In this document: in pieces, positions 1 through 64,000 of the stretch
Position numbering within the stretch: the stretch's first letter is position 1
Layout: every line of letters starts with the position of its first letter
Origin: a virus
DNA length: 64,000 bases
IMG/VR virus record: IMGVR_UViG_3300023179_009191
Coordinates: 33,703-97,702 of that record
Strand: one strand, 5' to 3'
Notes under the pieces: generated by a model
What the model was told of the DNA's origin: nothing
The model's database searches: none
Seen by the model: the letters and a program-made list of their open reading frames with translations, nothing else
Translations under genes and position numbers: made by a program

Positions 1-13
1 CTGTGACTGAATA

Positions 14-73
14 GATTAGACCTCTTGCGCGCCAGGCACATAGCCGGGAAGGCGAAGACCTAAGTTTCTAATC
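14..73. other. Nested inverted-repeat element, possible structured RNA
   Basis: GATTAGA (14-20) is complementary to TCTAATC (67-73). Inside lie TCTT/AAGA (23-26 with 55-58), CGCC/GGCG (30-33 with 51-54) and GGC/GCC (35-37 with 43-45), so one long imperfect stem-loop can form. It lies just before tRNA-His. It lacks a normal T-loop and is about 12 bases shorter than a tRNA. It could be a degraded tRNA, a processing signal or chance. Confidence 0.25.
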
Positions 74-96
74 GTTCCTCCGCTCTTGATTTTTAT

Positions 97-168
97 GAGG
101 TTCGTGGTGTAATGACAGCACTTCAGATTGTGGTTCTGACTGATAGGGTTTAAATCCCTCCGAACCTC
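97..168 (+). tRNA. tRNA-His: tRNA-His (anticodon GTG)
   Basis: A cloverleaf can be drawn by hand. The acceptor stem AGGTTCG pairs with CGAACCT. An extra 5' G (97) faces C168, which is the G-1:C73 pair diagnostic of tRNA-His. The anticodon stem TCAGA/TCTGA encloses TTGTGGT, giving anticodon GTG. The T-arm is GGG-TTTAAAT-CCC. CCA is not encoded. Phage tRNAs usually supplement host decoding. Confidence 0.88.
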
Positions 169-178
169 CCTTTTATAG

Positions 179-206
179 TTGAACAATTTTCTATTTCACT
201 TATAAT
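179..206 (+). promoter_or_regulatory. Early sigma70-like promoter for the 213 gene
   Basis: -35 TTGAAC, 16-base spacer, -10 TATAAT, then 6 bases to ATG at 213. The predicted +1 is the A of ATG, so the mRNA would be leaderless. Confidence 0.75.
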
Positions 207-212
207 ATAAAC

Positions 213-449
213 ATGAAAAATACTAAGACGTTGCCAGAAATTAAAATTGGTCCATTCAAGCCTGCTAAGTATTATCAAGCTGACTTTACCGGTCCAGATA
301 AATTCATGGATGAGATCACAGAACTGGGACGCAAAGTTGCTACAAACGATGAGCTTTTTAACATTGGTATTAACTATGTTCTTTCTAATGCAGTTAATGG
401 TCAATTTGAGCTTACTTCAGTAGATAAGAAGAAGAAAAAGAAGAAGTGA
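213..449 (+). CDS. Small unknown protein with lysine tail
   Basis: A 78-residue protein directly behind a leaderless-type promoter. The N-terminal two thirds are mixed alpha/beta in composition; the last seven residues are all lysine, so the tail is strongly basic and may touch nucleic acid. I do not recognise the family. It is the first gene of the small-gene early region and is followed 5 bases later by the next gene, so the two are probably co-transcribed. Confidence 0.75.
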   Translation: MKNTKTLPEIKIGPFKPAKYYQADFTGPDKFMDEITELGRKVATNDELFNIGINYVLSNAVNGQFELTSVDKKKKKKK

Positions 450-454
450 GCTAG

Positions 455-793
455 ATGGCAGTTAAATTTACATTAACAGGAGAGCATTTACCTTATGGTG
501 AATTGCAATCTGCTGAAACTAATAACTTGGTTCAGAGTAAAATTACCCATGAGTTTGTAGCAGAAACTTTAGATGAGGTGTTGCCTCAAATAAAGGCTTT
601 CTTACTTGGATTGCAATATAACCCAGAAGGAGATCTGGAATTTGTTAATAATTATCCAGACACTCCTACAGAACAGCCTTTTGAATACAAACCATACAGT
701 TGGCAAGAGCATAATCCTGTGCATGCCAAAGATATTAAGCAGACCACTACCCTAGGTAATACTAAGAAACATAATTGTGTGTCCAAATTGTAA
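455..793 (+). CDS. Unknown small protein (112 aa)
   Basis: It follows the previous gene by 5 bases with no promoter of its own, so it is probably the second gene of that transcript. It is an acidic soluble protein with no membrane segment, and I recognise no motif. The ATG at 455 is the first in the frame after the upstream stop. Confidence 0.7.
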   Translation: MAVKFTLTGEHLPYGELQSAETNNLVQSKITHEFVAETLDEVLPQIKAFLLGLQYNPEGDLEFVNNYPDTPTEQPFEYKPYSWQEHNPVHAKDIKQTTTLGNTKKHNCVSKL

Positions 794-818
794 GCTATTA
801 ATTGGTACAGAGTTTAAT

Positions 819-896
819 TTGAGCGTATTTATCCTGCTAGGATTTGTTGCTTGCATAACTGCATTTCTCATTTATATTATAAGAAAGAATATATGA
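819..896 (+). CDS. Tiny membrane peptide (25 aa)
   Basis: Start is TTG at 819. One hydrophobic helix fills residues 3-20 and a basic end (RKN) follows, as in single-pass phage micropeptides. Its TGA overlaps the next ATG (ATGA at 893), the same coupling seen for other tiny membrane peptides here. The weak start codon lowers confidence. Confidence 0.4.
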   Translation: MSVFILLGFVACITAFLIYIIRKNI

Positions 897-1054
897 GTGA
901 TTTAGTAGATGTTTGGTTTACTTTGGAACAATTGAAAACAATTAAACTTTCTCTAAGTAATTATTACCATGAATGTTCTTCAGATTCTCAATTGGAGCTT
1001 GATCCTATCATAGAGCATATTGACCATCTTATTAAACATTATAATCATAAATGA
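893..1054 (+). CDS. Unknown 53-aa protein
   Basis: The start is set at the ATG that overlaps the upstream stop (ATGA); an in-frame ATG at 851 would overlap the membrane peptide. The product is acidic and probably helical, rich in Leu, Glu and His. It ends in an ATGA overlap with the next gene, so it belongs to a coupled string. Confidence 0.65.
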   Translation: MSDLVDVWFTLEQLKTIKLSLSNYYHECSSDSQLELDPIIEHIDHLIKHYNHK

Positions 1055-1344
1055 GCATAGACCCCAAGAACAAAGTAGATAAATTTATATTAGAAGCTGT
1101 GAAGAAAATGTTCTCTACTATTGGAGAGAAATATACTGCAGAGTTTGTATTGGACAAAACCTGGTTTCAAAAGAAACAATGGGATATGCAGCAAGAGAAA
1201 AAGTTTAAGAAATGGTTTATTGGCCATGCCAGAAAGCGTTTGGGCTGGAATAAAGCATTAAGTGAAAAAGAATATAGCTGGTTTAACTTGATGTGGGGGT
1301 GGAGTTACAAGGATGAAACAAGAGCTAGAAAACAAACTGTATGA
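1051..1344 (+). CDS. Unknown basic Trp-rich protein (97 aa)
   Basis: Coupled by ATGA to both neighbours. It is basic, with many Lys and at least seven Trp, most in the second half; the composition suggests a small DNA- or protein-binding factor, but I recognise no family. Its last codons lie in the first copy of a 30-base direct repeat (1314-1343) that also encodes the start of the 1501 gene in another frame. Confidence 0.65.
   Translation: MSIDPKNKVDKFILEAVKKMFSTIGEKYTAEFVLDKTWFQKKQWDMQQEKKFKKWFIGHARKRLGWNKALSEKEYSWFNLMWGWSYKDETRARKQTV
1314..1343 (+). repeat. Direct repeat, copy 1
   Basis: This matches 1501-1530 at 28 of 30 bases. Both differences are A/G at third positions of the frame starting MKQELENKLY, so they are silent there. 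This copy opens a 15-codon reading frame that stops soon after, like a truncated 5' end of the 1501 gene. Confidence 0.8.
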
Positions 1345-1532
1345 GATATGCAATAACTAAAACTTATGATACAGATTCAGACAACCCATATACAAATAAA
1401 GTACCTAGTTTTAATGTTATTGATCTAAAGAACGGTCTTCAGATCATGGATACATTTTATACTCAAGAAGCTGCTGAAAGATACTTGAGTGATATTATTG
1501 ATGAAGCAAGAACTAGAAAACAAACTGTATAA
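1341..1532 (+). CDS. Unknown 63-aa protein between direct repeats
   Basis: The gene sits almost exactly between the two copies of the 30-base repeat, and its C-terminus (ARTRKQTV) copies that of the upstream gene (TRARKQTV) because both read through the repeat. Its start overlaps the upstream stop (ATGA). No family is recognised. The layout suggests an inserted or duplicated gene. Confidence 0.6.
   Translation: MRYAITKTYDTDSDNPYTNKVPSFNVIDLKNGLQIMDTFYTQEAAERYLSDIIDEARTRKQTV
1501..1530 (+). repeat. Direct repeat, copy 2
   Basis: Second copy of the repeat at 1314-1343. Here it forms the real 5' end of the following gene. Confidence 0.8.
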
Positions 1533-1839
1533 CGATTTTCCCAAGCTCTTTCGTCAGAAAGACCTGGACAAAATGCAAACATGCATGTGCTGGGGCATTG
1601 AATGTCCTGATGAATGGTTTGATGTGATCTACAAAGCATGTCAACTAATTCAATCCAGGATTGATAATAATCAGCATTTATCTGACAAATATCCGCAAAT
1701 TGAATTTACTCAAGCCAAAGAGAAATTTGGAACTTTGTGCATGTACTACCATCCCCCCACTGATTGGGTGGATGGGGTGTTAGACATGGCAGATGCCATA
1801 TTATATAATGATAAGTTGATTGGCAGACAGCTTAAATGA
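1501..1839 (+). CDS. Unknown Cys-containing protein (112 aa)
   Basis: The start at 1501 gives MKQELENKLY, whose coding sequence is duplicated upstream with silent changes only; this argues that this frame is real. The protein has cysteines near residues 27, 29, 34, 45 and 80 and a KFGTLCMYY stretch. From memory, the N-terminal pattern with 'FGTLRxYY' recurs in bacterial and phage unknown proteins. It overlaps the end of the previous gene by 32 bases and couples by ATGA to the next. Confidence 0.65.
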   Translation: MKQELENKLYNDFPKLFRQKDLDKMQTCMCWGIECPDEWFDVIYKACQLIQSRIDNNQHLSDKYPQIEFTQAKEKFGTLCMYYHPPTDWVDGVLDMADAILYNDKLIGRQLK

Positions 1840-1928
1840 ATAGTGTGATTGAATTTGCAGATGTGGCTTCTGTATTTTTATGCTTGAGCTTCTTCATATT
1901 CTGCTATATGATGTTTAAGAATAAATAA
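1836..1928 (+). CDS. Tiny membrane peptide (30 aa)
   Basis: Starts in an ATGA overlap with the upstream stop. Residues 9-26 form one hydrophobic helix with Cys and Phe, and the end is basic (KNK). Same form as the peptides at 819, 3715, 9771 and 14221. Confidence 0.55.
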   Translation: MNSVIEFADVASVFLCLSFFIFCYMMFKNK

Positions 1929-1931
1929 ATT

Positions 1932-2621
1932 ATGGGACTATTTGACACAGTAATTATTGAAAAACTTAAACTGGAATATCCTCCAGAAGTGGATAGCTTC
2001 TTGAAAGAAAGAAATGCAGAATTTCCTAATGATTTTCAAACCAAAGATTTGGATTGCAGCATGGCCATGTACAAAATCACAGAAGATGGCCAACTGTGGC
2101 ATGAGCAAAGGGTCCCTAATGGTAAGAAAGTAAAAAGAGAGCCATGGCCCAGGTTCAAGCAGGACTTGTCTTGGCTGGAAACTGTTTACTGGGATTATAG
2201 AGAAAAGCAGCTTGATAAAAAAATGAATGCATTGTATTCTGAATTTGATGAAGGTTATGATTTGGTTTTCAAACCTTCTAATGTTACTACCACTATCAAT
2301 CTGTATACTTTTGAATTGATTCAAGACAAATACTTGACCTTAGATTACGAAGTAATCTTGGTAGGAGGCAAAGTAGTGAGCTCCCGTTTAACTCATCATG
2401 AGATTGAAACAGATGAAGAAAAAAATAATAGAGAGATTAGAGATAAAGAGTTAGACGAAAATCTAACCGCCCGCAGAAAAGCTTTGAATAAACTGCATGC
2501 ACAATGGTATTACCCTGTTATTAAAGAGGTATACAATCCTCTGGTATTTCTTACAAGTAAGTCCCTGCAATACATAGCAGAAAGACTAAAACAGTTGAGC
2601 TATAAGCTAACAAAATATTGA
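1932..2621 (+). CDS. Conserved unknown protein, MGLFD...FQTKDLD type
   Basis: A 229-residue soluble, charged protein. The N-terminus (MGLFDTV) and a FQTKDLDC segment near residues 36-43, followed by a YKITEDGQLW-like strand, match from memory a family of unknown function in proteobacteria and phages. A late-promoter-like AATAAATA lies 4 bases before the ATG (1920-1927), one base less than usual, so late expression is possible. Confidence 0.7.
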   Translation: MGLFDTVIIEKLKLEYPPEVDSFLKERNAEFPNDFQTKDLDCSMAMYKITEDGQLWHEQRVPNGKKVKREPWPRFKQDLSWLETVYWDYREKQLDKKMNALYSEFDEGYDLVFKPSNVTTTINLYTFELIQDKYLTLDYEVILVGGKVVSSRLTHHEIETDEEKNNREIRDKELDENLTARRKALNKLHAQWYYPVIKEVYNPLVFLTSKSLQYIAERLKQLSYKLTKY

Positions 2622-2658
2622 AAATACTTTTAAAAAAGAGAGAAAGGAGTATATCTGG

Positions 2659-2937
2659 GTGAGTAAAGATAAACAATTAGAAAGTGCTTGGAAAGTGAGA
2701 TTTCCTTTTTGGTTTTGGGGTAAACTTCCCTTCAATTTAAGATATGAAATCTTTCTGTTTCACAAGTTGAGAGAATGGAGAGATGGAATGTCCTTCTTTG
2801 AATTGATTATTAATTTAGACAGGTATGACAAATTTGAATATATAAAATTTAAAGATAACCCTACATTTAATTTTCATTTAATCATTTTAAACTTTACAAT
2901 ATTTCAGATAGAAATATACAAAAGAAAAAATGACTAA
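2659..2937 (+). CDS. Unknown aromatic-rich protein (92 aa)
   Basis: GTG start preceded by an AGGAG Shine-Dalgarno sequence (2645-2649), one of few clear ribosome sites in this part. It is very rich in Phe and Trp and basic at the end, with no clear transmembrane helix. The 3' end overlaps the next gene by 8 bases. Confidence 0.55.
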   Translation: MSKDKQLESAWKVRFPFWFWGKLPFNLRYEIFLFHKLREWRDGMSFFELIINLDRYDKFEYIKFKDNPTFNFHLIILNFTIFQIEIYKRKND

Positions 2938-3190
2938 TAACGAACTTCACAACGAATTGATGCATGTTGTGGTGAGGCTCCCCCAAGATTATGAGCCTTT
3001 TGGAACAGTTAAGAGATGGGAAGATGATAACAAAAATTATCCAGATTGTTCCATGGGGTGTAGGTATTATAAACCTCTGAAAGGAGAGTTGGGCCAAGAT
3101 TGGGGTGTTTGTGTTAACCGCAACAATTACAGGTTTGGATTATTGACTTTTGAACATATGAGCGGGGTTACTTGTTTCGAAAAAGCTTGA
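2930..3190 (+). CDS. Conserved Cys protein, PDCSxGCR...DWGVC type
   Basis: An 86-residue protein with four cysteines in the order PDCSMGCRYY, DWGVC and TCFE, plus GLLTFEH. This pattern recurs, from memory, in an unknown family in bacteria and phages where the cysteines may bind metal. Its stop lies inside the -35 box of the next promoter (AAGCTTGACC). Confidence 0.65.
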   Translation: MTNNELHNELMHVVVRLPQDYEPFGTVKRWEDDNKNYPDCSMGCRYYKPLKGELGQDWGVCVNRNNYRFGLLTFEHMSGVTCFEKA

Positions 3191-3214
3191 CCATATTCTA
3201 AATTCCTACATATT
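3187..3214 (+). promoter_or_regulatory. Early promoter for the 3221 gene
   Basis: -35 TTGACC (overlapping the upstream stop codon), 16-base spacer, weak -10 CATATT, 6 bases to ATG. Confidence 0.6.
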
Positions 3215-3220
3215 TTAACC

Positions 3221-3406
3221 ATGGATTTAACAACTAATGTACAAAGACTAGTGGAAGAGATCTGCTACATGTCTGAGGGATTTGGAAGTATAGACAGAGC
3301 TATTAGCTTTGCTAAAGATAGACAAATTAATCTTAACTATCATGTTCCCGGTCATATGTGGCCAGACATTGAGCTTGAGTTGGAAGAGCTTATAGCCAAT
3401 CAATAA
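3221..3406 (+). CDS. Unknown acidic protein (61 aa)
   Basis: A small acidic, helical protein with its own leaderless-type promoter. No motif recognised. It is followed directly by another promoter. Confidence 0.65.
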   Translation: MDLTTNVQRLVEEICYMSEGFGSIDRAISFAKDRQINLNYHVPGHMWPDIELELEELIANQ

Positions 3407-3411
3407 AAAGC

Positions 3412-3439
3412 TTGACTAAATTTCTAGTTCCTTCATAAT
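3412..3439 (+). promoter_or_regulatory. Early promoter for the 3446 gene
   Basis: TTGACT, 16 bases, CATAAT, then 6 bases to ATGATG. Confidence 0.8.
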
Positions 3440-3445
3440 ATAGGC

Positions 3446-3718
3446 ATGATGAAAAAAGATACATTTATAAAAGATTGGGAAGAATGGGCTGATATGACCA
3501 ACAAGCTTCCTTTGGAGATTCGAGTCAATAGCCGCAGGGCAGGGGCTTACAGTATCAAAAAGAGTGGCATGCTACCAGAAGGCTGTGGCATCAGTTCTTC
3601 AGATGTTAATCATGAATTGTTTAGCATCTGGAAAGATTGCGGTAAAGATTTTTCCAGCTATCTTTCAACGTTAGTTGAGCTTTTAAATCAGAGAGAAGAT
3701 AGTGAGGTAATGGCATGA
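3446..3718 (+). CDS. Unknown 90-aa protein
   Basis: Starts at the first ATG of an ATGATG pair, 6 bases after the -10. Mixed charge, no membrane segment, no known motif. It ends in ATGA with the next micropeptide. Confidence 0.65.
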   Translation: MMKKDTFIKDWEEWADMTNKLPLEIRVNSRRAGAYSIKKSGMLPEGCGISSSDVNHELFSIWKDCGKDFSSYLSTLVELLNQREDSEVMA

Positions 3719-3813
3719 AGCTTTCCGTTAATTTAGTTATTTTTATTCTGGGCATTTTATGCTGGAGTATTATAATTAGTGGAAGTATATTAATAAATTA
3801 TCTACTCAAATGA
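3715..3813 (+). CDS. Tiny membrane peptide (32 aa)
   Basis: ATGA overlaps at both ends place it inside a coupled operon. Residues 4-30 are almost wholly hydrophobic (one or two short helices). Confidence 0.55.
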   Translation: MKLSVNLVIFILGILCWSIIISGSILINYLLK

Positions 3814-4004
3814 ATCATACTGAATCAAATAATTTTACAGAAGAACATCTTGGCAAGAGAGTAAAATTCTATCTGGATGATGGTTCGCTTTTTACTGGCA
3901 TTATTACTAGTTTTCCCAATGAAGAGCATGTGTCTGTTCTGGTTGATCATGCCTGGTCAAATTGGAATTGGTATGTGAGGAATGAAGCTGTCTTGCTTGT
4001 ATGA
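3810..4004 (+). CDS. Unknown 64-aa protein, SH3-like beta pattern
   Basis: Coupled to both neighbours. The centre (LGKRVKFYLDDGSLFTGIITSF) reads like strands of a small beta-barrel of the Sm/SH3 type, followed by VSVLVDHAWSNWNWYVR. No named family can be assigned. Confidence 0.6.
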   Translation: MNHTESNNFTEEHLGKRVKFYLDDGSLFTGIITSFPNEEHVSVLVDHAWSNWNWYVRNEAVLLV

Positions 4005-4120
4005 CTCAGAAACAAGCTCTTAAAATATTGAAGTGCATTCAGATAGATCCCTCCCTAGCAGACCAATTTACTGAAGAAGAAATAGAACAACTTGAATGTG
4101 AAGCTCATAAAAAAGCTTGA
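4001..4120 (+). CDS. Unknown 39-aa acidic peptide
   Basis: Starts in an ATGA overlap. It is helical, Gln/Glu-rich and soluble. Its TGA forms part of the next promoter's -35 (TTGACA). Confidence 0.5.
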   Translation: MTQKQALKILKCIQIDPSLADQFTEEEIEQLECEAHKKA

Positions 4121-4145
4121 CAAAATATAATATTTCACTCATAAT
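4117..4145 (+). promoter_or_regulatory. Early promoter for the RadA-like gene
   Basis: TTGACA, 17-base spacer, CATAAT, then 9 bases to ATG: the longest gap in the set, so a 2-3 base leader is possible. Confidence 0.75.
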
Positions 4146-4154
4146 ATAACAATC

Positions 4155-5066
4155 ATGAATATAAAAGTGGGATCTACAAAGTTTCAACATATCAGTGAAA
4201 TTACCATTCCAGATGTGTATTACCGCAGGCTCAAGTGTGGCAATGAGAAGATTGATGCTGCATTTGGTGATGGCATTTTGCCTGGTAGTAGCATTACTCT
4301 GACTGCCCGGGCTGGCATGGGCAAGACTACTTTTGTGTTGCAGTTGCTGGAAATGCTTAACAATCAAGGACACAAAGTGGGCTACTGCTCTTCTGAGGAG
4401 AGTGTTGCCCAGCTTGCCATGACTTGCAAACGTTTGCAAGTGAAGAATATCCAGGTGTGCAATGAGAGTGATGTGGATACCATCTCCAAGTACATGGAAG
4501 ACTTGGATGTTGTTGTGGTAGATAGCTTTCAGAGTTTGGTCAAAGGCAATAAGAAGGGCAGAGAGCTGGAGAAGTATTGCATTGAGAAATTGGTAATTCG
4601 TGCCAAGGAGACTGAGTGTGCAGTTATCTTGATCTGTCACAATACCAAAGCTGGTGGCATCAAGGGCAGTTCTTTTATTATTCATGCTGTGGATGTTAAC
4701 ATTTCTATTCACCAGATCAAAGACGCTGATATTAATGCCCGTTGCATTCGGTTTGATAAGAATCGCTTTGGTCCTGCAGTTGATATTGAAGGGTTCATTG
4801 AATACTCTGGTTATGACTTTGACAAAGAGGTGGTTGTTGATGCAGGTGCAGATAACAAGCCTTCCAAAGCAGACAAGAAGAAAGAGCAGAGAGACATTAT
4901 TCTCAAGATGGAAACGGTTACTGTGCAAGAGGTTTGCAAGAAACTCAGCATTGACAGTACCCGTGCAGGATTTCTTCTCAGAGAACTGGTCCTGGAATGC
5001 AAATTGGTCAAGCAAGGCAGAGGGGTTGAAGCCACTTATGCCAAGCCTGATATTAATGTTGACTAG
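4155..5066 (+). CDS. RadA/RecA-superfamily ATPase
   Basis: A 303-residue RecA-fold ATPase. Walker A is ARAGMGKTT (about 51-59); the Walker-B-like strand VVVVDSFQSL (about 118-127) and LICHNTKAG (about 159-167, sensor region) follow the RadA/Sms and phage Sak4 pattern. After about residue 220 comes a charged linker and a winged-helix-like segment (VQEVCKKLSIDSTRAGFLLREL) that may bind DNA. The zinc finger and Lon-like domain of bacterial RadA are absent, so this is a short phage form. The likely role is recombination or branch migration during replication. It is monocistronic with its own early promoter. A DnaB-type helicase is less likely because of its length. Confidence 0.75.
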   Translation: MNIKVGSTKFQHISEITIPDVYYRRLKCGNEKIDAAFGDGILPGSSITLTARAGMGKTTFVLQLLEMLNNQGHKVGYCSSEESVAQLAMTCKRLQVKNIQVCNESDVDTISKYMEDLDVVVVDSFQSLVKGNKKGRELEKYCIEKLVIRAKETECAVILICHNTKAGGIKGSSFIIHAVDVNISIHQIKDADINARCIRFDKNRFGPAVDIEGFIEYSGYDFDKEVVVDAGADNKPSKADKKKEQRDIILKMETVTVQEVCKKLSIDSTRAGFLLRELVLECKLVKQGRGVEATYAKPDINVD

Positions 5067-5086
5067 GTCTTATATTCCTTCATAAT
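5059..5086 (+). promoter_or_regulatory. Early promoter for the 5093 gene
   Basis: TTGACT overlapping the last codons and stop of the RadA-like gene, 16 bases, CATAAT, 6 bases to ATGATG. Confidence 0.8.
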
Positions 5087-5092
5087 AGTATC

Positions 5093-5677
5093 ATGATGAT
5101 TGCACAAGATACCAAAGTTATTAACGATAGCCATTTTGACCGTCTTTATAATAAAGACTTTGTGTTTGATGTTCATGATACGAATAACTTTCTTCGCCTT
5201 CCTAATGGCAGAGTTCAGGCTAACGTTTCTTTTAGCCCTCGTTATTCAGATCGCTATTCCACTAAGAATAACTATCTTTTTATTAGCGGTGAGCGTGGTC
5301 CTCATGAGTTAGATTCCTCTGTTAAGTATTACCATCAAGAGCTTCAACCTGGCCCAAAAGGTGAGGATGAAGCCATGGATAAAGAATGGCGTATTTACAA
5401 TCGTAAAGAAGTTAAGATCATGAACACATATCTTCTTATTCTGGGTTGTGAAATTGAATATCGTGCTAAGAATGTTGACAGCGAAACTTCGTGGGATTTT
5501 CCTGGTTTCTATATGGTACTATCAGAGTGGCTTAACAAGAGTGGTTTTTATAATCGAACCTTCAGTCCTTATGCTGGCTGCCAGATATGCAAATGCTCCC
5601 CTGGCTTCAAGTTAAAGAATGTGCATCCTAGCATTAAGAATGTGGCCATGTATGTGGATTTCAAAGAAAATGAGTGA
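5093..5677 (+). CDS. Unknown 194-aa protein
   Basis: Starts at an ATGATG behind a leaderless promoter. Soluble, rich in Asn, Tyr, Lys and Glu, with a CQICKCS cysteine cluster near residue 165. CpG dinucleotides are common in this gene, unlike its downstream neighbours, which suggests a different origin. No family recognised. Confidence 0.65.
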   Translation: MMIAQDTKVINDSHFDRLYNKDFVFDVHDTNNFLRLPNGRVQANVSFSPRYSDRYSTKNNYLFISGERGPHELDSSVKYYHQELQPGPKGEDEAMDKEWRIYNRKEVKIMNTYLLILGCEIEYRAKNVDSETSWDFPGFYMVLSEWLNKSGFYNRTFSPYAGCQICKCSPGFKLKNVHPSIKNVAMYVDFKENE

Positions 5678-5801
5678 TGGCATTTACTTGGAAGCTATTC
5701 AAAATCTTAGAGAAGAAAACAAGAAGCTAGAAGAGCAAGTTTCATCCCTGAAAAAAATGATTGAGGACCTTATCAATTCCTATAACATTGTTATTAAATG
5801 A
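5670..5801 (+). CDS. Short coiled-coil protein (43 aa)
   Basis: Starts 8 bases before the upstream stop and ends in ATGA with the next gene. Residues 8-35 show heptad-like spacing of Leu/Ile/Val among Glu and Lys (LREENKKLEEQVSSLKKMI), a clear coiled coil. Possibly a dimerising accessory factor. Confidence 0.55.
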   Translation: MSDGIYLEAIQNLREENKKLEEQVSSLKKMIEDLINSYNIVIK

Positions 5802-6274
5802 GCGCATATATCTACAAATTAATTAGTCCGAAGAAATATACTTGGATGAATGTACAATTTGAGACCAATGGACTAGCTGAAACCAAACCAGTCTATCATC
5901 TTAAGTTTTGGTATAAACCATACAACGGTATGGAAGATGATAAGAAACTTCAAAAACAGTTATGTAGAGAAGAGAGGAAGACCAAAGAGCTTTTTAAAAA
6001 TGTAAAGGTTGAATATGCTATTCTTACATTTGGCTGGGATGGGGGTAAGGGCAGTATTAGTAAACCTTTTAATCATGGGGAATACTTTGGATGCTATCAA
6101 GTAGTCAATTGGAATAAGCTGAGGCGAAATGGTGAAATTATTGACCTTGACGAAGCCTGGCTAGGTAATTGTAATAGGATTTGTTTTAATGATGAGGCAT
6201 TTGATAACATCTATCATAAAGCCTTCCTAGCTTCAAGAGAAGATATTGTAGATGAGGTGATGAGTTGTGCCTGA
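5798..6274 (+). CDS. Unknown 158-aa protein
   Basis: Coupled by ATGA to the coiled-coil gene. Soluble, basic in the first half, acidic in the second, with many aromatic residues. Nothing recognised. Confidence 0.65.
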   Translation: MSAYIYKLISPKKYTWMNVQFETNGLAETKPVYHLKFWYKPYNGMEDDKKLQKQLCREERKTKELFKNVKVEYAILTFGWDGGKGSISKPFNHGEYFGCYQVVNWNKLRRNGEIIDLDEAWLGNCNRICFNDEAFDNIYHKAFLASREDIVDEVMSCA

Positions 6275-6470
6275 CATGTATCACAAGAAGAAGTTCAAAG
6301 GCAAGCATCTCAAAGGGTGCAAGTATGAATACTCCACCTGGATGGGGAGCGATCTGGGGTGGGTGGATACTTTCAGAGATATAGAAGGTGAAAAAATTCT
6401 GAATGCATATTACCAAGCCAAAGCAGACTTTGAAGACAGAGATTTTGAACGCAAAATGAAATTGGTTTGA
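6267..6470 (+). CDS. Unknown basic protein (67 aa)
   Basis: GTG at 6267 overlaps the previous gene; ATG at 6276, just after the upstream stop, is an equally good start. Lys-rich N-terminus, charged helical C-terminus. Nothing recognised. Confidence 0.55.
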   Translation: MPDMYHKKKFKGKHLKGCKYEYSTWMGSDLGWVDTFRDIEGEKILNAYYQAKADFEDRDFERKMKLV

Positions 6471-6474
6471 CTCT

Positions 6475-6681
6475 ATGAAATACATTTCACTGCACATGGG
6501 TGGGGAACAATATGACTATGCTTATGAGCCACAAACTTGCACAGTGTATACTCAAATGTTCAATCAAGTGCCTGTGCACAGTGTGCATTTGAGGTGTGGT
6601 ACCATTCTCAAGCATGATGACTTGAGACAGTTGATACAAAATAAACTGCAAGCTTATGAAATGCTTGAAAACAGCTTTTGA
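6475..6681 (+). CDS. Unknown 68-aa protein
   Basis: Opens a 2.6 kb block almost without CpG. A short beta-rich protein (GGEQYDYAYEPQTCTVYTQ). Its last codons contain the -35 box of the next gene's promoter. Confidence 0.55.
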   Translation: MKYISLHMGGEQYDYAYEPQTCTVYTQMFNQVPVHSVHLRCGTILKHDDLRQLIQNKLQAYEMLENSF

Positions 6682-6692
6682 TACAGTATAAT
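6665..6692 (+). promoter_or_regulatory. Early promoter for the 6699 gene
   Basis: TTGAAA, 16 bases, TATAAT, 6 bases (CATGTG) to ATG. It lies wholly inside or across the end of the preceding gene. Confidence 0.65.
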
Positions 6693-6698
6693 CATGTG

Positions 6699-6863
6699 AT
6701 GAAACATGTATTTGAATTGTATGAACATGGAAGCAGAGGCATTGTATTCAAAGGGTATCAAACTGTGCATGCACCAGATGCTGAAACTGCCAGGCTATCT
6801 GCACAAGACCAATTTCCAGAATACCATGTGGTGCCCATTCATGTGCCTGAGGGCAAGCAGTGA
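6699..6863 (+). CDS. Unknown 54-aa protein
   Basis: Start chosen at ATG 6699, exactly 6 bases behind a TATAAT; an upstream in-frame TTG (6678) would lie before the promoter. A small beta/alpha protein (GSRGIVFKGYQTVHAPDAETA) resembling short phage proteins with a single repeat. It overlaps the next gene by 4 bases (GTGA). Confidence 0.6.
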   Translation: MKHVFELYEHGSRGIVFKGYQTVHAPDAETARLSAQDQFPEYHVVPIHVPEGKQ

Positions 6864-7171
6864 GTGTGGTCAAAATGATGGGTGAGTATTTTCAAAACAC
6901 CATTTATGCACACACACATGCAGTGTTTGCTCAATTGGGCATCACCATTGACAAGGATAACATCTGGCATGATTTGGCTCAAACCACCCCTCAATGCATG
7001 AAGAGCACATTTTACATCAAAGGTGTGGACAATGTGGTCAGAAAAGACTTTCATGCTGCAGTTGCTGCCAGCAAATTGCACAATCCCCAATTGACACAAC
7101 TCAAAGTCAAAAGCAAGAGACCAGGCAAAGAAGTTAGATTCTACCTGGAAGTTACCAAGAGTGCACTCTGA
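6860..7171 (+). CDS. Unknown 103-aa protein
   Basis: GTG start overlapping the upstream stop; ATG at 6875 is an alternative. Basic, mixed alpha/beta, no membrane segment. It is in the CpG-poor, CATG-rich block. Confidence 0.55.
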   Translation: MSVVKMMGEYFQNTIYAHTHAVFAQLGITIDKDNIWHDLAQTTPQCMKSTFYIKGVDNVVRKDFHAAVAASKLHNPQLTQLKVKSKRPGKEVRFYLEVTKSAL

Positions 7172-7306
7172 GTGACAGCCCATGAATTTGTTCAAATGTA
7201 TCTCAAATTCTATTATGACTCTGTGGTCATGAGGAATCAAGATATGCATGAGAAGTTTGATGACTTGGCAGAAATGGCTTTGCAGATTATTAATGAAAAA
7301 AATTAA
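7172..7306 (+). CDS. Unknown 44-aa helical peptide
   Basis: GTG start immediately after the upstream stop. Met- and Asp/Glu-rich, helical and soluble. It is followed one base later by the membrane protein gene. Confidence 0.45.
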   Translation: MTAHEFVQMYLKFYYDSVVMRNQDMHEKFDDLAEMALQIINEKN

Positions 7307-7307
7307 C

Positions 7308-7604
7308 ATGTTCATCATGGACTTTGCAGGATATTTTGTTATTCTGGCAGGAGCAGCATTGATTGCAATGGTGGAAATGTTGGTTCAAATGAAACAAACG
7401 TTGCAGAAGTTTTTGTTGGATTTTATTGTTCCCTTGATTTTAGAATTTGCTGCATGTGCAAATTGGATTTTGGCAATTGCCTGGCAAGGAACATTGAGCA
7501 TCACATCAGATGTTGCTCTTCAATTGAGCCAATGGTTGTTGCATGTGAGCAGAGTGTCTCATGCCAGGAGTGAACAGTTAATTTGTAAAACTTGGCACAA
7601 CTGA
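7308..7604 (+). CDS. Two-helix membrane protein (98 aa)
   Basis: The start at 7308 follows the upstream stop by one base; an earlier ATG (7248) would overlap that gene in another frame. Two hydrophobic segments (about 5-27 and 35-60) are followed by a charged tail. The form fits a holin or a phage membrane effector, but there is no lysis gene next to it. Confidence 0.55.
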   Translation: MFIMDFAGYFVILAGAALIAMVEMLVQMKQTLQKFLLDFIVPLILEFAACANWILAIAWQGTLSITSDVALQLSQWLLHVSRVSHARSEQLICKTWHN

Positions 7605-7609
7605 GAAAC

Positions 7610-7625
7610 TGCAGCATATGCTGCA
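7610..7625. repeat. 16-base perfect palindrome
   Basis: TGCAGCATATGCTGCA lies 5 bases after the end of the membrane protein gene. It could be a protein-binding site or an RNA hairpin; no T-run follows, so it is not a standard terminator. Confidence 0.6.
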
Positions 7626-7768
7626 TGCATGAACATGGAGCCACCTCAAAGACACATGACTCATGTTAAAAAATCATAATTTTGCCTGGTTTCCCATGAA
7701 TATTTGCATGCCTGAGGCAACTATTTCATGGTGGAAGCTGTGCAAATCAAATATTTACAACCCCTGAT

Positions 7769-7776
7769 AATAAATA
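7769..7776 (+). promoter_or_regulatory. T4-type late promoter
   Basis: AATAAATA, 5 bases before ATG 7782. Confidence 0.65.
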
Positions 7777-7781
7777 ACTAT

Positions 7782-8372
7782 ATGAGAAAAGATGATCATC
7801 TAATTTATGAATCTTTGGTACAAAGCAGGATGCCTATGGGTGATGAGCAGGCAGCTAAGATTATTACAGATAAGATCAAAGGTACTCCTAATCTTAACAT
7901 ACAGAACATAAAAATGTATGTGCAAAAATATCTAGGAATGGTGGGTAAATCACCATCAGATGTGGATTATATTGCTTCTCTGGTGCATGATAATTTACAG
8001 AACATGGGCATGGGAGAGAATGCTGAAGGTCCTGTGAAGATTGACAGAGTGAGTGCCACAGATATCATAAAACCTGTGTCTCAACAATCTGGACCTGTGA
8101 AAATAGATTGGGGAGTAGAAGATGATGAGAATGCCTCAGGTGCATCTGCTGCTTTTCATTATGATCCCATGCCCGGATTAGAAAAGACAGCTGTCCAAAT
8201 TAGAGACTTATTGCAAGGGGCAGCCAATGATGAGGTGAGAACTGAGCACATCATCAAGATGGCCCAGACCATACTAGGCTCTCCTAAAGACTATGATGCC
8301 AATGAATACAGAAAAATGCTGGATGGATTGATTGTGCTGTTGAACAGATTCATTGTAGTCCCCATGAATTAA
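7782..8372 (+). CDS. Unknown late protein (196 aa)
   Basis: Start chosen at ATG 7782, 5 bases behind a late-promoter box; the longer frame from 7728 would begin before the promoter. The product has a helical N-terminus, a flexible middle with two GPVKID repeats (about residues 83 and 105) and a helical C-terminus. Late control suggests a virion or assembly protein. Two DpdA- and QueE-independent features, low CpG and a CATG bias, are shared with neighbours. Confidence 0.65.
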   Translation: MRKDDHLIYESLVQSRMPMGDEQAAKIITDKIKGTPNLNIQNIKMYVQKYLGMVGKSPSDVDYIASLVHDNLQNMGMGENAEGPVKIDRVSATDIIKPVSQQSGPVKIDWGVEDDENASGASAAFHYDPMPGLEKTAVQIRDLLQGAANDEVRTEHIIKMAQTILGSPKDYDANEYRKMLDGLIVLLNRFIVVPMN

Positions 8373-8447
8373 TTTTTTTAGAAAACTAAAAACACCGTTA
8401 TTCCATTAGCTTTAGCTGCACGGTTGGGCCTGAAAAATTCTCAGACA

Positions 8448-8455
8448 CATAAATA
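8448..8455 (+). promoter_or_regulatory. T4-type late promoter
   Basis: CATAAATA, 5 bases before ATG 8461. Confidence 0.75.
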
Positions 8456-8460
8456 TACAC

Positions 8461-8877
8461 ATGGCCTTGGGCACAGTGGATTATGTGAGTACTGCACCAT
8501 GGAACAATGCATTGAACCCATGGCCTCAGTATGCTCAATTGCAATTGTCTGCTGCAGACATACAAGGTGGTGCATGGTTAACATATACTCTGTTACAATT
8601 TGATCCATTAACACCTGAAATATTTTACAGTGCCAATACAGAAGAAGGCAATTACTTGACATGCAATGGAACTGAATGGAAAGTTATAGCTCAAGAAGAG
8701 TTAGATTATTATATTTTAACAACTGCAATCAGAGCCTTACCTGCAGGATACAAGCAAGGCAACACGGGCTGGATTGCAGTAGAAGGTAGCCAAGTGACCA
8801 GCATCAGCATCATGCCAGTGACCACAGTGCTAACTCCATGGGAATTCAGAAGAAGAAGATCATTGGAATATGTGTAA
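8461..8877 (+). CDS. Probable virion protein (138 aa)
   Basis: Late promoter 5 bases upstream. Beta-rich, Trp/Ala/Thr-rich composition like small tail or capsid decoration proteins, ending in a basic RRRRS stretch. No family recognised. Confidence 0.6.
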   Translation: MALGTVDYVSTAPWNNALNPWPQYAQLQLSAADIQGGAWLTYTLLQFDPLTPEIFYSANTEEGNYLTCNGTEWKVIAQEELDYYILTTAIRALPAGYKQGNTGWIAVEGSQVTSISIMPVTTVLTPWEFRRRRSLEYV

Positions 8878-8942
8878 AAAAAGCAGATAATATTGGAAAA
8901 TAAGTGAAAAACAGAAGGAAAAACATTGAATTGTGGTGGAAA

Positions 8943-9014
8943 ATGACATTTTTCTGTTACCCGGCACTGTACATTGCAGTGTATTTGATGTATGTTGTTA
9001 GTAGAAATGGCTAG
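8943..9014 (+). CDS. Possible tiny membrane peptide (23 aa)
   Basis: Lone ORF in an otherwise gene-free 200-base stretch (8878-9084). One hydrophobic helix (residues 2-18) and a short polar end. No promoter or ribosome site seen, so it may be chance. Confidence 0.3.
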   Translation: MTFFCYPALYIAVYLMYVVSRNG

Positions 9015-9050
9015 GAAATACAGAAATAGTGGGAAAATACCAGAAAATGC

Positions 9051-9078
9051 TTGACTAAAATACGCGATCATATACAAT
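9051..9078 (+). promoter_or_regulatory. Early promoter for the 9085 gene
   Basis: TTGACT, 16 bases, TACAAT, 6 bases to ATGATG. Confidence 0.75.
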
Positions 9079-9084
9079 AGGTAA

Positions 9085-9354
9085 ATGATGAATGCAACAG
9101 AACAAGTCGGACTTAAATTCGAAACCTATCAAGAGCTCTCAGAGGGGGCCAAGGAGCTCTATAATACCATGTTCGATTATTTCACCTATTCTCCGGACCC
9201 TCGCTATAAGCATATCCACGAATTTAGGAAGCGTATTACCAGTTACAAGGGTAAGGACTTTACGATTCTCCAAGAGTACTTTAATAATGAACCGGCTATA
9301 CAGTGGCATGGACAGTCTGCTCCTCCGTGGGAATACTTTAAAGATCCTTATTGA
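9085..9354 (+). CDS. Unknown 89-aa protein
   Basis: Starts at ATGATG behind an early promoter. Soluble, Tyr/Phe/Glu-rich. CpG is frequent, in sharp contrast with the block before it, so this gene and the next look like a separate import. Three TTATCCCCG repeats follow the stop. Confidence 0.6.
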   Translation: MMNATEQVGLKFETYQELSEGAKELYNTMFDYFTYSPDPRYKHIHEFRKRITSYKGKDFTILQEYFNNEPAIQWHGQSAPPWEYFKDPY

Positions 9355-9358
9355 ACTA

Positions 9359-9422
9359 TTATCCCCGGACAACGATTATCCCCGTCTCATTTCTACACGA
9401 ACTTAAACAACGATTATCCCCG
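9359..9422 (+). repeat. Three TTATCCCCG direct repeats
   Basis: Identical 9-mers at 9359-9367, 9376-9384 and 9414-9422; the last two share a longer ACAACGATTATCCCCGT core. They lie between two genes, just before a promoter. They resemble iterons or operator repeats; the 9-mer is close to, but not, a DnaA box (TTATCCACA). Confidence 0.7.
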
Positions 9423-9438
9423 TTTGAGAATAATAGCC

Positions 9439-9466
9439 TTGTATATTCGTTAACCGCCTCTATAAT
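9439..9466 (+). promoter_or_regulatory. Early promoter for the 9473 gene
   Basis: Weak -35 TTGTAT, 16 bases, TATAAT, 6 bases to ATG. It lies 16 bases after the last TTATCCCCG repeat, so the repeats may regulate it. Confidence 0.65.
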
Positions 9467-9472
9467 ATACTG

Positions 9473-9778
9473 ATGGCTAGATGGAAGAGAGGACAAGAGA
9501 TATACGAAAAGCTTATCTCCAATTTAGGGGAGTATATATCTGAACAAACCTCCGATTCTAGGGCCCTGGCATATGCCAAATCTAGTATACCGGAGTTTAT
9601 AGATGGGCTTACTGTAAAAGACCTTAACCTCATCCACGAATACCTCTCCTATAGAACAGAGATTACCCCCGATATCCGTACCCCCACCTACGTGTACTCA
9701 GGCGGTGACAGGATAGCTGCAGTTACCCGATACCTACAGAAGAATATAGACCTTGAATTGGCCAAATGCTATGCTTAA
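9473..9778 (+). CDS. Unknown 101-aa protein
   Basis: A helical N-terminal half and a beta-like TPTYVYSGGDR section. CpG-normal like the gene before it. The stop overlaps the start of a membrane peptide. Nothing recognised. Confidence 0.6.
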   Translation: MARWKRGQEIYEKLISNLGEYISEQTSDSRALAYAKSSIPEFIDGLTVKDLNLIHEYLSYRTEITPDIRTPTYVYSGGDRIAAVTRYLQKNIDLELAKCYA

Positions 9779-9866
9779 ATGGGCCTGTCAGGTCCCGGCC
9801 ATGGGTCTGTTTTCTAGTATAGTAGGAATTCTGGTACTGTTCTACCTGCTTCTTAAACTTCTGTAA
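9771..9866 (+). CDS. Tiny membrane peptide (31 aa)
   Basis: Starts 8 bases before the upstream stop. Residues 11-31 form one hydrophobic helix rich in Leu. Same class as the other coupled micropeptides. Confidence 0.45.
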   Translation: MLKWACQVPAMGLFSSIVGILVLFYLLLKLL

Positions 9867-10112
9867 CTTGTTCATCTTAGCATTTTGCTAAATGGTTGAA
9901 AATGACTGAGCAGACCTAACCATTTCTGTCTCAACACTCTCTGTAGTTTGTTCATGCCCAACAATCCAACCACTGTTCATAATCAACACCTTTACGCGTA
10001 AAGTAAAGGTCCAGAGCCCCCTCCTCCTCTCCTAATATAAGATGGTACTGCCTTCCTAAATTGTCCCTATATTATAAAGGAATTCTAGATTCTGTCAATA
10101 ACAAAATAAGGC
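9867..10112. other. Non-coding stretch with a 14-base palindrome
   Basis: About 250 bases without a supported gene. At 9990-10003 lies the perfect palindrome CTTTACGCGTAAAG, a candidate operator. The rest holds pyrimidine-rich sequence and no clear ORF. Confidence 0.5.
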
Positions 10113-10140
10113 TTGTTGCAACCCCAAATTCAGATATAAT
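10113..10140 (+). promoter_or_regulatory. Early promoter for the 10147 gene
   Basis: Weak -35 TTGTTG, 16 bases, TATAAT, 6 bases to ATGATG. Confidence 0.7.
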
Positions 10141-10146
10141 ATAGGT

Positions 10147-10359
10147 ATGATGAAACTAGAAAGAAAGAAACAAATTAGTGAGCTTATTGAAGAGACATTC
10201 AATAATGTTCAAAAACTAAATGAATTGTTAAAGAAATCAGATTATGAATGGGCCAATAAGAATTGGGAGTCTGAAAATGATGATGATTATGAATTGGCTG
10301 AATCCATTCTTAATGTGGGAGAGAATCTTAAAGATTGGGGCAAGCAATTTAGGGGTTGA
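10147..10359 (+). CDS. Unknown acidic helical protein (70 aa)
   Basis: ATGATG start. Strongly helical, Glu/Asp/Lys-rich with a DDDYELAE patch. Its stop codon lies in the -35 box of the next promoter. Confidence 0.65.
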   Translation: MMKLERKKQISELIEETFNNVQKLNELLKKSDYEWANKNWESENDDDYELAESILNVGENLKDWGKQFRG

Positions 10360-10383
10360 CTAAATCCAAAATTCAGCCATAAT
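10356..10383 (+). promoter_or_regulatory. Early promoter for the 10390 gene
   Basis: TTGACT (containing the upstream TGA), 16 bases, CATAAT, 6 bases to ATGATG. Confidence 0.8.
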
Positions 10384-10389
10384 ATAGGT

Positions 10390-10593
10390 ATGATGAAAGA
10401 AGAAAACAAAAGAACGTTTGAGGTAGATATTGCAGTCACCCTCTTTATCACTCAAGAAGTAGAAGCAACAGATGAAGATGAAGCTCAAAGAATTGCAGAA
10501 GATTCCATCAAAACTGGAACTGTAATGAATGCTTGGGAGTGTAGAGATTGTGAGATTGAAAGTACAGGCTGTACTGAAGTGGAGGTAGAGTGA
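10390..10593 (+). CDS. Unknown acidic protein (67 aa)
   Basis: Beta-alpha-beta pattern (TFEVDIAVTLFITQEVEATDEDEAQRI), as in small proteins with a single ferredoxin-like unit or DNA mimics; two Cys near the end. GTGA overlap with the next gene. Confidence 0.6.
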   Translation: MMKEENKRTFEVDIAVTLFITQEVEATDEDEAQRIAEDSIKTGTVMNAWECRDCEIESTGCTEVEVE

Positions 10594-10808
10594 ATACATT
10601 CCAACCTTATACACAAACAAATGTTGTAGACTTCTATAAGGAGTTGGTTAAGAGGTGGGCTGATGACCAATTGGACCAACTGCATGAATACCCTATTACT
10701 GATAGGAAGAATGCATTAGCAAGGCTTCTTGACTCCTCTCTAGATGTGTTCCGAGATGATATTACAGAAGAAATCAGAAAAAGAAATTTGTCTTTTTTGG
10801 TTGACTAA
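10590..10808 (+). CDS. Unknown 72-aa protein
   Basis: GTG start coupled to the upstream stop. Helical, acidic, with YKELVKRWADDQLDQL and repeated basic/acidic turns. Its last codons form the next -35 box. Confidence 0.55.
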   Translation: MNTFQPYTQTNVVDFYKELVKRWADDQLDQLHEYPITDRKNALARLLDSSLDVFRDDITEEIRKRNLSFLVD

Positions 10809-10828
10809 AAACTAAATTCCACCATAAT
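10801..10828 (+). promoter_or_regulatory. Early promoter for the 10835 gene
   Basis: TTGACT inside the last codons of the upstream gene, 16 bases, CATAAT, 6 bases to ATGATG. Confidence 0.8.
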
Positions 10829-10834
10829 AGGTGT

Positions 10835-11056
10835 ATGATGAATAAAGAACAATACTTACAAATTGACTTGTATAATGGCAAAAGCAAATGGATCTCCAAA
10901 AAGGACTTTCTCCTTTTTACAGTAGGGGATGGTACTGAAGAGGCAGATTATAATTGGAAAGACAATTGGGAATATATTAGAAAGACTCCCACCCACACAA
11001 CCTATAAAGGGGAAGAGTGTATTTTAGTAGATTTCACCAACACAAAATTGGCTTGA
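10835..11056 (+). CDS. Unknown 73-aa protein
   Basis: ATGATG start behind its own promoter. Beta-rich with many aromatic and Lys residues. Its stop codon is in the next -35 box. Confidence 0.6.
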   Translation: MMNKEQYLQIDLYNGKSKWISKKDFLLFTVGDGTEEADYNWKDNWEYIRKTPTHTTYKGEECILVDFTNTKLA

Positions 11057-11080
11057 CCCAAACCCAAATTCAGCCATAAT
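11053..11080 (+). promoter_or_regulatory. Early promoter for the 11087 gene
   Basis: TTGACC (containing the upstream TGA), 16 bases, CATAAT, 6 bases to ATGATG. Confidence 0.8.
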
Positions 11081-11086
11081 ATAAAC

Positions 11087-11287
11087 ATGATGAAACCATT
11101 AACCGAAGAACAACTCAGTTACCGCGCACTTGACCTGCACATGACAGCTGAGAACATCCGCACCAATCTATCCAATATTGAGGCGATGTTGAGTATATCC
11201 AATCCTAATTGGAAGAACTTGTATACAGCATTACAAGAGATTGATAGCAAAACTGATCGGCTATCAGATCGGGTTCGCTGGAAATAA
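11087..11287 (+). CDS. Unknown helical protein, paralogue of the 11325 gene
   Basis: A 66-residue helical protein. Its layout (ENIRTNLSNIEAMLSISNPNW then IDSKTDRLSDRV) matches the 11325 product (ENIINGLKYIGNEINIETPLW then IDNNVDKLIELI), so they look like diverged duplicates. This copy is CpG-normal and the other is CpG-poor. Confidence 0.6.
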   Translation: MMKPLTEEQLSYRALDLHMTAENIRTNLSNIEAMLSISNPNWKNLYTALQEIDSKTDRLSDRVRWK

Positions 11288-11290
11288 GAG

Positions 11291-11318
11291 TTGACCAAAT
11301 CCTAATTTCCCATATAAT
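11291..11318 (+). promoter_or_regulatory. Early promoter for the 11325 gene
   Basis: TTGACC, 16 bases, TATAAT, 6 bases to ATG 11325. Confidence 0.8.
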
Positions 11319-11324
11319 ATGAGT

Positions 11325-11528
11325 ATGATAAATGATACAGAGAGGTGGGAGAGAATGTTGAAGGTGGGTTATTCAATTGAGAACATTATTAATGGGCTCA
11401 AATATATTGGAAATGAAATTAATATTGAGACTCCTTTATGGGAAACATTCTGCAAAAGAATTGATACAATCGACAATAATGTGGATAAGCTCATTGAATT
11501 GATTGAGATCAGAAAGCAGAACAAATGA
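11325..11528 (+). CDS. Unknown helical protein (67 aa)
   Basis: Start chosen at ATG 11325 by the 6-base rule; the in-frame ATG at 11319 lies between the -10 and the predicted +1 and would not be transcribed. Probable paralogue of the 11087 gene. ATGA overlap with the next gene. Confidence 0.6.
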   Translation: MINDTERWERMLKVGYSIENIINGLKYIGNEINIETPLWETFCKRIDTIDNNVDKLIELIEIRKQNK

Positions 11529-11752
11529 AGTTCTCTTATAAGAAGCTGGTTGATGAGCATACAAAAGCTCTGAAGTTAAGATGGGGTAGTGACTGCCTCT
11601 CCGAAGGGAGCAAGACAGCCATCAATTATGGATGGTCACAGACAGACAATTCTATCTGCTCTAAAATATATCAAGAGAGTGGGCATCAAGTTTTAGATAC
11701 TTGGTTTGATGAAGAGGATAAGATTTACAGGTCAGCCCAATCCAATTATTGA
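11525..11752 (+). CDS. Unknown 75-aa protein
   Basis: Coupled by ATGA. Soluble, with several Ser, Trp and two Cys. No family recognised. It is followed by the promoter of the non-coding RNA. Confidence 0.55.
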   Translation: MKFSYKKLVDEHTKALKLRWGSDCLSEGSKTAINYGWSQTDNSICSKIYQESGHQVLDTWFDEEDKIYRSAQSNY

Positions 11753-11753
11753 G

Positions 11754-11781
11754 TTGACTAAAACAGAAGTTCTTTCATAAT
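11754..11781 (+). promoter_or_regulatory. Early promoter for the structured RNA
   Basis: TTGACT, 16 bases, CATAAT. Six bases later is A11788, the first base of an 11-bp closing stem: the position where every other promoter of this class has its start codon. Confidence 0.8.
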
Positions 11782-11787
11782 AATAGC

Positions 11788-11933
11788 AGTTCCTTCCGCA
11801 GTACGGGTTTGACTAGCCCAATTGATGTACTGAAGCCCCAACGCCCAGAGTCTGAGGCGAGTAGAGGTGGGTATATTGTCCTAACTACTGTCGACGTTAC
11901 TAGAGTAGGGGAGTCGGAAGGAGCTACTTTTTT
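11788..11933 (+). ncRNA. Structured phage RNA, about 146 nt, with terminator
   Basis: The first 11 bases (11788-11798) pair with 11915-11925 (one G-U), closing the whole molecule. A T-run follows at once (11928-11933), so the closing stem also serves as an intrinsic terminator. Inside are at least three helices: CAGTAC/GTACTG (11799-11804 with 11829-11834 approx.), CGCC/GGCG, and CTACT/AGTAG. Both strands lack a convincing gene here. The shape (one long closing stem, multi-branched interior) is not a tRNA or tmRNA; a 6S-like polymerase-binding RNA is conceivable but the interior is too branched to claim it. Expression should be early. Confidence 0.75.
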
Positions 11934-11935
11934 AG

Positions 11936-11963
11936 TTGACCCAAACAGAAGTTCCATCATAAT
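11936..11963 (+). promoter_or_regulatory. Early promoter for the 11970 gene
   Basis: TTGACC directly after the RNA terminator, 16 bases, CATAAT, 6 bases to ATGATG. Confidence 0.8.
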
Positions 11964-11969
11964 ATAGGT

Positions 11970-12290
11970 ATGATGAATAACACAGAACTAGCCAAGGCCT
12001 TGACAGTGATGGTAACTGATCCCAAGATCAGAAGCTTCCTAGAAGATAACGATCCCATGGCTCTGAAGCAAGCCACAGAAGCTCTCAGAAACTATTTTAA
12101 CCAATATCAGACCACCCATTACACACTTTCAGGTGAAGTGCCCTGGACGCCCCCAGTGGGACCTGCTGATTACTACCCTGATTGGGATTTCTATATGAAG
12201 CCTCACCATGAATACACTACAGACATGAAGACTGAGCCTTTGAAGTGGGGTCCGTTTGGAGAAGGTGGCTCTACACCTCTTGGGAAATAA
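11970..12290 (+). CDS. Unknown 106-aa protein
   Basis: ATGATG start. Helical N-terminal half, Pro/Trp/Tyr-rich C-terminal half that is probably extended. No family recognised. Confidence 0.6.
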   Translation: MMNNTELAKALTVMVTDPKIRSFLEDNDPMALKQATEALRNYFNQYQTTHYTLSGEVPWTPPVGPADYYPDWDFYMKPHHEYTTDMKTEPLKWGPFGEGGSTPLGK

Positions 12291-12293
12291 CTG

Positions 12294-12419
12294 ATGCTGT
12301 ACATCATTAAGGTAGAGAAGATGTGTGAGGCTGTTATAACTGTAGAAGCAGAGAGTGAAGAACAAGCCAAAGAGAAAGCAGAATTTCACAAATATAATAT
12401 GGTTCTTGGTTGGAAATAA
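12294..12419 (+). CDS. Unknown 41-aa peptide
   Basis: ATG three bases after the upstream stop. A beta strand (VITVEAESEEQAKEKAE) followed by a helix, the same motif as in the 10390 product (VEATDEDEAQRIAE), so it may be a related mini-domain. Confidence 0.5.
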   Translation: MLYIIKVEKMCEAVITVEAESEEQAKEKAEFHKYNMVLGWK

Positions 12420-12422
12420 GAG

Positions 12423-12450
12423 TTGACTTCAACCCAAATTCCTGCATAAT
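12423..12450 (+). promoter_or_regulatory. Early promoter for the 12457 gene
   Basis: TTGACT, 16 bases, CATAAT, 6 bases to ATGATG. Confidence 0.8.
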
Positions 12451-12456
12451 AGTAGT

Positions 12457-12624
12457 ATGATGACAATGACGATCAAAGAAGCGGTGAAGAAGTACAAGAA
12501 GCAGGACACCTGCAGGTACTTCCTCAAATGCACCAATAAGGCCACCACCACCATCCCCAACCCCATTCTAGGAGAGGTGCCTGCTTGTAAGAGCTGTGCA
12601 GACTTCTATCGGAGACAATCATGA
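12457..12624 (+). CDS. Small four-cysteine protein (55 aa)
   Basis: Behind its own promoter, with an ATGATG start and an ATGA overlap at its end. Cysteines at 19, 25, 44 and 47 (CxxC near the end) could bind one zinc ion; the first 18 residues are basic. Possibly a small nucleic-acid-binding factor. Confidence 0.6.
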   Translation: MMTMTIKEAVKKYKKQDTCRYFLKCTNKATTTIPNPILGEVPACKSCADFYRRQS

Positions 12625-12800
12625 CATACAGAGAACTAGCCAATCGTATCAACCAGATGAATGAGTACCAACAGGACTGTCATGTAACCTATTGGCATGA
12701 TGATGAGTATTATGGTAAGCTGATTATCGACTTCGCTGATGTGAGGACTGAAGATCGTTTAGATGGATGGCATCCTTACTTAACTCAATTACCTTCATGA
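12621..12800 (+). CDS. Unknown 59-aa protein
   Basis: ATGA overlaps at both ends. It begins MTYRELANRI, a common start of short phage proteins in which the first helix is followed by an acidic strand (YYGKLIIDFADVRTED). It shares MTYR with the next gene. Confidence 0.55.
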   Translation: MTYRELANRINQMNEYQQDCHVTYWHDDEYYGKLIIDFADVRTEDRLDGWHPYLTQLPS

Positions 12801-12970
12801 CATACAGAGTAACTTGGTATTCCAATTGGGTGAAGCCTGAAGTTTATACTGAGCTCACCAAAGCAGAAGCAGAAGAACTAGTTAGAGAGGGTGTGGAGCG
12901 TCAGTACAGAGTAGAAGTGATAGAAGAGAACTCTGTGGAATATTGGGCCCAACCTGAGCGCTTAAAGTAG
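12797..12970 (+). CDS. Unknown 57-aa protein
   Basis: Start at 12797 in the ATGA overlap; the longer frame from 12767 would overlap the previous gene. Beta-alpha-beta: YRVTWYSNW, a Glu-rich helix, then YRVEVIEENS. No family recognised. Confidence 0.55.
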   Translation: MTYRVTWYSNWVKPEVYTELTKAEAEELVREGVERQYRVEVIEENSVEYWAQPERLK

Positions 12971-12999
12971 TTGCCGTTAACCTAACTTTCGCATATACT
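12971..12999 (+). promoter_or_regulatory. Early promoter for the 13006 gene
   Basis: TTGCCG, 17 bases, TATACT, 6 bases to ATGATG. Confidence 0.7.
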
Positions 13000-13005
13000 A
13001 TAGGT

Positions 13006-13326
13006 ATGATGAATAAAGAAGTTACTTACGAGATATACGATCAAATGATTGGTGAATGGCGCAATGTTACCGAGCCCGCTATTGGCGGTATCAAGTGGGG
13101 TAAGCGCGAACAGATTGGGGATGAAGTCCAGTCTGCTTATTACGATCACACTTATTACAAGGTACCCTTCTATGGTCCTTGCGATCTGGGTCGTATGCAA
13201 CGAGCTCTCTACAGGTTATATCCTGCTCGCTTTAACAAATTTGGTGGTTATACTACCGTTAGTAAGGTAGAAAAGCTTGATGATCAACACATTAAGGTAG
13301 AGATGTGCTACCATATTGGCGATTAG
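13006..13326 (+). CDS. Unknown 106-aa protein
   Basis: ATGATG start. Tyr- and Gly-rich with a beta-like second half. CpG is common here. The gene ends 10 bases before the convergent HNH gene. Confidence 0.6.
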   Translation: MMNKEVTYEIYDQMIGEWRNVTEPAIGGIKWGKREQIGDEVQSAYYDHTYYKVPFYGPCDLGRMQRALYRLYPARFNKFGGYTTVSKVEKLDDQHIKVEMCYHIGD

Positions 13327-13335
13327 TAATTGTAG

Positions 13336-13806
13336 TTACAATAGTTTACAGCTCTTAGTTAGATTTTCTCTTGCCCACAGTGGTTGTAAGTTCTTGTAAT
13401 TGAAGCACTGTTTCTGCTGTTCTACATCAGTTAAATCAAAGCTAGAACAAGGGAGAATGTGATCCACATGCCATCCACGTGCTCCATAATTATCCCAAGA
13501 CATCCCTGGTTTAAACAAGGATTCAATATGTTCTCTCAGCTGTTCTATAGAACATCCAATCAACTCTTGCGTTCTTTTAGACTTAGGAGCTTTACCCTTG
13601 AGTGCATGCCATATGCGATTACCTAGCAGTTGCTTGAGTCTGGTACCAGGATTACTTTTATGAAGAGCTCTGCGTCTTTCATAAGCTTTTTGTTTATTCT
13701 TAAGAAAGTAAAGCCTCATACGCTCTTTAGCTTCAGGTGTATCTTTAACACTATTATAGTATTCTCTAGCTTTTTGTCTGTGATACTCAACCCAATCTCT
13801 CATCAT
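13336..13806 (-). CDS. HNH homing endonuclease (156 aa)
   Basis: Antisense to its surroundings. Residues 1-60 are basic and helical; the C-terminal HNH nuclease core has HVDHILP (about 113-119), then CFNYKNLQPLW and NLTKS, the phage HNH arrangement (His-Asp-His, then the Asn-Leu-Gln-Pro-Leu turn). It probably makes a nick or break at a cognate site and spreads as a free-standing homing gene. A related copy lies at 15012-15647. Confidence 0.85.
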   Translation of the reverse strand: MMRDWVEYHRQKAREYYNSVKDTPEAKERMRLYFLKNKQKAYERRRALHKSNPGTRLKQLLGNRIWHALKGKAPKSKRTQELIGCSIEQLREHIESLFKPGMSWDNYGARGWHVDHILPCSSFDLTDVEQQKQCFNYKNLQPLWARENLTKSCKLL

Positions 13807-13817
13807 ATTATTTATGC

Positions 13818-13845
13818 TTGAGCTTAAGGGAGTTTCAACTACAAT
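13818..13845 (+). promoter_or_regulatory. Early promoter for the 13852 gene
   Basis: TTGAGC, 16 bases, TACAAT, 6 bases to ATGATG. Confidence 0.7.
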
Positions 13846-13851
13846 ACAAAT

Positions 13852-14073
13852 ATGATGAAAAGCCGATTAAGAGACATTGAAGACATTGTTTTAAACATAC
13901 CAGAAACGAATGAGCTCAAAGGACAATTGAGGACCGCTATCAACGATAGTGATATTCGTACTGAAGATAAGCGACGTCTTCATATGCACATCAATCAATG
14001 TAACACTATCAACGACTTACAGCGCCTATTCTATAACGCTTTACTCAAGTATGAAGGACATGGAGTTGTATGA
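13852..14073 (+). CDS. Unknown helical protein (73 aa)
   Basis: ATGATG start, ATGA overlap at the end. Charged helices throughout (RLRDIEDIVLNI; EDKRRLHMHI). CpG-normal. No family recognised. Confidence 0.6.
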   Translation: MMKSRLRDIEDIVLNIPETNELKGQLRTAINDSDIRTEDKRRLHMHINQCNTINDLQRLFYNALLKYEGHGVV

Positions 14074-14228
14074 GTTGGGTGGCTAGAAAGATTTGTATGT
14101 CAGATGACGTTGATCAACAGCAGGTTATCAAAGAGTACTTTGATAATAAAGAACAAGTAAGACTACTTCAAGAGCAAGAGATCAAGAAGTTCTGGAGTGA
14201 ATATGAGGATGAGTACTACAATGGATAA
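14070..14228 (+). CDS. Unknown 52-aa protein
   Basis: Coupled by ATGA. Acidic, Gln-rich helix (NKEQVRLLQEQEIKKFW) and an acidic aromatic end. It overlaps the next micropeptide by 8 bases. Confidence 0.5.
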   Translation: MSWVARKICMSDDVDQQQVIKEYFDNKEQVRLLQEQEIKKFWSEYEDEYYNG

Positions 14229-14322
14229 GCTTATTCAGTTCTGTTTGATGGTGTTAGCTAACCTCATTGCACTGGCTATCTATGGTATTGTTACAGTCTG
14301 TATATGGAGGGCCATTTGGTAG
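14221..14322 (+). CDS. Tiny membrane peptide (33 aa)
   Basis: Overlaps the previous stop. One hydrophobic helix (residues 5-28) with a WRAIW end. Its stop is one base before the next -35 box. Confidence 0.5.
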   Translation: MDKLIQFCLMVLANLIALAIYGIVTVCIWRAIW

Positions 14323-14350
14323 TTGCCGTTAACCCAAATGCCATTATAAT
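14323..14350 (+). promoter_or_regulatory. Early promoter for the 14357 gene
   Basis: TTGCCG, 16 bases, TATAAT, 6 bases to ATGATG. Confidence 0.75.
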
Positions 14351-14356
14351 AGGGGT

Positions 14357-14584
14357 ATGATGAATAACACAGTTACCGTTGAGTTGCCTCGAGCTGAAAA
14401 GGTTGAGGACAGCACAGGAGGCAGGGTGGGCTATTGCATCGGCCATCTCTTGAACCTCAAACAGATGATGCATATCAATTCTGGCCATGGAGGTGAGGGA
14501 GTGTTCTCTCAGTCTGAGATGCTCCAACAGATCGATAAGGTTATCGACAAGCTGGACCAGATCACTTACCCTTACGCAGTTTAA
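14357..14584 (+). CDS. Unknown 75-aa protein
   Basis: ATGATG start. Central Gly/His-rich loop (HINSGHGGEGVF) between two helices. No family recognised. Confidence 0.6.
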   Translation: MMNNTVTVELPRAEKVEDSTGGRVGYCIGHLLNLKQMMHINSGHGGEGVFSQSEMLQQIDKVIDKLDQITYPYAV

Positions 14585-14588
14585 ATTG

Positions 14589-14843
14589 ATGAGTACAACT
14601 GAACAAGCCACCGGTTATGAAACACCCTACAACGCAGAACTGCATTGCAAAAAGATTGCATGGATGGTTAAGAACAGTCCTGAATGGGATGACACGAAGC
14701 AGACTCTGGAAGAGTACCTGGAAACCGTCCCAGATTACCCCACGGATGCACAGGTGGAAGGCTTCAACCATCTGTACGTGGCACCTTTTGTGCCTGTTAA
14801 GAAACAGAAGCCTTATGAAGGAGAAGATGTAAATGAAGGATAA
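14589..14843 (+). CDS. Unknown 84-aa protein
   Basis: Start chosen at ATG 14589, 4 bases after the upstream stop; the longer frame overlaps the previous gene. Acidic; Pro/Tyr-rich C-terminus. It overlaps the next gene by 11 bases. Confidence 0.6.
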   Translation: MSTTEQATGYETPYNAELHCKKIAWMVKNSPEWDDTKQTLEEYLETVPDYPTDAQVEGFNHLYVAPFVPVKKQKPYEGEDVNEG

Positions 14844-15015
14844 GTTGGATCAGAGCTCTGAGCTCAGAGACATCTTTGCTGGGTTGGCTATGCATGCACT
14901 AATTGGTCAACCAGCTGCCACTCACAAGTGGGTGGCCCACCAAGCGTACAAGTATGCTGACGCCATGCTTGACGAACGTGACAGCGTCAGTGATAATAAG
15001 GAGAACAAAAGCTAG
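14833..15015 (+). CDS. Unknown 60-aa protein
   Basis: Helical, with a His/Ala-rich middle (LAMHALIGQPAATHKW). It ends 4 bases inside the convergent HNH gene. No family recognised. Confidence 0.55.
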   Translation: MKDKLDQSSELRDIFAGLAMHALIGQPAATHKWVAHQAYKYADAMLDERDSVSDNKENKS

Positions 15016-15647
15016 TATTTGTTGCTCTTTTTGATATTATCAACTGCCCACAGTGGCTGTAGATTTTTAATATTAAAACACTCACTCACTTGAACAGGAT
15101 CACTGAGATTGAAGCTGGAGACAGGCCTGATATGATCAATGTGCCACAAGTGCATGTTATTCCAGGTCATGCCAGGCTGGAACAATGCTTCTATGTGTTG
15201 TCTGGCTTGAGTCCAGTGAGTGATGCCCAGCATGCATTTGGTATGCCTCTTCAGGTAGCTGGTAGCCTTGAGAGCAGCTCTGGTCCTGGCTCTGCATCTG
15301 ACAGCAATCCTCTCCTCAGGTGTATTGGCTTTAAAGACTTCGGGATGTTCTCTGGTATACTTCTTGCGGTATTCACTCTGTTGCTGTTTGTTCTGTTGGT
15401 ACCACTGTCTGCCTTTGATCAGTCTTTGCTCTCTTTGCTCAGCAGTTTCATGCATTCTTTTGGCCTTAGCACGCATAATCTCTTTCTGAATCCTGTCCTG
15501 GACATATGCAGGGTCTTTGCGCCTGTGTTGCAGATACTCTCTCTCACACTGTCTGCATGTTTGCTGCAAACCATGCTTGCCAGTCTTACACTTATTAAAG
15601 TCAGCAAAGTTTTTGTGTATTTTGCAGCTGCTACAGTATTTGGTCAT
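15012..15647 (-). CDS. HNH homing endonuclease with zinc-finger N-terminus (211 aa)
   Basis: Residues 4-36 hold CSSC and CRQC pairs (a zinc ribbon). A long basic helical stretch follows. The HNH core near residues 165-210 has HIDHIRP and CFNIKNLQPLW, almost the same as in the 13336 gene, so the two are paralogues with different DNA-binding ends. Antisense placement among plus-strand genes fits mobile insertion. Confidence 0.85.
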   Translation of the reverse strand: MTKYCSSCKIHKNFADFNKCKTGKHGLQQTCRQCEREYLQHRRKDPAYVQDRIQKEIMRAKAKRMHETAEQREQRLIKGRQWYQQNKQQQSEYRKKYTREHPEVFKANTPEERIAVRCRARTRAALKATSYLKRHTKCMLGITHWTQARQHIEALFQPGMTWNNMHLWHIDHIRPVSSFNLSDPVQVSECFNIKNLQPLWAVDNIKKSNKY

Positions 15648-15693
15648 TTATATATTTATGCAAACACAATGAGATGGTCCACTATTTTTAGCA

Positions 15694-15722
15694 TTGATTT
15701 ACTTGGATGGTTCAACTACAAT
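15694..15722 (+). promoter_or_regulatory. Early promoter for the SprT-like gene
   Basis: TTGATT, 17 bases, TACAAT. The predicted +1 is near 15729, and AGGAGG (15723-15728) sits just at or before it, so the mRNA would be at most a few bases longer than leaderless. Confidence 0.6.
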
Positions 15723-15732
15723 AGGAGGTACA

Positions 15733-16416
15733 ATGCAAACAAATAATATTACAGGTGAAGTTACTAACAAGTTGGTGCAGATGTTTGAATACATCAACGC
15801 TGAACTTGAATTAAATTTAGACACTCCAGTGTTTACTCTAATTCCTAATCGTGGCCGTCAGAGTTACTATGGATGGTTCTGGCAAGGACGGTGGCAGAGC
15901 GGCAAGAAGAACTTACCAGAGATTAATATTACTGCTGACACCCTCAAGAGGTCTGTGGAAGACATCTTTGAAACAGTTTTGCATGAATGTGTACATTATG
16001 TGAATTGGTCCAAGGACATTGTGGACTGCAATGTGAACCAGTATCATAACAAAGCGTTCAAGAAGCAAGCTGAAGCATTTGGCTTGAAGGTCGAACGTAT
16101 GCGTAATAAGGGCTATGCGAAGACCTCATTAGATGAGAAGGCCAATAACCTGGTTAAGAAGTACAAATGCAAGTATTGCAAGGATGACAAGAATCCCTTT
16201 CATGTGTACCGGGTAAGTGAAGAGCGCATCTCTATCGTAAAGAAGAATCACAAGAGGTTCATTGCCATTGATGGTGCATTGGCCACACAAGCTGAAGGAC
16301 GGTATGACAGTGGCACCTTGCGTCAATTGGTAGAGCATTTGCTACAGTCATATGTATCTGAAGGTGATGTGTATGAACACATGGCCACAGGCAGTGTGCA
16401 TGCAGAGGTCATGTAA
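15733..16416 (+). CDS. SprT-like zinc metalloprotease (227 aa)
   Basis: Start chosen at 15733, after AGGAGG and the promoter, not the upstream TTG-type start. HECVH at about 84-88 is the zinc-binding HExxH; YHNKAFKK (about 104-111) supplies the third His and the helix typical of SprT. A C-terminal ribbon begins KCKYCK (about 142-147). SprT/Spartan proteins cut DNA-bound proteins; in phages the target is unknown. The last 80 residues are unlike SprT and may be a separate binding part. Confidence 0.75.
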   Translation: MQTNNITGEVTNKLVQMFEYINAELELNLDTPVFTLIPNRGRQSYYGWFWQGRWQSGKKNLPEINITADTLKRSVEDIFETVLHECVHYVNWSKDIVDCNVNQYHNKAFKKQAEAFGLKVERMRNKGYAKTSLDEKANNLVKKYKCKYCKDDKNPFHVYRVSEERISIVKKNHKRFIAIDGALATQAEGRYDSGTLRQLVEHLLQSYVSEGDVYEHMATGSVHAEVM

Positions 16417-16418
16417 CC

Positions 16419-16484
16419 GTGGTATGCATTGAACTGGCCCTAGTCATAGCCGTATTAAGTTTGTTATTGACCTGCCGCTACTAA
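16419..16484 (+). CDS. Possible membrane peptide (21 aa)
   Basis: GTG start three bases after the SprT-like stop. Almost wholly hydrophobic. It overlaps the -35 box of the next promoter. May be chance. Confidence 0.25.
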   Translation: MVCIELALVIAVLSLLLTCRY

Positions 16485-16495
16485 CCCCATACAAT
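16467..16495 (+). promoter_or_regulatory. Early promoter for the 16503 gene
   Basis: TTGACC, 17 bases, TACAAT, 7 bases to ATGATG. Confidence 0.7.
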
Positions 16496-16502
16496 CAGAG
16501 GC

Positions 16503-16802
16503 ATGATGAATACACAAGTAACAGAATATAAGACCATTCCCACGCAATTCAAGAAGAAGGGATTTGTTTACACTCAATTGAAGAGAGAAGGTGCAAGGGC
16601 CATCTATCAACAGACCCGAGAGGGGTCGACCATTAACAATTACGAGGTAGTTAAGATTGGACGGCACAATGGCTACATCATGGGTGGTGTTGCAATTGAG
16701 CCAGCAGAGACCTATCCAGGCTCCAGCTTGTGGGGCATTACAGGGTGGACTTGCACTAGCTTGGAAGATGCTTGCAAGCGGTATGAAGCATTGAGCAGCT
16801 AA
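16503..16802 (+). CDS. Unknown 99-aa protein
   Basis: ATGATG start. Beta-rich: KGFVYTQLKREGARAIYQQT, then YEVVKIGRHNG, and a C-terminal SLEDACKRYEAL helix. From memory this layout recurs in small phage and plasmid proteins of unknown role. Confidence 0.6.
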   Translation: MMNTQVTEYKTIPTQFKKKGFVYTQLKREGARAIYQQTREGSTINNYEVVKIGRHNGYIMGGVAIEPAETYPGSSLWGITGWTCTSLEDACKRYEALSS

Positions 16803-16945
16803 TGTTTGACATAGCTATGGTGCTAGGCTTTGCCTGGTTGCTGGGTTGGTGGACATGTTTTGTCACATTGAACAAAGCATGGAAGACAGACATGAAGCAA
16901 GCATTGTTGGGTTGGATTGTCAAGAAGATTGGCAAACCAGACTAG
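16802..16945 (+). CDS. Small membrane protein (47 aa)
   Basis: ATG overlaps the previous stop by one base. Trp-rich hydrophobic helix at residues 4-22, then a basic amphipathic helix. Ends 10 bases before tRNA-Met. Confidence 0.5.
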   Translation: MFDIAMVLGFAWLLGWWTCFVTLNKAWKTDMKQALLGWIVKKIGKPD

Positions 16946-16955
16946 TCATTGCATG

Positions 16956-17027
16956 GGGCAGGTAGCTTAAAGGTGAAGCGCTCGACTCATAATCGAAGGA
17001 GTATTGGTTCAAGTCCAATCCTGCCCA
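16956..17027 (+). tRNA. tRNA-Met: tRNA-Met type (anticodon CAT)
   Basis: Acceptor stem GGGCAGG/CCTGCCC, anticodon loop CTCATAA (CAT), T-arm ATTGG-TTCAAGT-CCAAT, discriminator A. CCA is not encoded. A CAT anticodon can also mark tRNA-Ile2 after lysidine modification or an initiator; the first pair G-C argues against an initiator of the E. coli type. Confidence 0.9.
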
Positions 17028-17041
17028 AGGCCAGTGGTTGC

Positions 17042-17203
17042 ATGATACAATCTGTAGCAGAGTACATGGAGATGAAACGCAAAGTGGCACATGCATTGGC
17101 ATCAGATGATCATTGGTTTGTCAGCACCACAGTTGATTGTCTGAGCATGTACCCTGCCAGCATTCCATGGCATGTGTCTGAGAATGGTGCCAGTGCACGC
17201 TAG
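17042..17203 (+). CDS. Unknown 53-aa protein
   Basis: Start at 17042, after the tRNA; the longer frame would run through the tRNA. Helical N-terminus (EYMEMKRKVAHAL). No family recognised. Confidence 0.5.
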   Translation: MIQSVAEYMEMKRKVAHALASDDHWFVSTTVDCLSMYPASIPWHVSENGASAR

Positions 17204-17303
17204 ACACTGGCAGTAATAGAGAACCCAGGCACGCGAATTCTGTCATATGCACAACTCAGTTCTGGTTTCTAGAAGGTGCATGCCAAATTTTTTTTGCAAA
17301 ATC

Positions 17304-17450
17304 TCAGAGAATTCCATGTAGGGTTTTCCATAGCCAGTAGATTGCCGGTGCCGTAATCCAGCCTATCAGAACACCCAACACAATTAACACAGTACCTACA
17401 GCACAATCATTCATGAACCATTTGACTGCTTGGTATAGGCCATGGCGCAT
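17304..17450 (-). CDS. Small membrane protein (48 aa)
   Basis: First minus-strand gene after the early region. An AAGGA ribosome site stands just before the ATG. A hydrophobic helix spans residues 18-40, with amphipathic ends. Holin-like by shape only. Confidence 0.5.
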   Translation of the reverse strand: MRHGLYQAVKWFMNDCAVGTVLIVLGVLIGWITAPAIYWLWKTLHGIL

Positions 17451-17459
17451 ATCCTTACA

Positions 17460-17930
17460 TTAATAATTGGCTTTTACGTACAATGAACTCAACACACTTT
17501 GTCCTGTGGCCACCCACCCAGCTCCACTGTCCATGGGTTCCACAGTGGAAGGTGTTTTCAGATATGCCACATCATTCAATGTGGACAAGTAAAAGCTAAC
17601 GGTTGCCAGAGTTTCCACAAACCACCGGTCCACTCCAGCATAGTTTGCATATCTCAAGTTTGTGTATGGTGCATTACTATATGTTGCATCTGGTACACCT
17701 GGATTAAAAAAAATCAGATTTTTGGTATCCAAATTGATGTTGCTGGCACTCATGGTCACACTGAATGACAAATACCATCCATTCTTTTGATATTCAGGCA
17801 CTGGTGCTGGTGCAGCCACACTCTGTGCCACAGGACAACCATTGTTTAACACAGATTTTAATGATAATCTGTTGTTCACAGCATTTCTTTTCTGTCTCTG
17901 CAAGTCTGCATATGTGGGTACATTGGGCAT
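17460..17930 (-). CDS. Probable virion protein (156 aa)
   Basis: Late promoter 5 bases before the ATG. Asn/Ser/Thr/Tyr-rich and beta-like from residue 50, as in small tail or head decoration proteins. No family recognised. Confidence 0.6.
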   Translation of the reverse strand: MPNVPTYADLQRQKRNAVNNRLSLKSVLNNGCPVAQSVAAPAPVPEYQKNGWYLSFSVTMSASNINLDTKNLIFFNPGVPDATYSNAPYTNLRYANYAGVDRWFVETLATVSFYLSTLNDVAYLKTPSTVEPMDSGAGWVATGQSVLSSLYVKANY

Positions 17931-17935
17931 GCAAT

Positions 17936-17943
17936 TATTTATG
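17936..17943 (-). promoter_or_regulatory. T4-type late promoter
   Basis: CATAAATA on the minus strand, 5 bases before ATG 17930. It contains the stop codon of the upstream acidic peptide. Confidence 0.75.
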
Positions 17944-18025
17944 CACAGTCTGTATCCACTTCATCCAATTCATCTGCATCTTCATCCATGTCATCATCTG
18001 GTGGATATATGTCCATTCTGATCAT
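17939..18025 (-). CDS. Acidic peptide (28 aa)
   Basis: MIRMDIYPP followed by a run dominated by Asp and Glu (14 of 19 residues). It could mimic nucleic acid or be a scaffold peptide. Its TAA is inside the next late promoter. Confidence 0.4.
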   Translation of the reverse strand: MIRMDIYPPDDDMDEDADELDEVDTDCA

Positions 18026-18031
18026 ATGCTT

Positions 18032-18145
18032 TTATTCACCAGCTGCATCTGGTTTAAAGCACTTGTTGCACACAGCAATTGCTGTGTTTCTTTCTTGTTC
18101 TGCGTTGCATCTCCTGCAGATCATATGATTTGAATGTGGTCCCAT
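18032..18145 (-). CDS. Zinc-ribbon peptide (37 aa)
   Basis: CRRC and CNKC 17 residues apart make a four-cysteine ribbon. A late-promoter box ends only 2 bases before ATG 18145, so the start may instead be the ATG at 18124 (MICRRC). Confidence 0.5.
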   Translation of the reverse strand: MGPHSNHMICRRCNAEQERNTAIAVCNKCFKPDAAGE

Positions 18146-18147
18146 GT

Positions 18148-18155
18148 TATTTATG
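18148..18155 (-). promoter_or_regulatory. T4-type late promoter
   Basis: CATAAATA on the minus strand upstream of the zinc-ribbon peptide. Confidence 0.6.
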
Positions 18156-18181
18156 GCCTCTATATTCTGAACTGTGCTGCA

Positions 18182-18196
18182 AGCGGCTGCGCCGCT
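18182..18196. repeat. GC-rich hairpin
   Basis: AGCGGC-TGC-GCCGCT, a perfect 6-bp stem with a 3-base loop, much richer in GC than its surroundings. No T-run on either strand. Possibly an attenuator or transcript-stabilising hairpin. Confidence 0.5.
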
Positions 18197-18236
18197 CCAG
18201 GAATAGGGGAACAATCACAGCTCTTAAAAAAACAAT

Positions 18237-18434
18237 TTACTGATTGATGCTAGCAGACAATTTCTTTTTAAAATCTGCAACATACTTTGCAACAAACTTG
18301 TCCAAAGCTGCATTGGCTGCCTCAAGACCCTTGGACTTGGCAATCTTTGATACCTCATGCACATTCAATGCCACTGCCATGGTGTTGATAACTTTCTTGC
18401 CTGTGATAAAATTTGTTTCAATATTTAAATTCAT
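18237..18434 (-). CDS. Unknown small late protein (65 aa)
   Basis: Late promoter 5 bases upstream. Helical, Ala/Lys-rich (AKSKGLEAANAALDKFVAKYVADFKKKL). Possibly a head-internal or DNA-binding protein by composition. Confidence 0.55.
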   Translation of the reverse strand: MNLNIETNFITGKKVINTMAVALNVHEVSKIAKSKGLEAANAALDKFVAKYVADFKKKLSASINQ

Positions 18435-18439
18435 GCAAA

Positions 18440-18447
18440 TATTTACT
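18440..18447 (-). promoter_or_regulatory. T4-type late promoter
   Basis: AGTAAATA, 5 bases before ATG 18434. Confidence 0.65.
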
Positions 18448-18455
18448 GCATGCAG

Positions 18456-18548
18456 TTAATAAGGCAACACCCACAATTTGAAGGCACATATCACCATGCA
18501 CCCCAGGGCCACCAACACCATGACAAGAGCAGTGTTGCAAGGCCTCAT
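18456..18548 (-). CDS. Tiny membrane peptide (30 aa)
   Basis: Late promoter 5 bases upstream supports it. One hydrophobic helix (residues 7-24) with three Cys. Confidence 0.5.
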   Translation of the reverse strand: MRPCNTALVMVLVALGCMVICAFKLWVLPY

Positions 18549-18553
18549 CACAT

Positions 18554-18561
18554 TATTTAAC
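18554..18561 (-). promoter_or_regulatory. T4-type late promoter
   Basis: GTTAAATA, 5 bases before ATG 18548. Confidence 0.6.
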
Positions 18562-18614
18562 ACCATGAACAAGCAGTGAAACTAAATTGGATGGAACAAT
18601 TCAGTTTGCAAACA

Positions 18615-18815
18615 TCAAGCCACCCTGGCCTTGCGAGCGTTGCGAACTTCTGTGATGCGCTTGCGCTCAGCTTTGCAAATGTCAGCAATGGCCTTCAAAC
18701 CCTTGCGCAGGCGGGAAGATGCTGCATTCTGTTCTTTGACAAAAAACTTTTCATGGTCTGTTGTCAATGCATTTGCCAAGTCAACTATCTGTGTGATGAA
18801 GTTATTGTTATCCAT
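18615..18815 (-). CDS. Histone H1-like (Hc1-type) protein
   Basis: 66 residues, basic C-terminal half. EKFFVKEQNAASSRLRKGL (about 22-40) matches the bacterial histone H1-like (Hc1) pattern of a helix, 'KFYxKxNxAAxxRxRK' and a second basic helix. Such proteins bind and compact DNA. The phage copy may organise the phage or host nucleoid or be packaged. Upstream is a degenerate late box. Alternative: an unrelated basic helical protein. Confidence 0.6.
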   Translation of the reverse strand: MDNNNFITQIVDLANALTTDHEKFFVKEQNAASSRLRKGLKAIADICKAERKRITEVRNARKARVA

Positions 18816-18860
18816 ATGTTTATATTAAAGGGGCATCACAAAAAATCAACTGCAATTGTT

Positions 18861-18868
18861 ATTAAATA
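18861..18868 (+). promoter_or_regulatory. T4-type late promoter
   Basis: ATTAAATA, 5 bases before ATG 18874. Confidence 0.6.
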
Positions 18869-18873
18869 TTTGC

Positions 18874-19035
18874 ATGGTGCAGAAAACTAAAATTACTGCT
18901 GACCTTGTTTTGGATCTGTACAAACAAGCCAAAAAAACCACAGGCATCAAAAAAGAAAAAATGATGCACAAAATTATTTACCTGTCTCAACATTTGCATG
19001 AGTATGTAAATTTAGAAAAGATCACTGTCCAATAA
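18874..19035 (+). CDS. Unknown small late protein (53 aa)
   Basis: Late promoter 5 bases upstream. Lys-rich helical protein. Its end overlaps the convergent zinc-finger gene by 24 bases. Confidence 0.5.
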   Translation: MVQKTKITADLVLDLYKQAKKTTGIKKEKMMHKIIYLSQHLHEYVNLEKITVQ

Positions 19036-19257
19036 AGATTGCCTGGGCTTGGTTTGGAACAATTTGGCTTGTTTTACTATGTGCTTCTTGTCATGGTTGA
19101 AGCGGTAAGACTTGCACACCGGGCACACATGATTTTTGTAATCCAATATGGAATCACAACATTCACACACTTTGAAAATGCTCCAATTTTGCATGACAAA
19201 ATTGCACACCTCTTTGCGAGTCATGTGTTTTATCTGATCCAATTGTGACTTGGTCAC
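19012..19257 (-). CDS. Zinc-finger protein (81 aa)
   Basis: CECC (about 32-35) and CPVC (about 45-48) form a zinc-ribbon; the ends are basic. GTG start at 19257 or ATG at 19224. Likely nucleic-acid binding. No named family. Confidence 0.55.
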   Translation of the reverse strand: MTKSQLDQIKHMTRKEVCNFVMQNWSIFKVCECCDSILDYKNHVCPVCKSYRFNHDKKHIVKQAKLFQTKPRQSLLDSDLF

Positions 19258-19264
19258 ATAAATA
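19257..19264 (+). promoter_or_regulatory. T4-type late promoter
   Basis: CATAAATA, 5 bases before GTG 19270. Confidence 0.75.
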
Positions 19265-19269
19265 CTTAA

Positions 19270-19743
19270 GTGAACAAAGATGTTTTATTGGAACAGGTTT
19301 ACTTGAATAAACTCAAGCCCAACCAGAGTGCCAATCATACAGAAACCCAGCCCCAGAATGTTCCTGATGGTGCCCAAGTGCCTGTGGATTACCGTGATGA
19401 ACAGCAAGAAGAAACACCTGTTGCAGGGCCAATTAAAAGAGAGAGAGCAGGAGAACTGGTAAAAATAGACAAGTCTGATTTGGATAAATCTGAAGTGTTG
19501 GTGCATGGCTTTGGAGTTGTAACATTGGGGTATTTGAAACGCAATGTGTCAGAAAAATTTCAAGATTTATCCAAGAGAGTGTTGAACAATGAGCCCAATT
19601 TTGTTTACAGCCGCATCAAAGAGAAGCATGGGTTCTTGATGCATGCCATCAAAGCATTGGTTGAAATTGAAAAAGACATAGAAAAGCTCAGAAGAGCAGG
19701 CAAAATGCCTGGCATGTTGCGCAGGTATAATTTCAATGCATAG
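19270..19743 (+). CDS. Unknown late protein (157 aa)
   Basis: GTG start placed by the 5-base late-promoter rule. Polar, Gln/Pro-rich N-terminal 55 residues, then a helical domain ending in MPGMLRRYNF. Probably a structural or assembly protein; no family recognised. Confidence 0.6.
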   Translation: MNKDVLLEQVYLNKLKPNQSANHTETQPQNVPDGAQVPVDYRDEQQEETPVAGPIKRERAGELVKIDKSDLDKSEVLVHGFGVVTLGYLKRNVSEKFQDLSKRVLNNEPNFVYSRIKEKHGFLMHAIKALVEIEKDIEKLRRAGKMPGMLRRYNFNA

Positions 19744-19771
19744 TTGATATTTTAAAACCCGTTTGCATAAT
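19744..19771 (+). promoter_or_regulatory. Early promoter for the phosphoribosyltransferase
   Basis: TTGATA, 16 bases, CATAAT, 7 bases to ATG. Confidence 0.65.
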
Positions 19772-19778
19772 AATTTGT

Positions 19779-20216
19779 ATGGAAAAAACCATAGTAACTT
19801 GGCGCAAGGTAATGTCACTGTGCAGCAACATTGTTGCTCAATTGAAGGACAAATATCCCAATGTTGTTGATTATGACATTGTTGGATTGAGCAGAGGTGG
19901 GCTTGTGCCTGGTGTTATTATCAGCAACATGCTCAACGTGCGGCAAATGCATGCCCTGGGCATGAGATCTTATGCAGATCAAGAGAAAACTGAAACACAT
20001 GTGTATCAAGTTCCAGACATAGCATCCATGAGAAAAATACTTCTCATTGATGACATATCAGACACAGGTGAAAGTTTCAAGCAAACCCATGAAATGCTTG
20101 TGAACAAAGAAGTCATAACAGTGTCTTTGTTTTTAAAAGAAAAAACTAAATTTGTTCCCAATGTTTATGGGAAAAAAGTAAAACATGACCAATGGGTTGT
20201 ATTTCCTTGGGAATAA
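19779..20216 (+). CDS. Phosphoribosyltransferase (145 aa)
   Basis: The PRPP-binding motif LLIDDISDTGES (about 88-99) and the upstream LSRGGLVPG loop (about 37-45) are those of type I phosphoribosyltransferases such as xanthine-guanine or hypoxanthine enzymes. They join a purine base to PRPP to form a nucleotide. The length fits the short XGPRT-like type. A purine role would suit the GMP reductase and deazaguanine genes elsewhere in the window. The substrate cannot be read from sequence. Confidence 0.8.
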   Translation: MEKTIVTWRKVMSLCSNIVAQLKDKYPNVVDYDIVGLSRGGLVPGVIISNMLNVRQMHALGMRSYADQEKTETHVYQVPDIASMRKILLIDDISDTGESFKQTHEMLVNKEVITVSLFLKEKTKFVPNVYGKKVKHDQWVVFPWE

Positions 20217-20327
20217 ACAAGTTTTTTTGCTTGACAATTTTTGCAATTCATTTAAACTAGATTAAATAATAAAGAGTAATTTTTATACTGCCTTTGCAGG
20301 CTTGTGCCGTTGCCGGCAAACTACCTT

Positions 20328-20894
20328 ATGAAAACAAACACAAAAATAAACAAAACACTGCTGCTCAAACTGGTGTTAATTGCATCCACTGCATCAATGA
20401 GCATTACTGATTATGCAGAGAGAAGCAAAACTATCCATGATATTAAAGCAGAATTAACTGGTGTGCCTCTTGTTCAAGAAAAGCAAAAAGCCAATCAAAT
20501 AGTAGTGCAGAATGATGGCATAAAGTATGGAGATGTTTTTGTGCCCAAAACTAATAACAGTGAATTCAAGATAATTACTGTGCGCTTGACAGTATATTGG
20601 GCCAAGGGTGGAGGAACTGATGGTGATAGTGCTAAAATGAAAAGCTCCACAGGTTATACGTTAAAACAAGGTGAGTCCATTGCTGTGGATCCACGCATCA
20701 TTCCTTACACCAGAGAAGTGATCATTCCCAATGTAGGTTTGGTGAAAGCTGTTGATACTGGCACAGATGTTAAACGTAAAACTGCATCCCATGGCAAATT
20801 GCCTGTTATTGATGTGTTTTTTATGCATAAAAAAGATGCCATGTTGTTTGCTAATAAATACCCAAAAATCGTTAAAGTAGCTGTCTTAAACTAA
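20328..20894 (+). CDS. 3D-domain cell-wall protein with N-terminal anchor
   Basis: Start chosen at ATG 20328 (MKTNTKINK). Residues 9-24 are hydrophobic: a signal peptide or anchor. From about residue 80 it matches the 3D domain (named after three Asp) of MltA and Rpf-type wall-acting proteins: TVYWAKGGGTDGD, SIAVDPRIIPYTREV, VKAVDTGTDVK and PVIDVFF. These double-psi barrels cleave or bind peptidoglycan glycan. Neighbouring lysozyme suggests a lysis or entry role. The conserved aspartates appear to be present. Confidence 0.75.
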   Translation: MKTNTKINKTLLLKLVLIASTASMSITDYAERSKTIHDIKAELTGVPLVQEKQKANQIVVQNDGIKYGDVFVPKTNNSEFKIITVRLTVYWAKGGGTDGDSAKMKSSTGYTLKQGESIAVDPRIIPYTREVIIPNVGLVKAVDTGTDVKRKTASHGKLPVIDVFFMHKKDAMLFANKYPKIVKVAVLN

Positions 20895-20899
20895 TAAAA

Positions 20900-20907
20900 C
20901 ATAAATA
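20900..20907 (+). promoter_or_regulatory. T4-type late promoter
   Basis: CATAAATA, 5 bases before GTG 20913. Confidence 0.75.
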
Positions 20908-20912
20908 TATGT

Positions 20913-21353
20913 GTGCAAACGTTTAAGGAATTTTATGATTTTTCAAAATTAGCTAATAAAGATAGTAATTTTGAATCTAAGCACTCGAGTAAACTTGATA
21001 AATTACAAATAGCTCTTGATGTAGCTGGATTAGAGCCTACTCAAACACTAGGAGCTATTCCTGATGGTGCAAACGCTGTTATCTCGCTTCTTAGAGCAGC
21101 AGCCTCAAAAGAACCAGATGTAAGAAAAAAACACTTAATTAATGCAGGTATAAGTGCAGTTGGGGTAATACCCTTTGGTGACGTTATTAAAGTTTTAAAA
21201 GTTAAAGGAGCAGCAAAGCCAGTTTTAAAAACAGCTATAAAAGGTGCGCGCCTTGCAAAAAATTATGCAAAGATGCAAAGGCAGCAAAGAGTATCACAAG
21301 TACCTGCTTCTGCTCCTGCTACATCTGCTGTAGCTCAAACTGCGGTAGCATAA
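20913..21353 (+). CDS. Unknown late protein with pre-toxin-like helical pair
   Basis: GTG start by the late-promoter rule. The middle (LGAIPDGANAVISLLRAAASKE, then ISAVGVIPFGDVIKVLKVKGAAK) resembles the Gly/Pro-flanked amphipathic helices that precede toxin domains in polymorphic toxins. Here no toxin follows in the same gene; the C-terminus is Ala/Thr-rich, and the lysozyme gene begins at its stop (TAATG overlap). It may help carry the lysozyme to the wall or sit in the virion. Confidence 0.55.
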   Translation: MQTFKEFYDFSKLANKDSNFESKHSSKLDKLQIALDVAGLEPTQTLGAIPDGANAVISLLRAAASKEPDVRKKHLINAGISAVGVIPFGDVIKVLKVKGAAKPVLKTAIKGARLAKNYAKMQRQQRVSQVPASAPATSAVAQTAVA

Positions 21354-22021
21354 TGCATCCTGAGATTAAACATCAGCTCTACGGTGGTGATGTCTCTGAT
21401 TATTACAAAAAACCTGTACAAAAAGATGTTAAGCAAGAAAATAAAGAGCTTGCTGATATTTACGATACAATTAAAAAGAAACGATTTTTTGTAAAAGAAG
21501 ATGCAGATTTGCCTCCATCTGCAATAATTCAAAAAGCAGAAGATACAAAGCTTACTTTTGATGAAATATTATCATTAATAAAGCAACATGAAGGCTACAG
21601 GCATGAAATGTATCTGGATTCCAGAGGCATTCCTACCATTGGCATTGGGTTTAATTTGACAAGACCTGATGCTAAAAAAATACTGCAACAAGTGGGTGCC
21701 AGTCATGAAAAAATCTTGACCAAACAACAATCACTCTCTGATGATCAGATTCAACAAGTTTTTCAAATTTGTATCAATATAGCTTATCAAGATGCAAAGA
21801 AATGGATGCCCAGTTTTGATTCTCTTCCTAAACACATTAAATTGGCCATTTTAGACATGTCGTTTAACTTGGGATACCCGCGTTTGAGCAAATTTATTAA
21901 AACCAAAGATCACATAATACAAGGCAACTACAGAGATGCTGCACAGGAAATTAAAAGCAGCAAATGGGCTACACAAGTAGGCAACAGAGCCAAAAATATA
22001 GTTAATCTTTTTTCTTCTTAA
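21353..22021 (+). CDS. T4-type lysozyme (GH24 muramidase)
   Basis: 222 residues; the catalytic domain starts near residue 68. Glu80, Asp89 and Thr95 (in KQHEGYR, YLDSRG and PTIGIG) match the E-8x-D-5x-T triad of T4 lysozyme in spacing. It cuts the MurNAc-GlcNAc bond. The first 67 residues are charged and lack a signal peptide, so it needs a holin or is virion-borne. Coupled to the gene before it by an overlapping TAATG. Its last 20 bases overlap the convergent gene. Confidence 0.9.
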   Translation: MHPEIKHQLYGGDVSDYYKKPVQKDVKQENKELADIYDTIKKKRFFVKEDADLPPSAIIQKAEDTKLTFDEILSLIKQHEGYRHEMYLDSRGIPTIGIGFNLTRPDAKKILQQVGASHEKILTKQQSLSDDQIQQVFQICINIAYQDAKKWMPSFDSLPKHIKLAILDMSFNLGYPRLSKFIKTKDHIIQGNYRDAAQEIKSSKWATQVGNRAKNIVNLFSS

Positions 22022-22199
22022 TTTTCTTTTTTTTCTTTGGAAGAATAATGGGCGTGGTTTTCACGGAGCTAGGAAACGTGTTGTTTATGTCACCTGACGT
22101 CATGCCTGTGTCAGGCCCAGCATTTATGGCATTTTGAGACATGGTTCTTTGCACAAATGGAGAAATAAATTCTTCGTAGAAGAACTGTTTAAAGTTCAT
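22002..22199 (-). CDS. Unknown protein with lysine tail (65 aa)
   Basis: Starts MNFKQFFYEEFISPF, typical of small phage virion proteins; the middle is flexible and the end is a run of Lys and Ile. Overlaps the stop of the tail-fibre gene (ATGA-like coupling). Confidence 0.55.
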   Translation of the reverse strand: MNFKQFFYEEFISPFVQRTMSQNAINAGPDTGMTSGDINNTFPSSVKTTPIILPKKKKKIKKKKD

Positions 22200-23377
22200 T
22201 TTTTTTGTTCCAATTTGTCGTTCAATTCTTTGATACTTTCAATGAGCAGGGGTATTAATTTTTGATAATTTACAGCCTTGACACCTGAGTTTCTGCTCTG
22301 TACTGCTTCTGGCACAACTTGTTCAACTTCTTGTGCAATAACACCTGTATCAGCTCCATGCAAGTGTTCATTGCAACCAGGTTTCCAATCAAAATTATAG
22401 CCTGAAATTTTATTTAATTTTTGCAAAGGTGTTTCAATTTTTTTGATATTTTGCTTCATGGTCACATCTGAAGTATAGAAAGCAATGATATCACCATCTG
22501 AAATTATGGTGCTCTTGGAGCATAATGTGCCAGTAACAGTGGTAGGAACACTTATGTTCACTTTGCTACTAGCCAGTGTCATGTAATTAGAATCAATGCT
22601 AAAAGTAGCTCCTGCTGGTATATTCACAACAGTAATACCATTGCTTCCTGTGAGTGTAGAGGCTGCAATAACTTCATTTATATTGATGGCTGATAAGGTA
22701 GAAGAGCTGATCCTGCCTACCACTTGATTGGGTTGCACAGACAAGATTGCTGGGCCAGCAACACCATTGGTAATATTTGCATACAGTGAGTTGGCTGCAA
22801 TGTGTTGCAAGTTGGTATTTGCAACTCCTGTGGAAACAGAACCTAGTGCAATTGCAATTTGAGCAGCAGCAGAAGGCTTTACAATTGTCAATCCATCCAC
22901 TGCATTGCTGTTTAATTTTGTAACAGTAACAGCTTGTGTTTGCAAATTTAATTGCTGGTTTGCATCATAAAAAAATTCAGATGAATTTATGAGAGTGCCC
23001 ACATCATAGGCTTGAAAATCAGATGATAGAGGCACATTGGATGAACTGTAGTTGGATCTGGCAGAAAGACTATAAATGGTTCGTGTGGATTTATCAAAAA
23101 TTATGTCTCCTTTTTCTGATCCACTCAGAGCAAGCACATTGTATGCCTGTTGACTGAAACCTGAATTGTTATAATTGCCAAACAATGCATTCACAGCACC
23201 TAAATTTCTCATGCCCACTGCAATGCCACCATATTGACCATTGCCTATGTACAGTCTCTGTGTATCAATACAATAGGCAGGTTCTCCTATTTCAAAAGCG
23301 ATGCCTGTGGTGTTTGTTGTTCTTCTCTGTGCATCAAAGCCTCTTCTTATGATAATCTTAGTAATATCGTTTGGCAT
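22196..23377 (-). CDS. Tail fibre/spike with S74 intramolecular chaperone (393 aa)
   Basis: The N-terminus (KIIIRRGFDAQRRT...IGEPAYCIDTQRLYIGNG) is the 'baseplate-proximal' start seen in many phage fibres. The centre is repetitive beta, Ser/Asn/Thr-rich. From about residue 305, SDVTMKQNIKKIETPLQKL, GVIAQEV and KAVNYQKLIPLLIESIKEL form the Peptidase_S74 domain, which folds the trimer and then cuts itself off; Ser and Lys of SDVTMK are the expected dyad. A late promoter lies 9 bases upstream. It probably binds the host surface. Confidence 0.85.
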   Translation of the reverse strand: MPNDITKIIIRRGFDAQRRTTNTTGIAFEIGEPAYCIDTQRLYIGNGQYGGIAVGMRNLGAVNALFGNYNNSGFSQQAYNVLALSGSEKGDIIFDKSTRTIYSLSARSNYSSSNVPLSSDFQAYDVGTLINSSEFFYDANQQLNLQTQAVTVTKLNSNAVDGLTIVKPSAAAQIAIALGSVSTGVANTNLQHIAANSLYANITNGVAGPAILSVQPNQVVGRISSSTLSAININEVIAASTLTGSNGITVVNIPAGATFSIDSNYMTLASSKVNISVPTTVTGTLCSKSTIISDGDIIAFYTSDVTMKQNIKKIETPLQKLNKISGYNFDWKPGCNEHLHGADTGVIAQEVEQVVPEAVQSRNSGVKAVNYQKLIPLLIESIKELNDKLEQKK

Positions 23378-23386
23378 GATTTAAAT

Positions 23387-23394
23387 TATTTATA
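23387..23394 (-). promoter_or_regulatory. T4-type late promoter
   Basis: TATAAATA on the minus strand, 9 bases before ATG 23377. It faces the late promoters of the 23420 gene. Confidence 0.7.
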
Positions 23395-23406
23395 TAAAAG
23401 TATAAA

Positions 23407-23414
23407 TATAAATA
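23407..23414 (+). promoter_or_regulatory. T4-type late promoter (tandem)
   Basis: TATAAATA, 5 bases before ATG 23420. A second overlapping copy is at 23401-23408. Confidence 0.8.
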
Positions 23415-23419
23415 TAATA

Positions 23420-23656
23420 ATGACATCCAAAAACATGTATTCTGCTGTTTTAGATAGAAATACAGTCAAAGTATTCAATGTGGTCTCTGGTGCTAAAGAG
23501 TATACCATCAACTTAGGATCAGATACAGTAGTCAGCGGGCCTGTAATTTCTGGAGAAACACTTAGTTTTGTGGCTAAAAATTTTAAAGGTGAAACCAGGG
23601 GCAAAGTATATAATTTAGCCAAGGGTAACCTAAAGTACAGTTTCAGTGTGAGATGA
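23420..23656 (+). CDS. Unknown small late protein (78 aa)
   Basis: Start chosen at ATG 23420 by the late-promoter rule. All-beta pattern of short strands (VKVFNVVSG, YTINLGSD, LSFVAKN, KVYNLAKG), like one or two blades of a repeat domain. Probably a virion decoration protein. Confidence 0.6.
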   Translation: MTSKNMYSAVLDRNTVKVFNVVSGAKEYTINLGSDTVVSGPVISGETLSFVAKNFKGETRGKVYNLAKGNLKYSFSVR

Positions 23657-23657
23657 T

Positions 23658-24044
23658 ATGAAAAGACACAGCTCCAACAACATAACCACCATAAAAAAAG
23701 ATTTAGCTGCACTCTATAAAACAGTTTATCAAGGCAATGGTACGCCTTCTATTGTCAATCAAATAACAAAATTAAATGAACAAGTTAAATCTCTGGAACA
23801 AAAGATGGATACAAAGTTTGAAGGCTTTGAAACTGAAATGAGCCTTAAATTTAAGAACATTACCGACGTGGTCACAGAAAAATTCACAAATTTAAGTGAT
23901 CAAATAGAAAGAGAGTTTAATTCAGAAAAACTAATAACTGATAAAAAATGGAGCCATAAAACTTCCATTACCACTGCTTTGCTTGCTTCTGTTACCTCTG
24001 TTTTTGTTGTTTTTATTACAGAAGTTTTGAAAAGATTACATTGA
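23658..24044 (+). CDS. Coiled-coil protein with C-terminal membrane helix, possible holin
   Basis: One base after the upstream stop. A long coiled coil (about 28-90) is followed by one hydrophobic helix (about 104-123) and a basic end. Phage XhlA-like proteins and some class III holins have this order. Distance from the lysozyme (with fibre genes between) leaves this open. Confidence 0.55.
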   Translation: MKRHSSNNITTIKKDLAALYKTVYQGNGTPSIVNQITKLNEQVKSLEQKMDTKFEGFETEMSLKFKNITDVVTEKFTNLSDQIEREFNSEKLITDKKWSHKTSITTALLASVTSVFVVFITEVLKRLH

Positions 24045-24118
24045 TTTCCTGTAAAGTATCTTTATTATTTTGAATGTGATGCATTTAAAAATTTTTTCTA
24101 ATTTTTATTCCTTTAAAG

Positions 24119-24126
24119 AATAAATT
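24119..24126 (+). promoter_or_regulatory. T4-type late promoter
   Basis: AATAAATT, 5 bases before ATG 24132. One mismatch to the common box. Confidence 0.55.
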
Positions 24127-24131
24127 ATTTC

Positions 24132-26402
24132 ATGGCTATGAGTTCTGGAACTACTGTGAGAAAGAGAGATGGAGAAGTTGAAAAATTTAATATTGAGAAA
24201 ATTAATAAGGTTATTAGTTGGGCTACCGACAACATTTCTGGTGTTAGTTTGTCAGACATTGAAATTAATGCCAATCTGAACATTGTTGACAATATTAGCA
24301 CCCGCGAGATACATCAAGTGCTAATTGAATCTGCTGCAAATTTAATTTCCTTGGAGACGCCCAATTATCAATATGTTGCTGCTCGGTTACAAAATTATCA
24401 GCTCAGAAAAGATGTGTGGGGTGGCAAGCATGCGCCCAGACTTCTGGATGTAGTTAATACTGGCATTAAAAATAAAATTTATGATCCAATAATTTTGCAA
24501 AAATACACAGCTAATGAAATTAATAAAATTGGAGAATTTATTGATCATGATAGGGATTTTATTTTTACATATGCAGGCATCAAGCAATTGTGTGACAAAT
24601 ATTTGATTAAAAACAGAGTGACTGATGTGATTTATGAAACGCCGCAATTTGCTTATATTCTCATTGCTGCATATGGTTTTATAAACTACCCTAAGGAAAC
24701 GCGCCTGGAGTATGTGAGAAGATTTTACAATGCTATTTCTAAGCATAAAATTAATTTGCCTACCCCGGTTATGGCCGGTCTTAGAACTAATTCCAAAAGC
24801 TATGCAAGTTGTTGTTTGATTGGTGTAGATGACAATAAGGAGTCTATTACTGCATCCAGTACAGCTATTTCCATTGCTACTGCCAGTCGGTGTGGCATAG
24901 GCATTGATGTTTCCAGGATAAGAGCTATTGGGGCTCCAGTGAACAATGGTGAAGTGGTGCACACTGGTGTCATACCGTTCTTAAAAATATTTGAAGCATC
25001 AGTTAAAGCATGGCAGCAAAATGGTTTACGCGGAGGTAGCGCTACCACCAATGTCATGTGGTGGCATTATGAGATAGAAGATATTGTTGTTTTAAAGAAT
25101 AATGCTGGGACAGATGATAACAGGGTGCGTAAATTAGATTATACTGTAGGCATGTCCAAGCTTTTTTATGACAGGGTTTTAAAGAATGAAGAGGTCACAT
25201 TGTTCTCCCCTCATGAGGTTCCTGAGCTTTGGGATGCTTGGGGCACATCAAAGTTTGATAAAACATACAAAGAATTAGAAGAAAATAAAAAAATAAAGTT
25301 TAAAAGGAAAGTTTCAGCTCGCAAGCTCTTTGGTCTCATAGTAAAAGAAAGAGTTGAAACTGGTAGGATCTATATTCTCAATGTTGATAATGCCAATGAA
25401 CATGGCGCATGGCTAGACAAGGTAACCATGAGTAATTTGTGTACTGAGGTCATTCACCCCACTGTTCCTCTCAAAGATTTTCATGATACAGATGCTGAGA
25501 TAGGCATGTGCATTCTATCTGCAATAAACATGCTAGAAATTAAAGATTGGAAAGACTTGGAAAAAACTTCAGACTTGGCAGTAAGATTCTTGGAAGAAAT
25601 AATTGATATACAAACATATTTTAACAAAGCTGCAGAAAATTTTGCCAAGAAGAGAAGAAGTTTGGGCATTGGTATTACTAACTTAGCAGCATATTTTGCT
25701 AAGAATGAAGTTACATATGGTTCCAGACATTCTCTTGTTTTACTGGATGAATGGATGGAGCATTTTCAATATTATCTGCTCAAGTCTAGCATGGCATTAG
25801 CCAGGGAAAGAGGAAGGTGTGAAAAATTTGAAAGAACCAAGTATGCCAAGGGAATTTTGCCAGTGGATAGTTACAAGAGCAAGGTGGATGATATAGTTAA
25901 AAGAAAGTTTGCTTTAAATTGGAATGAATTGAGAGAAGAAATTAAGATGCATGGGCTCAGACACTCCACTCTTTCCAGCTGCATGCCTTGTGAATCTAGC
26001 TCTGTTGTTCAATGCTCCACCAATGGTGTTGAGCCTGTCAGATCTTTAATTACATTTAAAACATCCAAAATGGGCAAATTGCCTGTGTTGGTTCCCGGCA
26101 TTGGGAAATATGAAGACAAGTATGAGTTAGCATATAATTTTAAAGATAATATAGGCATTTTGAATGTTAATGCAGTAATTCAAAAGTATTTAGACATGGC
26201 CATATCTACTAATGTTTATTATAATTACAGTCACTATGAGAATCATATTCTGCCCGATAGTAAAGTAATGAAGGAATTGCTGTATGCATACAGCATGGGT
26301 CTTATAAGTTTATACTATAATAATACTGATGATGGCGACAAAGAGCAAGTTGTTGATGCTGCAAAAGAAGTAGATTGCTCCAGTGGAGCTTGCAAATTAT
26401 AA
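24132..26402 (+). CDS. nrdA: Ribonucleotide reductase class Ia, alpha subunit
   Basis: 756 residues, the full family length. The N-terminal ATP-cone (VRKRDGEVEKFN) is present. SCCLIGVDD holds the first redox Cys, NLCTEV the catalytic Cys and Glu, and SCMPCESSSVVQCSTNGVEP the late conserved loop; the tail ends CSSGACKL, the shuttling Cys pair. It reduces NDPs to dNDPs for phage DNA synthesis, with NrdB supplying the radical. A second ATG two codons in is possible. It carries a late-type box, unlike T4 where nrd genes are early or middle. Confidence 0.95.
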   Translation: MAMSSGTTVRKRDGEVEKFNIEKINKVISWATDNISGVSLSDIEINANLNIVDNISTREIHQVLIESAANLISLETPNYQYVAARLQNYQLRKDVWGGKHAPRLLDVVNTGIKNKIYDPIILQKYTANEINKIGEFIDHDRDFIFTYAGIKQLCDKYLIKNRVTDVIYETPQFAYILIAAYGFINYPKETRLEYVRRFYNAISKHKINLPTPVMAGLRTNSKSYASCCLIGVDDNKESITASSTAISIATASRCGIGIDVSRIRAIGAPVNNGEVVHTGVIPFLKIFEASVKAWQQNGLRGGSATTNVMWWHYEIEDIVVLKNNAGTDDNRVRKLDYTVGMSKLFYDRVLKNEEVTLFSPHEVPELWDAWGTSKFDKTYKELEENKKIKFKRKVSARKLFGLIVKERVETGRIYILNVDNANEHGAWLDKVTMSNLCTEVIHPTVPLKDFHDTDAEIGMCILSAINMLEIKDWKDLEKTSDLAVRFLEEIIDIQTYFNKAAENFAKKRRSLGIGITNLAAYFAKNEVTYGSRHSLVLLDEWMEHFQYYLLKSSMALARERGRCEKFERTKYAKGILPVDSYKSKVDDIVKRKFALNWNELREEIKMHGLRHSTLSSCMPCESSSVVQCSTNGVEPVRSLITFKTSKMGKLPVLVPGIGKYEDKYELAYNFKDNIGILNVNAVIQKYLDMAISTNVYYNYSHYENHILPDSKVMKELLYAYSMGLISLYYNNTDDGDKEQVVDAAKEVDCSSGACKL

Positions 26403-26405
26403 ATA
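26398..26405 (+). promoter_or_regulatory. T4-type late promoter
   Basis: TATAAATA overlapping the end of nrdA; 5 bases before TTG 26411 and 14 before ATG 26420. Confidence 0.65.
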
Positions 26406-26410
26406 TATAA

Positions 26411-27484
26411 TTGTACTCCATGAAGTCAGTTCTTAATATTAAAAACATAGACTATACCAAACAGCCTCTGTTTTTTGGGGAAGATTTAAATCTGCAAAGA
26501 TATGATCGTTTTAAATATCCCATATTTTTTGAGTTGTTCAAAAAGCAAGAAGAATTTTTTTGGTGGCCACATGAAATAAGCTTACAAAAAGACCGCAATG
26601 ACTACAAAGAGCTCAAGGGTTCAGAAAGGTTTGTTTTTGATAATAATCTCAAGTTTCAAACACTGGGTGATAGCATGCTGTCCAGATCCATTCATTCATT
26701 AAAAGATTATGTATCTAATCCAGAATTAGAAATTTGCATGAATACCTGGCAGCGCTTTGAAGGTATTCATAGCTACAGTTATTCATATTTGCTTAACAAC
26801 GTGCATCCTGATGCATCATCATTTTTCGATAGCATCATGGAAGACAAGGAAATAGTATCCAGGGCAGAATTAATACGTAATAATTTTGATAAAATTTTAG
26901 GTGATGATGAAAAGAAAGATTTAAAACAAAAAGTTTTTGATTGTATTCTATCTGTTAATGTTATGGAAGGATTGGTTTTTTATGTTAGCTTTGCTTGTAG
27001 TTTTTATTTTGGCTACAGAGGCATCATGGAAGGCAATGCTAAGATCATTAAATTTATTCAGAGAGATGAATCACAGCACTTTGCTACTACACAAAATTTA
27101 ATTAAAATTTTAAGAGAAGAGGATAAGGAAGGATTTACTAGCATAGTAAAAAAGAGTGAAGATAAGATTTATGCATTTTATGAACAAGCAGCTAAAAATG
27201 AAATTGAATGGTCTGAGTATTTGTTTAGTAAAGGCTCTTTGCTTGGATTGAATGCTGAAGTATTGGGAGGGTATGCCAAATGGCTGTGTGATGCAAGGTT
27301 GCGTTCCCTGGGGTACAAGAAGATTTTTAATCAAAAAAACAATCCCATAGCAGGGTGGTTGGATAGCTATCTAGATAGTAGCAAGGTTCAAGTTGCTCCA
27401 CAGGAAACAGAAATTTCTGCTTATAAGATTGGTGCACGTGACACATCAGTTTCTGATGATGACTTTAATGACATAGAATTGTGA
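26411..27484 (+). CDS. nrdB: Ribonucleotide reductase class Ia, beta subunit
   Basis: 357 residues; Asp84, Glu114 and His117 and the radical Tyr121 (counted from ATG 26420, in TLGDSM and FEGIHSYSY) correspond to E. coli D84, E115, H118 and Y122, so the diiron-tyrosyl radical site is intact. Two starts are possible: TTG 26411 fits the 5-base late-promoter rule, ATG 26420 is the usual codon. It pairs with NrdA. The stop overlaps the GTG of the next gene. Confidence 0.93.
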   Translation: MYSMKSVLNIKNIDYTKQPLFFGEDLNLQRYDRFKYPIFFELFKKQEEFFWWPHEISLQKDRNDYKELKGSERFVFDNNLKFQTLGDSMLSRSIHSLKDYVSNPELEICMNTWQRFEGIHSYSYSYLLNNVHPDASSFFDSIMEDKEIVSRAELIRNNFDKILGDDEKKDLKQKVFDCILSVNVMEGLVFYVSFACSFYFGYRGIMEGNAKIIKFIQRDESQHFATTQNLIKILREEDKEGFTSIVKKSEDKIYAFYEQAAKNEIEWSEYLFSKGSLLGLNAEVLGGYAKWLCDARLRSLGYKKIFNQKNNPIAGWLDSYLDSSKVQVAPQETEISAYKIGARDTSVSDDDFNDIEL

Positions 27485-27711
27485 TAACCACAGAATTTAA
27501 AAAAAATTGTACTGCTGAAGAATTGGGGTTACTATATTTAATTTTAATTGATGGGTTTTCTTATTGTAACTATGAACCTTCATTTGATTGTTTATCTTTT
27601 TTGCGCATTAATATGGCTATAAAAAAATTAGATGAATTAAAGAATAAGATAAAACCTGAAAATCTGCCTGTAGTTGATTCACTTCAAAAAAAGTTAACCC
27701 TAGAAATATAA
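27481..27711 (+). CDS. Unknown protein downstream of nrdB (76 aa)
   Basis: GTGA overlap couples it to nrdB. Helical, with ELGLLYLILIDGFSY near the start. No family recognised; the position suggests a role with the reductase, but that is inference. Confidence 0.55.
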   Translation: MITTEFKKNCTAEELGLLYLILIDGFSYCNYEPSFDCLSFLRINMAIKKLDELKNKIKPENLPVVDSLQKKLTLEI

Positions 27712-27739
27712 ATAAAATCGAAGGAGCAGTTGTACTTAG

Positions 27740-27790
27740 TCTACACTAGGGGTGGGTTGGTGGGAACCTGAGAAAGGTTACTAGTGTAGA
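27740..27790 (+). ncRNA. Strong intergenic RNA stem-loop
   Basis: TCTACACTAG (27740-27749) pairs perfectly with CTAGTGTAGA (27781-27790). Inside, AACCT/AGGTT (27765-27769 with 27775-27779) forms a second hairpin with a GAGAA loop, leaving a G-rich single strand (GGGTGGGTTGGTGGG). No T-run follows. It could be a separate small RNA, an RNA-stability element for the nrd transcript, or a G-rich structure. Confidence 0.6.
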
Positions 27791-27805
27791 GAATAGGCTT
27801 TTGTA

Positions 27806-27813
27806 AATAAATA
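27806..27813 (+). promoter_or_regulatory. T4-type late promoter
   Basis: AATAAATA, 5 bases before ATG 27819. Confidence 0.75.
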
Positions 27814-27818
27814 TTTTT

Positions 27819-28001
27819 ATGGCAGCATTATCTGCTATAGAAAATACTGCATTGTATAGAAAGTTCTTGGAAGAGAGGGAACACATTTTAAGAAACAAAT
27901 GGTTCATGTCTGAGAAAGAAGGGCATGATGTTGGTTTTGAAAGAGCTTTATTAAATTGGGTGAGCAATTTTAGAAACAAATGGTTACAAGATAACAAATA
28001 A
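27819..28001 (+). CDS. Small conserved late protein (60 aa)
   Basis: A charged helical protein: YRKFLEEREHILRNKWFMSEKEGHD then a W-rich helix. From memory, the 'KWxxSExxGHDVGxExA' pattern recurs in phage and bacterial proteins of unknown role. Its stop meets the convergent baseplate gene. Confidence 0.6.
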   Translation: MAALSAIENTALYRKFLEEREHILRNKWFMSEKEGHDVGFERALLNWVSNFRNKWLQDNK

Positions 28002-30581
28002 TTATTTCTTTGAATTGGCTATAGGACCATTCTGAATGGGTACACCATCTTGAAGAGATTGGGCTGCTTGTCTTACTTCTGCATTTGTATTTTTAAGAGT
28101 AAGCGGTAGATTTTTAAATGTATGACTATGTTTAGAAATTAAGATACTATCTTCATCTCTGCCTGTGCCATACACAACAATGGGCATATTGGCTGCATTA
28201 ATACCACCCGAGCCTAAATCTGAACCTTGCACAGGTAGAGGAGTTTGTGCATAAACAGTAACTGTATCATTATTACTATCGGTAAATGTACCTATGACAG
28301 TACCTTGTGGTACATAACCAATGATGCCACTACCTGCTGCACCACCAAGCAAAGCAGATTTAGCTACACCATATCCAATTATTTTACCATTGCCGTTTGT
28401 AGGATCGGTTACTGCAGCACCATAGCATATGGTTTCATTAGTCTCTTGAATTTCTGCAGGTGCTGTTACATGTTGAACAAACAATTCTCCTTCATAATAG
28501 CCACCACCTAAAACAATTGTATTCTTACTAACACCCAGAGTACTGTCTATCAATACTTGTTTTTTGTTTCTTTGTCTGATGCTTATGATATCGCCCACTA
28601 TGGATACTCTCTTGCCACCATCAATATTAATTTCATTTTCAGAGCCAATATTTACTTGCTCTCCTGCTACATTAGTAATAGTACCAGAAATATTAACTGG
28701 CCCATAAGATTTCATGTTTATTCCACCTGCCCCTACAAGAACATTGAACCTGTTGCATACACTTAGAGTATAATTTCCACCTGGTAAGTCAGTAACATTA
28801 ACATATTCATGCAACGGGGAGGGTTTTCTGTTTACGAAAGTACCATAATCAGCTATTCTTATTTCATTTGGATTCATTTTGCCTTTGGCATCTATTCGAA
28901 TGGATCCAAAATCATTCATTACTGTACCAATGGTTTCTATTTTATGTTTTGAAATTTCTATTATTTCGCTACCACCAAGGCCTAATTTTTTTTCAATTTC
29001 AGATAAACTATTAATTTTTTCAGTAAAAAATTTGTTTATTAAAGCTTGTTTTGTAGAAGGTGTCCATTGGCCTTCAAAAGATGAAGGAGAAATTCCAGTG
29101 CCTCCACATGCAGGGCAGGGTTTATTGCCTAGAAATGTTGCAGGTGTTGAAGGAAATGTGGTACCATCAACAGCGCCGCCAAGCAATGTTACTGGCAAGC
29201 CATAACTAAAAGTTCCTGCTACCCCTGGATATAATACTGATTTGAAAATAACATTATTATAAATTGTATTTCCATATGTATAATTGCCTGTGCTGTCACT
29301 ATAAGAGGGTAGAACAATATTTTCAAAAGCAGGATTGTAGCTTATGTTGTATGTGAAATAGCTATTTTTGCTTTTTGTACAAACAGGGCATGGGGCAGCT
29401 GCCCCCATTTTCATTTGCTTTGAAGATGAAAATTTTAGTAATTTGTTTGAAAATTTATTTGCTCTTTGAATATCAAACATTTGCTTAACATCAGCTAGCT
29501 CAGAAACAATCTCCTTCCATTTATTAGCAATTTCAGAATTGATTTTACCAATTTTTTTATAAAAGTTTCCTGCTGTGTTTAAATCATAATCTCTTTCTGT
29601 ATATTCATTTCTGTCTCCTTTTATGGTTAAGAATGAATCTTCAAGTACTAATTTTTGGTCATTTTTTGTGGCCAGCTCTATATTTGTAAAATTATTAAAT
29701 TCTTTGAAAGAGCCTGAATAATGAGTAAATTTTAAAGCCTCTTTATTGTCAGTATTTACAAATGCTAAGGTTCCACCTTTTTGATTGATTACAAATTTAT
29801 TTCTGTAAGTTTCGGTACTTAGTGTGGGGTCGTTGTTTACTTTGTTTTCAAATTCTCCAGGGTAATCAATACCAGCATCCGCTCTTATGTTTTCATTATT
29901 AATATCTGTTGCAGATCCTGCAGAATATATGCTATTCCAATCCTCTGCTCCAAAAGATGAAGCAAAGTATACTGGCTTCATTGCATCGCCTGCTGCAAAG
30001 AAAATCCACAAGTGCGAGCCTACACAGGGTATAGAGAAAGAACCTTTGGCACTATTGCTGTATACTTCCGGTACATAGTTGTAACTTAATTTGTTTGCAT
30101 TATTTACGTTTGTTTCTCTTGGGTCATTGAATGCATCTTTTAATTTAAAAAAATCTAAATCAAATAAATTTCCAGGTTTTTCTCCAATATTATCATAATT
30201 CTGGGAGTATGGTGTAATGTTGCTTGCATTTACTTCATTATTGTCCAGGTTGGTAGCAAATGTAGGGTTTTTATTGGAGTCACTTATGCTACCAACTTTA
30301 TTTGAAGCAAAAAATCTGCCACTTGTATTTTCACCAACTAATGGTGAAGCACATTCTGCCCAAGGCAATATTTTTTTTAAATCTTCAACAATGCTTGTCA
30401 AATCAGAATAGGTATTAGCGCCTACAAATTTAAATTTTTTGTCACGCTTTATTTCATTCCATCCCTTGTAAACAGTAGGTGAAATGTGAGGTACAAAAAC
30501 CTTTACTCTGCCTCTTTTGAGCGGATCATTGTTTTGCACTACTATGCCCAAATAATTACCATAGTAAAGTGGTGCTTTCAT
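28002..30581 (-). CDS. Baseplate hub/spike protein, gp5/VgrG-like (859 aa)
   Basis: Residues 1-120 (YGNYLGIVVQNNDPLKRGRVKVFVPHI, then LPWAECASPL) are the OB-fold start of T4-like gp5 baseplate spikes. Middle and C-terminal parts hold many Gly/Asn/Ile repeats (INISGTI, VNIGSENEINIDGGKRVSIVG) as in the beta-helix of such spikes. No lysozyme domain is visible, so wall cutting would rest on separate proteins. Unusually, two CxxC pairs (CPVC near 405 and CPACGGTG near 475) lie 70 residues apart and could bind zinc. It is transcribed away from the modification operon. Confidence 0.75.
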   Translation of the reverse strand: MKAPLYYGNYLGIVVQNNDPLKRGRVKVFVPHISPTVYKGWNEIKRDKKFKFVGANTYSDLTSIVEDLKKILPWAECASPLVGENTSGRFFASNKVGSISDSNKNPTFATNLDNNEVNASNITPYSQNYDNIGEKPGNLFDLDFFKLKDAFNDPRETNVNNANKLSYNYVPEVYSNSAKGSFSIPCVGSHLWIFFAAGDAMKPVYFASSFGAEDWNSIYSAGSATDINNENIRADAGIDYPGEFENKVNNDPTLSTETYRNKFVINQKGGTLAFVNTDNKEALKFTHYSGSFKEFNNFTNIELATKNDQKLVLEDSFLTIKGDRNEYTERDYDLNTAGNFYKKIGKINSEIANKWKEIVSELADVKQMFDIQRANKFSNKLLKFSSSKQMKMGAAAPCPVCTKSKNSYFTYNISYNPAFENIVLPSYSDSTGNYTYGNTIYNNVIFKSVLYPGVAGTFSYGLPVTLLGGAVDGTTFPSTPATFLGNKPCPACGGTGISPSSFEGQWTPSTKQALINKFFTEKINSLSEIEKKLGLGGSEIIEISKHKIETIGTVMNDFGSIRIDAKGKMNPNEIRIADYGTFVNRKPSPLHEYVNVTDLPGGNYTLSVCNRFNVLVGAGGINMKSYGPVNISGTITNVAGEQVNIGSENEINIDGGKRVSIVGDIISIRQRNKKQVLIDSTLGVSKNTIVLGGGYYEGELFVQHVTAPAEIQETNETICYGAAVTDPTNGNGKIIGYGVAKSALLGGAAGSGIIGYVPQGTVIGTFTDSNNDTVTVYAQTPLPVQGSDLGSGGINAANMPIVVYGTGRDEDSILISKHSHTFKNLPLTLKNTNAEVRQAAQSLQDGVPIQNGPIANSKK

Positions 30582-30582
30582 G

Positions 30583-30611
30583 TTGAATATATTAGTATTT
30601 ACTGTTATAAT
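30583..30611 (+). promoter_or_regulatory. Early promoter for the base-modification operon
   Basis: TTGAAT, 17 bases, TATAAT, 6 bases to ATG 30618. An early-type promoter in a region otherwise dominated by late genes. Confidence 0.8.
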
Positions 30612-30617
30612 AATAGG

Positions 30618-31430
30618 ATGCTAATGAAAGTATCTCATGAGTCTCCTGTATCTATTCTAGAATTATCAAGAAATTATAATGATTTTGATTACTGTTTAGT
30701 ACATCTATTGGATCAATATCCGGAATATAAAAATTATTACAAATCAGCTCGAGCTACATATGATAGAGAAGTTTTACTGGACAACTCTATTTTTGAACTT
30801 GGAAAATCATTTGATCCCAGAAGATTTTATGAGTCTGCTCTGGATATACAACCCAATATGTTTATTGTTCCTGATGCCTTAGAGGATTATACAGAAACGG
30901 TGGATAGCTTTAAACGGTTTACAGATAAAAAATATGATCTAAAGCATACTTTTCTTACTAAGGCAATCGGTGCTGTGCAGGGTAAAAATTGGCAACAGCT
31001 AACAGAATGTTACAAGTTTATGTCTGATCAAGCAGATATGATTGCAATTAGTTTTGATTTTAGTTACTATAATATAACTGGTCAAGGATGGCATCATCTA
31101 GAGCGCTGGTGCTCTGGCCGCCAACGCTTCATCATGGACTTAGTAAATAGTGGCATATGGAGGTGGGACAAGCCTCATCACTTACTAGGCTGCTCGCTAG
31201 CAAAAGAGTTTAGATTCTATGTCGATAGAAATATTTACAATATTGTGTCTTGTGATACTAGTAATCCAATTGTTGCTGCTATTCATGGATTAAAATATGA
31301 TGCGGATTATGGTCTACAGAGCAAACCCACAACTAAGCTTGCAGATCTCATAACACACGAATTTACGCATGATCAGTTTGATCTTGTAACCTATAATACG
31401 AATATGTTTAAGAAGATTATTAGAAGATAA
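30618..31430 (+). CDS. dpdA: DpdA-like 7-deazaguanine DNA transglycosylase
   Basis: 270 residues, start set by the leaderless rule. It follows the TIM-barrel tRNA-guanine transglycosylase pattern: LDNSIFELG with Asp55 (substrate Asp), PDALED (about 85-90), GAVQGK (118-123, compare GIVQGG), HLLGCSL (188-194, compare YLMGVG) and CDTSNP with Asp213 (nucleophile position). The zinc site of tRNA TGT is not visible and the protein is short, as in phage DpdA forms that exchange guanine in DNA for a 7-deazaguanine. It heads an operon with a formyltransferase and QueF. A DNA rather than tRNA substrate is inferred. Confidence 0.75.
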   Translation: MLMKVSHESPVSILELSRNYNDFDYCLVHLLDQYPEYKNYYKSARATYDREVLLDNSIFELGKSFDPRRFYESALDIQPNMFIVPDALEDYTETVDSFKRFTDKKYDLKHTFLTKAIGAVQGKNWQQLTECYKFMSDQADMIAISFDFSYYNITGQGWHHLERWCSGRQRFIMDLVNSGIWRWDKPHHLLGCSLAKEFRFYVDRNIYNIVSCDTSNPIVAAIHGLKYDADYGLQSKPTTKLADLITHEFTHDQFDLVTYNTNMFKKIIRR

Positions 31431-31441
31431 AAGGAGTTATA

Positions 31442-32026
31442 ATGGCAGCTGCAAAAAATAGAGACTGGCTTTGCTTCTTTAGTAGAAGTGGCTCTGAAAT
31501 TAATAACCTTAGTAAAACATTAGAAATATACCCTGACGCTATTGTTACTAATAGACAAAATCTGGAAGGGGTAAATACAGATTTATTGTCAGTAAATACT
31601 TTCCGGGAGCACAAATTAAACAGCGCTATATGGTATACATTACCAACTAAACCCACAGTAACAGATTACGAGCAAATATTAAGTAGATTTGATAACCCAG
31701 TAATTACATTACACGGATATCTTCGTATTATTCCAAAAGAAATTTGTGAAAAATATGAAATTTATAATCTGCATCCTGGTCTCATAGACAAATATCCGGA
31801 ACTCAAGGGGTTCAATCCTCAAGAAAGAGCATTTAAGGGTGGTTATGATTTAGCTGGGTGCGTTATTCATAAGGTTATTCCTGAAGTAGATGCAGGTGAA
31901 TTAATCATGGGTCAAGGTGTATCTATTAAAAATAAAACTCTTGAGGAAGTGTATGCAGCTTTGCATATTTGTGCTTCTGATCTATGGAAAAGCTTCTTTA
32001 CAGCATATAATATATTGGAACGTTAA
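31442..32026 (+). CDS. Formyltransferase-fold enzyme, possible preQ1-DNA formyltransferase
   Basis: 194 residues with an AAGGAG ribosome site (31431-31436). LHGYLRIIP, NLHPG and EVDAGELIMGQ match the formyltransferase fold of PurN. Asn109, His111 and Asp150 fit the catalytic Asn-His-Asp triad. PurN adds formyl from 10-formyl-THF to an amine (GAR). The operon contains DpdA-like and QueF genes, so the amine may be the aminomethyl of preQ1 in DNA; formylated 7-deazaguanines have been described in phage DNA, as far as I recall. A normal purine-synthesis role is the alternative. The first 90 residues are shorter and less conserved than in PurN. Confidence 0.75.
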   Translation: MAAAKNRDWLCFFSRSGSEINNLSKTLEIYPDAIVTNRQNLEGVNTDLLSVNTFREHKLNSAIWYTLPTKPTVTDYEQILSRFDNPVITLHGYLRIIPKEICEKYEIYNLHPGLIDKYPELKGFNPQERAFKGGYDLAGCVIHKVIPEVDAGELIMGQGVSIKNKTLEEVYAALHICASDLWKSFFTAYNILER

Positions 32027-32027
32027 T

Positions 32028-32999
32028 ATGGATATTTCTTTGCATTATGAGAATGTATTTCTCAAGCCTAATTTTAATTCTGTTAAAACCCGAGCTGACA
32101 TTGATACTAATGTTAAGTTTTTAGGTAAAAACTTCAGACTACCTGTTGTACCTGCTAATATGAAGTGTTGTGTAGATTTTGATATCTGTCAAATTCTTGA
32201 TTCAAAATATTATTTCTATGTTATGCATAGATTTGATCATGACATATTTGCATTTGTTAAAGATGCAAATGCAGTTTTCTTTAATTATATTTCTATTAGT
32301 GTTGGAATTCAACAAAAGGACAGAGCGCTTATTAATAATTTAGCTGCTCATAAATTGAGAGTAGATTTTATTACCATTGATGTTGCTCATGGTCATCATG
32401 CAAGAGTTGCAGATCAAATTAAATTTATTAAAGATAAATTACCAGATACTAAAGTTATTGCTGGAAATGTTGCTACCCGCAATGGTGCAGAATATCTACA
32501 TATGGCAGGTGCAGATGCAGTAAAAGTAGGTATTGGTGGAGGGTATGCATGTACAACAAAAGACAAGACTGGTTTTACATATCCCATGTTTAGCTGTGTC
32601 ATGGAGTGTGCTAATAATGAGGGGTCTAGTTTTGAGATACCCATTGTTGCAGATGGTGGTGTCAGGTGCAATGGTGATATTGCTAAAGCTTTAGTAGCAG
32701 GGGCAAAAATGGTGATGTGTGGCTCCATATTTGCTGCTTGTTCTGATAGCCCTGCTCCTGTTGTAAAGGATACTGCAGGCAGACGTTACAAACAATATTA
32801 TGGTTCAGCAAGTATACACAATAAAATTGATAAGAAAAATATTGAAGGTACCATGAAGCTTATGGAAACAGATTCATTTACTTATGAAGAAAAATTGTTA
32901 GAAATTTCTCAAGATTTGCAAAGTGCAATTAGTTATGCAGGTGGTTGCAATCTGGGTGCATTAAATTTAAATAACGTTGGCTACGGTGTAAGAATATGA
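32028..32999 (+). CDS. guaC: GMP reductase / IMPDH-family enzyme
   Basis: 323 residues. KVGIGGGYACTTKDKTGFTYP (about 166-186) is the IMPDH/GMP reductase active loop; catalytic Cys175 is followed by TT as in GuaC. GNVATRNGAEYL, PIVADGGVRCNGDIAKAL and GAKMVMCGSIFAACSDSP are also conserved. GuaC reduces GMP to IMP with NADPH and releases ammonia. No CBS domain is present, consistent with GuaC. Its presence inside the deazaguanine operon is odd: it may adjust guanine pools or act on a modified guanine. The end overlaps the next gene by 4 bases. Confidence 0.85.
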   Translation: MDISLHYENVFLKPNFNSVKTRADIDTNVKFLGKNFRLPVVPANMKCCVDFDICQILDSKYYFYVMHRFDHDIFAFVKDANAVFFNYISISVGIQQKDRALINNLAAHKLRVDFITIDVAHGHHARVADQIKFIKDKLPDTKVIAGNVATRNGAEYLHMAGADAVKVGIGGGYACTTKDKTGFTYPMFSCVMECANNEGSSFEIPIVADGGVRCNGDIAKALVAGAKMVMCGSIFAACSDSPAPVVKDTAGRRYKQYYGSASIHNKIDKKNIEGTMKLMETDSFTYEEKLLEISQDLQSAISYAGGCNLGALNLNNVGYGVRI

Positions 33000-33346
33000 G
33001 CAAAGAAGATTATATAAAATATGTTGCAGAGCATTTTCCCATTACAGTAGAAGAATTTAAAAAGATTCAGCAAGAACAGTTTGAAATTTTCTGTAAGAAG
33101 CAGTTTGATTATGGCCCTGGAAATATATCCTTAGGGTCAGATTTGAACAAAAAAGAAGACAGATTTGCCTCCATATTTGCTATTGTGGTTAGACTTAATG
33201 ACAAAATTCAAAGACTGATTAATCTCGTTTTAAAAAAGCAAACTCTGCAAGGTGCTGCCAATGAACCAGTTATGGATGCTTTTCGGGATGCAGCAGTTTA
33301 TTGCATCATAGCAGAAATAGTTTATAATCATAAATGGGCCAAATGA
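32996..33346 (+). CDS. DUF1599 / nucleotide modification-associated domain 1 protein
   Basis: 116 residues. KKQFDYGPGN, VVRLNDKIQRLINLV and NEPVMDAFRDAAVYCIIAEIV fit the DUF1599 (Nmad1) pattern of 'DYG...RLxDKxxRLxNL...DxxxDxxxY'. The domain is found, from memory, beside DNA base-modification genes and may act on nucleotides (MazG-like helical fold). ATGA overlaps join it to the genes on both sides. Confidence 0.7.
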   Translation: MSKEDYIKYVAEHFPITVEEFKKIQQEQFEIFCKKQFDYGPGNISLGSDLNKKEDRFASIFAIVVRLNDKIQRLINLVLKKQTLQGAANEPVMDAFRDAAVYCIIAEIVYNHKWAK

Positions 33347-33528
33347 GAACTAAATTGACTAAAAAGCAAATTAAAAAACTTGAAAAACAAGGCAGACTCA
33401 GAGATTCTGTTGAAATTTGGGTTGACCGTCACAACCACAAGCTGGAGCTTCTAAGAACATTTACAAGCCTTACTGCAGCTCTTTGCTCATCACTGGTTTT
33501 ATTAAAATTATTTGGCCTTCTTCATTAG
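33343..33528 (+). CDS. Small basic membrane protein (61 aa)
   Basis: Start at 33343 in the ATGA overlap. Lys-rich first half (TKKQIKKLEKQG), then a hydrophobic helix (about 38-57). Role unknown; its place inside the modification operon is notable. Confidence 0.55.
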   Translation: MRTKLTKKQIKKLEKQGRLRDSVEIWVDRHNHKLELLRTFTSLTAALCSSLVLLKLFGLLH

Positions 33529-33546
33529 TTCATTTATTATAATTTT

Positions 33547-34137
33547 GTGCACATAACTTTTACAGGGCCGCAGTGTTCAGGCAAAACAACATTGCTAAAA
33601 GCAATGAAAAAAGAACAAGGAATTGTAGACAAATTTTGGTATGTTGATGAAGTAACTAGACTGGTTAAAAGAGAATTTTGTGTGGATATAAATGAATCAG
33701 GTGCAAATGATGTAACTCAATTGTTAATTATAAACAAGGAACTAGAGAATCTCTTTAAATACAAGAAAGAGTATTTGTGGGATCGTTGTCAAGGCATTGT
33801 GCATGATAGATGTCTGTTGGATGGTTTAGTTTTTACTTCATATTTTTATGAAAAGAAATTGGTTTCGCAGCAAGTATGGATGCAGGCTGTTAGCTATTGG
33901 TACAGATTTCATGAAAAATATGACATTATTTTTTATCCTGATCCTCATGATGTGAAGCTAGTAGATGATGGAGAAAGAAGTACAAATAAAGTTTTTAGAG
34001 ACTCAATTATTAAACTTTATGAAGAATACTATTTAAATACATTTCAGGTGAAAAATAAATTAGTTATTTTAAAGGGAACAGTTGAACAACGCATGGAACA
34101 GATTAAAATTAAACTACATGAACAAGGTATTAGATAA
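33547..34137 (+). CDS. P-loop kinase-like protein (AAA_28 type)
   Basis: 196 residues, GTG start. TGPQCSGKTT (5-14) is the P-loop; YVDEVTRLVKRE and DRCLLDGLVF are the Walker-B-like and lid-type motifs of NadR-like and deoxynucleoside-kinase-like AAA_28 proteins. A related protein is encoded at 61281-62012. In this operon it may phosphorylate a base or nucleotide precursor. It overlaps the QueF gene by 20 bases. Confidence 0.7.
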   Translation: MHITFTGPQCSGKTTLLKAMKKEQGIVDKFWYVDEVTRLVKREFCVDINESGANDVTQLLIINKELENLFKYKKEYLWDRCQGIVHDRCLLDGLVFTSYFYEKKLVSQQVWMQAVSYWYRFHEKYDIIFYPDPHDVKLVDDGERSTNKVFRDSIIKLYEEYYLNTFQVKNKLVILKGTVEQRMEQIKIKLHEQGIR

Positions 34138-35032
34138 TAGCAACATTTCAAAGCATTTGGGCAAAGTAACAGGATATAAATCCACTTATGATCCTTCACT
34201 CTTGGTCAGAGAACCCAGAATTAACAACAGAAAGCATCTGGACATTACTGATGAAACTGTGCCTTTCACAGGTTACGATATTTGGAATGCTTATGAAGTA
34301 TCTTGTTTAACTGCAGACGGTATGCCTATTGCTGCCATTGCTAAAATTGTTTACCCTTGCAAAAATAAATATATTGTTGAATCCAAATCTATTAAGCTGT
34401 ATATGAATTCTTTCAACATGCAGGTCTTCAAGGGATCTGTGCCATGCGTTGTAAATGAATTGCAGAATACTATTGCCAGAGATTTATCTAATTTGCTTGA
34501 AACAGAGGTTAAAGTTCATGTAAGATTGGCAAAAGCTGTTTCAGATGATCTTTTTTATCCTCCAGTATTTAGCAATAAATCTTTTCCTACATTGGAGCAT
34601 AATATTGATATTTCTATGATCCAATCAAGATCTTATACTGAAGACCCATCTATTTTATCTGCCTTTGAAAGCACAGCTTCTACAGTGCAAAGATTTCACT
34701 CTGCTCTGTTAAAAAGTAATTGCCGGGTAACATCACAGCCTGATTGGGGTGATGTATATATTCATTACAAGGGCAAATATGCAATTACTTCAACATCTCT
34801 TCTGCAGTATATTGTTTCATTTAGAGATGAGTGTCATTTTCATGAAGAAATTTGTGAAACCATTTATATGCGTTTGTTTAGGCTATTCTTTCCTGAAGAA
34901 TTAATGGTAAGCTGTTTATATGTTAGAAGGGGCGGCATTGACATTAACCCAATACGTGCCAGTAACTATAGCTTGTTAGATGAAGTACTTATTGACGAGA
35001 CAAAGTATTTTACGAAAACAGTAAGACAGTAA
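34118..35032 (+). CDS. queF: QueF, 7-cyano-7-deazaguanine reductase (bimodular)
   Basis: 304 residues, the length of the bimodular E. coli-type enzyme. LGKVTGYKSTYDPSLL opens it; ESKSIK (88-93) is the NADPH-binding motif; Cys202 and Asp209 in NCRVTSQPDWG match the thioimide Cys and its Asp partner at +7; YVRRGGIDINP near the end is also conserved. It reduces preQ0 (nitrile) to preQ1 (aminomethyl) using two NADPH. Start ATG 34118 gives a normal N-terminus. With QueE and DpdA this sets up preQ1-type DNA modification. Confidence 0.93.
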   Translation: MNKVLDNSNISKHLGKVTGYKSTYDPSLLVREPRINNRKHLDITDETVPFTGYDIWNAYEVSCLTADGMPIAAIAKIVYPCKNKYIVESKSIKLYMNSFNMQVFKGSVPCVVNELQNTIARDLSNLLETEVKVHVRLAKAVSDDLFYPPVFSNKSFPTLEHNIDISMIQSRSYTEDPSILSAFESTASTVQRFHSALLKSNCRVTSQPDWGDVYIHYKGKYAITSTSLLQYIVSFRDECHFHEEICETIYMRLFRLFFPEELMVSCLYVRRGGIDINPIRASNYSLLDEVLIDETKYFTKTVRQ

Positions 35033-35554
35033 TTAACCGTTCAAATTCCACGTTCTGCAGAAGTCTGCTACAGTATGAAGATAAGATACATTGCTTGATG
35101 CATCATTATCAACAGTGCCTACATCAATAAATGGCACATCAATGACGGATGTATAATTTGGGTTCGCTACTATGCTTGATCTATTTGCAGATAATTGTAT
35201 ATTGGTTGTAAAAAAGTCTGAACCTTGGAATCCGATTGCAAATGTGGCTACAGAGAGCTGGGGATTAAATGTGCTTCCTCTGAGATAACCATAGTATGTG
35301 TTGTTACCATATTTGCTAGGCAATGTCATAACAATGGAGCCCAATGTAAGATAAGGTGAAGAACTTGTTACTGCTGAAAGAGTAAGAGCAATTGTTCCAT
35401 TAAAAACTGTGTTTGTTCCGGAAAGAACACCACTTCTAAAATTACCATCAATTGCACCAGATGCAGGTATGGTTACTGAATAAACAGAAACTGCAGGGTA
35501 GAAGCTGCTGTTGGTTGCTATTGTAGAAAATGATGATGTAATTGAGCTTGCCAT
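35033..35554 (-). CDS. Probable virion protein (173 aa)
   Basis: Late promoter 6 bases upstream. Ser/Thr/Asn-rich all-beta protein without charged clusters, as for head decoration or tail fibre accessory proteins. It ends two bases from the QueF stop (convergent). Confidence 0.65.
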   Translation of the reverse strand: MASSITSSFSTIATNSSFYPAVSVYSVTIPASGAIDGNFRSGVLSGTNTVFNGTIALTLSAVTSSSPYLTLGSIVMTLPSKYGNNTYYGYLRGSTFNPQLSVATFAIGFQGSDFFTTNIQLSANRSSIVANPNYTSVIDVPFIDVGTVDNDASSNVSYLHTVADFCRTWNLNG

Positions 35555-35560
35555 ATAAAA

Positions 35561-35568
35561 TATTTATT
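35561..35568 (-). promoter_or_regulatory. T4-type late promoter
   Basis: AATAAATA on the minus strand, 6 bases before ATG 35554. Confidence 0.75.
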
Positions 35569-35607
35569 CTAAAGATATAGATTTTTTTACCTAATTTAAA
35601 TTTATCC

Positions 35608-35640
35608 AAAAAAAAAGGGCCCCGCAAGAGGCCCTTTTTT
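35608..35640 (-). terminator. Intrinsic terminator after the capsid gene
   Basis: An A-run, GGGCC/GGCCC stem (35617-35621 with 35630-35634) and a T-run. Read on the minus strand it ends gp23 transcription; the symmetric A and T runs mean it could also work on the plus strand. Confidence 0.85.
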
Positions 35641-35698
35641 AAACTTCCTGGGACTTACCAGGTGAAAGAAATTTCTTTTTAATCCCTTGTATACTTTT

Positions 35699-37195
35699 TT
35701 AGAAGTAAACAGATGACTGACCGGGTAGGAACGCTGTTCCAAGACCCTGCAGGATGATGACGTGATAGTAGAGATTAGCACCAAAGATGTTATCAACAAC
35801 ACCGTAGCGGGTCAATAGACCAACACGGGGGCTGAAATCATTGGGGCCAATTGTTCTCTGTACCATGACAGGAATGTAGGGGCAATAGATAATACCAGTG
35901 TCATAGAATTCTGGTCCCTTGTAACCCAAGAGAGCATATTCAAGACGTGTGGTACGATACTGAGAGGCACCATATGTACCAGTGCCACTATAATTGCCAC
36001 CCTGACCGAGCTCAAACTGAGCTTCGGTGCGTGTGTCACGGTAAACATTGAACCTACCAGCCAAAGAACCTACCTTAGCAACACCGACGGGCTGTGTATT
36101 GACATTACCCTGTACTGGTACCCACTGGAATTCAGGGAGCATTTCGAGGATAGCGCAAACGCGTGGGGTTGCAACAATGAAGTTAGCAGAACCACGGCGG
36201 TTACGAACTGCAATACGATTAGCTTCGACGATGAGCCTCTGGTAGAAGTCACGATTACGTTCAACGAGCCAACGGCCGTCGGCTGAAGCAGGGGACCAAA
36301 CAGAGAAACCGCGGCCAAAGCCACCGTTTAGAGCTGTCTGAATCATTCTGATGATCATTTCACGATCGATTTCGGCCTGTAGCTCATAAGACATAGCGTT
36401 TGTGAGCTCAGTGTCGATATCAATACCGTTCATGTTCTTCAGATCCTGCTCGAGTTCAACTGACCAGCGAGCAGCAAGTCTACGTGTACCGGCTTCGACA
36501 GCGGTCTTCTCAAAGCTGACTACGATCTGAGGAATCTTGCTTGTTAGCTCGAAGTTAGCGAGCAACTGAGCAACACCCTTATCCTGATCAACCATTGGGA
36601 AGTATGTACCGGCTGTGTCACCAGAGAGCTGGACAGATGAAGTACCAGTGAATCTGGTGTCCAGATACTGATAACCGAGTTCATCGCCATCTGACTGAAG
36701 CTGAGGATTATTGAGATTGGATGTAGCAGAGGCATCCAGGTTGCCAGTTGTGTTGTAACCTAGTGCATCGCTCTCATACTTGTAGCGGAGGGCGAAGGCT
36801 AGACCAACTGGGCCTGACATGGGCTGTACACCAACGATCTCGTTAGTAATCAACTCAGGGAAGGTACGTCTGATCATCGGAATGAGGATCTTAGGAAGAC
36901 GGTAATCACCAGGGGCATAAGCACTATCATTCTGTGAAGGGAACTGATTGCCATAAGCACCGTCATTAACGGAGCCATTGGAAAATACAGAACCTGTTCC
37001 ACCGGACTGATTGGAAGCTTCAAAACACCACTTCTCTTGGTTTTCCAAGAGGATGGCAGTGTTTAGGCGTGTGTGATCGTCTTCGATTGCCTTGACATTG
37101 GCAGAAGTGTAATCCAGAACTGGACCCCACTTTTCAACCAATAGCTTGGCGCGATCTTCACTGATGTAAGACTGTGAAGGACGAATATTTGCCAT
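35699..37195 (-). CDS. 23: Major capsid protein gp23
   Basis: 498 residues (T4: 521). RLNTAILLENQEKW (about 44-57), RRTFPELITNEIVGVQPMSGPVG (about 107-130) and NMNGIDIDTEL are hallmark gp23 segments. It builds the head hexamers after gp21 removes the N-terminal part. A ribosome site GGAG lies 12 bases upstream. CpG and C-ending codons are much more frequent than in neighbouring genes, as expected for a very highly expressed gene. A strong terminator follows. Confidence 0.95.
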   Translation of the reverse strand: MANIRPSQSYISEDRAKLLVEKWGPVLDYTSANVKAIEDDHTRLNTAILLENQEKWCFEASNQSGGTGSVFSNGSVNDGAYGNQFPSQNDSAYAPGDYRLPKILIPMIRRTFPELITNEIVGVQPMSGPVGLAFALRYKYESDALGYNTTGNLDASATSNLNNPQLQSDGDELGYQYLDTRFTGTSSVQLSGDTAGTYFPMVDQDKGVAQLLANFELTSKIPQIVVSFEKTAVEAGTRRLAARWSVELEQDLKNMNGIDIDTELTNAMSYELQAEIDREMIIRMIQTALNGGFGRGFSVWSPASADGRWLVERNRDFYQRLIVEANRIAVRNRRGSANFIVATPRVCAILEMLPEFQWVPVQGNVNTQPVGVAKVGSLAGRFNVYRDTRTEAQFELGQGGNYSGTGTYGASQYRTTRLEYALLGYKGPEFYDTGIIYCPYIPVMVQRTIGPNDFSPRVGLLTRYGVVDNIFGANLYYHVIILQGLGTAFLPGQSSVYF

Positions 37196-37273
37196 AATTA
37201 TTTTTTCTCCAAAAGAGAATTTGTCGACCTAGAATTTATTCTGTTCAGGGGTTATACCCTCAAGAAAAAGAAA

Positions 37274-38155
37274 TTAGTATTTGCTAAGCTCTGACATGTA
37301 GTTCTTAAAAGCAGGTTCAGTTGCTTGTTCTTCTACTTGTGCAGATTCTGTTACAACAGGTCTGTCCATCTTAACTGCTATTGTTTCTTTCTTAGCTTCT
37401 TCCTTAAGACCTGTCAATCTTTCTTCTTCTGTTTTTTCATAAAGCCCCAAAGTGTATTTAAAGTTTTCGTTTATAAACTGAGCTGATTTTCCAGACAACA
37501 TTTTTCTCATGTAATCTTTCTTTTCAGTTTCTAGATCTTGAACATTTTTTTCAAGAGCTAGTTCAGCTTTAACTTTATTAAGCTCAGCTGTGAGCTTCTC
37601 AACGTTGGTATTTGAGGCTTCAAGCTGCTTGGCAGCTTCATCTATTTTGTTTTTACCATCAACAACAGCTTCTTTAATGCTTTCTTTAGCTAGAGCCATG
37701 TCAACAGCAAGTGCTTCTCTAATGTTGGAGAGCAAGTTAAGAGCTTTTTTGTTCTTAACTGCTTCAGCAACTTCAGTCAGAGGAAGTTTTTCATCCAGAT
37801 AAGCTTCTAGATATTTTGAAATGGATTCAACCAGAGTGTCTTTGAAATTCTTTGCTTCATCATTAATAGCAGCTTCATATTTCTTAACAACTGCTTGTAG
37901 TTTTTGAGCACGGTCAGTATCCAAAGCCTCTACAACTTTGTTAAGTTTTTCTGTATGATCTGTATCAATGGCTTCAACTAATTTTTCAAGCTTAGCAGAA
38001 TAATCAGCATCTTGCTCCATGAGAGCCTTCTTGACGTGAATATTTACTTTTTCTGTTACAGCAGAATTAAATGCAGTTTCAATTTCCTTGAGATTTTCTT
38101 CAGAAAGAATATCTTTGGTTGCTTCTTTGAGTGTATCTGTTATGTTCTTTTCCAT
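37274..38155 (-). CDS. 22: Prohead scaffold core protein gp22
   Basis: Start set at ATG 38155 (MEKNITDTLK); a longer frame begins at a TTG inside the previous gene. 293 residues, Lys/Glu/Ala-rich, nearly all coiled coil, as for T4 gp22, which fills the prohead and is later digested by gp21. Location between gp21 and gp23 is the T4 order. Confidence 0.8.
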   Translation of the reverse strand: MEKNITDTLKEATKDILSEENLKEIETAFNSAVTEKVNIHVKKALMEQDADYSAKLEKLVEAIDTDHTEKLNKVVEALDTDRAQKLQAVVKKYEAAINDEAKNFKDTLVESISKYLEAYLDEKLPLTEVAEAVKNKKALNLLSNIREALAVDMALAKESIKEAVVDGKNKIDEAAKQLEASNTNVEKLTAELNKVKAELALEKNVQDLETEKKDYMRKMLSGKSAQFINENFKYTLGLYEKTEEERLTGLKEEAKKETIAVKMDRPVVTESAQVEEQATEPAFKNYMSELSKY

Positions 38156-38156
38156 A

Positions 38157-38321
38157 TTAAAAAAGTTTTTGGTTGGAAGTTTTTTCAATTCTATCTTTTA
38201 GCTTAGAGTTGATTACTTCCTGTAAATATTTATTGGCTTCTGCATAATTTTTTTGAGAAATATTTTTAATAAAGTTTAAAATGTTTTCTCTTTCTGCAGT
38301 CTCTAGATTATTGTTAATCAT
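38157..38321 (-). CDS. Small prohead core-like protein (54 aa)
   Basis: A charged helical protein whose KNYAEANKYLQEVINSKLKDRI resembles, from memory, small prohead core proteins (gp67/68-like) or the C-terminus of scaffolds in marine T4-like phages. It lies between gp21 and gp22 and stops one base before the gp22 start. Confidence 0.6.
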   Translation of the reverse strand: MINNNLETAERENILNFIKNISQKNYAEANKYLQEVINSKLKDRIEKTSNQKLF

Positions 38322-38338
38322 GTGTTTATATTATTTAT

Positions 38339-38998
38339 TTAAAGTTTGCTTATAAAATTCAATATTTGTTCTTTCAAGAAATAACTTACATTGTGCTTAG
38401 GCAAGGTGGCCAGGCTTCTCTCTAGAGCTGCATATGTTTCCTCCAGTTCGCCGTTGGATTTTAAAACATACTGCTTGCTCTCTAAAATTCCATTTACAAA
38501 TGCTTTGGGGCAGCTTGGATCTGCAACACAGTCAATGGCAATGAGTCTCATGTTAGTAACTTTGTTAACGCCATTTTCTTCATTGAGCTCACCCAAAGCT
38601 CTGGATGACATGCCAACACTGACACCATCTTTGACCAAGCATTCAACAATTTTTCCTGAAGGTGTGGAGAGTACTTGAGACTTACCATAAACATAATTGC
38701 CTTCCATTCTCAAGTTTGTCACCAAATGACATGCATTAGCTAAATTTACATCAGCAGACTCAGGGTGATTGAGCTCACCCATGGCTCTTTTTGATTCCAC
38801 CATTTCTTTGGTATATCGTGCCACCTCTTTCATCATGTCATCTTTCTCATAGATGCGTTTGTTTTTGTTTACAGTTTCACACATCATGTAGGGGCCAGAA
38901 ATAAAAAGTTTAGGTGACTCTTTATTATTTTTTTCTTCATAAATGTATTCAAAGTCGCCATTATTTTGAGGCGTTTCGACAATAAGACGCAGTGCCAT
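38339..38998 (-). CDS. 21: Prohead protease gp21
   Basis: 219 residues (T4: 212). His78 in GELNHPE and Ser131/132 in GVSVGMSSRALG correspond to the catalytic His and Ser of the gp21 serine protease family. The N-terminus LRLIVETPQ and VADPSCPKAFV are typical. It cuts scaffold and capsid proteins during head maturation, then itself. Late promoter 5 bases upstream. Confidence 0.92.
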   Translation of the reverse strand: MALRLIVETPQNNGDFEYIYEEKNNKESPKLFISGPYMMCETVNKNKRIYEKDDMMKEVARYTKEMVESKRAMGELNHPESADVNLANACHLVTNLRMEGNYVYGKSQVLSTPSGKIVECLVKDGVSVGMSSRALGELNEENGVNKVTNMRLIAIDCVADPSCPKAFVNGILESKQYVLKSNGELEETYAALERSLATLPKHNVSYFLKEQILNFISKL

Positions 38999-39003
38999 AA
39001 TAT

Positions 39004-39011
39004 TATTTATT
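39004..39011 (-). promoter_or_regulatory. T4-type late promoter
   Basis: AATAAATA on the minus strand, 5 bases before the gp21 ATG (38998). Confidence 0.8.
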
Positions 39012-39016
39012 AAATT

Positions 39017-39481
39017 CTAGCTTCTTTTACTAATACCTAATTCTTTTTCTGTTAAAATAAGAAATTTATAGCCTCTTTGCTCACACCATTGTTTAGCAGC
39101 TTCCCACTTGGAAATATTCTGTAAATATCTATAATTTTCATAATTAATAGTACTTCTACGCTTGTTTCCGGAAACAGGTGTTTTTGTTTGACTGGACGGC
39201 TTTATTTCAATAATATACTTTACTATTTTATCATTTTCTTTCAAAGCAATTATACCATCAGTATAGTATCTATGTACTTTACCATCTGCTTTGCTTATGT
39301 ATGGAATTATTACTGATTCTGAGGCCCATTCTAAAATGTTAGGGTTGTCATCACACCAACGAAAAAACTTGAGCTCCCACCCTGATCTGTAAACAGGCAT
39401 GTTTTTACCCACATATTTTTTGGCATTCTTAGGCTTAAAAAACCCTTGCCTATATTTATCATCTCTCTTGAGAGGCAGCAT
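39017..39481 (-). CDS. 4: Head-completion nuclease gp4-like
   Basis: 154 residues, same as T4 gp4 (150). YRSGWELKFFRWCD, ILEWASESVIIPY, YTDGIIAL and YIIEIKP form the TnsA/restriction-like fold, with Glu, Asp and Glu-x-Lys as metal-site residues. T4 gp4 joins the filled head and may trim DNA before tail attachment. It directly follows the gp13-like gene. Confidence 0.85.
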   Translation of the reverse strand: MLPLKRDDKYRQGFFKPKNAKKYVGKNMPVYRSGWELKFFRWCDDNPNILEWASESVIIPYISKADGKVHRYYTDGIIALKENDKIVKYIIEIKPSSQTKTPVSGNKRRSTINYENYRYLQNISKWEAAKQWCEQRGYKFLILTEKELGISKRS

Positions 39482-39483
39482 AT

Positions 39484-40572
39484 TTACCCAACAAAGAACA
39501 TGGGTGGTGCTGAATCACCAAATCCTGCAGGGCCCTGTTGCAGGAGCAATGCTTCAAGTTTTTCTTTTTCTGCTTTACCATCTTCAAGAATAGCAGCATT
39601 TATGGTACCGCCACCAAAAAGCTGGGTGCCCTGATATTTGCCCCTGATAGTACCTACAGTTATTTTGCTCAAAGCCAGAGCATACTGATAAACCCATTGC
39701 TCCTTGATAATATCTTTCAGAGGTCTCTCAACATGGCAATAAATTACACCATAAAAACGACTGCCAGAACCAGGCGTCCTGGGTGGTGGCATCATTACTA
39801 AATATTGAGTACGAGGATCAAAAGTGAAATATCTTCTTTGTGCCAGAAGCTTTTCTCTGTCTTTAAGCCAATTCTTTAAAACATACCAGCTTATCAAATC
39901 AAACCCATAGTTTCCCATGGCATAACTAAAATAAGTTTGCTGAGCTAAAGTTTGTTCAATAGTAAATAGTGTATTAACACCTGTTGTACTGCCTTCTTCA
40001 AAATCAACAACATCAACTACTTTTCTATAATCCATTATATCATAATCAAAGCTATTGTAGAATTTTTCCTTAATGCATTCACCGGTTCCAGATGCATCAA
40101 AGAAAGAGCTTAACCCTGGATTGTAGCTTGTTATGGGCGAATAAGTAGACTGTTGAAAAATTTGATTTTTAAAAATACCATTTTCATACGTGGCAGACAG
40201 AGCTGAGGATGATGAAAAAGTGGATGCTGGTAATGATGTATTAGCTACATAAACAGTGGGAACTGTGGGATCTATGACTTTGTTAAATGTGGGAGAAATA
40301 CTAAAGAGCTCGTCAAGCTTGAGACCCTTGCCATCCACATATAGATCTGAATCAAACACCAGGTATTCTTCTGTATAGCCTGCATATTTAGTAAACATTT
40401 CAACTGACACACTAATATTTTCAAACAATTGATCGTGGTGAATCTCCACGGTAACCAAAGGAGCACCTAATGCTCTCATGATTCTTTCTCCTAATCTCTG
40501 ATATGAGCAAATCTTATTATTAAGATTAGTGCTTTGAAAAGCAGAGATTGGTGTTACATCTGTACAGGGCAT
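39484..40572 (-). CDS. 13: Neck protein, gp13-like
   Basis: 362 residues (T4 gp13: 309). Near residue 31 RIMRALGAPLVTVEIHHDQL is the gp13 'LRRLGAP...VELTxxQ' pattern, followed by VEMFTKYAGYTEEY. The later part (NWLKDREKLLAQRRYFTFD, YGVIYCHVERPLKD) is also seen in myovirus neck proteins, from memory. It would close the portal after packaging. gp14 is an alternative label. Confidence 0.7.
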   Translation of the reverse strand: MPCTDVTPISAFQSTNLNNKICSYQRLGERIMRALGAPLVTVEIHHDQLFENISVSVEMFTKYAGYTEEYLVFDSDLYVDGKGLKLDELFSISPTFNKVIDPTVPTVYVANTSLPASTFSSSSALSATYENGIFKNQIFQQSTYSPITSYNPGLSSFFDASGTGECIKEKFYNSFDYDIMDYRKVVDVVDFEEGSTTGVNTLFTIEQTLAQQTYFSYAMGNYGFDLISWYVLKNWLKDREKLLAQRRYFTFDPRTQYLVMMPPPRTPGSGSRFYGVIYCHVERPLKDIIKEQWVYQYALALSKITVGTIRGKYQGTQLFGGGTINAAILEDGKAEKEKLEALLLQQGPAGFGDSAPPMFFVG

Positions 40573-40577
40573 TTAAA

Positions 40578-40585
40578 TATTTATT
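40578..40585 (-). promoter_or_regulatory. T4-type late promoter
   Basis: AATAAATA on the minus strand, 5 bases before ATG 40572. It overlaps the end of the portal gene. Confidence 0.8.
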
Positions 40586-42359
40586 AAGCAGGCAAGGCTG
40601 TTTCACCGCCTGGAGCAGCTTCAGGGCCTGCAGCACTGGTTTCAGTTTCAGCTTCAGCTCCACCAGCAGCTGCTGTCTCTGGTGCAGGCCCAAAAGCAGG
40701 CGGAGCCTCTGAACCGCCTGCAGGTGCAGCTCCACCACCACCAGTTTCTCCTGGTGCTGCTACAGTTTGGCCTTGTTGCCTCCAGTTGGGGCCAGCATTT
40801 TCAATCTGCGCAAGTTCCCACAATAATTCCTTGTCTTTTCTTAGAAATTCTCTGTTTGCCATAATGTCACTATCAGACCAGCCCAGATATTTTTTCTGGG
40901 CATATGTCTTGGAGACCAGATCGCTTTGTGTAATTGTATTGAAGCTATTTGCTTTGAGCTCAAACTTCTGATTTTCTCTTAATTCATAGAAGTTAGTAGG
41001 AACATTGAAGGTAAGAGTAAAATCTTCTTCATGCAGCTTTATCTCTTCCCATATGCCCTTCAGTTTGAGGTGGGTAATAAAGCCGCCCTTTAATCCTGAT
41101 GCAAACCTTTGCTGCAATCTAATTATGAATCTTGCAAACTTTAATTCTTCTCTAAGAATATTTGTACCATCAGTATATACATCATCAGGGTTTAATCTTG
41201 ATGTGGGTACTTTGAGTGACTTATATAATTTTTTAACAAAATACAATAGATCTGTAAGCTCACCCAGATTTTGTCCAGCAGGAAGTGATGTAACTGTTGT
41301 CCCCTCACTTCCAGTTCTTTTGGCAAACCAAAAACTGTCAAGCATGGATTGAGGATTAAATTTTTGTACTGTAGCATTTTGATCAGCATCAAATGTTCTT
41401 CTGGACCAATAGTTGGTCATGAGTTTGCGTAGGTATGCTTCTGCTTTGGGCGGGGGCATGTTACCCACATCTACGTTGAATACAAGTCTTTCTGGAGCCC
41501 TTACTAAGCGATAAATTACAATTGAATCTTCTATAAGAGACAGCTGTCTGTAAGCTCGGCGAGCATTTTCTATAAATGGAAGGCGCACAGTTTTGCTTTC
41601 ATTCCATATGCCTGAATTTACATATGTTACTTGGTTAATATCCAGAGGAACCAGTTCAGTCTTTACTATTTTACCGGGGTTCTTGGAATCATAAATAGGT
41701 TTTCTAAGCAGATATCCTTTTATGTTCATGTTTTGCACATTTGCATAAACAGGATCAACTGAATCAGAGGGTATAGTAAGCACACCAAGAATACCTTCTT
41801 TGGTAAATTTCTTGTGGATTATATGCTCAAAATATACTTCAGCATCAACTAATAAATTTCGCACATACTCCCATCCCTTGTTTTCCAAATCAAAATAACT
41901 AACATATTTTTGAAATTCTTTTTTAATTTTATTTTTTTGTGTATCAGACAAATTAGTATCTTTAAAAATTACTTTTATAATTTCACCATTATCATCTTTG
42001 TTAATAAATTCATCACAAATTTCATCAAGTGCATCTGCTACTTCAGCAAAAGCTGCCATGACTCTGTAATCCATGAGCCGGCGTGCTTTATCAGGCTGAA
42101 TATTTGCATACATAAATTCATGATAGTTTTTATCACGAATTATATTGCCAAATAAATCTTCAGAATAAAAAGTAGTATTTGAAATGGATTGTCTTGAAAG
42201 TGCTTCACTTCGCTTTGTGCCTTGCTCATAAAAGGCATCATATTTAGGATTCAATTGATTTATTTTGTTGTTAACATCAACTGACTGGTAGGGCAATTTA
42301 GATGAGATAAATTTCATTAAATCTCTTCCAAATGTAGATTCACGATTGGGGTCAGCCAT
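40584..42359 (-). CDS. 20: Portal vertex protein gp20
   Basis: 591 residues (T4: 524). RRLMDYRVMAAFAEVADALDEICDEF, AYRQLSLIEDSIVIYRLVRAPERLVFNVDVGNMP and LREELKFARFIIRLQ are strongly conserved gp20 segments. Twelve copies form the DNA entry channel. The last about 70 residues are an Ala/Gly/Pro/Glu-rich extension absent from T4. A perfect late promoter lies 5 bases upstream. Confidence 0.95.
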   Translation of the reverse strand: MADPNRESTFGRDLMKFISSKLPYQSVDVNNKINQLNPKYDAFYEQGTKRSEALSRQSISNTTFYSEDLFGNIIRDKNYHEFMYANIQPDKARRLMDYRVMAAFAEVADALDEICDEFINKDDNGEIIKVIFKDTNLSDTQKNKIKKEFQKYVSYFDLENKGWEYVRNLLVDAEVYFEHIIHKKFTKEGILGVLTIPSDSVDPVYANVQNMNIKGYLLRKPIYDSKNPGKIVKTELVPLDINQVTYVNSGIWNESKTVRLPFIENARRAYRQLSLIEDSIVIYRLVRAPERLVFNVDVGNMPPPKAEAYLRKLMTNYWSRRTFDADQNATVQKFNPQSMLDSFWFAKRTGSEGTTVTSLPAGQNLGELTDLLYFVKKLYKSLKVPTSRLNPDDVYTDGTNILREELKFARFIIRLQQRFASGLKGGFITHLKLKGIWEEIKLHEEDFTLTFNVPTNFYELRENQKFELKANSFNTITQSDLVSKTYAQKKYLGWSDSDIMANREFLRKDKELLWELAQIENAGPNWRQQGQTVAAPGETGGGGAAPAGGSEAPPAFGPAPETAAAGGAEAETETSAAGPEAAPGGETALPA

Positions 42360-42364
42360 ATAGA

Positions 42365-42372
42365 TATTTATA
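42365..42372 (-). promoter_or_regulatory. T4-type late promoter
   Basis: Perfect TATAAATA on the minus strand, 5 bases before the gp20 ATG (42359). Confidence 0.85.
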
Positions 42373-42451
42373 ATATATTAAAGTATTTAAAAATCTATTA
42401 TTTATTAAATGTTTACAAGCATTTAAATCTTAGCTGTGGTAATATGTAGTG

Positions 42452-42796
42452 TTATGCAGATGTATAATTAATGAGATAATCTTCTTTGGAAAGCAAAGAA
42501 TAGCCTGCATTATTGCCTATAATAATATCATAAGTAGAGCTCAGAGCTGGAAAACCACCTACCGTAATTTCTATAAGATTGTTGTTTTTTACTGAATATG
42601 TATTAATTTCATATCCGGAGAATGGCGGGAAGCATGCAGATAGTTTTGCATTATCTGCAAACAGGTTAACTGCAGTCACAGAAGAGATAGAAGAATTGCT
42701 CGTGGAGCTCAAATACACAAAAAATGTTTTATCGTAAAAATATCCTTTTAATGAAATATTTGCGGATTGCCCAGGGTGAAGAGTTAAGATGTTCAT
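42452..42796 (-). CDS. Probable virion protein (114 aa)
   Basis: All-beta, Ser/Asn-rich; coupled by ATGA to the 42793 gene. The pattern of short strands (YDIIIGNNAGYSLLS) suggests an Ig-like fold. No family recognised. Confidence 0.55.
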   Translation of the reverse strand: MNILTLHPGQSANISLKGYFYDKTFFVYLSSTSNSSISSVTAVNLFADNAKLSACFPPFSGYEINTYSVKNNNLIEITVGGFPALSSTYDIIIGNNAGYSLLSKEDYLINYTSA

Positions 42797-43602
42797 GTTA
42801 TTACTGTATAATCAAAGTTGGTATTTTGTGGGTAACCAGAAACACCAACAAATTCAGTTTCATTTGCAACATTAGAACTTGCAGGGTATGTATAAGATAA
42901 CCCTGATAGTGTTTCATAATCTGTTAAAATTCTTGAATTATAGAATTTGTTGTCAATATAGAAAATATTTGCAACAGGATCAGAGAATGCTGTAAATAGC
43001 CAGCCTTTTATGGTGAAGGAGGTGTCAGCAACTATTCTATATTTTTCGCTTGGGCCTATGTCGGTGGGGTAGCTTAAATTTAAATTGCCATTCCACAAAA
43101 CTTCACTTCTTATTTCCTGTGGTATTGAGAAACCACCGGTGGCCAGATCTTCTGGTATTTTCCATGACAAGATAATGTATGGGTTGCTATAAGGTACAAA
43201 ATTACTAATAATTTGATCCATGTCTGTTTGAAATTTTGTTAATATGGACATGTTTAGTGATATATTCACAGGCACAGGGCTTTTTATAAATGTGCTTTTG
43301 TCTGTTGTGGCTTGCAATGTTTTTCCTTGAGGCAAATAAAATCCGTTTACTTTGTTAAAAACTCTGGATTCGTCTCTGGAGATACCAGCAATGCTCACTG
43401 CAACTACTGGCACAGTGATATTTTGAGCCTTATTCACCAGATCAAACATTACTCTTTGTTTTGGAGAATATACATATCTTACTTGTACACCATTCTGAGG
43501 AATGCGGTTAGCATTATACCTCTTTATTACAATGTTGTCAAAAGCATTAACAAACTGTGTAATTAAGTCTTTTACTTCAAAATGATATGTATAATTTAAC
43601 AC
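42793..43602 (-). CDS. Structural protein, possible tail-sheath or connector associated (269 aa)
   Basis: GTG start chosen at 43602 (5 bases behind a late box); the longer TTG start overlaps the helicase stop. Residues mention ITQFVNAFDNIVIKRY and VRYVYSPKQRVMFDLVNKAQ followed by VPVVAVSIAGISRDESRVFNK, a pattern I recall from T4-like tail/neck proteins that annotate as 'structural protein'. Mixed alpha/beta N-term, beta C-term. Confidence 0.6.
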   Translation of the reverse strand: MLNYTYHFEVKDLITQFVNAFDNIVIKRYNANRIPQNGVQVRYVYSPKQRVMFDLVNKAQNITVPVVAVSIAGISRDESRVFNKVNGFYLPQGKTLQATTDKSTFIKSPVPVNISLNMSILTKFQTDMDQIISNFVPYSNPYIILSWKIPEDLATGGFSIPQEIRSEVLWNGNLNLSYPTDIGPSEKYRIVADTSFTIKGWLFTAFSDPVANIFYIDNKFYNSRILTDYETLSGLSYTYPASSNVANETEFVGVSGYPQNTNFDYTVIT

Positions 43603-43607
43603 AATAT

Positions 43608-43615
43608 TATTTATC
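43608..43615 (-). promoter_or_regulatory. T4-type late promoter
   Basis: GATAAATA on the minus strand, 5 bases before GTG 43602. Confidence 0.7.
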
Positions 43616-45245
43616 AGCAAACTCTATCAATAAAATAACGAGGAAGCTTATCTTTAAGTCTTTTTAAAACATTAACAATATTACCATCTAAAATGTAGGT
43701 GGTCGAATAATCATGTTTGCTTCTGGTAGCTCTACCACAGGCTTGTACAACAGCGTTAAGCATTTTATTTTCATACCAGTTTTTATCCATATCAAACAAC
43801 TTTTTTATTCTTTTGCTAGAAAGAGGTGGATATGGAAGTTTTACTATGATCTGAAATCTGGCTAAATCATCTTTTAAATCAATTCCATAAGCAAGAGATG
43901 GTGATACTAAAATTGTAGGAAAATCAGATTCAAAGTGCTGCTTCAAAATGTCTTCATTATTCATTGTTTCATCTCTAAATAGAAATCGTCTGTTAGTATA
44001 CAATTTATTTTTTAAAATATTGGTAATTTCTTGTGTGTGGGTATGAATAATGCCTTTATCGTTTTTATGAAATTCAACAATTTGCTTTATTTGTTCAGCT
44101 ATGTTAGGAAGTACTATTTTGAGATTTTTATAATTTAAATTATTTCTTGAAGTTACATGTATGGGTGATTTTGCTGGATCAAAATCACTTTCTGCTTCAA
44201 TATATTCATACTCCTTGATGCCTAAAGTTTTGGCAAAATTTTTATGATCTATGATTGTTGCAGACATGAGCAATATGTTGTCACCGCAATCAAATATATG
44301 CTTTGATAGTCTGTCAATCTTGAGAGGGGTAAATGTTACCTTTCTTACATCGCGGTCAACAACAAATTCACAGTCACGCCAGAGTGTATCAATAGAGGAG
44401 AGAGAATTAATCAAATTTTTTAAATAAATGAGTTTAATTCTATCTGGCTGAGAGAGTACATTATGTTTTTTTCCAGCTTTAATTGTCAGATTGTTAATTT
44501 TTTCATTGCAGCTAAGCATCAAGTCTCCAATCCATGCTCTTATTTTTTCATATGACTCGTTGGTAAGAATTCGGTAATCAATACCATAATTTTTGAGACG
44601 CTCATAATTTATTTCTGCAGAGAAGCGTTTTACAAGTTCATCTTCTAATTCTGAAGCTTCATCACAAATTATAAAATTCTTGCGTTTAAGATGTTTGGGC
44701 AAAGCCAAAAACATCTTATAATTTAGAACAGAAAATTTAGATAAAAGAGCTGTGTTTCTTGCATTATAATATGGGCATCTATTTTTTTCCCAGCAGTCAT
44801 CTTTAAGCTTGTTAACAAATAAACAAGGTGCAGTCTCTACATCAAAATTTTGATCTATATCACAAATATAGTTTGTTTTTCCTTTGAGAATATTAGTTTC
44901 AGGAAAAAGCTTAACATACTGATCTTGAAGAGATTTTGTGATAGTAAGTGCAAAGCAGCCAAAGGGCGGTGTAGAGAGGCATTCCACTTCATTAGCATAA
45001 TTGCCAAGATGGTCTTGTTTGTATGCCTGGTATGAAGTAACAAGATTTGCAAATTTTTGATCACAATCATTGCTTGCTCCTGCAAGTGTTTTAGCTAGAA
45101 AACTCTTACCAGATCCAGTTGGTGCACAAACAATTACAAATTTTTTGCCTTTATTAAAGGCTCTTTCAACGCTTTTTATAAGCTTAATTTGATTATTAGA
45201 GGGATTGTATTCTTTGGGAAAATGATTTAAATAACGGCTAAACAC
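43614..45245 (-). CDS. DinG/XPD-type iron-sulfur DNA helicase (543 aa)
   Basis: Walker A PTGSGKS (42-48) and DEAS box (195-198) mark an SF2 helicase. Four cysteines (128, 141, 151, 157) between them match the [4Fe-4S] domain of XPD/DinG. The C-terminal part has VSPSLAYGIDLKDD and QACGRATRSKHD, motifs V and VI. It probably unwinds DNA 5'-3' during replication or repair. GTG start. Different from T4 Dda or UvsW; from memory DinG-like helicases occur in some marine T4-like phages. Confidence 0.85.
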   Translation of the reverse strand: MFSRYLNHFPKEYNPSNNQIKLIKSVERAFNKGKKFVIVCAPTGSGKSFLAKTLAGASNDCDQKFANLVTSYQAYKQDHLGNYANEVECLSTPPFGCFALTITKSLQDQYVKLFPETNILKGKTNYICDIDQNFDVETAPCLFVNKLKDDCWEKNRCPYYNARNTALLSKFSVLNYKMFLALPKHLKRKNFIICDEASELEDELVKRFSAEINYERLKNYGIDYRILTNESYEKIRAWIGDLMLSCNEKINNLTIKAGKKHNVLSQPDRIKLIYLKNLINSLSSIDTLWRDCEFVVDRDVRKVTFTPLKIDRLSKHIFDCGDNILLMSATIIDHKNFAKTLGIKEYEYIEAESDFDPAKSPIHVTSRNNLNYKNLKIVLPNIAEQIKQIVEFHKNDKGIIHTHTQEITNILKNKLYTNRRFLFRDETMNNEDILKQHFESDFPTILVSPSLAYGIDLKDDLARFQIIVKLPYPPLSSKRIKKLFDMDKNWYENKMLNAVVQACGRATRSKHDYSTTYILDGNIVNVLKRLKDKLPRYFIDRVC

Positions 45246-45273
45246 AATTTATAATAGCATCAATTTTTGCAAT

Positions 45274-45621
45274 TTAAATATATATTTTTAAAATAAGTTT
45301 CTTATTAAAAAGTTTTGACTGCTTCTTATTTTTAAGCTTGAGTAAATAATCTTTTATAGCAGGATTATTTTTTACAAAAGTTTCAATGGTGTAATCAAAC
45401 GTAATACTATTATCATTTTCTAAATAAACAAATGGGTAAGGAATTTCATATAAAAATCTTTTATTTTTTTGTGCACTATATAGTAAAAATGAACAGAAAA
45501 AGTCTTTAATACTAAACAGAATAATTTTACCTGACTTGATTGTTTTATTATCAATTACAAAATCAATTTTCTTTTGTAAATGCTTGTTGATTGTATTAAT
45601 AATATGTTCAGGTGAGATCAT
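45274..45621 (-). CDS. Unknown 115-aa protein
   Basis: Lys/Ile/Phe-rich, basic, mixed alpha/beta. It begins in an ATGA overlap with the upstream gene. No family recognised. Confidence 0.55.
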   Translation of the reverse strand: MISPEHIINTINKHLQKKIDFVIDNKTIKSGKIILFSIKDFFCSFLLYSAQKNKRFLYEIPYPFVYLENDNSITFDYTIETFVKNNPAIKDYLLKLKNKKQSKLFNKKLILKIYI

Positions 45622-45995
45622 CGGTTCATGAAATTTATTTTTTGTGATGTGGTAAGTTTGGATAATTTTTGAGCAAAATAATTCCAGAATTCTTTATTAG
45701 CAGGTATGGTAGTAATTAAATTACAGGCAGCCATGTTTACACATCTATAATTTTGCATGAAGATATCCCAAACTATAAGCAAATTTTTTTGATTTGGATT
45801 AAATTTAGGAGGTCTATTTGTGGGTCTGTAATTTAATACTAGTCTGCCTTCAGTACTATTAAGCAATGTAAAACTATTAGTGCAAAGCATTCTTCTGGTT
45901 TCAGGGAAGCCTGGTTTTATGCGGCGTCTAAAGAATTTTATTTCTGTAACATTGTTTTGAACAATGGTTTTTAAGGTTGGTAGTGAAACCTTCAT
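45618..45995 (-). CDS. DUF2693/WYL_2-like small beta-barrel protein (125 aa)
   Basis: EIKFFRRRIKPGFPETRRMLCTN, then PPKFNPNQKNLLIVWDIFMQNYRCVNMAACNLI, matches by memory the phage family DUF2693 (Sm/SH3-like 'RTMxCT...LIxVWDxxxxxYRxV'). Function unknown, perhaps a regulator or replication accessory. It has an AAGGTGA ribosome site. Confidence 0.6.
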   Translation of the reverse strand: MKVSLPTLKTIVQNNVTEIKFFRRRIKPGFPETRRMLCTNSFTLLNSTEGRLVLNYRPTNRPPKFNPNQKNLLIVWDIFMQNYRCVNMAACNLITTIPANKEFWNYFAQKLSKLTTSQKINFMNR

Positions 45996-46000
45996 TCACC

Positions 46001-46444
46001 TTATTTCTTTTTCTTCACAGTTTGTGCAGCTACAGAGGTATTATCTTCTAATACAGAGCAAATTCCAAAAATGCGCTGCTCATTAAGAAAGATACCCTTC
46101 CTGAGAGTACCGTAACCATCAACAGCTATATTTGCTACAGGTATGCCAAGATTATTAGGAAAGCATACATGATCACCTGTTTTGGTATGTTTAGCATTGG
46201 GGCCAGCTAAAATTACTTCTCCTATACGCCATGCTTTAGTGTCTACATTGACGGGTACAACAATACCATTGCGTACAATACTCGCACCATCTTCAGTTTC
46301 ATCTACAAATTTTACAAGCAAAACATCATCAAGCAATGTTTTTAAGCTGAAACCGTAAAAAACAGAATTAAATGAATTTTTGGGCAATTCAGACAAATCA
46401 ATTAAACTTTTTTGTGTGGGTAGTATATCAATATTGGCAGGCAT
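46001..46444 (-). CDS. Possible GroES-like co-chaperonin, gp31-like (147 aa)
   Basis: Residues 38-108 (DDVLLVKFVDETEDGASIVRNGIVVPV, WRIGEVILAGPN, TGDHVCFPNNLG) follow the Cpn10 barrel pattern; T4 gp31 (111 aa) replaces GroES to fold gp23. The first 35 residues and the KKKK tail are extra. Location in the head region supports it. The mobile loop sequence cannot be judged with confidence. Confidence 0.55.
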   Translation of the reverse strand: MPANIDILPTQKSLIDLSELPKNSFNSVFYGFSLKTLLDDVLLVKFVDETEDGASIVRNGIVVPVNVDTKAWRIGEVILAGPNAKHTKTGDHVCFPNNLGIPVANIAVDGYGTLRKGIFLNEQRIFGICSVLEDNTSVAAQTVKKKK

Positions 46445-46447
46445 ATA

Positions 46448-46819
46448 TTAATTTAATTTGTAGTTAAGAGATTTCAATACTTCAGTATAATTTTTTATTT
46501 CACGCAAAGATAATTCCATGGCTTTTGAATATTGCATTTGTTCGTTGTTTTCTTCTTTTTGTTCTTTTGTCTTTTTAAAATAAGTTATTTTTTTAGTTGG
46601 TACTTTATCAAAAATATTAATAAACAAATAATACAGAGAATGCTTATTAAGAGTAAGATATTTGTTTAATAGATTGCTCTTTAATGCAAGTGCATTAGAA
46701 TACATGCTAACCCACCTGTTTATCATATAAGGCATAAATAAAGATTCAGAATCTATGTTTGATAGTGTATTTTTCTTTTTATGAAAAAGAATATCTGCTA
46801 AGAAATCAAATATTGTCAT
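46448..46819 (-). CDS. Possible clamp-loader small subunit, gp62-like (123 aa)
   Basis: Start chosen at ATG 46819, which overlaps the upstream TAA by one base. FMPYMINRWVSM and VPTKKITYFKK resemble, from memory, the 'NP(F/Y)xxNR.LS' and 'xxxKRxxKWxKK' motifs of short gp62 in marine T4-like phages. If right, gp44 and gp45 lie outside the window. Weak evidence. Confidence 0.4.
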   Translation of the reverse strand: MTIFDFLADILFHKKKNTLSNIDSESLFMPYMINRWVSMYSNALALKSNLLNKYLTLNKHSLYYLFINIFDKVPTKKITYFKKTKEQKEENNEQMQYSKAMELSLREIKNYTEVLKSLNYKLN

Positions 46820-47406
46820 TAACAAATAACTTTTGATGTAGCAATAAAAATATCGTCGTTGAGTGAATAGAACAGCTCAACAATATCATTCATAAATGCA
46901 GTACTAGCGCTGTCAGTTAGATTGGTACTAAAGGCAAAGGCGGGGGCTCTTTTACCAGCAACAACATTAATACCGGTATGGCCAAGAGCAACATTATTTT
47001 TAGAGTACGTAATGCTTACACTGCACTTGCCTTTTTGCTGTGTAACCCCGCCTTGTTGATGTTCCTTATGAACAATAAGATCATCACCATCCACTTCAAT
47101 AGGAGCCTTAAGGTATTTGGAACTTAAAATATTAGCAAGCTGTGTGTTAAAGAGTCTCTGCCATGCAACTGCACCAAAGGGATCAAGATTTGGAATTTCC
47201 CAAAGAAAGTTAATAGCATCATCACTATAAATAAAATCATTGTTAAGAACGTCTTCAGAATCAATCATGCCCTCTGTTTCAACTTTCATAGGAGCTCTGA
47301 AAGCAATTATATTACCAATGGGAAGTGTCTTATCACGAAAAAACTTATAAGCAAAACGTGCATGAAGTAGCTTACCGTCATAAACTTTGATATCATTTAA
47401 AATCAT
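46819..47406 (-). CDS. DUF366-like protein (195 aa)
   Basis: VYDGKLLHARFAYKFF, IIAFRAPMKV and the MIDSEDVLNNDFIYSDDAINFL segment match from memory the DUF366 pattern (YDG..L...., DSIVAFRG, MVDLEDV). The function is unknown. It is the last gene before the glycan island. Confidence 0.55.
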   Translation of the reverse strand: MILNDIKVYDGKLLHARFAYKFFRDKTLPIGNIIAFRAPMKVETEGMIDSEDVLNNDFIYSDDAINFLWEIPNLDPFGAVAWQRLFNTQLANILSSKYLKAPIEVDGDDLIVHKEHQQGGVTQQKGKCSVSITYSKNNVALGHTGINVVAGKRAPAFAFSTNLTDSASTAFMNDIVELFYSLNDDIFIATSKVIC

Positions 47407-47444
47407 AAATCAATTTTATATTATATTAAAATAAGATCAAGCAA

Positions 47445-48143
47445 TTAAAGTTGCAGTATGTTAGAGATTTTATTCCAAATACCGACATCAACGATGGCGC
47501 GGTTTTTAGATCCCATACCTTCATAAATGCCTTGATTATTAAGATGATTCCTTATTCTTATTTGAGGATATGTAAGTGCTTTCTGAATTTCTTCTTCAGA
47601 GGGTACAGCAGTTAAATTATGCAAACAATATCTATCTAAGTATGTCTTATTCACATTTTGTGATGTCATGATATCTCCTATGACAACATCATCCTCTTTG
47701 AAATAATTGACAGTATTAAAGTTTTTAGCTAAAAGCTGTAGCATGTCTTGCGAGAAAATAATACAAGCTCCTGAAACAAAATGCCATGCTGGGTCAAAAA
47801 ACCCCATATAAATATTATCTTTAAGTGTTGCAAGCTTTTCTCTGATAATATCCATATTAATAAAAGTTGAGCTATTTACTCTTATTATAAAATCATAGTT
47901 ATTAAAAATACCGCTTTGAATAAGATTAATGAATTTTAAATATATCACTGGTATTCCACCTTCATTATGTATATCAGAATAATAATTTAAACTGCGTTTG
48001 CTTAAATCATTTTTTGAATTATCTGTACCATTATAAACAAAATAATAATCTTCATTGTTTTTTTCTAAATAAGCGCGCTTTATTTTATCAAAATGATTAT
48101 ATAGCGGATCATCATACGTCATAACAGCTGTGCATATTTTCAT
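47445..48143 (-). CDS. Glycosyltransferase-like protein (232 aa)
   Basis: It begins MKICTAVMTYDDPLYN and has DFIIRVNSSTFINMD and a FKEDDVVIGDIM acidic segment (compare the EDV/EDVxxG motif of beta-1,3-galactosyltransferases), so a GT31-like nucleotide-sugar fold is possible. First gene of the island by position (last transcribed). Coupled by ATGA to the broken methyltransferase. Confidence 0.5.
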   Translation of the reverse strand: MKICTAVMTYDDPLYNHFDKIKRAYLEKNNEDYYFVYNGTDNSKNDLSKRSLNYYSDIHNEGGIPVIYLKFINLIQSGIFNNYDFIIRVNSSTFINMDIIREKLATLKDNIYMGFFDPAWHFVSGACIIFSQDMLQLLAKNFNTVNYFKEDDVVIGDIMTSQNVNKTYLDRYCLHNLTAVPSEEEIQKALTYPQIRIRNHLNNQGIYEGMGSKNRAIVDVGIWNKISNILQL

Positions 48144-48730
48144 ACAGCTTCTTCTTTATATTTTAAAACGACAATATTATTATCATCCAAAACAGGAGTA
48201 TTTTGAGATAAATCTAATATGTACAACTTTAATTGATCTTTTAAAGACATCAAATTATTAACTGTTGAAACGTGTATATCTTCATAGTACATCATGCCTT
48301 TATCTGAAAGTAGTTGGTCGTAATTTTTAAAGAAAAATTCCTGATGATGCCATGCATGGCTTCCGTCGTCTATAATTATATCAAACATTCCATGTTCTTT
48401 TTTTATAAAATCTATAGTTTCTTGATAAAGCATCTTTTTTATAAAATTTTATTTTGTCATTAAACTTTGGCTGCAATTCTGCATCATATGGATCAATGCC
48501 CACAACCAAATCAGCAAAATTTAATTCAGACCATATTATTAAACTAATACCAGTAAATACTCCTATCTCTAAAATTTTAAGATTTCTACCAATACGGTTA
48601 GCCTGTGCATAAAAAGTAAATCATAAATAGGACCATATCTATGAGCTTGCCGGCCTTTTGAATTTAAATCTCCCGGAATAAAATGTTTATCGCATATAGA
48701 ATCAGACAATATTTTACATATGTTGCTCAT
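48140..48730 (-). pseudogene. Frameshifted class I methyltransferase (CmcI-like)
   Basis: Three reading frames together encode about 197 residues: MSNICKILSDS...GPIYDLLF; then AQANRIGRNLKILEIGVFTGISL...VGIDPY (SAM motif I and its acidic end); then YQETIDF...FDIIIDDGSHAWHH. Each is intact in its own frame. Shifts lie near a T5 run (about 48613) and a T6 run (48435-48440, plus strand). Either the gene is decaying or the sequence has homopolymer errors. Upstream and downstream overlaps with neighbours fit a gene that was once whole. DDGSHxxxH is typical of the cephalosporin hydroxylase/methyltransferase-24 group. Confidence 0.75.
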
Positions 48731-48734
48731 ACTT

Positions 48735-49550
48735 TTACAATTCTAAAATATTTACAAAATTATTATCAAAGGCTCTTGAAATATTTTTTATATTCCATAG
48801 GTTGTTAATATGAATGCCGTGGCTTTTAACTTCTTGTGCTCCAAAATATCCAAATTTTTTTGGTGTTATAATATTTTTAGCGTTACCTAAAAAACACCCC
48901 CACCAGGAAAAGGTACTATTTGAACAAATAATATTATTAAAAGTTAAATGAGTAGCTAAATCTAATTTAGAATTACCTGCCAGTATTTTTATATCATGTT
49001 CTTTTATTATTCTATCTAAATATTTTTTTTCATATGCATTATCGCTAATTGTGTTAGAGCCTTTGTAACTGCTTATCAAGAAATATTTTTTCCCAGGTAA
49101 ATTATCAATCAATTTATTATAATAATCAAAATGAATTATTTCTGAATTTATCCCTTCATGAATAAAGTCGCCAAGCCTTACTAAAATTAATGTATCTTCT
49201 TTATTTTCATTAATATCGGGCAGTTTAAAAAAAGTTTTTATACGCTGTTCGTAATTATTAAAAAACTCTGCATCTTGAAAATAACCGGAAACCAAATAGT
49301 TATTTTCAAGCGAAAGTTTTAAAGAAGTGCTGCCATTAATATTTTTATGATTAAAATATCCTAAATCATCTAATAAAATTGTGTTGTCTGATTTTGTTTC
49401 TTTAAAATTTAAGTGATTTGTTGTTTCTATGATGTCATTAAACTTAAAATCTGTCTGTAAATTTAATCCATTTTCTTCTGCAAGAATTCTTGCATAGCAG
49501 TATTGAAACATGCAGTTTCCAAAATTACCTATATAATTTATTTTTATCAT
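48735..49550 (-). CDS. GT11 fucosyltransferase-like (271 aa)
   Basis: YIGNFGNCMFQYCYAR (6-21) and SNSTFSWWG (210-218) are GT11 alpha-1,2-fucosyltransferase motifs. The central GDP-binding motif HxRRGD is altered to VRLGD (124-128). It would add fucose (or a similar GDP-sugar) to galactose. A paralogue lies at 52648. Confidence 0.8.
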   Translation of the reverse strand: MIKINYIGNFGNCMFQYCYARILAEENGLNLQTDFKFNDIIETTNHLNFKETKSDNTILLDDLGYFNHKNINGSTSLKLSLENNYLVSGYFQDAEFFNNYEQRIKTFFKLPDINENKEDTLILVRLGDFIHEGINSEIIHFDYYNKLIDNLPGKKYFLISSYKGSNTISDNAYEKKYLDRIIKEHDIKILAGNSKLDLATHLTFNNIICSNSTFSWWGCFLGNAKNIITPKKFGYFGAQEVKSHGIHINNLWNIKNISRAFDNNFVNILEL

Positions 49551-49564
49551 TTTTATTCTGTTAT

Positions 49565-50428
49565 TTATTCTGTTATTTTTTTATACCAATATTCTAAGTC
49601 TAATTGTTCTAGATTAAATTTACTGAAAGGAAAAAAGTCTGTTATTTTACTTTTTAAAAAGTTTTCATTTATTTGTGAATAACTATCAACCTGTAAAATT
49701 GGCAGATCATTAAATTCTTTAAATGTATAGGGGTGATTATATATTACAGGAACACATTCTAGATAAAGACATTCCCATATTCTATGGCAATCTACTCCAT
49801 TTCCAGGTGGCGCTATACAGAAGTAAGACTGTTTTAATTTTTTAATATACTCTGTAAAAGAAGCTGGCTGAGCCATTAATATACCATTAGCTTCTGTTTC
49901 AGCATTTACTTTTAGTCTTACTGGTGTGTTTGTAGAACAGTCAAAGCTTTTAAAAACTAAATTATTTTTTTGTAGATTTAACTCCATTATTTGCTTTAAT
50001 GCATTTAAATCACCGTGTGGCCATTGACTGTTGGCAATGCCAATAGGTACAGAAAAAAGTTTGGGATGAGATGTATATTTGTTTTGACAAAACCATTTTT
50101 TAATTTTAGAAGAATTAAGATATGGGTAAAAATTTGATGTTATGCCTACATCACTATTGTGTGTTATAAGAGTGAACGGTCCTTCAATTTGAGGATAAAC
50201 ATAATTAAAAAAATAATCTAAAATATGTGGGTAGGTAAAAATTATTTTAGCATATTTTAACTCATCAGGAATTTTTACGTCCGTTTTACTAGGACTAAAA
50301 ACATAACATTTAGTCTTGGTGTTTTGTATTTGTGTTTTTACTAGCTCAGAATTAAAATTATTTTCTGTATTCAGCGCTACCGTTACATCAGCAAACTCTT
50401 GAAGTTTTTCTCCAGTTACAAAATTCAT
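49565..50428 (-). CDS. Exostosin-like glycosyltransferase (287 aa)
   Basis: The C-terminal part CIAPPGNGVDCHRIWECLYLECVPVIYN (about 215-242) is the exostosin/GT47-like 'PxGxxxDxxRxxExLxxxCVPVI' motif. It probably uses a nucleotide sugar. The stop of the upstream FkbM gene overlaps its ATG. Confidence 0.65.
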   Translation of the reverse strand: MNFVTGEKLQEFADVTVALNTENNFNSELVKTQIQNTKTKCYVFSPSKTDVKIPDELKYAKIIFTYPHILDYFFNYVYPQIEGPFTLITHNSDVGITSNFYPYLNSSKIKKWFCQNKYTSHPKLFSVPIGIANSQWPHGDLNALKQIMELNLQKNNLVFKSFDCSTNTPVRLKVNAETEANGILMAQPASFTEYIKKLKQSYFCIAPPGNGVDCHRIWECLYLECVPVIYNHPYTFKEFNDLPILQVDSYSQINENFLKSKITDFFPFSKFNLEQLDLEYWYKKITE

Positions 50429-51081
50429 AATGATCTTTTGAACAGAGTATCGCCGTGTGTGTAAATAGGTATAAAGTTATTAGCGGTGAGGAAATTTATA
50501 AGCTGCTGATTACTGGGGGCATTAGTATAAAAATCAGAATCAAATTCTGCAATAATAAATTTTACTGTGTCTATTAATTCTTCAAGCCCAAGCAGTAAAT
50601 TATATTCGCCTCCTTGAAGATCTAAGCATAGCATATCAACTTGTGTTATATTTAAATTTTTTAAAATCGATTTTAAAGTTTTAGACTGCACTTTTATTTT
50701 ATTCATAGGAGCATCAGCCACATCTTTATGTTGATAAATTGAAGAAATACCAGCATTATGTGCAGGACAATTTGCAGTATCAAAGCTGTGAAAATTGATT
50801 TCACCTTCTATATTTGAAAGTGCATAATTAAAAAATTTTATTCTGCCTTGGCTGTTTTGTATATTGTGTTTGCATACGTCTACACACTCTGGGTTACATT
50901 CAAAAGATAAAATAGTGGCATTAGGGTATAATATTTCTAATTGCAATGCATCAAGCAAGTCTCTTGAACCACATTCTACAATTACTTTTATGTTTTGTTT
51001 ATCTTTAATATGTTCAGTAAAATCTGGCTGAACATAAGTTGCAGTTGGGGTTGTTACATTTCTAATATATTTAAAATTCAT
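50425..51081 (-). CDS. FkbM-family SAM methyltransferase (218 aa)
   Basis: VIVECGSRDLLD (SAM loop), ILSFECNPECVDVCKHN, and VDMLCLDLQGGEYNLLLGL follow the FkbM pattern. These enzymes methylate sugar hydroxyls. ATGA overlaps at both ends. Confidence 0.85.
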   Translation of the reverse strand: MNFKYIRNVTTPTATYVQPDFTEHIKDKQNIKVIVECGSRDLLDALQLEILYPNATILSFECNPECVDVCKHNIQNSQGRIKFFNYALSNIEGEINFHSFDTANCPAHNAGISSIYQHKDVADAPMNKIKVQSKTLKSILKNLNITQVDMLCLDLQGGEYNLLLGLEELIDTVKFIIAEFDSDFYTNAPSNQQLINFLTANNFIPIYTHGDTLFKRSL

Positions 51082-51926
51082 AAACTAAATTCTCCTAGCT
51101 GTTTAGAGTGTACGTGTAAATTACAAATAGGGATTTGTTGATTATCATATATTATATAAGGCTGCTTATTAAATTTATCAACTACTGGTTTTATAGTATT
51201 TGATACTATGAAGCGGTCAACCAACCGGTTAACATTGCTAGGGTGAACAGTGTTTTTAGGTGCATTACCTGAGCCTCCAAGATACTGCCCATACGTACTA
51301 GGATCAAAAACAAAATTAAATTTTACAAAGCTTTTATCTTGTGGTGTGCTCGGTAAAATACTAATTAAATCGCTGTTTTTGTGTATGTGACCCAGGAGCT
51401 TCATTTCATGCGGCATATCGTTAAATAAAGACTTAAGTCTGGGTATACCTAATGTTGCTAAATCAAAAAGGTTATCACATATTTCTACTAAACTGTGATA
51501 TGTTTTTATATAAGTAAACCCACAAACTAACTCATCTTCTTTATGCTGCGTGAAGCTAGCATTTGTGGTTGTATCATTTAATATGGAGATAAAATTGTGA
51601 ACATTTTTATAAATTAAAACATCATTATCAAAATGAATGATGTCATTTATTTTAGTTTTAAGCAAAAAATCATTTATATAAAAAAATCTTTCAAAAGATG
51701 TTTTCCACAGAGGGTCGCAGTCATTTTTATAAAAATCAATGCTTTGCAATCTGTTAATTGCTAGATCGTTTACATTAATTACATTGACTTCATTAACGTT
51801 GGTTAAGTTAGCATCTGTTAATAGAAAAATTTTATAGTTTGTTTGTGTTTGCTTTATTTGTTGTATGCATTGTGCTAAATGTTTTGGAAAAACACCGTCT
51901 TTGTGAAATAGTATAAAGTGTGTCAT
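51078..51926 (-). CDS. Glycosyltransferase with DxD-like motif (282 aa)
   Basis: Start at ATG 51926; the longer frame runs into the next gene. YKIFLLTDANL and IIHFDNDVLIYKN (Asp-x-Asp at about 105-107) suggest a GT-A fold of the GT8/GT32 kind that needs Mn. Acceptor unknown. Confidence 0.65.
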   Translation of the reverse strand: MTHFILFHKDGVFPKHLAQCIQQIKQTQTNYKIFLLTDANLTNVNEVNVINVNDLAINRLQSIDFYKNDCDPLWKTSFERFFYINDFLLKTKINDIIHFDNDVLIYKNVHNFISILNDTTTNASFTQHKEDELVCGFTYIKTYHSLVEICDNLFDLATLGIPRLKSLFNDMPHEMKLLGHIHKNSDLISILPSTPQDKSFVKFNFVFDPSTYGQYLGGSGNAPKNTVHPSNVNRLVDRFIVSNTIKPVVDKFNKQPYIIYDNQQIPICNLHVHSKQLGEFSL

Positions 51927-51928
51927 TA

Positions 51929-52651
51929 TTAAAGAAAAATATAATTTGTATTGCTGTATATATAGTGGCACCCGTACTTCGGATCATACTTTTTCGGTAT
52001 TAAAACAAATATTTCTGTATCAGTACTAGCAAGATGTTTAATTGTAGAAGCTAAATTGGACGGGCCAGAATATAATGTTATAAATCTTTTACAAGACATT
52101 AAAACATCTGAATAATGCATTAAGTCATTAATATCAATTTTTTTAAATTTATTTGCAGTATCAAAATGAGTACCATAAGTAACTTTTGAGTGAGTAACTG
52201 ATAATGTATCTTCATTTAAATCAAATTTGTTAAGAATGTTTAAAATATTTTGTGGGTTATAATTGCTTGCTATGGAATGAATTGAAAGATCGAGAACGGT
52301 TTTTTTCTTTAAATCAGATATAAAATTTGGTTTATAATAAATTTTAGGATATTCTATATTTGTATTAAATCCGTAAACTCTCTGAACAACCTGTATATGA
52401 TTTAAGCTTCCAGGCTGCTCAAATAAAGCACATTTATCTGACCACGATAAATCAGTAGAATCAACTTTTTCTTTTTCTATAAAGGGATTGAACCCCCAAA
52501 CAATATCATAAATTTGCTGGTTTCTTACTGCATTATGTTTTGATAAAAAACACTTTTTGCCATGTTGAGAACACAATTCTGGTATTAGTGAATGCGCTAA
52601 ATTATCTCCTAGTCCGCCCCAAGGTTGATAAATTGTAATTTTTTCTGTCAT
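51929..52651 (-). CDS. Glycosyltransferase-like protein, GT-B type possible (240 aa)
   Basis: WGGLGDNLAHSLIPELC near residue 11 is like the Gly-Asp loop at the start of heptosyltransferase-type (GT9) proteins, and SGPSNLASTIKHL near 210 resembles the sugar-nucleotide site. ATGA coupling. Confidence 0.5.
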   Translation of the reverse strand: MTEKITIYQPWGGLGDNLAHSLIPELCSQHGKKCFLSKHNAVRNQQIYDIVWGFNPFIEKEKVDSTDLSWSDKCALFEQPGSLNHIQVVQRVYGFNTNIEYPKIYYKPNFISDLKKKTVLDLSIHSIASNYNPQNILNILNKFDLNEDTLSVTHSKVTYGTHFDTANKFKKIDINDLMHYSDVLMSCKRFITLYSGPSNLASTIKHLASTDTEIFVLIPKKYDPKYGCHYIYSNTNYIFL

Positions 52652-53427
52652 AGATTTATATACTTATATCTTAGGTTTTCAATTAAAAGATCTACTCCAA
52701 GCTCTTCATTTTTACTGTTCCAACCTGTTTTAGGAATTGCATTTATAATATTATCTCCATCGCATAAAAAACCGGACCAGAAGCTAAAAGAACCTTGACT
52801 TAGTATTAGGTTATTATGAGCGGATAGAAAAGATATTGTATTTTTTTCTGTATCATTGAAAATTGATGCATTGTATTTTTTTAGCATATATTGAATAGAC
52901 TCATGCTTAGGATAATCAGTACAGATAGTTATTTTGCCTGGTAAACATAGTCTTATAGCTTCTTCATAATATTCTGTTGGTAGTAAATTTTTTCTCAGGT
53001 TAGGACAAAGTAAATCACCCAATCGTATATGAATAGCTATATCAGTGCTGTTAGTAGAATACGGAGTTGCGTTAAACCACTTTTTAATATTATCTCTAAA
53101 TGGTATATAAAATTTTTTACGCTGAAAATAGCCATCAAGTATTATTTTTCTGGGTGTACTGTCATTAATAACTTCTGCTATTTCAAAATCAGGATGGCAG
53201 AAGTCATCAGACAAACTGTGATTTCCTAAATGCTGTACTGGTGCATCATGGTGCGCATATCCAGGCTGATCATAATTTAAATCTATACCTCTTAGCATAA
53301 ATTCTCTATCAACATCTGTTGGGCCAAATAGTTTAAACTTTAAGTTTTCAGAAATAATTCTTGCTGTAAAATAAGGAAACAATTGGTTTCCAAATCTGCC
53401 CATGCATTTTTTAATTGTTACGCTCAT
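52648..53427 (-). CDS. GT11 fucosyltransferase-like paralogue (259 aa)
   Basis: Start at ATG 53427 (a TTG 9 bases upstream is less likely). CMGRFGNQLFPYF, AIHIRLGDLL (closer to HxRRGD) and SQGSFSFWSG match GT11. Diverged copy of the 48735 gene. Confidence 0.8.
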   Translation of the reverse strand: MSVTIKKCMGRFGNQLFPYFTARIISENLKFKLFGPTDVDREFMLRGIDLNYDQPGYAHHDAPVQHLGNHSLSDDFCHPDFEIAEVINDSTPRKIILDGYFQRKKFYIPFRDNIKKWFNATPYSTNSTDIAIHIRLGDLLCPNLRKNLLPTEYYEEAIRLCLPGKITICTDYPKHESIQYMLKKYNASIFNDTEKNTISFLSAHNNLILSQGSFSFWSGFLCDGDNIINAIPKTGWNSKNEELGVDLLIENLRYKYINL

Positions 53428-54301
53428 AATGCTCAATTAATTTATAAAGATTTTTCATAAAGCCTACAGGTGTAAGATACTCATTACCAAAGTTAAAAAG
53501 ATTTTGCTGTATATTAATAAGACTATTATTTTTTGAATTGTAAAAAGATTTCACTGCATCAACTATATCTTGATCAGGCATTATTCTTACTATGTAATCA
53601 TCATAGTTAAAAATTTCTTCAAAAGGTAGAGCGCAATCTGTGTCAACCAATATGGGTATTCTACCCATGCAGATTGTTTGACAAAATCTATAGCTATAAT
53701 TACCCCAACCTCTTATACATAAAGTAAAAAGATTTTTAGAAATATTATTATAAAATTCATTAACTGATTTTTTTTGAATTTGCTCTGTAATATTATTGTT
53801 TATGCATTCTTCTGAAGAAGATGTGCCCCACTTGGGGCCATTTTTAATAATAAAATCTGTTTTAATATTTGAATTTTTTAATTCATTTAAATATTTTTCT
53901 CTATTAAATCTATCGCTAGCACCACAAAAGCCAACAGAGCACTCACCTGAATAAGGTATAAATTCTTTATTAGGTACTCTTTCTTCTGCAAGAGAAGTAA
54001 GAGAAAATTCATTTTTAAATTTTTTTGATTTGAGTAAATTGTTTTTAAAATTATAACCTATAGAAATGGGAATATATCCTTCTTCTATGTCACCTTGACC
54101 TAAAAAAACTACTTTTTTACCAAAGTTTTTTGACTTGAGTATAAATTTTTTTAATGACTCTTTTGAGTGATATATATTGTTATCTATTGAAGTACAAATA
54201 AAATAATTGCAATCCTGAGGTGAAGCAAATTTAAAAACCTTTTTAAAACACTCAGTAATATCAGAGCCTTTTAAAAATTCTTCTTCATAATAAACATTCA
54301 T
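53411..54301 (-). CDS. Exostosin-like glycosyltransferase (296 aa)
   Basis: SVGFCGASDRFNREKYL, CIRGWGNYSYRFCQTICMGRIPILVDTDCALP (about 207-238) is the exostosin-like core; a close relative is at 55258 (CTRGAGNFSYRLYETLSCGRIPIFVNTDCVLP). Confidence 0.75.
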   Translation of the reverse strand: MNVYYEEEFLKGSDITECFKKVFKFASPQDCNYFICTSIDNNIYHSKESLKKFILKSKNFGKKVVFLGQGDIEEGYIPISIGYNFKNNLLKSKKFKNEFSLTSLAEERVPNKEFIPYSGECSVGFCGASDRFNREKYLNELKNSNIKTDFIIKNGPKWGTSSSEECINNNITEQIQKKSVNEFYNNISKNLFTLCIRGWGNYSYRFCQTICMGRIPILVDTDCALPFEEIFNYDDYIVRIMPDQDIVDAVKSFYNSKNNSLINIQQNLFNFGNEYLTPVGFMKNLYKLIEHYERNN

Positions 54302-54394
54302 TTCTTTACTGCAATTACAGTACCATTTCTATCATTAGGATCATCATATACAATATTCCATAGTGTACTCTTTTACTTTTTCAAATAGTGTCAT
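54298..54394 (-). pseudogene. Frameshifted 31-aa ORF
   Basis: MTLFEKVKEY then, one base out of frame, LWNIVYDDPNDRNGTVIAVKK. Removing a single A restores an ORF whose start overlaps the upstream stop (ATGA, with AGGAG) and whose stop overlaps the next start (ATGA), as for every intact gene here. The length of 97 bases is one too many. Function unknown. Confidence 0.5.
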
Positions 54395-55257
54395 AAGTGG
54401 CTCCTGATATAATTAGAAAAATTTGATGATTTAAATGTTTCATAAGCTTTTTTACAGTTTAATTTCATTTTTTGCTCTCTTTCTACTGAAATATCTTCAA
54501 GCAAATTTTCAATATTATCATAATTCATTTTTTCAAAATCTTTTTCTTTAATAGAAATAATTGTATTGTCCCAATCCCAATCAGGTAAAATCCAGCTATC
54601 TGATACTAAAATTGGAATTGTTTGTGCATGCAAGCTTTCCCAGAATCTGACAGAAGAAGCTGAACTTCCCCTAGGACATAGAGAATAACGACTGCGTTGC
54701 AAAATATCTTGATATTCTTTTTCTTCTTTTGCTTTAGCATCTTTACTAATAACAACATTTGAGTCAACATGATAATTGTCTCTATAAACTATGCCAGGAC
54801 CATTGATACGACTCTTCATTCTCATTCTTATAGGGTGAGAGGTGTATGTTCCTACAAATGAAAATAATATATCTTTTTTAACACTATCAAAATCAAATGA
54901 GCTTGTAAATGGTATGGGTATAATCTCTACCTCAGAAATTGTATTTCCTTTCTCATGCAAAGGTGAAAATACTTTTGTAATATTGAGATGTTTAAAATAT
55001 AGTTTGAGCATCATATAACTATCATGCTGACAAACAGTAAAATTATTTTGTTGTTCTGTTTTATATTTGCTTAATGTTTTGAAGTAGAATTCAGCTGGCT
55101 GCCTGTTGGGATAATCAAGCCAATGCCCATTTAATATTTGAGTCCAGGGAACAGCTATATAATTAAGATCATTGCTATTCTTTAGCTGCTTAAAGCATTC
55201 ATATTCAACAGGAAATTTCTCATAAGGAAAAATGTCTTCAAAAAAAGAAATAACCAT
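54391..55257 (-). CDS. Exostosin-like glycosyltransferase (288 aa)
   Basis: SRYSLCPRGSSASSVRFWESLHAQTIPILVSDSWILP (about 206-242) matches the exostosin-like motif; an N-terminal VISFFEDIFPYEKF and CQHDSYMML region precedes. Adjacent to its relative at 55258 with no gap. Confidence 0.75.
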   Translation of the reverse strand: MVISFFEDIFPYEKFPVEYECFKQLKNSNDLNYIAVPWTQILNGHWLDYPNRQPAEFYFKTLSKYKTEQQNNFTVCQHDSYMMLKLYFKHLNITKVFSPLHEKGNTISEVEIIPIPFTSSFDFDSVKKDILFSFVGTYTSHPIRMRMKSRINGPGIVYRDNYHVDSNVVISKDAKAKEEKEYQDILQRSRYSLCPRGSSASSVRFWESLHAQTIPILVSDSWILPDWDWDNTIISIKEKDFEKMNYDNIENLLEDISVEREQKMKLNCKKAYETFKSSNFSNYIRSHL

Positions 55258-56166
55258 TTATATATTATAATTTATATATTGGGCAAATCCATCGGGAGCT
55301 AAAAATTTCTCATATATACTTCTTGCTTCTTTTTGCCTGTTTATATAATCAGTTGGTGAAGCGTTTTGCCAAAATTCATTAATTTTATTATTAAGTTCTT
55401 CTGGGCTATCAACAAATACACACAACTTTTTCCAATCTATCCTATCTTCACAAGGCAAAACACAATCAGTATTTACAAAAATAGGTATACGTCCACAAGA
55501 TAAAGTCTCATAAAGTCTGTAAGAAAAATTTCCTGCTCCTCTTGTGCATAAAACTAAATCCGAGTTTATTATGTTGTTTATGTATTCAGTTCTGACTTGT
55601 TGATTGTGGGGAGAACCGCCCCAAAAACAATCTCTTATAATAAAGTTTGTTTGTATTTGATTATTATTTTTTAAGATTTCAATACAATTTTTTCTTATAG
55701 GGTTAGAAAAAACCCCACAAAAACTTACTACTAGAGTTTCTTTTTTCTCTCTACACTTAAATGGTATTATATCATTAAAATCTTGACTCCATGCTGGCAT
55801 TGCATATTCATTATTTTTTTGTTTTGATTTTAATAAAGATGTTCTAAAAAGAGTAATACTACTGTCTAGAAATGATGGTTTATCATTATCATCATTATAA
55901 AAAGCTAATATTTTTTTATTATATTTTCTGGCTTCAAAAATATAATCGCCAATCTTATAATTAAGTTTTTCTGGAAATAAAAACACATCACATTTTTCCT
56001 TAGTTGTATAGGTTACATGCTGCTCAATAGATACTCTCCATTTTTGGCTGTTTTTAAAGTCATTATCTTTTTGAAGAACATGTTCACTAAAAAATGGCAG
56101 GAGTAAAAATTGTTCTGAACAAAAATTATTAAAATCTGTATTGTCTTTATCAAACCAAATTTTCAT
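55258..56166 (-). CDS. Exostosin-like glycosyltransferase (302 aa)
   Basis: VVSFCGVFSNPIRKNC and LVLCTRGAGNFSYRLYETLSCGRIPIFVNTDC place it closest to the 53411 gene, a tandem-duplicate pattern. Overlaps the next gene by 17 bases. Confidence 0.75.
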   Translation of the reverse strand: MKIWFDKDNTDFNNFCSEQFLLLPFFSEHVLQKDNDFKNSQKWRVSIEQHVTYTTKEKCDVFLFPEKLNYKIGDYIFEARKYNKKILAFYNDDNDKPSFLDSSITLFRTSLLKSKQKNNEYAMPAWSQDFNDIIPFKCREKKETLVVSFCGVFSNPIRKNCIEILKNNNQIQTNFIIRDCFWGGSPHNQQVRTEYINNIINSDLVLCTRGAGNFSYRLYETLSCGRIPIFVNTDCVLPCEDRIDWKKLCVFVDSPEELNNKINEFWQNASPTDYINRQKEARSIYEKFLAPDGFAQYINYNI

Positions 56167-56806
56167 AATTATGCTTTATCATATCAAGTAATTTTTGTTT
56201 ATTTTCAACTCCAACAACATAATTAGCATGATGTACTAAAATTTCTTTTGGTGGTATTATATTTGTAATACCATCCCAGTTAAATGTACCATCAGTATTG
56301 TTAAAAAAATTACCAATAGTATAATATTTCTTATTATCTAAAGTCTTACACCTTGCAAGATGTTTAAATTCATTTAAAGCTACTTGATCATTAACAAGAT
56401 GTCTAAAGTTCTTTTTTATAGTTTCAAATAAGTTAAGTGTTCGAAAATTACTTTGACATGCAAAAAAACCTGCACATAAACTCCCTCTATCTTCTTGGCA
56501 TACGATATCTACATTTTGTAGATTGCTCTCAAGATCTTTAAGAAAAGGTTTAAAAAATTGCACATCGCAATCTGCAAAAACAAACCAATTACCTTTATTT
56601 TCATTTATTGCATCCAATATTAAATTAATCTTATATTCCATTGAATCTAGCCACCCCTGAGACATGAAAGCTCCATGTATTGTTGTTTGCGGGTGGTATA
56701 AAACTCTAATAGCTGCTTGTTCTTTGGAATATATACTTCTCAAAGTATACTTAAAACTATCATACATACTTTTATGACTATCGCTGTAGTGGGTATATAT
56801 TTTCAT
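56150..56806 (-). CDS. Nucleotide-diphospho-sugar transferase-like (218 aa)
   Basis: NWFVFADCDVQFFKPF (Asp-Cys-Asp, a DxD motif near 74-76) and DIVCQEDRGSLCAGFFACQSN resemble GT77-type galactosyl/xylosyltransferases. ATGA coupling. Confidence 0.7.
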   Translation of the reverse strand: MKIYTHYSDSHKSMYDSFKYTLRSIYSKEQAAIRVLYHPQTTIHGAFMSQGWLDSMEYKINLILDAINENKGNWFVFADCDVQFFKPFLKDLESNLQNVDIVCQEDRGSLCAGFFACQSNFRTLNLFETIKKNFRHLVNDQVALNEFKHLARCKTLDNKKYYTIGNFFNNTDGTFNWDGITNIIPPKEILVHHANYVVGVENKQKLLDMIKHNYENLV

Positions 56807-57537
56807 TTAAAATTTTCAATATAAGTTTTTAGTTTTGCGAATTCTTCGTCCATTTCATTTTTATATTTTTGAACCCAGTCATTATTATTCCAAATATTAG
56901 TTCTTAATGCTTCAAGATTATTACTAATACTATCCATCTTACCTGTAGTTTCGCTATAATGTAAGTGTTTGATTAATATATCATGTCTGTAGATTGTTCT
57001 CTGTAATCTATCGAAAATAATTTGAGGCCATGTATCATGGTGTGTGTTCTCCATATAAGGTTCAACAAAGTAACCTGCTACATTTATATAATTTTTATGC
57101 ACAAAGAAATTAACACAAAGAGGGGGTACTCCAGCATATTTGTTGCCGGAGCCTCTCATACCATCGTTACAGTGTAGCATTATGATTTTATCTTTTGGTC
57201 CGCTTTCAAATTCTCTAATAATTTGTTCATCCCAATCTGGCGTCATAAACATCATATCATCACCTATCATAGCGTAAATATCTGAATCTATTTGTTTAGC
57301 CATATTATTCCACATGGTAGATAATCCAAGAAATTTGCCTTCATTTTTAAACATAACTGTTTTTATAAAAGGAATGTTATTACATAAGTAGGAATAATAT
57401 TTTCCTGCAGGATCATCTTCATCAACACCTAAAACAAGATAGACATCTTTACTCTTTATAGTAGTAACTAGGCTTGAGATGAGTGTGAGTAACTTATTTA
57501 GCCTATTTCTTGTGGGACACATTAATGCAATTTTCAT
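56803..57537 (-). CDS. GT2-like glycosyltransferase (244 aa)
   Basis: MKIALMCPTRNRLNKLLTLISSL is a GT2 N-terminus; DSDIYAMIGDDMMFMTPDWDE supplies the Asp-Asp donor site (about 88-108). Ends the first co-transcribed block; an 83-base gap with no clear gene follows upstream. Confidence 0.8.
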   Translation of the reverse strand: MKIALMCPTRNRLNKLLTLISSLVTTIKSKDVYLVLGVDEDDPAGKYYSYLCNNIPFIKTVMFKNEGKFLGLSTMWNNMAKQIDSDIYAMIGDDMMFMTPDWDEQIIREFESGPKDKIIMLHCNDGMRGSGNKYAGVPPLCVNFFVHKNYINVAGYFVEPYMENTHHDTWPQIIFDRLQRTIYRHDILIKHLHYSETTGKMDSISNNLEALRTNIWNNNDWVQKYKNEMDEEFAKLKTYIENFK

Positions 57538-57620
57538 AATTTATTAATAATTTATATGACATTAATTCATTTCAGACTTTATGATATATAAAAAATATTT
57601 TTTTGTAAACATGGAAAATA

Positions 57621-58226
57621 TTATTTTTTAATAAAAAACATCTGCTCTTTTCCATATTGCGTGTTAGTTGAAAGTGTTAATGTTTCTACTTTTGATATTT
57701 TAGGCTTGTGTTCTTTTAAAAGATTAAGAAATTCTTTTTCAGATATTGATAAATCAGGTACATCAACACCAAGTGATTTATTATGTGAAATTTCAACAGT
57801 TTCGCCTTTATCATTTACAGGTATAAAGAATGTTATAACTAGTTTTTCTTTTGCACTATTTAATGCATTTTTAAGAATATTCATCCATGCATAATTATGC
57901 TCTAAAACATGTCTCATATGTATGCCATCACAATCAGAGCTATAAGTTTTAAGGTCAATAAATTTTTTAATGGCAAATTTAGTGTCGCTTCCATCAACTC
58001 CTATGGCATCTTTCCTAAATCTTAAAAAACCACCACCTCCACATCCCCAGTCTTCTACTGTCTTACAATCAAGTAAGAACTGAGCAGCTTTTTCATAAGT
58101 AACAGTATCACCATAAAGGAATGCAGAAGGATTGTTAGGTAAGTTTGTATAGTAGCCATTCCATTTATTAATATTGCATTCTTGTATTACTTTATTATTT
58201 TCTATCACAAAATTTTTTACCCCCAT
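57621..58226 (-). CDS. Class I SAM methyltransferase (201 aa)
   Basis: VEDWGCGGGGFLRF (about 57-70) is motif I, GVDGSD the acidic end of strand 2, and MRHVLEHN motif IV. Probably methylates a sugar. Overlaps the next gene by 10 bases. Confidence 0.8.
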   Translation of the reverse strand: MGVKNFVIENNKVIQECNINKWNGYYTNLPNNPSAFLYGDTVTYEKAAQFLLDCKTVEDWGCGGGGFLRFRKDAIGVDGSDTKFAIKKFIDLKTYSSDCDGIHMRHVLEHNYAWMNILKNALNSAKEKLVITFFIPVNDKGETVEISHNKSLGVDVPDLSISEKEFLNLLKEHKPKISKVETLTLSTNTQYGKEQMFFIKK

Positions 58227-58852
58227 TTTTCATTAAACAATTCAGACAACCCATGTGTATATGCATAGCTATTTTCTAATAATTTATGGCTTTGTTGGTA
58301 CTTATGCAAGGCATATGCGTTATTTACTCTAGCATGTTTAAGATTTAATTTTTTAAGCGTATTAGCATAATCGTTATCTTGATACCAAAAAGAAAATTTT
58401 TCATCAAATGAGCCTATTTGTTTTTGAACATACTTATTCATTGCTATACACCAGCCCATAACTATTTTTTCTACATCAAAGCCTTCAGTAAAACTCTCTT
58501 TAGATTTAATTTGTCTTGTGGTGGGGCTAACAGAATCATAAACCGATAAAGCTTTATCGAGGTGATCAAAACATTCAGGTTCATAAACAACATCATTATT
58601 AGAAACAGCCAATTTATCCTCTTTGCTATCAATATGATTAAAAGCAATATTTAAAAATTTGTTGTAGTTAAAGTCGATACAGGGGAATAAAAATTCTGCA
58701 TTTAAATCAATTTGTTTGTTTTTAAGATTACAATTTGTCTCCATAACAATTATTTTGTTTACACATTTTGAAAGGCGAACAGAATCAATACATTCTTTAA
58801 GCATATAGTAATATTGAGGATTTTTTGTGTTTGATAATATTATTACAGTCAT
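58217..58852 (-). CDS. GT2-like glycosyltransferase (211 aa)
   Basis: MTVIILSNTKNPQYYYMLKECIDS, NNDVVYEPECFD and GSFDEKFSFWYQDNDYANTLKKL fit rhamnosyltransferase-like GT2 proteins. Confidence 0.8.
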   Translation of the reverse strand: MTVIILSNTKNPQYYYMLKECIDSVRLSKCVNKIIVMETNCNLKNKQIDLNAEFLFPCIDFNYNKFLNIAFNHIDSKEDKLAVSNNDVVYEPECFDHLDKALSVYDSVSPTTRQIKSKESFTEGFDVEKIVMGWCIAMNKYVQKQIGSFDEKFSFWYQDNDYANTLKKLNLKHARVNNAYALHKYQQSHKLLENSYAYTHGLSELFNEKWG

Positions 58853-59448
58853 AATGGGTAATTTGTTACTAGTGGATTGACAACATATATCTTCTCTTCA
58901 CAGAATATATGATTAAATTTACATGAAGCATAAAAAGAAAAATCTCCACCATATCTATACTCCCAATTACCCATTTTATCAGGAATATTGGGAATTAAGC
59001 CGCAGGGAGTACCAATGTTTCCGAGTTTTAGGGAAGGATCTTTCCATACAAAATCGTTGTATCTATAATCTAAAATAATCTTAAAAAATATAATTGATTG
59101 CTTATCAGATGCATCTATAGCTTCTCTTATTTTTTTGAAAGATCCTTTTATGTATATATCATCATCGTCGCCATGAAGAATAAAATCCCCTTTCAGATTT
59201 TTTTGATATAAATTTCTGCAGCCGTGACCCCAGAAACCAAGATTTTTTTTAATATATAAAATATTTATATTGCAATTTAAATCATTAATAAATTGTACAA
59301 TTTGTTTGCTTGCTTTGTCAAAATAATCTTCACCATCTATAGCTATATAAAGAAAGTCGTTAATTTCAAGTTCGCTTATTAAACTTTTGAGCATATTAGT
59401 TAGAGTTGGTCTACCAGTAGTTGTAAGAAAAACAGAAATTGAATTCAT
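58849..59448 (-). CDS. GT2-like glycosyltransferase (199 aa)
   Basis: MNSISVFLTTTGRPTLTNMLKSL and ILHGDDDDIYIKGSFK (about 91-106) are the GT2 start and donor-site motifs. ATGA overlaps at both ends. Confidence 0.8.
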   Translation of the reverse strand: MNSISVFLTTTGRPTLTNMLKSLISELEINDFLYIAIDGEDYFDKASKQIVQFINDLNCNINILYIKKNLGFWGHGCRNLYQKNLKGDFILHGDDDDIYIKGSFKKIREAIDASDKQSIIFFKIILDYRYNDFVWKDPSLKLGNIGTPCGLIPNIPDKMGNWEYRYGGDFSFYASCKFNHIFCEEKIYVVNPLVTNYPL

Positions 59449-60293
59449 TTTTTATTGTTTTTAAGTTTTTTGAGTGTATCAATAACTTGTTGTTCAGAAA
59501 AAAAAGGTGGTTGATTGGGATAGTGACCATGCTTTATTTTATATTTTTCTCTGCCACCATATACATTTTTTTCCCATTGCTCTTTCTTGTTTGCAATACT
59601 GCTGTTATCAATTGCACCAGGTGCTTCTGTGAGAAACTTATGTGAATCAAATATGTCCGCAAACCACCAAAAAGGCGGATGGTATCCTGCTTTTATAATT
59701 CTATATGTAAGGTCAACATGCTCCCATGCATTATAAAATTGTTCATCATGCAGCCCTACTTTCTCTAGCACATCTCTATCAAAATATGAAAACATGGCAA
59801 CTGTATGTTCAAATAGAGAGACTTTTATATTATTACCATAATCAATAATTTTCTTGGGATTAGGTTCAGAGTGTTGATTGCATAAATGTCTGTTATGTAA
59901 ATCCCATAAAACACTGGGGTCCTGTTTTCTATTAAAAGGACTGCCAGGACCGTAATTAAAATGCTTAATTCCTGAGACTTTGGCAGCTTCTATATATTTG
60001 TCAAACACGTCTTCTCTTAACAAAATAATATCATCCTCAAGCATAAAAATATGTTTGACATCTTGATTTAAAAGATACTGCAAAGCATCATTTTTGCTTA
60101 TGCCGACACCTTGATTTGTTTTGTGCTGAATAAGATTAAAATTGTTTTTGTATGTTTTTATACTATTAGAAATGTCCAGTTTACCATCATTTATAATAAC
60201 TACAGGTCCATTTATTTTGGGGAGACTTTTTAAGCATTTATCTAGGAAATCTATTCTATCACATGTAACTATGCCTATGCCTATTTTTTCCAT
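59445..60293 (-). CDS. GT2-like glycosyltransferase (282 aa)
   Basis: IGIGIVTCDRIDFLDKCLKSL, VIINDGK, NQGVGISKNDAL and HIFMLEDDIIL show the whole GT2 donor-binding order. First transcribed gene of the island; head-to-head with the 60327 late gene. Confidence 0.88.
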   Translation of the reverse strand: MEKIGIGIVTCDRIDFLDKCLKSLPKINGPVVIINDGKLDISNSIKTYKNNFNLIQHKTNQGVGISKNDALQYLLNQDVKHIFMLEDDIILLREDVFDKYIEAAKVSGIKHFNYGPGSPFNRKQDPSVLWDLHNRHLCNQHSEPNPKKIIDYGNNIKVSLFEHTVAMFSYFDRDVLEKVGLHDEQFYNAWEHVDLTYRIIKAGYHPPFWWFADIFDSHKFLTEAPGAIDNSSIANKKEQWEKNVYGGREKYKIKHGHYPNQPPFFSEQQVIDTLKKLKNNKK

Positions 60294-60312
60294 ATGGTTT
60301 TTTATATTTTAG

Positions 60313-60320
60313 TATAAATA
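60313..60320 (+). promoter_or_regulatory. T4-type late promoter
   Basis: Perfect TATAAATA, 6 bases before ATG 60327. Confidence 0.8.
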
Positions 60321-60326
60321 ATGTTA

Positions 60327-61058
60327 ATGGCAATAAATGCTTCTAATAGTAATTTTGTAAACATAAACAATCTGCCTAAATCTCAGATTGCTTTGGATCC
60401 TGATCTTCTGGTTTTGCAAACACAAAACGGTACTCAAGCTATTACTTTTGAAAATTTTAATGTAGTAAAGACTGATGAAAATGGAAATGCTACAGTAACA
60501 GGAGATTTGAGCGGCGGTTATGCTGATCTTAAATCTGCATATGTAGGCGAAATAAGTGTTGATCAAGTTTATTCTAATAATTTGCTTGGTACAACTAATA
60601 GCATGGCATATCAAAACAGAATACAGACGACAAATGGTATAATTACTTCTTCTGATTATACAATTGGTTCACCTGAATATGTTAGCCTCTATAATCTGTA
60701 TCAAACTCTCTCAGCAAATTCTTCATCTTATTACAAAAAAGTTTTTGAATCAGTAACAACAGCAACTGTAAACAATGGTGCCCAGTATTCACAAATAATG
60801 TCTGTATCTCCAACTCCGCTTAATTATCAAGGCATTAAAGTAGGCAGTCTGATTGGAGCTGATATCAATGGAGCTTCCTTCTTCTGTCTTACACCAGTAC
60901 CAAATGGTGTTTACCTTACACAGTCTCCTGCAGCTTTAAGTGGTCTTTCTTATAATTCTCTGACTGATACTCTGACGTTTGTAATTACCCTTGGGGTTGC
61001 AAATACAACAGGTCAGCCAAATTATGTAAAATGCAGATTGGTTTATTTTTACGAATAA
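60327..61058 (+). CDS. Probable tail/fibre virion protein (243 aa)
   Basis: Start chosen 6 bases behind the late box. PKSQIALDPDLLVLQTQNGTQAITFENFNVV resembles the start of several phage fibre-associated proteins; the rest is Asn/Ser/Thr/Tyr-rich beta. No S74 or collagen-like part. Confidence 0.65.
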   Translation: MAINASNSNFVNINNLPKSQIALDPDLLVLQTQNGTQAITFENFNVVKTDENGNATVTGDLSGGYADLKSAYVGEISVDQVYSNNLLGTTNSMAYQNRIQTTNGIITSSDYTIGSPEYVSLYNLYQTLSANSSSYYKKVFESVTTATVNNGAQYSQIMSVSPTPLNYQGIKVGSLIGADINGASFFCLTPVPNGVYLTQSPAALSGLSYNSLTDTLTFVITLGVANTTGQPNYVKCRLVYFYE

Positions 61059-61059
61059 A

Positions 61060-61272
61060 CTATTTGGTATGAAATAGTAAAGCTTTGTTGAGTTTCACTA
61101 AAGCTTTTTTTGGTTCTAAGCCTTCATCAATAAGTCTTTTGTATTCTTTCTTAAAAGCTACAACAAATTCTTCAGATAGATTAAAATTTTTTGGATAAAA
61201 CTCTCTTCTTATCCATTTTATAGATTTAAAATTTTCGTTTATCTTTTCAAAGGCTTGGTTAAATTTTGTCAC
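61060..61272 (-). CDS. Small basic helical protein (70 aa)
   Basis: GTG start 5 bases behind a late box. KFNQAFEKINENFKSIKWIRREFYPK; charged helix. No family recognised. Confidence 0.6.
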   Translation of the reverse strand: MTKFNQAFEKINENFKSIKWIRREFYPKNFNLSEEFVVAFKKEYKRLIDEGLEPKKALVKLNKALLFHTK

Positions 61273-61277
61273 CTAAA

Positions 61278-61285
61278 TATTTATT
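61278..61285 (-). promoter_or_regulatory. T4-type late promoter
   Basis: AATAAATA on the minus strand, 5 bases before GTG 61272. It overlaps the end of the kinase-like gene. Confidence 0.75.
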
Positions 61286-62012
61286 TAAGTAAGAACTTTT
61301 TCCTAAGTTTTATTTCTTCTTCTTCTTTTTCTCTTTCTTTCTTCTGAGCAGTCAGAATGGCTTCCATCATATCCAAGTTTTCCTTGGATAGTATACTCTG
61401 TTCTTCACCAATGAGATCTCCTTGCTCATTTAGGTAAAGTTTTATCATTTCTATACGTTCTTCTGGTAAACCAAATATTTCTATTATGGCAGGTGAATCA
61501 TCCTTTGGAAAAAAGGGTGAATTGCCTGTATGATAAGAGCGTTGAATAGCTTTAAAAATATTATCTATTTCCTTATTATAATTTTGGTCAATTTCTCTAC
61601 CCTCTCTTGCTTCAATTTTTACAGGGGCAACTTTAGTAATTGGAAGCAAGAAAACAATGTCCAAATGTCTCATACTTTCACTAACAAGAGGAATACATTT
61701 ATCAATAAACTCCTTGTCGATATCTGTTGCCTGCTTATCAAAACTCCACATGGAATAAACAAGATTATCCAGAGGGCATCTATCAAAAATTACATGATCT
61801 TCTTTGGTAGTATTCTGTAAATCATTAATAAGACAGTTTAACACTTTCCATTGACTGTCTTTTGTTACTTGCTTGTTTAGTGGTAATTTTTCTTTTTTTA
61901 CAATTTCACGGTAAGATTCTTTTGATCTTGTATAGTTTGGCCATTTTTTAAGAAAATCATTAATGAGGGTTGTTTTGCCTTGACACGCAGTACCAGAAAT
62001 TGCTATTCTCAT
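61281..62012 (-). CDS. P-loop kinase-like protein (AAA_28 type, 243 aa)
   Basis: SGTACQGKTT (6-15) is the P-loop; RSKESYREIV and FDRCPLDNLVYSMW follow. Related to the 33547 protein but with a charged coiled C-terminal 40 residues. It may phosphorylate a nucleotide or nicotinamide compound. It is next to queE. Confidence 0.7.
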   Translation of the reverse strand: MRIAISGTACQGKTTLINDFLKKWPNYTRSKESYREIVKKEKLPLNKQVTKDSQWKVLNCLINDLQNTTKEDHVIFDRCPLDNLVYSMWSFDKQATDIDKEFIDKCIPLVSESMRHLDIVFLLPITKVAPVKIEAREGREIDQNYNKEIDNIFKAIQRSYHTGNSPFFPKDDSPAIIEIFGLPEERIEMIKLYLNEQGDLIGEEQSILSKENLDMMEAILTAQKKEREKEEEEIKLRKKFLLK

Positions 62013-62109
62013 TTTACAATATATTTAATTTACTATTATATAATATCAATTTTAAATGATGTATTAAAAATATCGTGAAAAACAGGCATGTGGAAATCCT
62101 GGCATGTGA

Positions 62110-62847
62110 TCAGACTTTCAATGCCTTGTCATAAATGACTAGCTGCAGTCTGGGGCTAAACTGATAGCCATGTTGCTTGCAAAGCTCGGCGACCAGTGGT
62201 GCCATCTCAACATGTTCAGATCGGCTACCACAACAAGGCATGAGCCATACCTTGCTTCTCTTAATATCAAACCGGTTTATATATTTTTCCTCTATTTCAA
62301 TGAGATCTTCTGGCTTAGTAATAACAAATTTAAATCCCGACCCATTGCGAGCATGCCAAGACAATACATCAGGTATGTATCTCTTGTTCTCCGGGTCGCC
62401 ATTGCTGGCTAGCTTGGGTGAAGTTGTGAAGGTAGCGTAATAATCTAGCTGCCAGGAAGGATCAGGCATGATTGTTGCATTAGTCTCAAAATCTATACGG
62501 GGTATGAAGCGGTATTTTTCAGAGAATGCAGCAATAAATTCTAGCAAGTTTTTTTGCTGTATGAGGGGCTCGCCTCCTGTTAATTTGAGCATACTATTTT
62601 TACGTAAATGAGAAACAAATCCTGATTCATCCATGAGCTGAAAAATTTGATCAAATGTAAGTCTGTTCTTTACAGACCAGCTAATAAAACTATCGCATCC
62701 ATGGGGTGAATCCTTGCTAGCAAATCCTTTGCAAGTCAAATTACACATGGATAAGCGCATAAAAACTGAGGGCTTACCCACATGCTCACCTTCACCCTCA
62801 ATAGTATGAAACAGCTTGTCATCTGATAAAAATATAAACTTATCCAT
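62110..62847 (-). CDS. queE: QueE, 7-carboxy-7-deazaguanine synthase
   Basis: 245 residues, radical-SAM fold. TIEGEGEHVGKPSVFMRLSMCNLTC (about 15-39), LTGGEPLI (about 89-96) and FKFVIT follow QueE. It rearranges carboxy-tetrahydropterin (CPH4) to CDG. The cluster cysteines are C35, C39 and C51 (C-x3-C-x11-C), not the usual C-x3-C-x2-C, with GCDSFISW after the third. Its early promoter (6-base rule) matches that of the DpdA operon. Confidence 0.88.
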   Translation of the reverse strand: MDKFIFLSDDKLFHTIEGEGEHVGKPSVFMRLSMCNLTCKGFASKDSPHGCDSFISWSVKNRLTFDQIFQLMDESGFVSHLRKNSMLKLTGGEPLIQQKNLLEFIAAFSEKYRFIPRIDFETNATIMPDPSWQLDYYATFTTSPKLASNGDPENKRYIPDVLSWHARNGSGFKFVITKPEDLIEIEEKYINRFDIKRSKVWLMPCCGSRSEHVEMAPLVAELCKQHGYQFSPRLQLVIYDKALKV

Positions 62848-62853
62848 AACACT

Positions 62854-62880
62854 ATTATATATAAATTATGCAGAAATCAA
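62854..62880 (-). promoter_or_regulatory. Early promoter for queE
   Basis: Minus strand: TTGATT, 15-base spacer (short), TATAAT, 6 bases to ATG 62847. Confidence 0.6.
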
Positions 62881-62887
62881 ATAAATA
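62880..62887 (+). promoter_or_regulatory. T4-type late promoter for phoH
   Basis: AATAAATA, 7 bases before ATG 62895; it overlaps the -35 box of the divergent queE promoter. Confidence 0.65.
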
Positions 62888-62894
62888 TTATTAG

Positions 62895-63647
62895 ATGTCA
62901 AAGAAAGATAGGCAGCTTAAAAAGACTGCTAAAATAGATGAAACAAAGTTTTTGAAGTCTGATATATTTCTCAATTTTAAAATAGATCAGAAGTTTCATT
63001 TAAATGAGCATCACAAAGCGTTTGTAGAAAAAGCCATACAAGATGATTCTCTCATATTATTCTGTGATGGTCCAGCAGGCACATCAAAAACATATTTAGC
63101 AACATATGTAGCTCTAACTATGCTAAAAGACAAGAAAGCTGATGAAGTAGTTTACATAAGAAGCATAGTAGAATCAGCTCATAAAAAACTTGGCAGTTTG
63201 CCAGGTGAAGTAGATGAAAAATTTAAACCATGGAGTATACCCTTAATTGAGAAGTGTGATGAATTGGTAGGTAAGCAAATTACAAACATGCTTTTTGATA
63301 GCAATTATTTAAAATGCATACCTGTAAATTTTCTAAGGGGCAGTACTTTTGCTAATAGTGTGGTTATAGTTGACGAAGCACAAAATTTAGAACATAGCGA
63401 ATTAGTAACAATTTTAACAAGATTTGGAAAAAACTGTAAATTGTTTATTATTGGTGACACAAGACAATCTGATATTTTTGATAGGTCAGGCTTTGAAAAA
63501 ATAATGAATGCTTTTGATACTGAGGAGAGTCATAAGCATGGCATAAGAGCATTTAAGTTTACTGAAGAAGATATCACCAGAAGTAAATTGTTAAAATTCA
63601 TAGTGAAAGTAATATCAGGTATTAAAATTACTGCAGTAAAGAAGTAA
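62895..63647 (+). CDS. phoH: PhoH-like ATPase/helicase-like protein (250 aa)
   Basis: GPAGTSKT (59-66) is Walker A and IVDEAQN (158-164) Walker B, with RSIVES, LRGSTFANS and IIGDTRQSD typical of PhoH. PhoH is common in marine T4-like phages; its exact role (RNA or nucleotide metabolism) is unclear. It lies head-to-head with queE. Confidence 0.92.
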   Translation: MSKKDRQLKKTAKIDETKFLKSDIFLNFKIDQKFHLNEHHKAFVEKAIQDDSLILFCDGPAGTSKTYLATYVALTMLKDKKADEVVYIRSIVESAHKKLGSLPGEVDEKFKPWSIPLIEKCDELVGKQITNMLFDSNYLKCIPVNFLRGSTFANSVVIVDEAQNLEHSELVTILTRFGKNCKLFIIGDTRQSDIFDRSGFEKIMNAFDTEESHKHGIRAFKFTEEDITRSKLLKFIVKVISGIKITAVKK

Positions 63648-63760
63648 AAAGAATTATACTTTTTTCATATTTTCAAGCATGCCTACTTGACTGTTCTTCT
63701 TGACAATTTATTGGTATATATACAAAAATTTTTTTAAATCTTCTTCTGGTGTCTTTAAAT

Positions 63761-64000
63761 TCACTTGCCCCAGCTGGTGCCGGCAAATAGATTGCTGAAC
63801 CCTGATGTGACTTTATTACCCACAGGAGCTGCTTTAATTTCTTTTCTTAAGGGTACATTGTCAATGTTACCTCCTGGGGAGACACTATTTTGTACTTCTG
63901 GTGCAGGTGCTGCTACTGCAGTAGCTACAGGTAGGTTTTGTGCTATTTCAAAATTCTTTATAACTTCTAGATCAATAGCGTTAGTCACACCCCCTGTATA
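63761..64000 (-). CDS. Unknown protein, partial at window edge
   Basis: The frame runs off the right edge without a stop; GTG 63988 is a possible start. The visible part has a Pro/Ala-rich linker (VATAVAAPAPE) and ends FAGTSWGK. Linker-rich content suggests a structural protein. Confidence 0.5.
   Translation of the reverse strand, partial: YTGGVTNAIDLEVIKNFEIAQNLPVATAVAAPAPEVQNSVSPGGNIDNVPLRKEIKAAPVGNKVTSGFSNLFAGTSWGK

Follow-up and report, generated by a model that had tools for sequence, protein, structure and literature searches.

We propose that this phage makes preQ1 from GTP through FolE, QueD, QueE, QueC and QueF, that a DpdA3-type transglycosylase would exchange guanine for it, and that the formyltransferase DpdN would formylate the aminomethyl nitrogen with 10-formyl-tetrahydrofolate as donor. 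Genomic deoxyguanosine would be replaced by 2'-deoxy-7-(formylamino)methyl-7-deazaguanosine, and the modified base should blunt host nucleases. We consider this proposal as a whole likely. The product chemistry and the order of exchange and formylation are those that the enzyme families would predict, and nuclease protection is suggested by what is known of other 7-deazaguanine phages (PMC6884629). A preQ1 or formyl-preQ1 base in DNA, as the first-pass annotation had anticipated, is the best reading of a TGT fold without a Zn site, the residues kept in QueF, the Asn/His/Asp triad of the formyltransferase and the conserved adjacency of the genes. The system is a variant of one described before in a few isolated phages; the new element here is the association of a kinase with DpdA3-type genes.

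The operon and its transglycosylase

The window, meaning the whole 64,000-nucleotide stretch analysed, comprises bases 33,703-97,702 of a linear 97,702-base virus record and ends where the contig ends. DpdA, formyltransferase, GMP reductase, K116, Kin1 and QueF follow one another in that order on the + strand (30618-35032). Ribonucleotide reductase lies upstream, in a region of nucleotide metabolism, and a glycosyltransferase/glycan gene block occupies 47-60 kb of the window. The relevant features are as follows.

19779..20216, + strand: phosphoribosyltransferase, outside the operon (PF00156, E 1.2e-9)
30618..31430, + strand: most likely a DpdA3-like guanine transglycosylase, 270 aa (fold; invariant D55, D86, Q121-G122 and D213; no Zn site)
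31442..32026, + strand: formyltransferase, probable DpdN, 194 aa (PF00551; invariant N109, H111 and D150)
32028..32999, + strand: GMP reductase, GuaC-like (1ypf, NCBIfam)
32996..33346, + strand: K116, small all-helical protein, weakly DUF1599/nucleotide modification associated domain 1 (Pfam, below cut-off)
33547..34137, + strand: Kin1, P-loop deoxynucleoside/nucleotide kinase-like, AAA_28 (PF13521, phrog_2107)
34118..35032, + strand: QueF, two-domain NADPH-dependent preQ0 reductase (PF14819, PF14489, 3bp1)
61281..62012, - strand: Kin2, another AAA_28 kinase; neighbour of QueE in relatives (PF13521, E 1.5e-14)
62110..62847, - strand: QueE, radical-SAM CDG synthase (phrog_2076, 4njg, CX3CX11C)
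63761..64000, - strand: C-terminal tail of QueD, 79 aa, the gene being cut by the contig end (blastp, synteny)

The four genes named in the first-pass annotation, DpdA, the formyltransferase next to it, QueF and QueE, were all real and intact, as judged by fold, PF00551, PF14819/PF14489 and phrog_2076, respectively. Its gene list fell short in the same operon, where the GMP reductase, the Nmad1-like K116 and the kinase had been missed.

Neither Pfam nor NCBIfam gave a match for the DpdA protein, its PHROG matches were all of unknown function, and PDB searches with its sequence returned nothing relevant. An AlphaFold model (pLDDT 94, from an alignment of 29 sequences) was compared with the PDB by Foldseek, and all 50 matches listed were TGTs (best E 6e-10, TM about 0.7). 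Membership of the TGT/DpdA superfamily rests on this fold, since no convincing sequence link emerged when the DpdA profile was aligned by hhalign with E. coli TGT, 9g DpdA1 and two KVP40 neighbours. Residues D55, D86, Q121 and D213 were invariant in 31 sequences, and the motifs LDNS, VPD, VQG, HLLG and CDTSNP follow the same order as TDSGG, FDE, IQG, YLMG and FDC of E. coli TGT, a correspondence read from motif order rather than from superposition. The window protein is about 100 residues shorter than E. coli TGT, and the CXCX2C Zn site of that enzyme was absent from the window, immuto and CP220 DpdA proteins. The transglycosylase is most likely DpdA3-like, an assignment made through its similarity to the Campylobacter phage proteins (44% identity) and immuto DpdA (41%) rather than directly to the published families.

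Conservation of gene order was assessed in two sets of best-scoring matches per query, with distinctness defined by DpdA sequence, so that the loci do not each represent a separate evolutionary event. The first set comprised 70 distinct DpdA genes with at least 4.5 kb of downstream sequence and was collected with DpdA queries only, because kinase and K116 queries had biased an initial count. Downstream of DpdA it held the kinase in 69 loci, QueF in 67, DpdN in 61 and K116 in 47, in the order DpdA-DpdN-(GuaC)-(K116)-Kin-QueF. The second, immuto-like set (n=47) held DpdN in 46 loci, QueF in 45 and the kinase in 43, with QueD, QueE and FolE upstream in most. The core order of DpdA, formyltransferase, kinase and QueF thus recurs in more than 100 distinct IMG/VR loci, which excludes a chance arrangement.

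The two other operon members were more variable. The GMP reductase matched 1ypf at E 1e-71 and the NCBIfam family at E 2e-96 (323 bits, with the family cut-off at 344), and lay within 6 kb of DpdA in only 22 of 50 loci, which rules GuaC out as a universal core member. K116 is 63-84% identical across relatives and was modelled as four helices (pLDDT 80); its Pfam match to DUF1599/Nmad1 was below cut-off in the window protein (E 0.15, 12.9 against 25 bits) and in the best-scoring relative (E 0.012). A MazG-like pyrophosphatase role for K116 found no support, a PDB fold search returning no match below E 1. The phosphoribosyltransferase is a possible candidate for salvage of the released guanine.

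The kinase and the level of base exchange

Kin1 matched PF13521 (E 2.5e-14) and phrog_2107 (E 8e-26), with profile matches to thymidylate and deoxyguanosine kinases at E 7e-6 to 6e-5; by sequence family it is a P-loop nucleotide kinase, and a dNMP kinase role is predicted. The kinase was the most constant companion of DpdA in the first set. It was also kept where other genes were missing: directly downstream of DpdA in CP220, which has no QueF or formyltransferase within 8 kb on either side, and in eight loci having QueF without the formyltransferase. A P-loop was found in 127 of 336 ORFs (130-260 residues) within 3.5 kb downstream of DpdA and in none of 257 lying more than 6 kb away. Kinases of other families adjoin divergent DpdA genes, namely a tmk-like kinase (phrog_761) in Bacillus phage BSTP12 and Weizmannia phage Youna2, a DNMK of the T4 gp1 type beside the DpdA-like gene of Aeromonas phage Ahp1, and an AAA_18 kinase beside that of Chryseobacterium phage MA9V-3. 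The 'NadR' and 'polynucleotide kinase' annotations in Bacillus phages had raised the possibility of a DpdA-kinase fusion, which was ruled out, the genes being separate neighbours; a viral scan with the Bacillus/Weizmannia DpdA alignment found no relatives.

The kinase was absent from 4 of the 47 immuto-like loci and from two of three MA9V-3 relatives. No P-loop ORF was found around six DpdA1 genes (9g and five others), nor around the DpdA-like gene of Fusobacterium phage phiFN37, which is more remote than these DpdA1 controls. In five of the six DpdA1 phages (9g, R7M, Ssp-JY38, slur01 and RHEph26) the sliding clamp and polymerase genes are adjacent or close neighbours of dpdA. To judge from gene order, such proximity to the clamp would fit base exchange on DNA. 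Polymerase proximity alone cannot separate the DNA level from the nucleotide level, because DNA polymerase genes adjoin DpdA in BSTP12 and Youna2 as well.

DpdA3 may act on DNA that has already been replicated, as DpdA1 supposedly does, the kinase being a dNMP kinase that serves phage DNA synthesis in general. We would place this explanation barely below an even chance. It agrees with the TGT fold, with an operon set in a nucleotide-metabolism region downstream of ribonucleotide reductase, and with the current view in the literature (PMC12783734), but it leaves unexplained why several kinase families occur beside DpdA3-type genes and none beside DpdA1.

Exchange on mononucleotides is a sub-hypothesis of the formyl-preQ1 proposal and concerns this one step. 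DpdA3 would put preQ1 in place of the guanine of dGMP (or dGTP), the kinase would phosphorylate the modified dNMP and the polymerase would incorporate it genome-wide. GuaC, perhaps with K116, would deplete the pool of guanine that competes with it. We hold this tentatively, at clearly less than an even chance. A modified-dGTP route has been proposed for Campylobacter phages (PMC6884629). A neighbouring kinase is expected if the swap occurs on dGMP, because the product must be charged to the triphosphate, and the near-universal kinase neighbour among best-scoring matches, its retention in CP220 and in the eight loci lacking DpdN, the concentration of P-loop ORFs near DpdA, the kinases of other families at divergent DpdAs and the kinase-free surroundings of the DpdA1 and phiFN37 controls, five of the DpdA1 genes being beside or near clamp and polymerase, all point the same way. 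Against it, TGT enzymes as a family act on polymers, and we know of none that uses mononucleotides. The loci without a kinase and the lack of a PDB fold match for K116 also count against it, and recent literature places DpdA at the nucleic-acid level (PMC12783734). As a hypothesis from gene order, the near-universal kinase neighbour favours dNMP-level exchange by DpdA3.

Predicted formylation and preQ1 supply

The formyltransferase matched PF00551 (E 4e-15), with PurN structures as its best profile match, and is 44% identical to the immuto formyltransferase. Its PurN-type Asn/His/Asp triad (N109, H111, D150) was invariant in 17 sequences. It is probably DpdN, predicted from family membership to be a 10-formyl-THF-type enzyme acting on a preQ1-type amine. 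A PurN-type enzyme could act on another amine, in a purine or sugar pathway, and a glycosyltransferase block lies in the same window; that the gene is one of purine or surface-sugar metabolism, placed beside DpdA by chance, is nevertheless very improbable, as it lies downstream of DpdA in 61 of 70 and 46 of 47 loci (best-scoring matches) and scored 54 bits against the NCBIfam PurN cut-off of 150, below PurN membership. Formylation by DpdN would be optional in this group of phages, since eight of the 70 loci keep the DpdA-Kin-QueF order without the formyltransferase.

QueF matched PF14819 (E 5e-36) and PF14489 (E 7e-22) and aligned over nearly its full length with the V. cholerae-type QueF 3bp1 (E 4e-49), an alignment in which the catalytic Cys and Asp and the NADPH motif ESKS-x-KLY are kept. 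Its NCBIfam QueF score (269 bits) was just under the cut-off of 293, and phage QueF-type enzymes are hard to separate from QueF-L on sequence alone (PMC6884629). QueE matched phrog_2076 (E 5e-40) and 4njg (E 2.5e-4), and its radical-SAM cysteines, CX3CX11C, were invariant in 10 relatives of its clade.

The first-pass annotation had placed QueC, QueD and FolE outside the window. For QueC and FolE this was borne out, neither being found in this contig; part of QueD is present. The ORF at 63761-64000 on the - strand is 47% identical over 55 aa to a relative's QueD by blastp and shares the common GTSWG tail. Kin2 adjoins QueE in nine of 10 related loci, and the window end fits the order in relatives, Kin2(-), QueE(-), PhoH(+), QueD(-). 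Of 16 related records, 11 contained QueC, 10 QueD and 10 FolE, and FolE, QueD, QueE and QueC occurred all together in 10 of these 16 longer records. The preQ1 pathway is therefore very probably complete in this phage, because longer relatives carry these genes elsewhere. Truncation at the contig end would explain the genes missing from the window, and the relatives suggest that FolE and QueC come from the phage itself.

QueE and QueF serve tRNA queuosine synthesis as well, and DpdA has a TGT fold, but that the genes serve to raise the queuosine content of host tRNA and leave the phage DNA unmodified is scarcely credible and DpdA acting on tRNA only is unlikely, given that the protein has no CXCX2C Zn site and is some 100 residues shorter than E. 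coli TGT, that a formyl group on the amine of preQ1 would be expected to block the step there that comes next in queuosine synthesis, and that DpdA relatives occur in Campylobacter phages of a type whose reported dADG modification is extensive (PMC6884629).

Known systems and implications

The closest known counterpart of the formyl-preQ1 system proposed here is in the isolated Flavobacterium phage vB_FspM_immuto_2-6A (NC_055915), which carries QueD, QueE, FolE, DpdA, formyltransferase, kinase and QueF, with QueC elsewhere. The exact core gene set, in which novelty had been seen, is therefore not new. The core genes and their order are the same, and DpdA, formyltransferase and QueF are 41%, 44% and 47% identical, respectively. 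The window clade differs in that its operon also contains GMP reductase and K116, and in that QueE, QueD and FolE form a separate cluster. Cui et al. (2023, NAR) reportedly described formyl-dPreQ1, predicted DpdN to be the formyltransferase and associated a DpdA3 subfamily with full replacement of guanine; the predicted product and enzymes of the window match this DpdA3/DpdN system.

Campylobacter phages of the CP220 kind (Firehammervirus) share a DpdA 44% identical to that of the window with the kinase directly downstream but, unlike the window, have no nearby QueF or formyltransferase; they are reported to carry dADG (PMC6884629). Phage 9g and other Queuovirinae likewise combine a 7-deazaguanine pathway with a transglycosylase, yet profile comparison detected no significant similarity between their DpdA1 and the window DpdA, and DpdA1 loci lie by sliding clamp and polymerase genes with no kinase or annotated formyltransferase nearby. 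In the phage Z-genome pathway the modified dNMP is made first and is then passed to kinase and polymerase (PMC12783734). The T4 hydroxymethyl-dCMP pathway follows the same logic. If exchange occurs at the nucleotide level, the present system would resemble these two pathways in this logic only. Both pathways differ from that of the window in their chemistry and in their unrelated base-modifying enzymes.

Hutinet et al. (2019) showed that phage CAjan depends on dpdA both for its modification and for its resistance to restriction, and that dPreQ1 occurs in the DNA of phages having a QueF homologue (PMC6884629). The route by which 7-deazaguanines enter phage DNA is debated between a modified-dGTP route (PMC6884629) and the nucleic-acid level (PMC12783734), and the association of a kinase with DpdA over many phage lineages makes the level of exchange testable with the immuto genes. 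From the gene set, the predicted substitute for guanine in DNA is a formylated base. Nucleotide-level exchange, if true, would constitute a transglycosylase-based pathway with Z-genome-like logic, in which guanine would be replaced genome-wide with the help of a dedicated kinase.

Kinases and a nucleotide-pool candidate beside QueE and DpdA

Kin2, the second AAA_28 kinase (window 61281-62012), was linked to QueE in nine of the ten related loci. The DpdA-like genes of Bacillus phages (L402, 5896-6684; L403, 3896-4684) carry the annotation NadR or polynucleotide kinase, and in both loci the actual kinase is the gene that precedes the DpdA-like gene. Immediately ahead of DpdA in Campylobacter phage CP220 (L004, 6868-7899), an HD phosphohydrolase domain and a P-loop domain are combined in one protein, a possible nucleotide-pool enzyme.

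Relatives of neighboring genes in other phages

Genes resembling K116, the small helical protein, lie close to a GMP reductase gene in Microcystis phage Mel-JY01 (L096, 8791-13929) and in the crAss-like cr108_1 (L097, 6950-9986); DpdA was not found in the examined stretches of either. Related formyltransferases at L071, L073, L075 and L076 had no DpdA3 inside the 10-15 kb examined.

Contig start and glycan genes

Upstream of the window, the contig start (L001) encodes HSP20, a GH16 glucanase and proteins with PEP-CTERM-like C-terminal tails (903-5834). These genes look bacterial and would represent either a chimeric end or genes carried by the phage. Further along L001 (11658-16908), NNFLGxxAG units abound in a pair of repeat proteins that are very long, one of 1081 aa and the other of 667 aa.

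Glycosyltransferase-like and methyltransferase genes form a low-GC block within the window:

47445-60293, minus strand: block members include GT11 (two), GT47 and FkbM

The Flavobacterium phage immuto, like the window phage, has a sugar gene block.

Follow-up and report, generated by a model that had tools for sequence, protein, structure and literature searches.

The window analyzed here, 64,000 nucleotides in length, spans bases 33703-97702 of a virus record of 97.7 kb (IMGVR_UViG_3300023179_009191) and harbors, on its minus strand between positions 47445 and 60293, an island of 17 packed genes, comprising 16 intact ORFs and one broken methyltransferase gene (Table 1). A preliminary description made from the letters of this DNA had proposed about 17 coupled genes in 12.8 kb, and our analysis found all 17 in place, on the minus strand and tightly packed. 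Most adjacent genes overlap by 4-26 bases, which is consistent with translational coupling. The proposed class counts were borne out by Pfam, PHROGs and frame translation: two GT11-like, four exostosin-like, four GT2-like and four other glycosyltransferase (GT)-like proteins, plus three methyltransferases including the broken one, several of the Pfam matches being weak or under the curated cut-off.

Table 1. Genes and features of the island and its borders (positions in the window).
Feature	Position	Strand	Evidence
DUF366 protein, 195 aa, left slot border	46819..47406	-	Pfam DUF366 E=5e-22
g1, glycosyltransferase-like (Galactosyl_T, GT31-type, weak)	47445..48143	-	Pfam E=2e-4, under cut-off; homologue in the L185 slot
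g2, methyltransferase, broken by two frameshifts	48140..48730	-	three-frame translation; C-terminal part Methyltransf_24 E=0.007
g3, GT11-like (fucosyltransferase-type) glycosyltransferase	48735..49550	-	Pfam Glyco_transf_11 E=3e-5; PHROG glycosyltransferase E=7e-19
g4, GT114/exostosin-type glycosyltransferase, PBCV-1 A075L homologue	49565..50428	-	phmmer and profile search (E values in text)
g5, FkbM-family methyltransferase	50425..51081	-	Pfam Methyltransf_21 E=1e-13
g6, putative glycosyltransferase, DND motif, no family match	51078..51971	-	homologues 23-49% in other phages' slots
g7, putative GT9-like transferase (by eye), no family match	51929..52651	-	homologues 33-53% in other phages' slots
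g8, GT11-like glycosyltransferase, g3 paralogue	52648..53436	-	Pfam E=1e-5, over cut-off; HIRLGD motif
g9, exostosin-like GT	53411..54301	-	Pfam Exostosin_GT47 E=3e-8
g10, exostosin-like GT	54391..55257	-	Pfam E=3e-16
g11, exostosin-like GT	55258..56166	-	Pfam E=1e-12
g12, GT-A type glycosyltransferase (DxD)	56150..56806	-	weak GT21 match; 84-88% in closest relatives, 42-64% elsewhere
g13, GT2-like glycosyltransferase, recurrent early slot gene	56803..57537	-	PHROG glycosyltransferase E=2e-25; 95% in G010
g14, class I methyltransferase	57621..58226	-	Pfam Methyltransf_23 E=1e-4; 89-90% in closest relatives
g15, GT2-like glycosyltransferase	58217..58852	-	PHROG only, E=2e-7; 87-89% in closest relatives
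g16, GT2 glycosyltransferase	58849..59448	-	Pfam E=4e-5, over cut-off
g17, GT2 glycosyltransferase, slot anchor gene	59445..60293	-	PHROG E=3e-25
Back-to-back promoters	60294..60335		late-type TATAAATA (60313) serving the 60327 gene; sigma70-like TTGCCA-16-TAAAAT facing g17
Divergent late gene, 245 aa, right border in near relatives	60321..61058	+	alignment; N-terminus conserved, C-terminus variable

The pieces of g2 correspond to ORFs 48140-48433 and 48569-48730, with the middle part in another frame; we looked for an intact relative of this methyltransferase and found none. In the GT11 family test, g8 scored 25.0 bits against a cut-off of 23.9, and g3, with the motif VRLGD, fell just under it at 23.7 bits. 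g6, whose annotated start is probably about 40 bases too early, and g7 were taken as island genes because both have conserved homologues in the corresponding slots of other phages, g6 also carrying a D-x-D-like motif. The WGGLGDN motif of g7 is invariant among its slot homologues, and no relative of this protein was found in the PDB. Relatives of g11 are present in only 4 of 50,697 phage records. The AlphaFold2 model of g17 (pLDDT 83) has GT-A fold matches in the PDB; we discarded the idea of reading a specificity from this search, as it returned only generic GT-A matches, the best being the WrtF fucosyltransferase and TarP (TM near 0.45-0.5).

Both of the promoter elements upstream of g17 recur in the relatives for which the complete intergenic sequence was compared, the sigma70-like element in the form TTGCCA-16-TA(T/A)AAT. 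The -35 of this element lies partly inside the coding start of the neighboring gene, and its conservation is not independent evidence. Of the 121 ORFs, 18 have the late motif ATAAATA in the 35 bases preceding them, against an expectation of 0.9, and the distance to the start codon is mostly 11-14 bases; the genes bearing the motif include those of the portal and of the divergent protein, which probably starts at 60327. The sigma70-like promoter suggests that the island enzymes may be produced ahead of the late proteins or separately from them; that it stands before g17 instead of a late-type promoter does not discriminate among possible acceptors. The predicted structure of the divergent gene product was unusable (mean pLDDT 36). 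This product was also considered as an obligate glycan acceptor and rejected, since distant relatives keep the slot without that gene.

The virus is a T4-like myovirus distant from isolates: its record encodes a gp23-type major head protein, a gp20-type portal and a gp15-type sheath stabilizer (PHROGs 138, 213 and 227), carries T4-type late promoters and, as a further T4-like mark, an RNR gene. The major head protein (MCP) is only about 34% identical to those of the best isolates. Judged by gene content and this low identity, the virus resembles the freshwater Far-T4 phages, which are likewise divergent members of the T4-like phages and have phoH and Que genes close to their structural module (Roux 2015, PMC4360716); the main text of that paper, however, never mentions a glycosyltransferase. 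The island does occupy nearly a fifth of the window, as first described, but its share of the whole genome would be nearer 8%, the record being a 97.7 kb fragment and the records of relatives reaching 157-162 kb. The earlier placement next to head genes has to be corrected, as the immediate left neighbors encode the DUF366 protein, a clamp loader, a GroES-like protein and a helicase, with the portal and head genes 5-11 kb beyond. A nucleotidyltransferase gene (RfaE/HldE domain II- or glycerol-phosphate cytidylyltransferase-like) is located about 2.1 kb outside the window. Low GC content makes no strong case for a foreign origin, the island being just 3-5 percentage points under its flanks, and 0-3 points under in relatives.

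Loci were collected from viral contigs by searching for the helicase and the dNK gene and, after these, for the g17 family, which gave 80, 10 and the best 80 loci, respectively, the last out of at least 573 stretches related to g17. As the preliminary description had suggested, the island was compared with relatives to find its boundaries: it fills a fixed slot that starts with g17, beside the late gene or beside dNK/QueE with PhoH nearby, and extends as far as DUF366. Among these best 80 of at least 573 g17 loci, a dNK match was also present in 66 and DUF366 in 18, usually flanking g17. The DUF366 protein shows 69-86% identity in most of the relatives having the slot and 54-58% identity in distant ones, and GT-type genes lie upstream of it in the relatives whose loci reach this gene. 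A few distant dNK loci (L087-L091) are without this GT-filled region. The slot fill of relatives ranges from 3 to 12 kb (3 kb and four genes in L021, 7.4 kb in L008, 12 kb in each of the nearest two). When 137 proteins encoded in the slots of 18 relatives were scanned with Pfam, most matches were to GT2, GT11, GT47, GT10 and FkbM families, and GDP-mannose dehydratase-type and other sugar-nucleotide genes were also found.

The order of recognizable homologues over 32 loci gave 477 concordant and 24 discordant pairs, a descriptive count, the loci being related and not independent. The nearest relatives, G010 (loci L113 and L002) and G009 (locus L201), have twelve island genes in common with our virus, in the same order, with an additional methyltransferase between g14 and g13 and different genes where g7, g5 and g3-g1 stand here. 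The island is stable at its promoter-proximal end and undergoes turnover at its DUF366-proximal end, where the broken g2 lies. g13-g15 are 87-95% identical to their counterparts in the nearest relatives, whereas the flanking helicase and dNK genes are 73-79% identical, a difference that suggests recombination inside the island. For six shared island genes, dN was about 0.07-0.22 and dS exceeded 1, which is near saturation; by these estimates, the shared genes are under purifying selection. The conserved slot and order, the purifying selection and the occurrence of homologues across hundreds of viral contigs support the view that the region is a functional phage glycosylation island.

The closest link to a characterized enzyme was found for g4. 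A075L of the chlorovirus PBCV-1 is a GT114 xylosyltransferase that adds xylose onto fucose in the core N-glycan of the major capsid protein. g4 matched this protein in phmmer (8Q8I/8AVQ/8ASA; E=2e-31, ~32% identity), with residues 82-287 aligned and the first 81 outside the alignment, and in a profile search (E=7e-52). Asp73, the catalytic base of A075L, and Arg158 and Arg208, which bind phosphate, correspond to D93, R171 and R216 in g4 and are invariant in ten slot homologues; the equivalents of Glu211, Asn202 (linked to Asp73) and Ser72 are also kept. By contrast, the residues of A075L that contact its UDP-xylose donor or its fucose/rhamnose acceptor (Thr112, His122, Asn148, Thr150, Asn153 and His183) are all changed. 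By homology and catalytic residues, g4 is assigned to the GT114 (A075L) family; its chemistry is probably kept, and its donor and acceptor specificity may differ. Since the positions contacting uracil and the acceptor rhamnose are altered, we make no claim that g4 is a xylosyltransferase. Homologues of g4 occur in only 2 of 50,697 annotated phage records at E 1e-5, both of them without annotation.

No membrane segment was predicted in the 17 island proteins (largest 19-residue hydropathy 1.32), and only one of the 137 slot proteins of relatives has one. Searches for flippases and lipid-carrier initiating transferases (PF01943, PF02397 and PF00953) found none in eight records, with positive controls. 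Enzymes that look soluble and the lack of a flippase and of a lipid-carrier initiator in these records favor a soluble acceptor; the island shows in this the soluble phage-encoded GTs, with no lipid-carrier route, expected of a phage virion-glycosylation system. Of the two destinations first proposed for the glycan, virion proteins and the host surface, the former is therefore favored by these two features and by the homology of g4 to A075L, the acceptor itself being a prediction. The proposal of a methylated glycan gains support from the two intact methyltransferases, from further ones in relatives and from a GT2-FkbM fusion gene in the relative L086. The possible fucosylation comes down to GT11-type similarity; we abandoned a fucose pathway drawn from the window, as the record has no GDP-fucose-type dehydratase or epimerase, and fucose is a guess. 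That sugar-nucleotide genes are missing and host sugars would be used holds for this fragment but not for the family, since relatives have GDP-mannose dehydratase/epimerase genes inside the slot or close to it.

We thus favor, with a probability of roughly 0.6, a cytosolic pathway with a conserved start and a swappable end that would place a methylated glycan on virion proteins. In the scheme that we propose, in which enzyme activity, virion acceptor, sugar identities, order of sugar addition and biological benefit are all inferred, host-made sugar nucleotides would feed the pathway, some relatives supplying their own dehydratases. The inner chain would be the work of the slot-anchoring GT2 and GT-A enzymes g17-g12, with its elongation and branching left to the exostosin/GT114 and GT11-like enzymes and the capping of sugars to the methyltransferases. 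A common core would then be specified by the conserved promoter-proximal genes, and variable outer sugars by the exchangeable genes at the distal end, close to DUF366; in this way, related phages may come to present different particle surfaces.

An unlikely alternative is that the enzymes remodel the O-chain or capsule of the host during infection, for example excluding other phages or preventing virions from binding to debris. O-chain modification has been proposed for the GT-rich host recognition clusters of pelagimyophages (PMC7029224), large 'LPS' clusters lie near phoH in T4-like cyanophages (PMC3037559), and g17 has cellular relatives in Pseudomonas, Ignavibacteria and others. However, neither the flippase nor the initiating transferase of Wzx/Wzy-type O-antigen or capsule clusters was found (no Wzx, WbaP/PglC or WecA/MraY type enzymes in eight records), the island encodes no membrane proteins, its soluble enzymes would need host lipid-linked intermediates as substrates, and a T4-like phage is expected to have a short lytic cycle.

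Less probable still is a T-even style glycosylation of modified bases in the phage DNA, with DUF366 and the Que genes supplying a 7-deazaguanine acceptor. DUF366, a family that has probably been named in the 7-deazaguanine DNA modification pathway, lies at the edge of the slot wherever a locus extends that far, and QueE and QueF are present here and QueC in 8 of 9 records; sugars are not known to occur on 7-deazaguanine DNA. Sugar-bearing bases do exist in phage DNA (Thanatos, PMC12838424), but a thymidylate-synthase-type base hydroxymethylase (PF00303) was absent from nine records, possibly fragments, with positive controls, a TGT family search detected no TGT-type transglycosylase, the T4-type DNA GT family is not among the island Pfam matches, and 14 GTs far exceed the needs of known DNA glycosylation. 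That the island is largely non-functional cargo or headful-packaging filler, decaying by turnover, seems very improbable: the broken methyltransferase, the rapid gene gain and loss and the 'stuffer DNA' idea raised for cyanophage LPS clusters (PMC3037559) would fit it, but sixteen ORFs are intact, order is conserved over the 32 loci, dN/dS is well below 1, and g13-g15 retain their high identity to relatives.

Glycosylation of virion proteins, the reading we prefer, has precedents in phages and in chloroviruses. In mycobacteriophages such as Che8, Corndog and Myrna, GTs encoded by the phage add sugars to virion proteins, among them capsid and tail proteins (PMC12363180, PMC12619734). Mycobacteriophages of 155 kb encode distant GT2 relatives of g17 (22-25% identity), and Che8 differs in having three adjacent GT genes. 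To our knowledge, no series of exostosin, GT11-like or methyltransferase genes accompanies mycobacteriophage virion glycosylation. The host recognition clusters and hypervariable regions of pelagimyophages and cyanomyophages are similarly variable, GT-rich and fixed in place in T4-like genomes (PMC7029224, PMC3037559), but have tail fibers intermixed and GT8 dominant, whereas the island is a pure GT/methyltransferase operon of exostosin, GT11 and GT2 types in a slot between DUF366 and dNK/QueE. In PBCV-1, glycosylation of the capsid protein Vp54 also relies on virus-encoded, mostly soluble GTs, and virus enzymes methylate the capsid glycans (PMC9614988). PBCV-1, however, is an algal virus whose glycan is known and whose GT genes have scattered locus numbers and do not form one operon, whereas the island is a single phage operon with more GTs and with changed specificity residues in g4.

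Variable regions rich in GT genes had already been described in T4-like phages (PMC7029224, PMC3037559), and phage GTs were known to glycosylate virions; what is new is that an uncultivated T4-like group has a fixed slot of purely GT and methyltransferase genes arranged as a core plus a variable part, together with a link, at the level of sequence, between one island enzyme (g4) and chlorovirus capsid glycan synthesis. GT-rich islands recur in T4-like aquatic phages, with stuffer DNA, host O-chain change and particle coating as proposed roles, and the slot offers a clean case, with no membrane parts and a homologue of a proven capsid-glycan transferase. Should the glycan be on virions, the surface coats of environmental phages would be swappable, with possible effects on adsorption, host range, grazing and resistance to proteases, and capsid-glycan chemistry would be common to phages and giant algal viruses. 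More tentatively, and with the odds somewhat against it, an uncultivated family of T4-like aquatic phages may run a modular, collinear virion-glycan assembly line that makes large, methylated, chlorovirus-like glycans and acts as a serotype-like diversity system; if so, this would be the most elaborate phage-encoded protein glycosylation known.

The region upstream of the window carries a GH16 glucanase-like gene, which adjoins a gene for a PEP-CTERM/autotransporter-repeat protein; a second predicted secreted protein is encoded in the same cluster, and phage-type genes flank it on both sides. No GH16 gene was found in ten related records. PEP-CTERM proteins are common in Verrucomicrobia, and the cluster may be a clue to the host or else a sign of a chimeric contig.

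Features outside and around the glycosyltransferase island (G000:C1, record numbering; L, fetched loci)
Feature	Position	Remark
GH16 glucanase-like gene and neighbours	G000:C1:1722-5834	locus L092; upstream of window
RfaE/HldE domain II or glycerol-3-phosphate cytidylyltransferase-like gene	G000:C1:31550-32044	= L093:14550-15044
Tail-fibre-like protein	window 22196-23377	
Formyltransferase	window 31442-32026	
QueF	window 34082-35032	
DUF366	window 46819-47406	borders the island
QueE	window 62110-62847	
Homologue of g17 (GT2 glycosyltransferase) with C-terminally fused FkbM-like methyltransferase	L086:2656-4134	

The product of the cytidylyltransferase-like gene could supply an activated sugar or polyol. 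The tail-fibre-like protein ends in a C-terminal domain that matches families of distal fibre proteins and of DNA ejection proteins. Across the whole record, many late genes have the T4-type late promoter motif ATAAATA mostly 11-14 bases upstream of their start codon, which would leave late transcripts with very short leaders or none.

Finally, the presence of formyltransferase, QueF, DUF366 and QueE genes, together with QueC in eight relatives, suggests a 7-deazaguanine pathway; DUF366 has a single relative across the annotated phage collection. The purpose of this putative pathway is possibly DNA modification.
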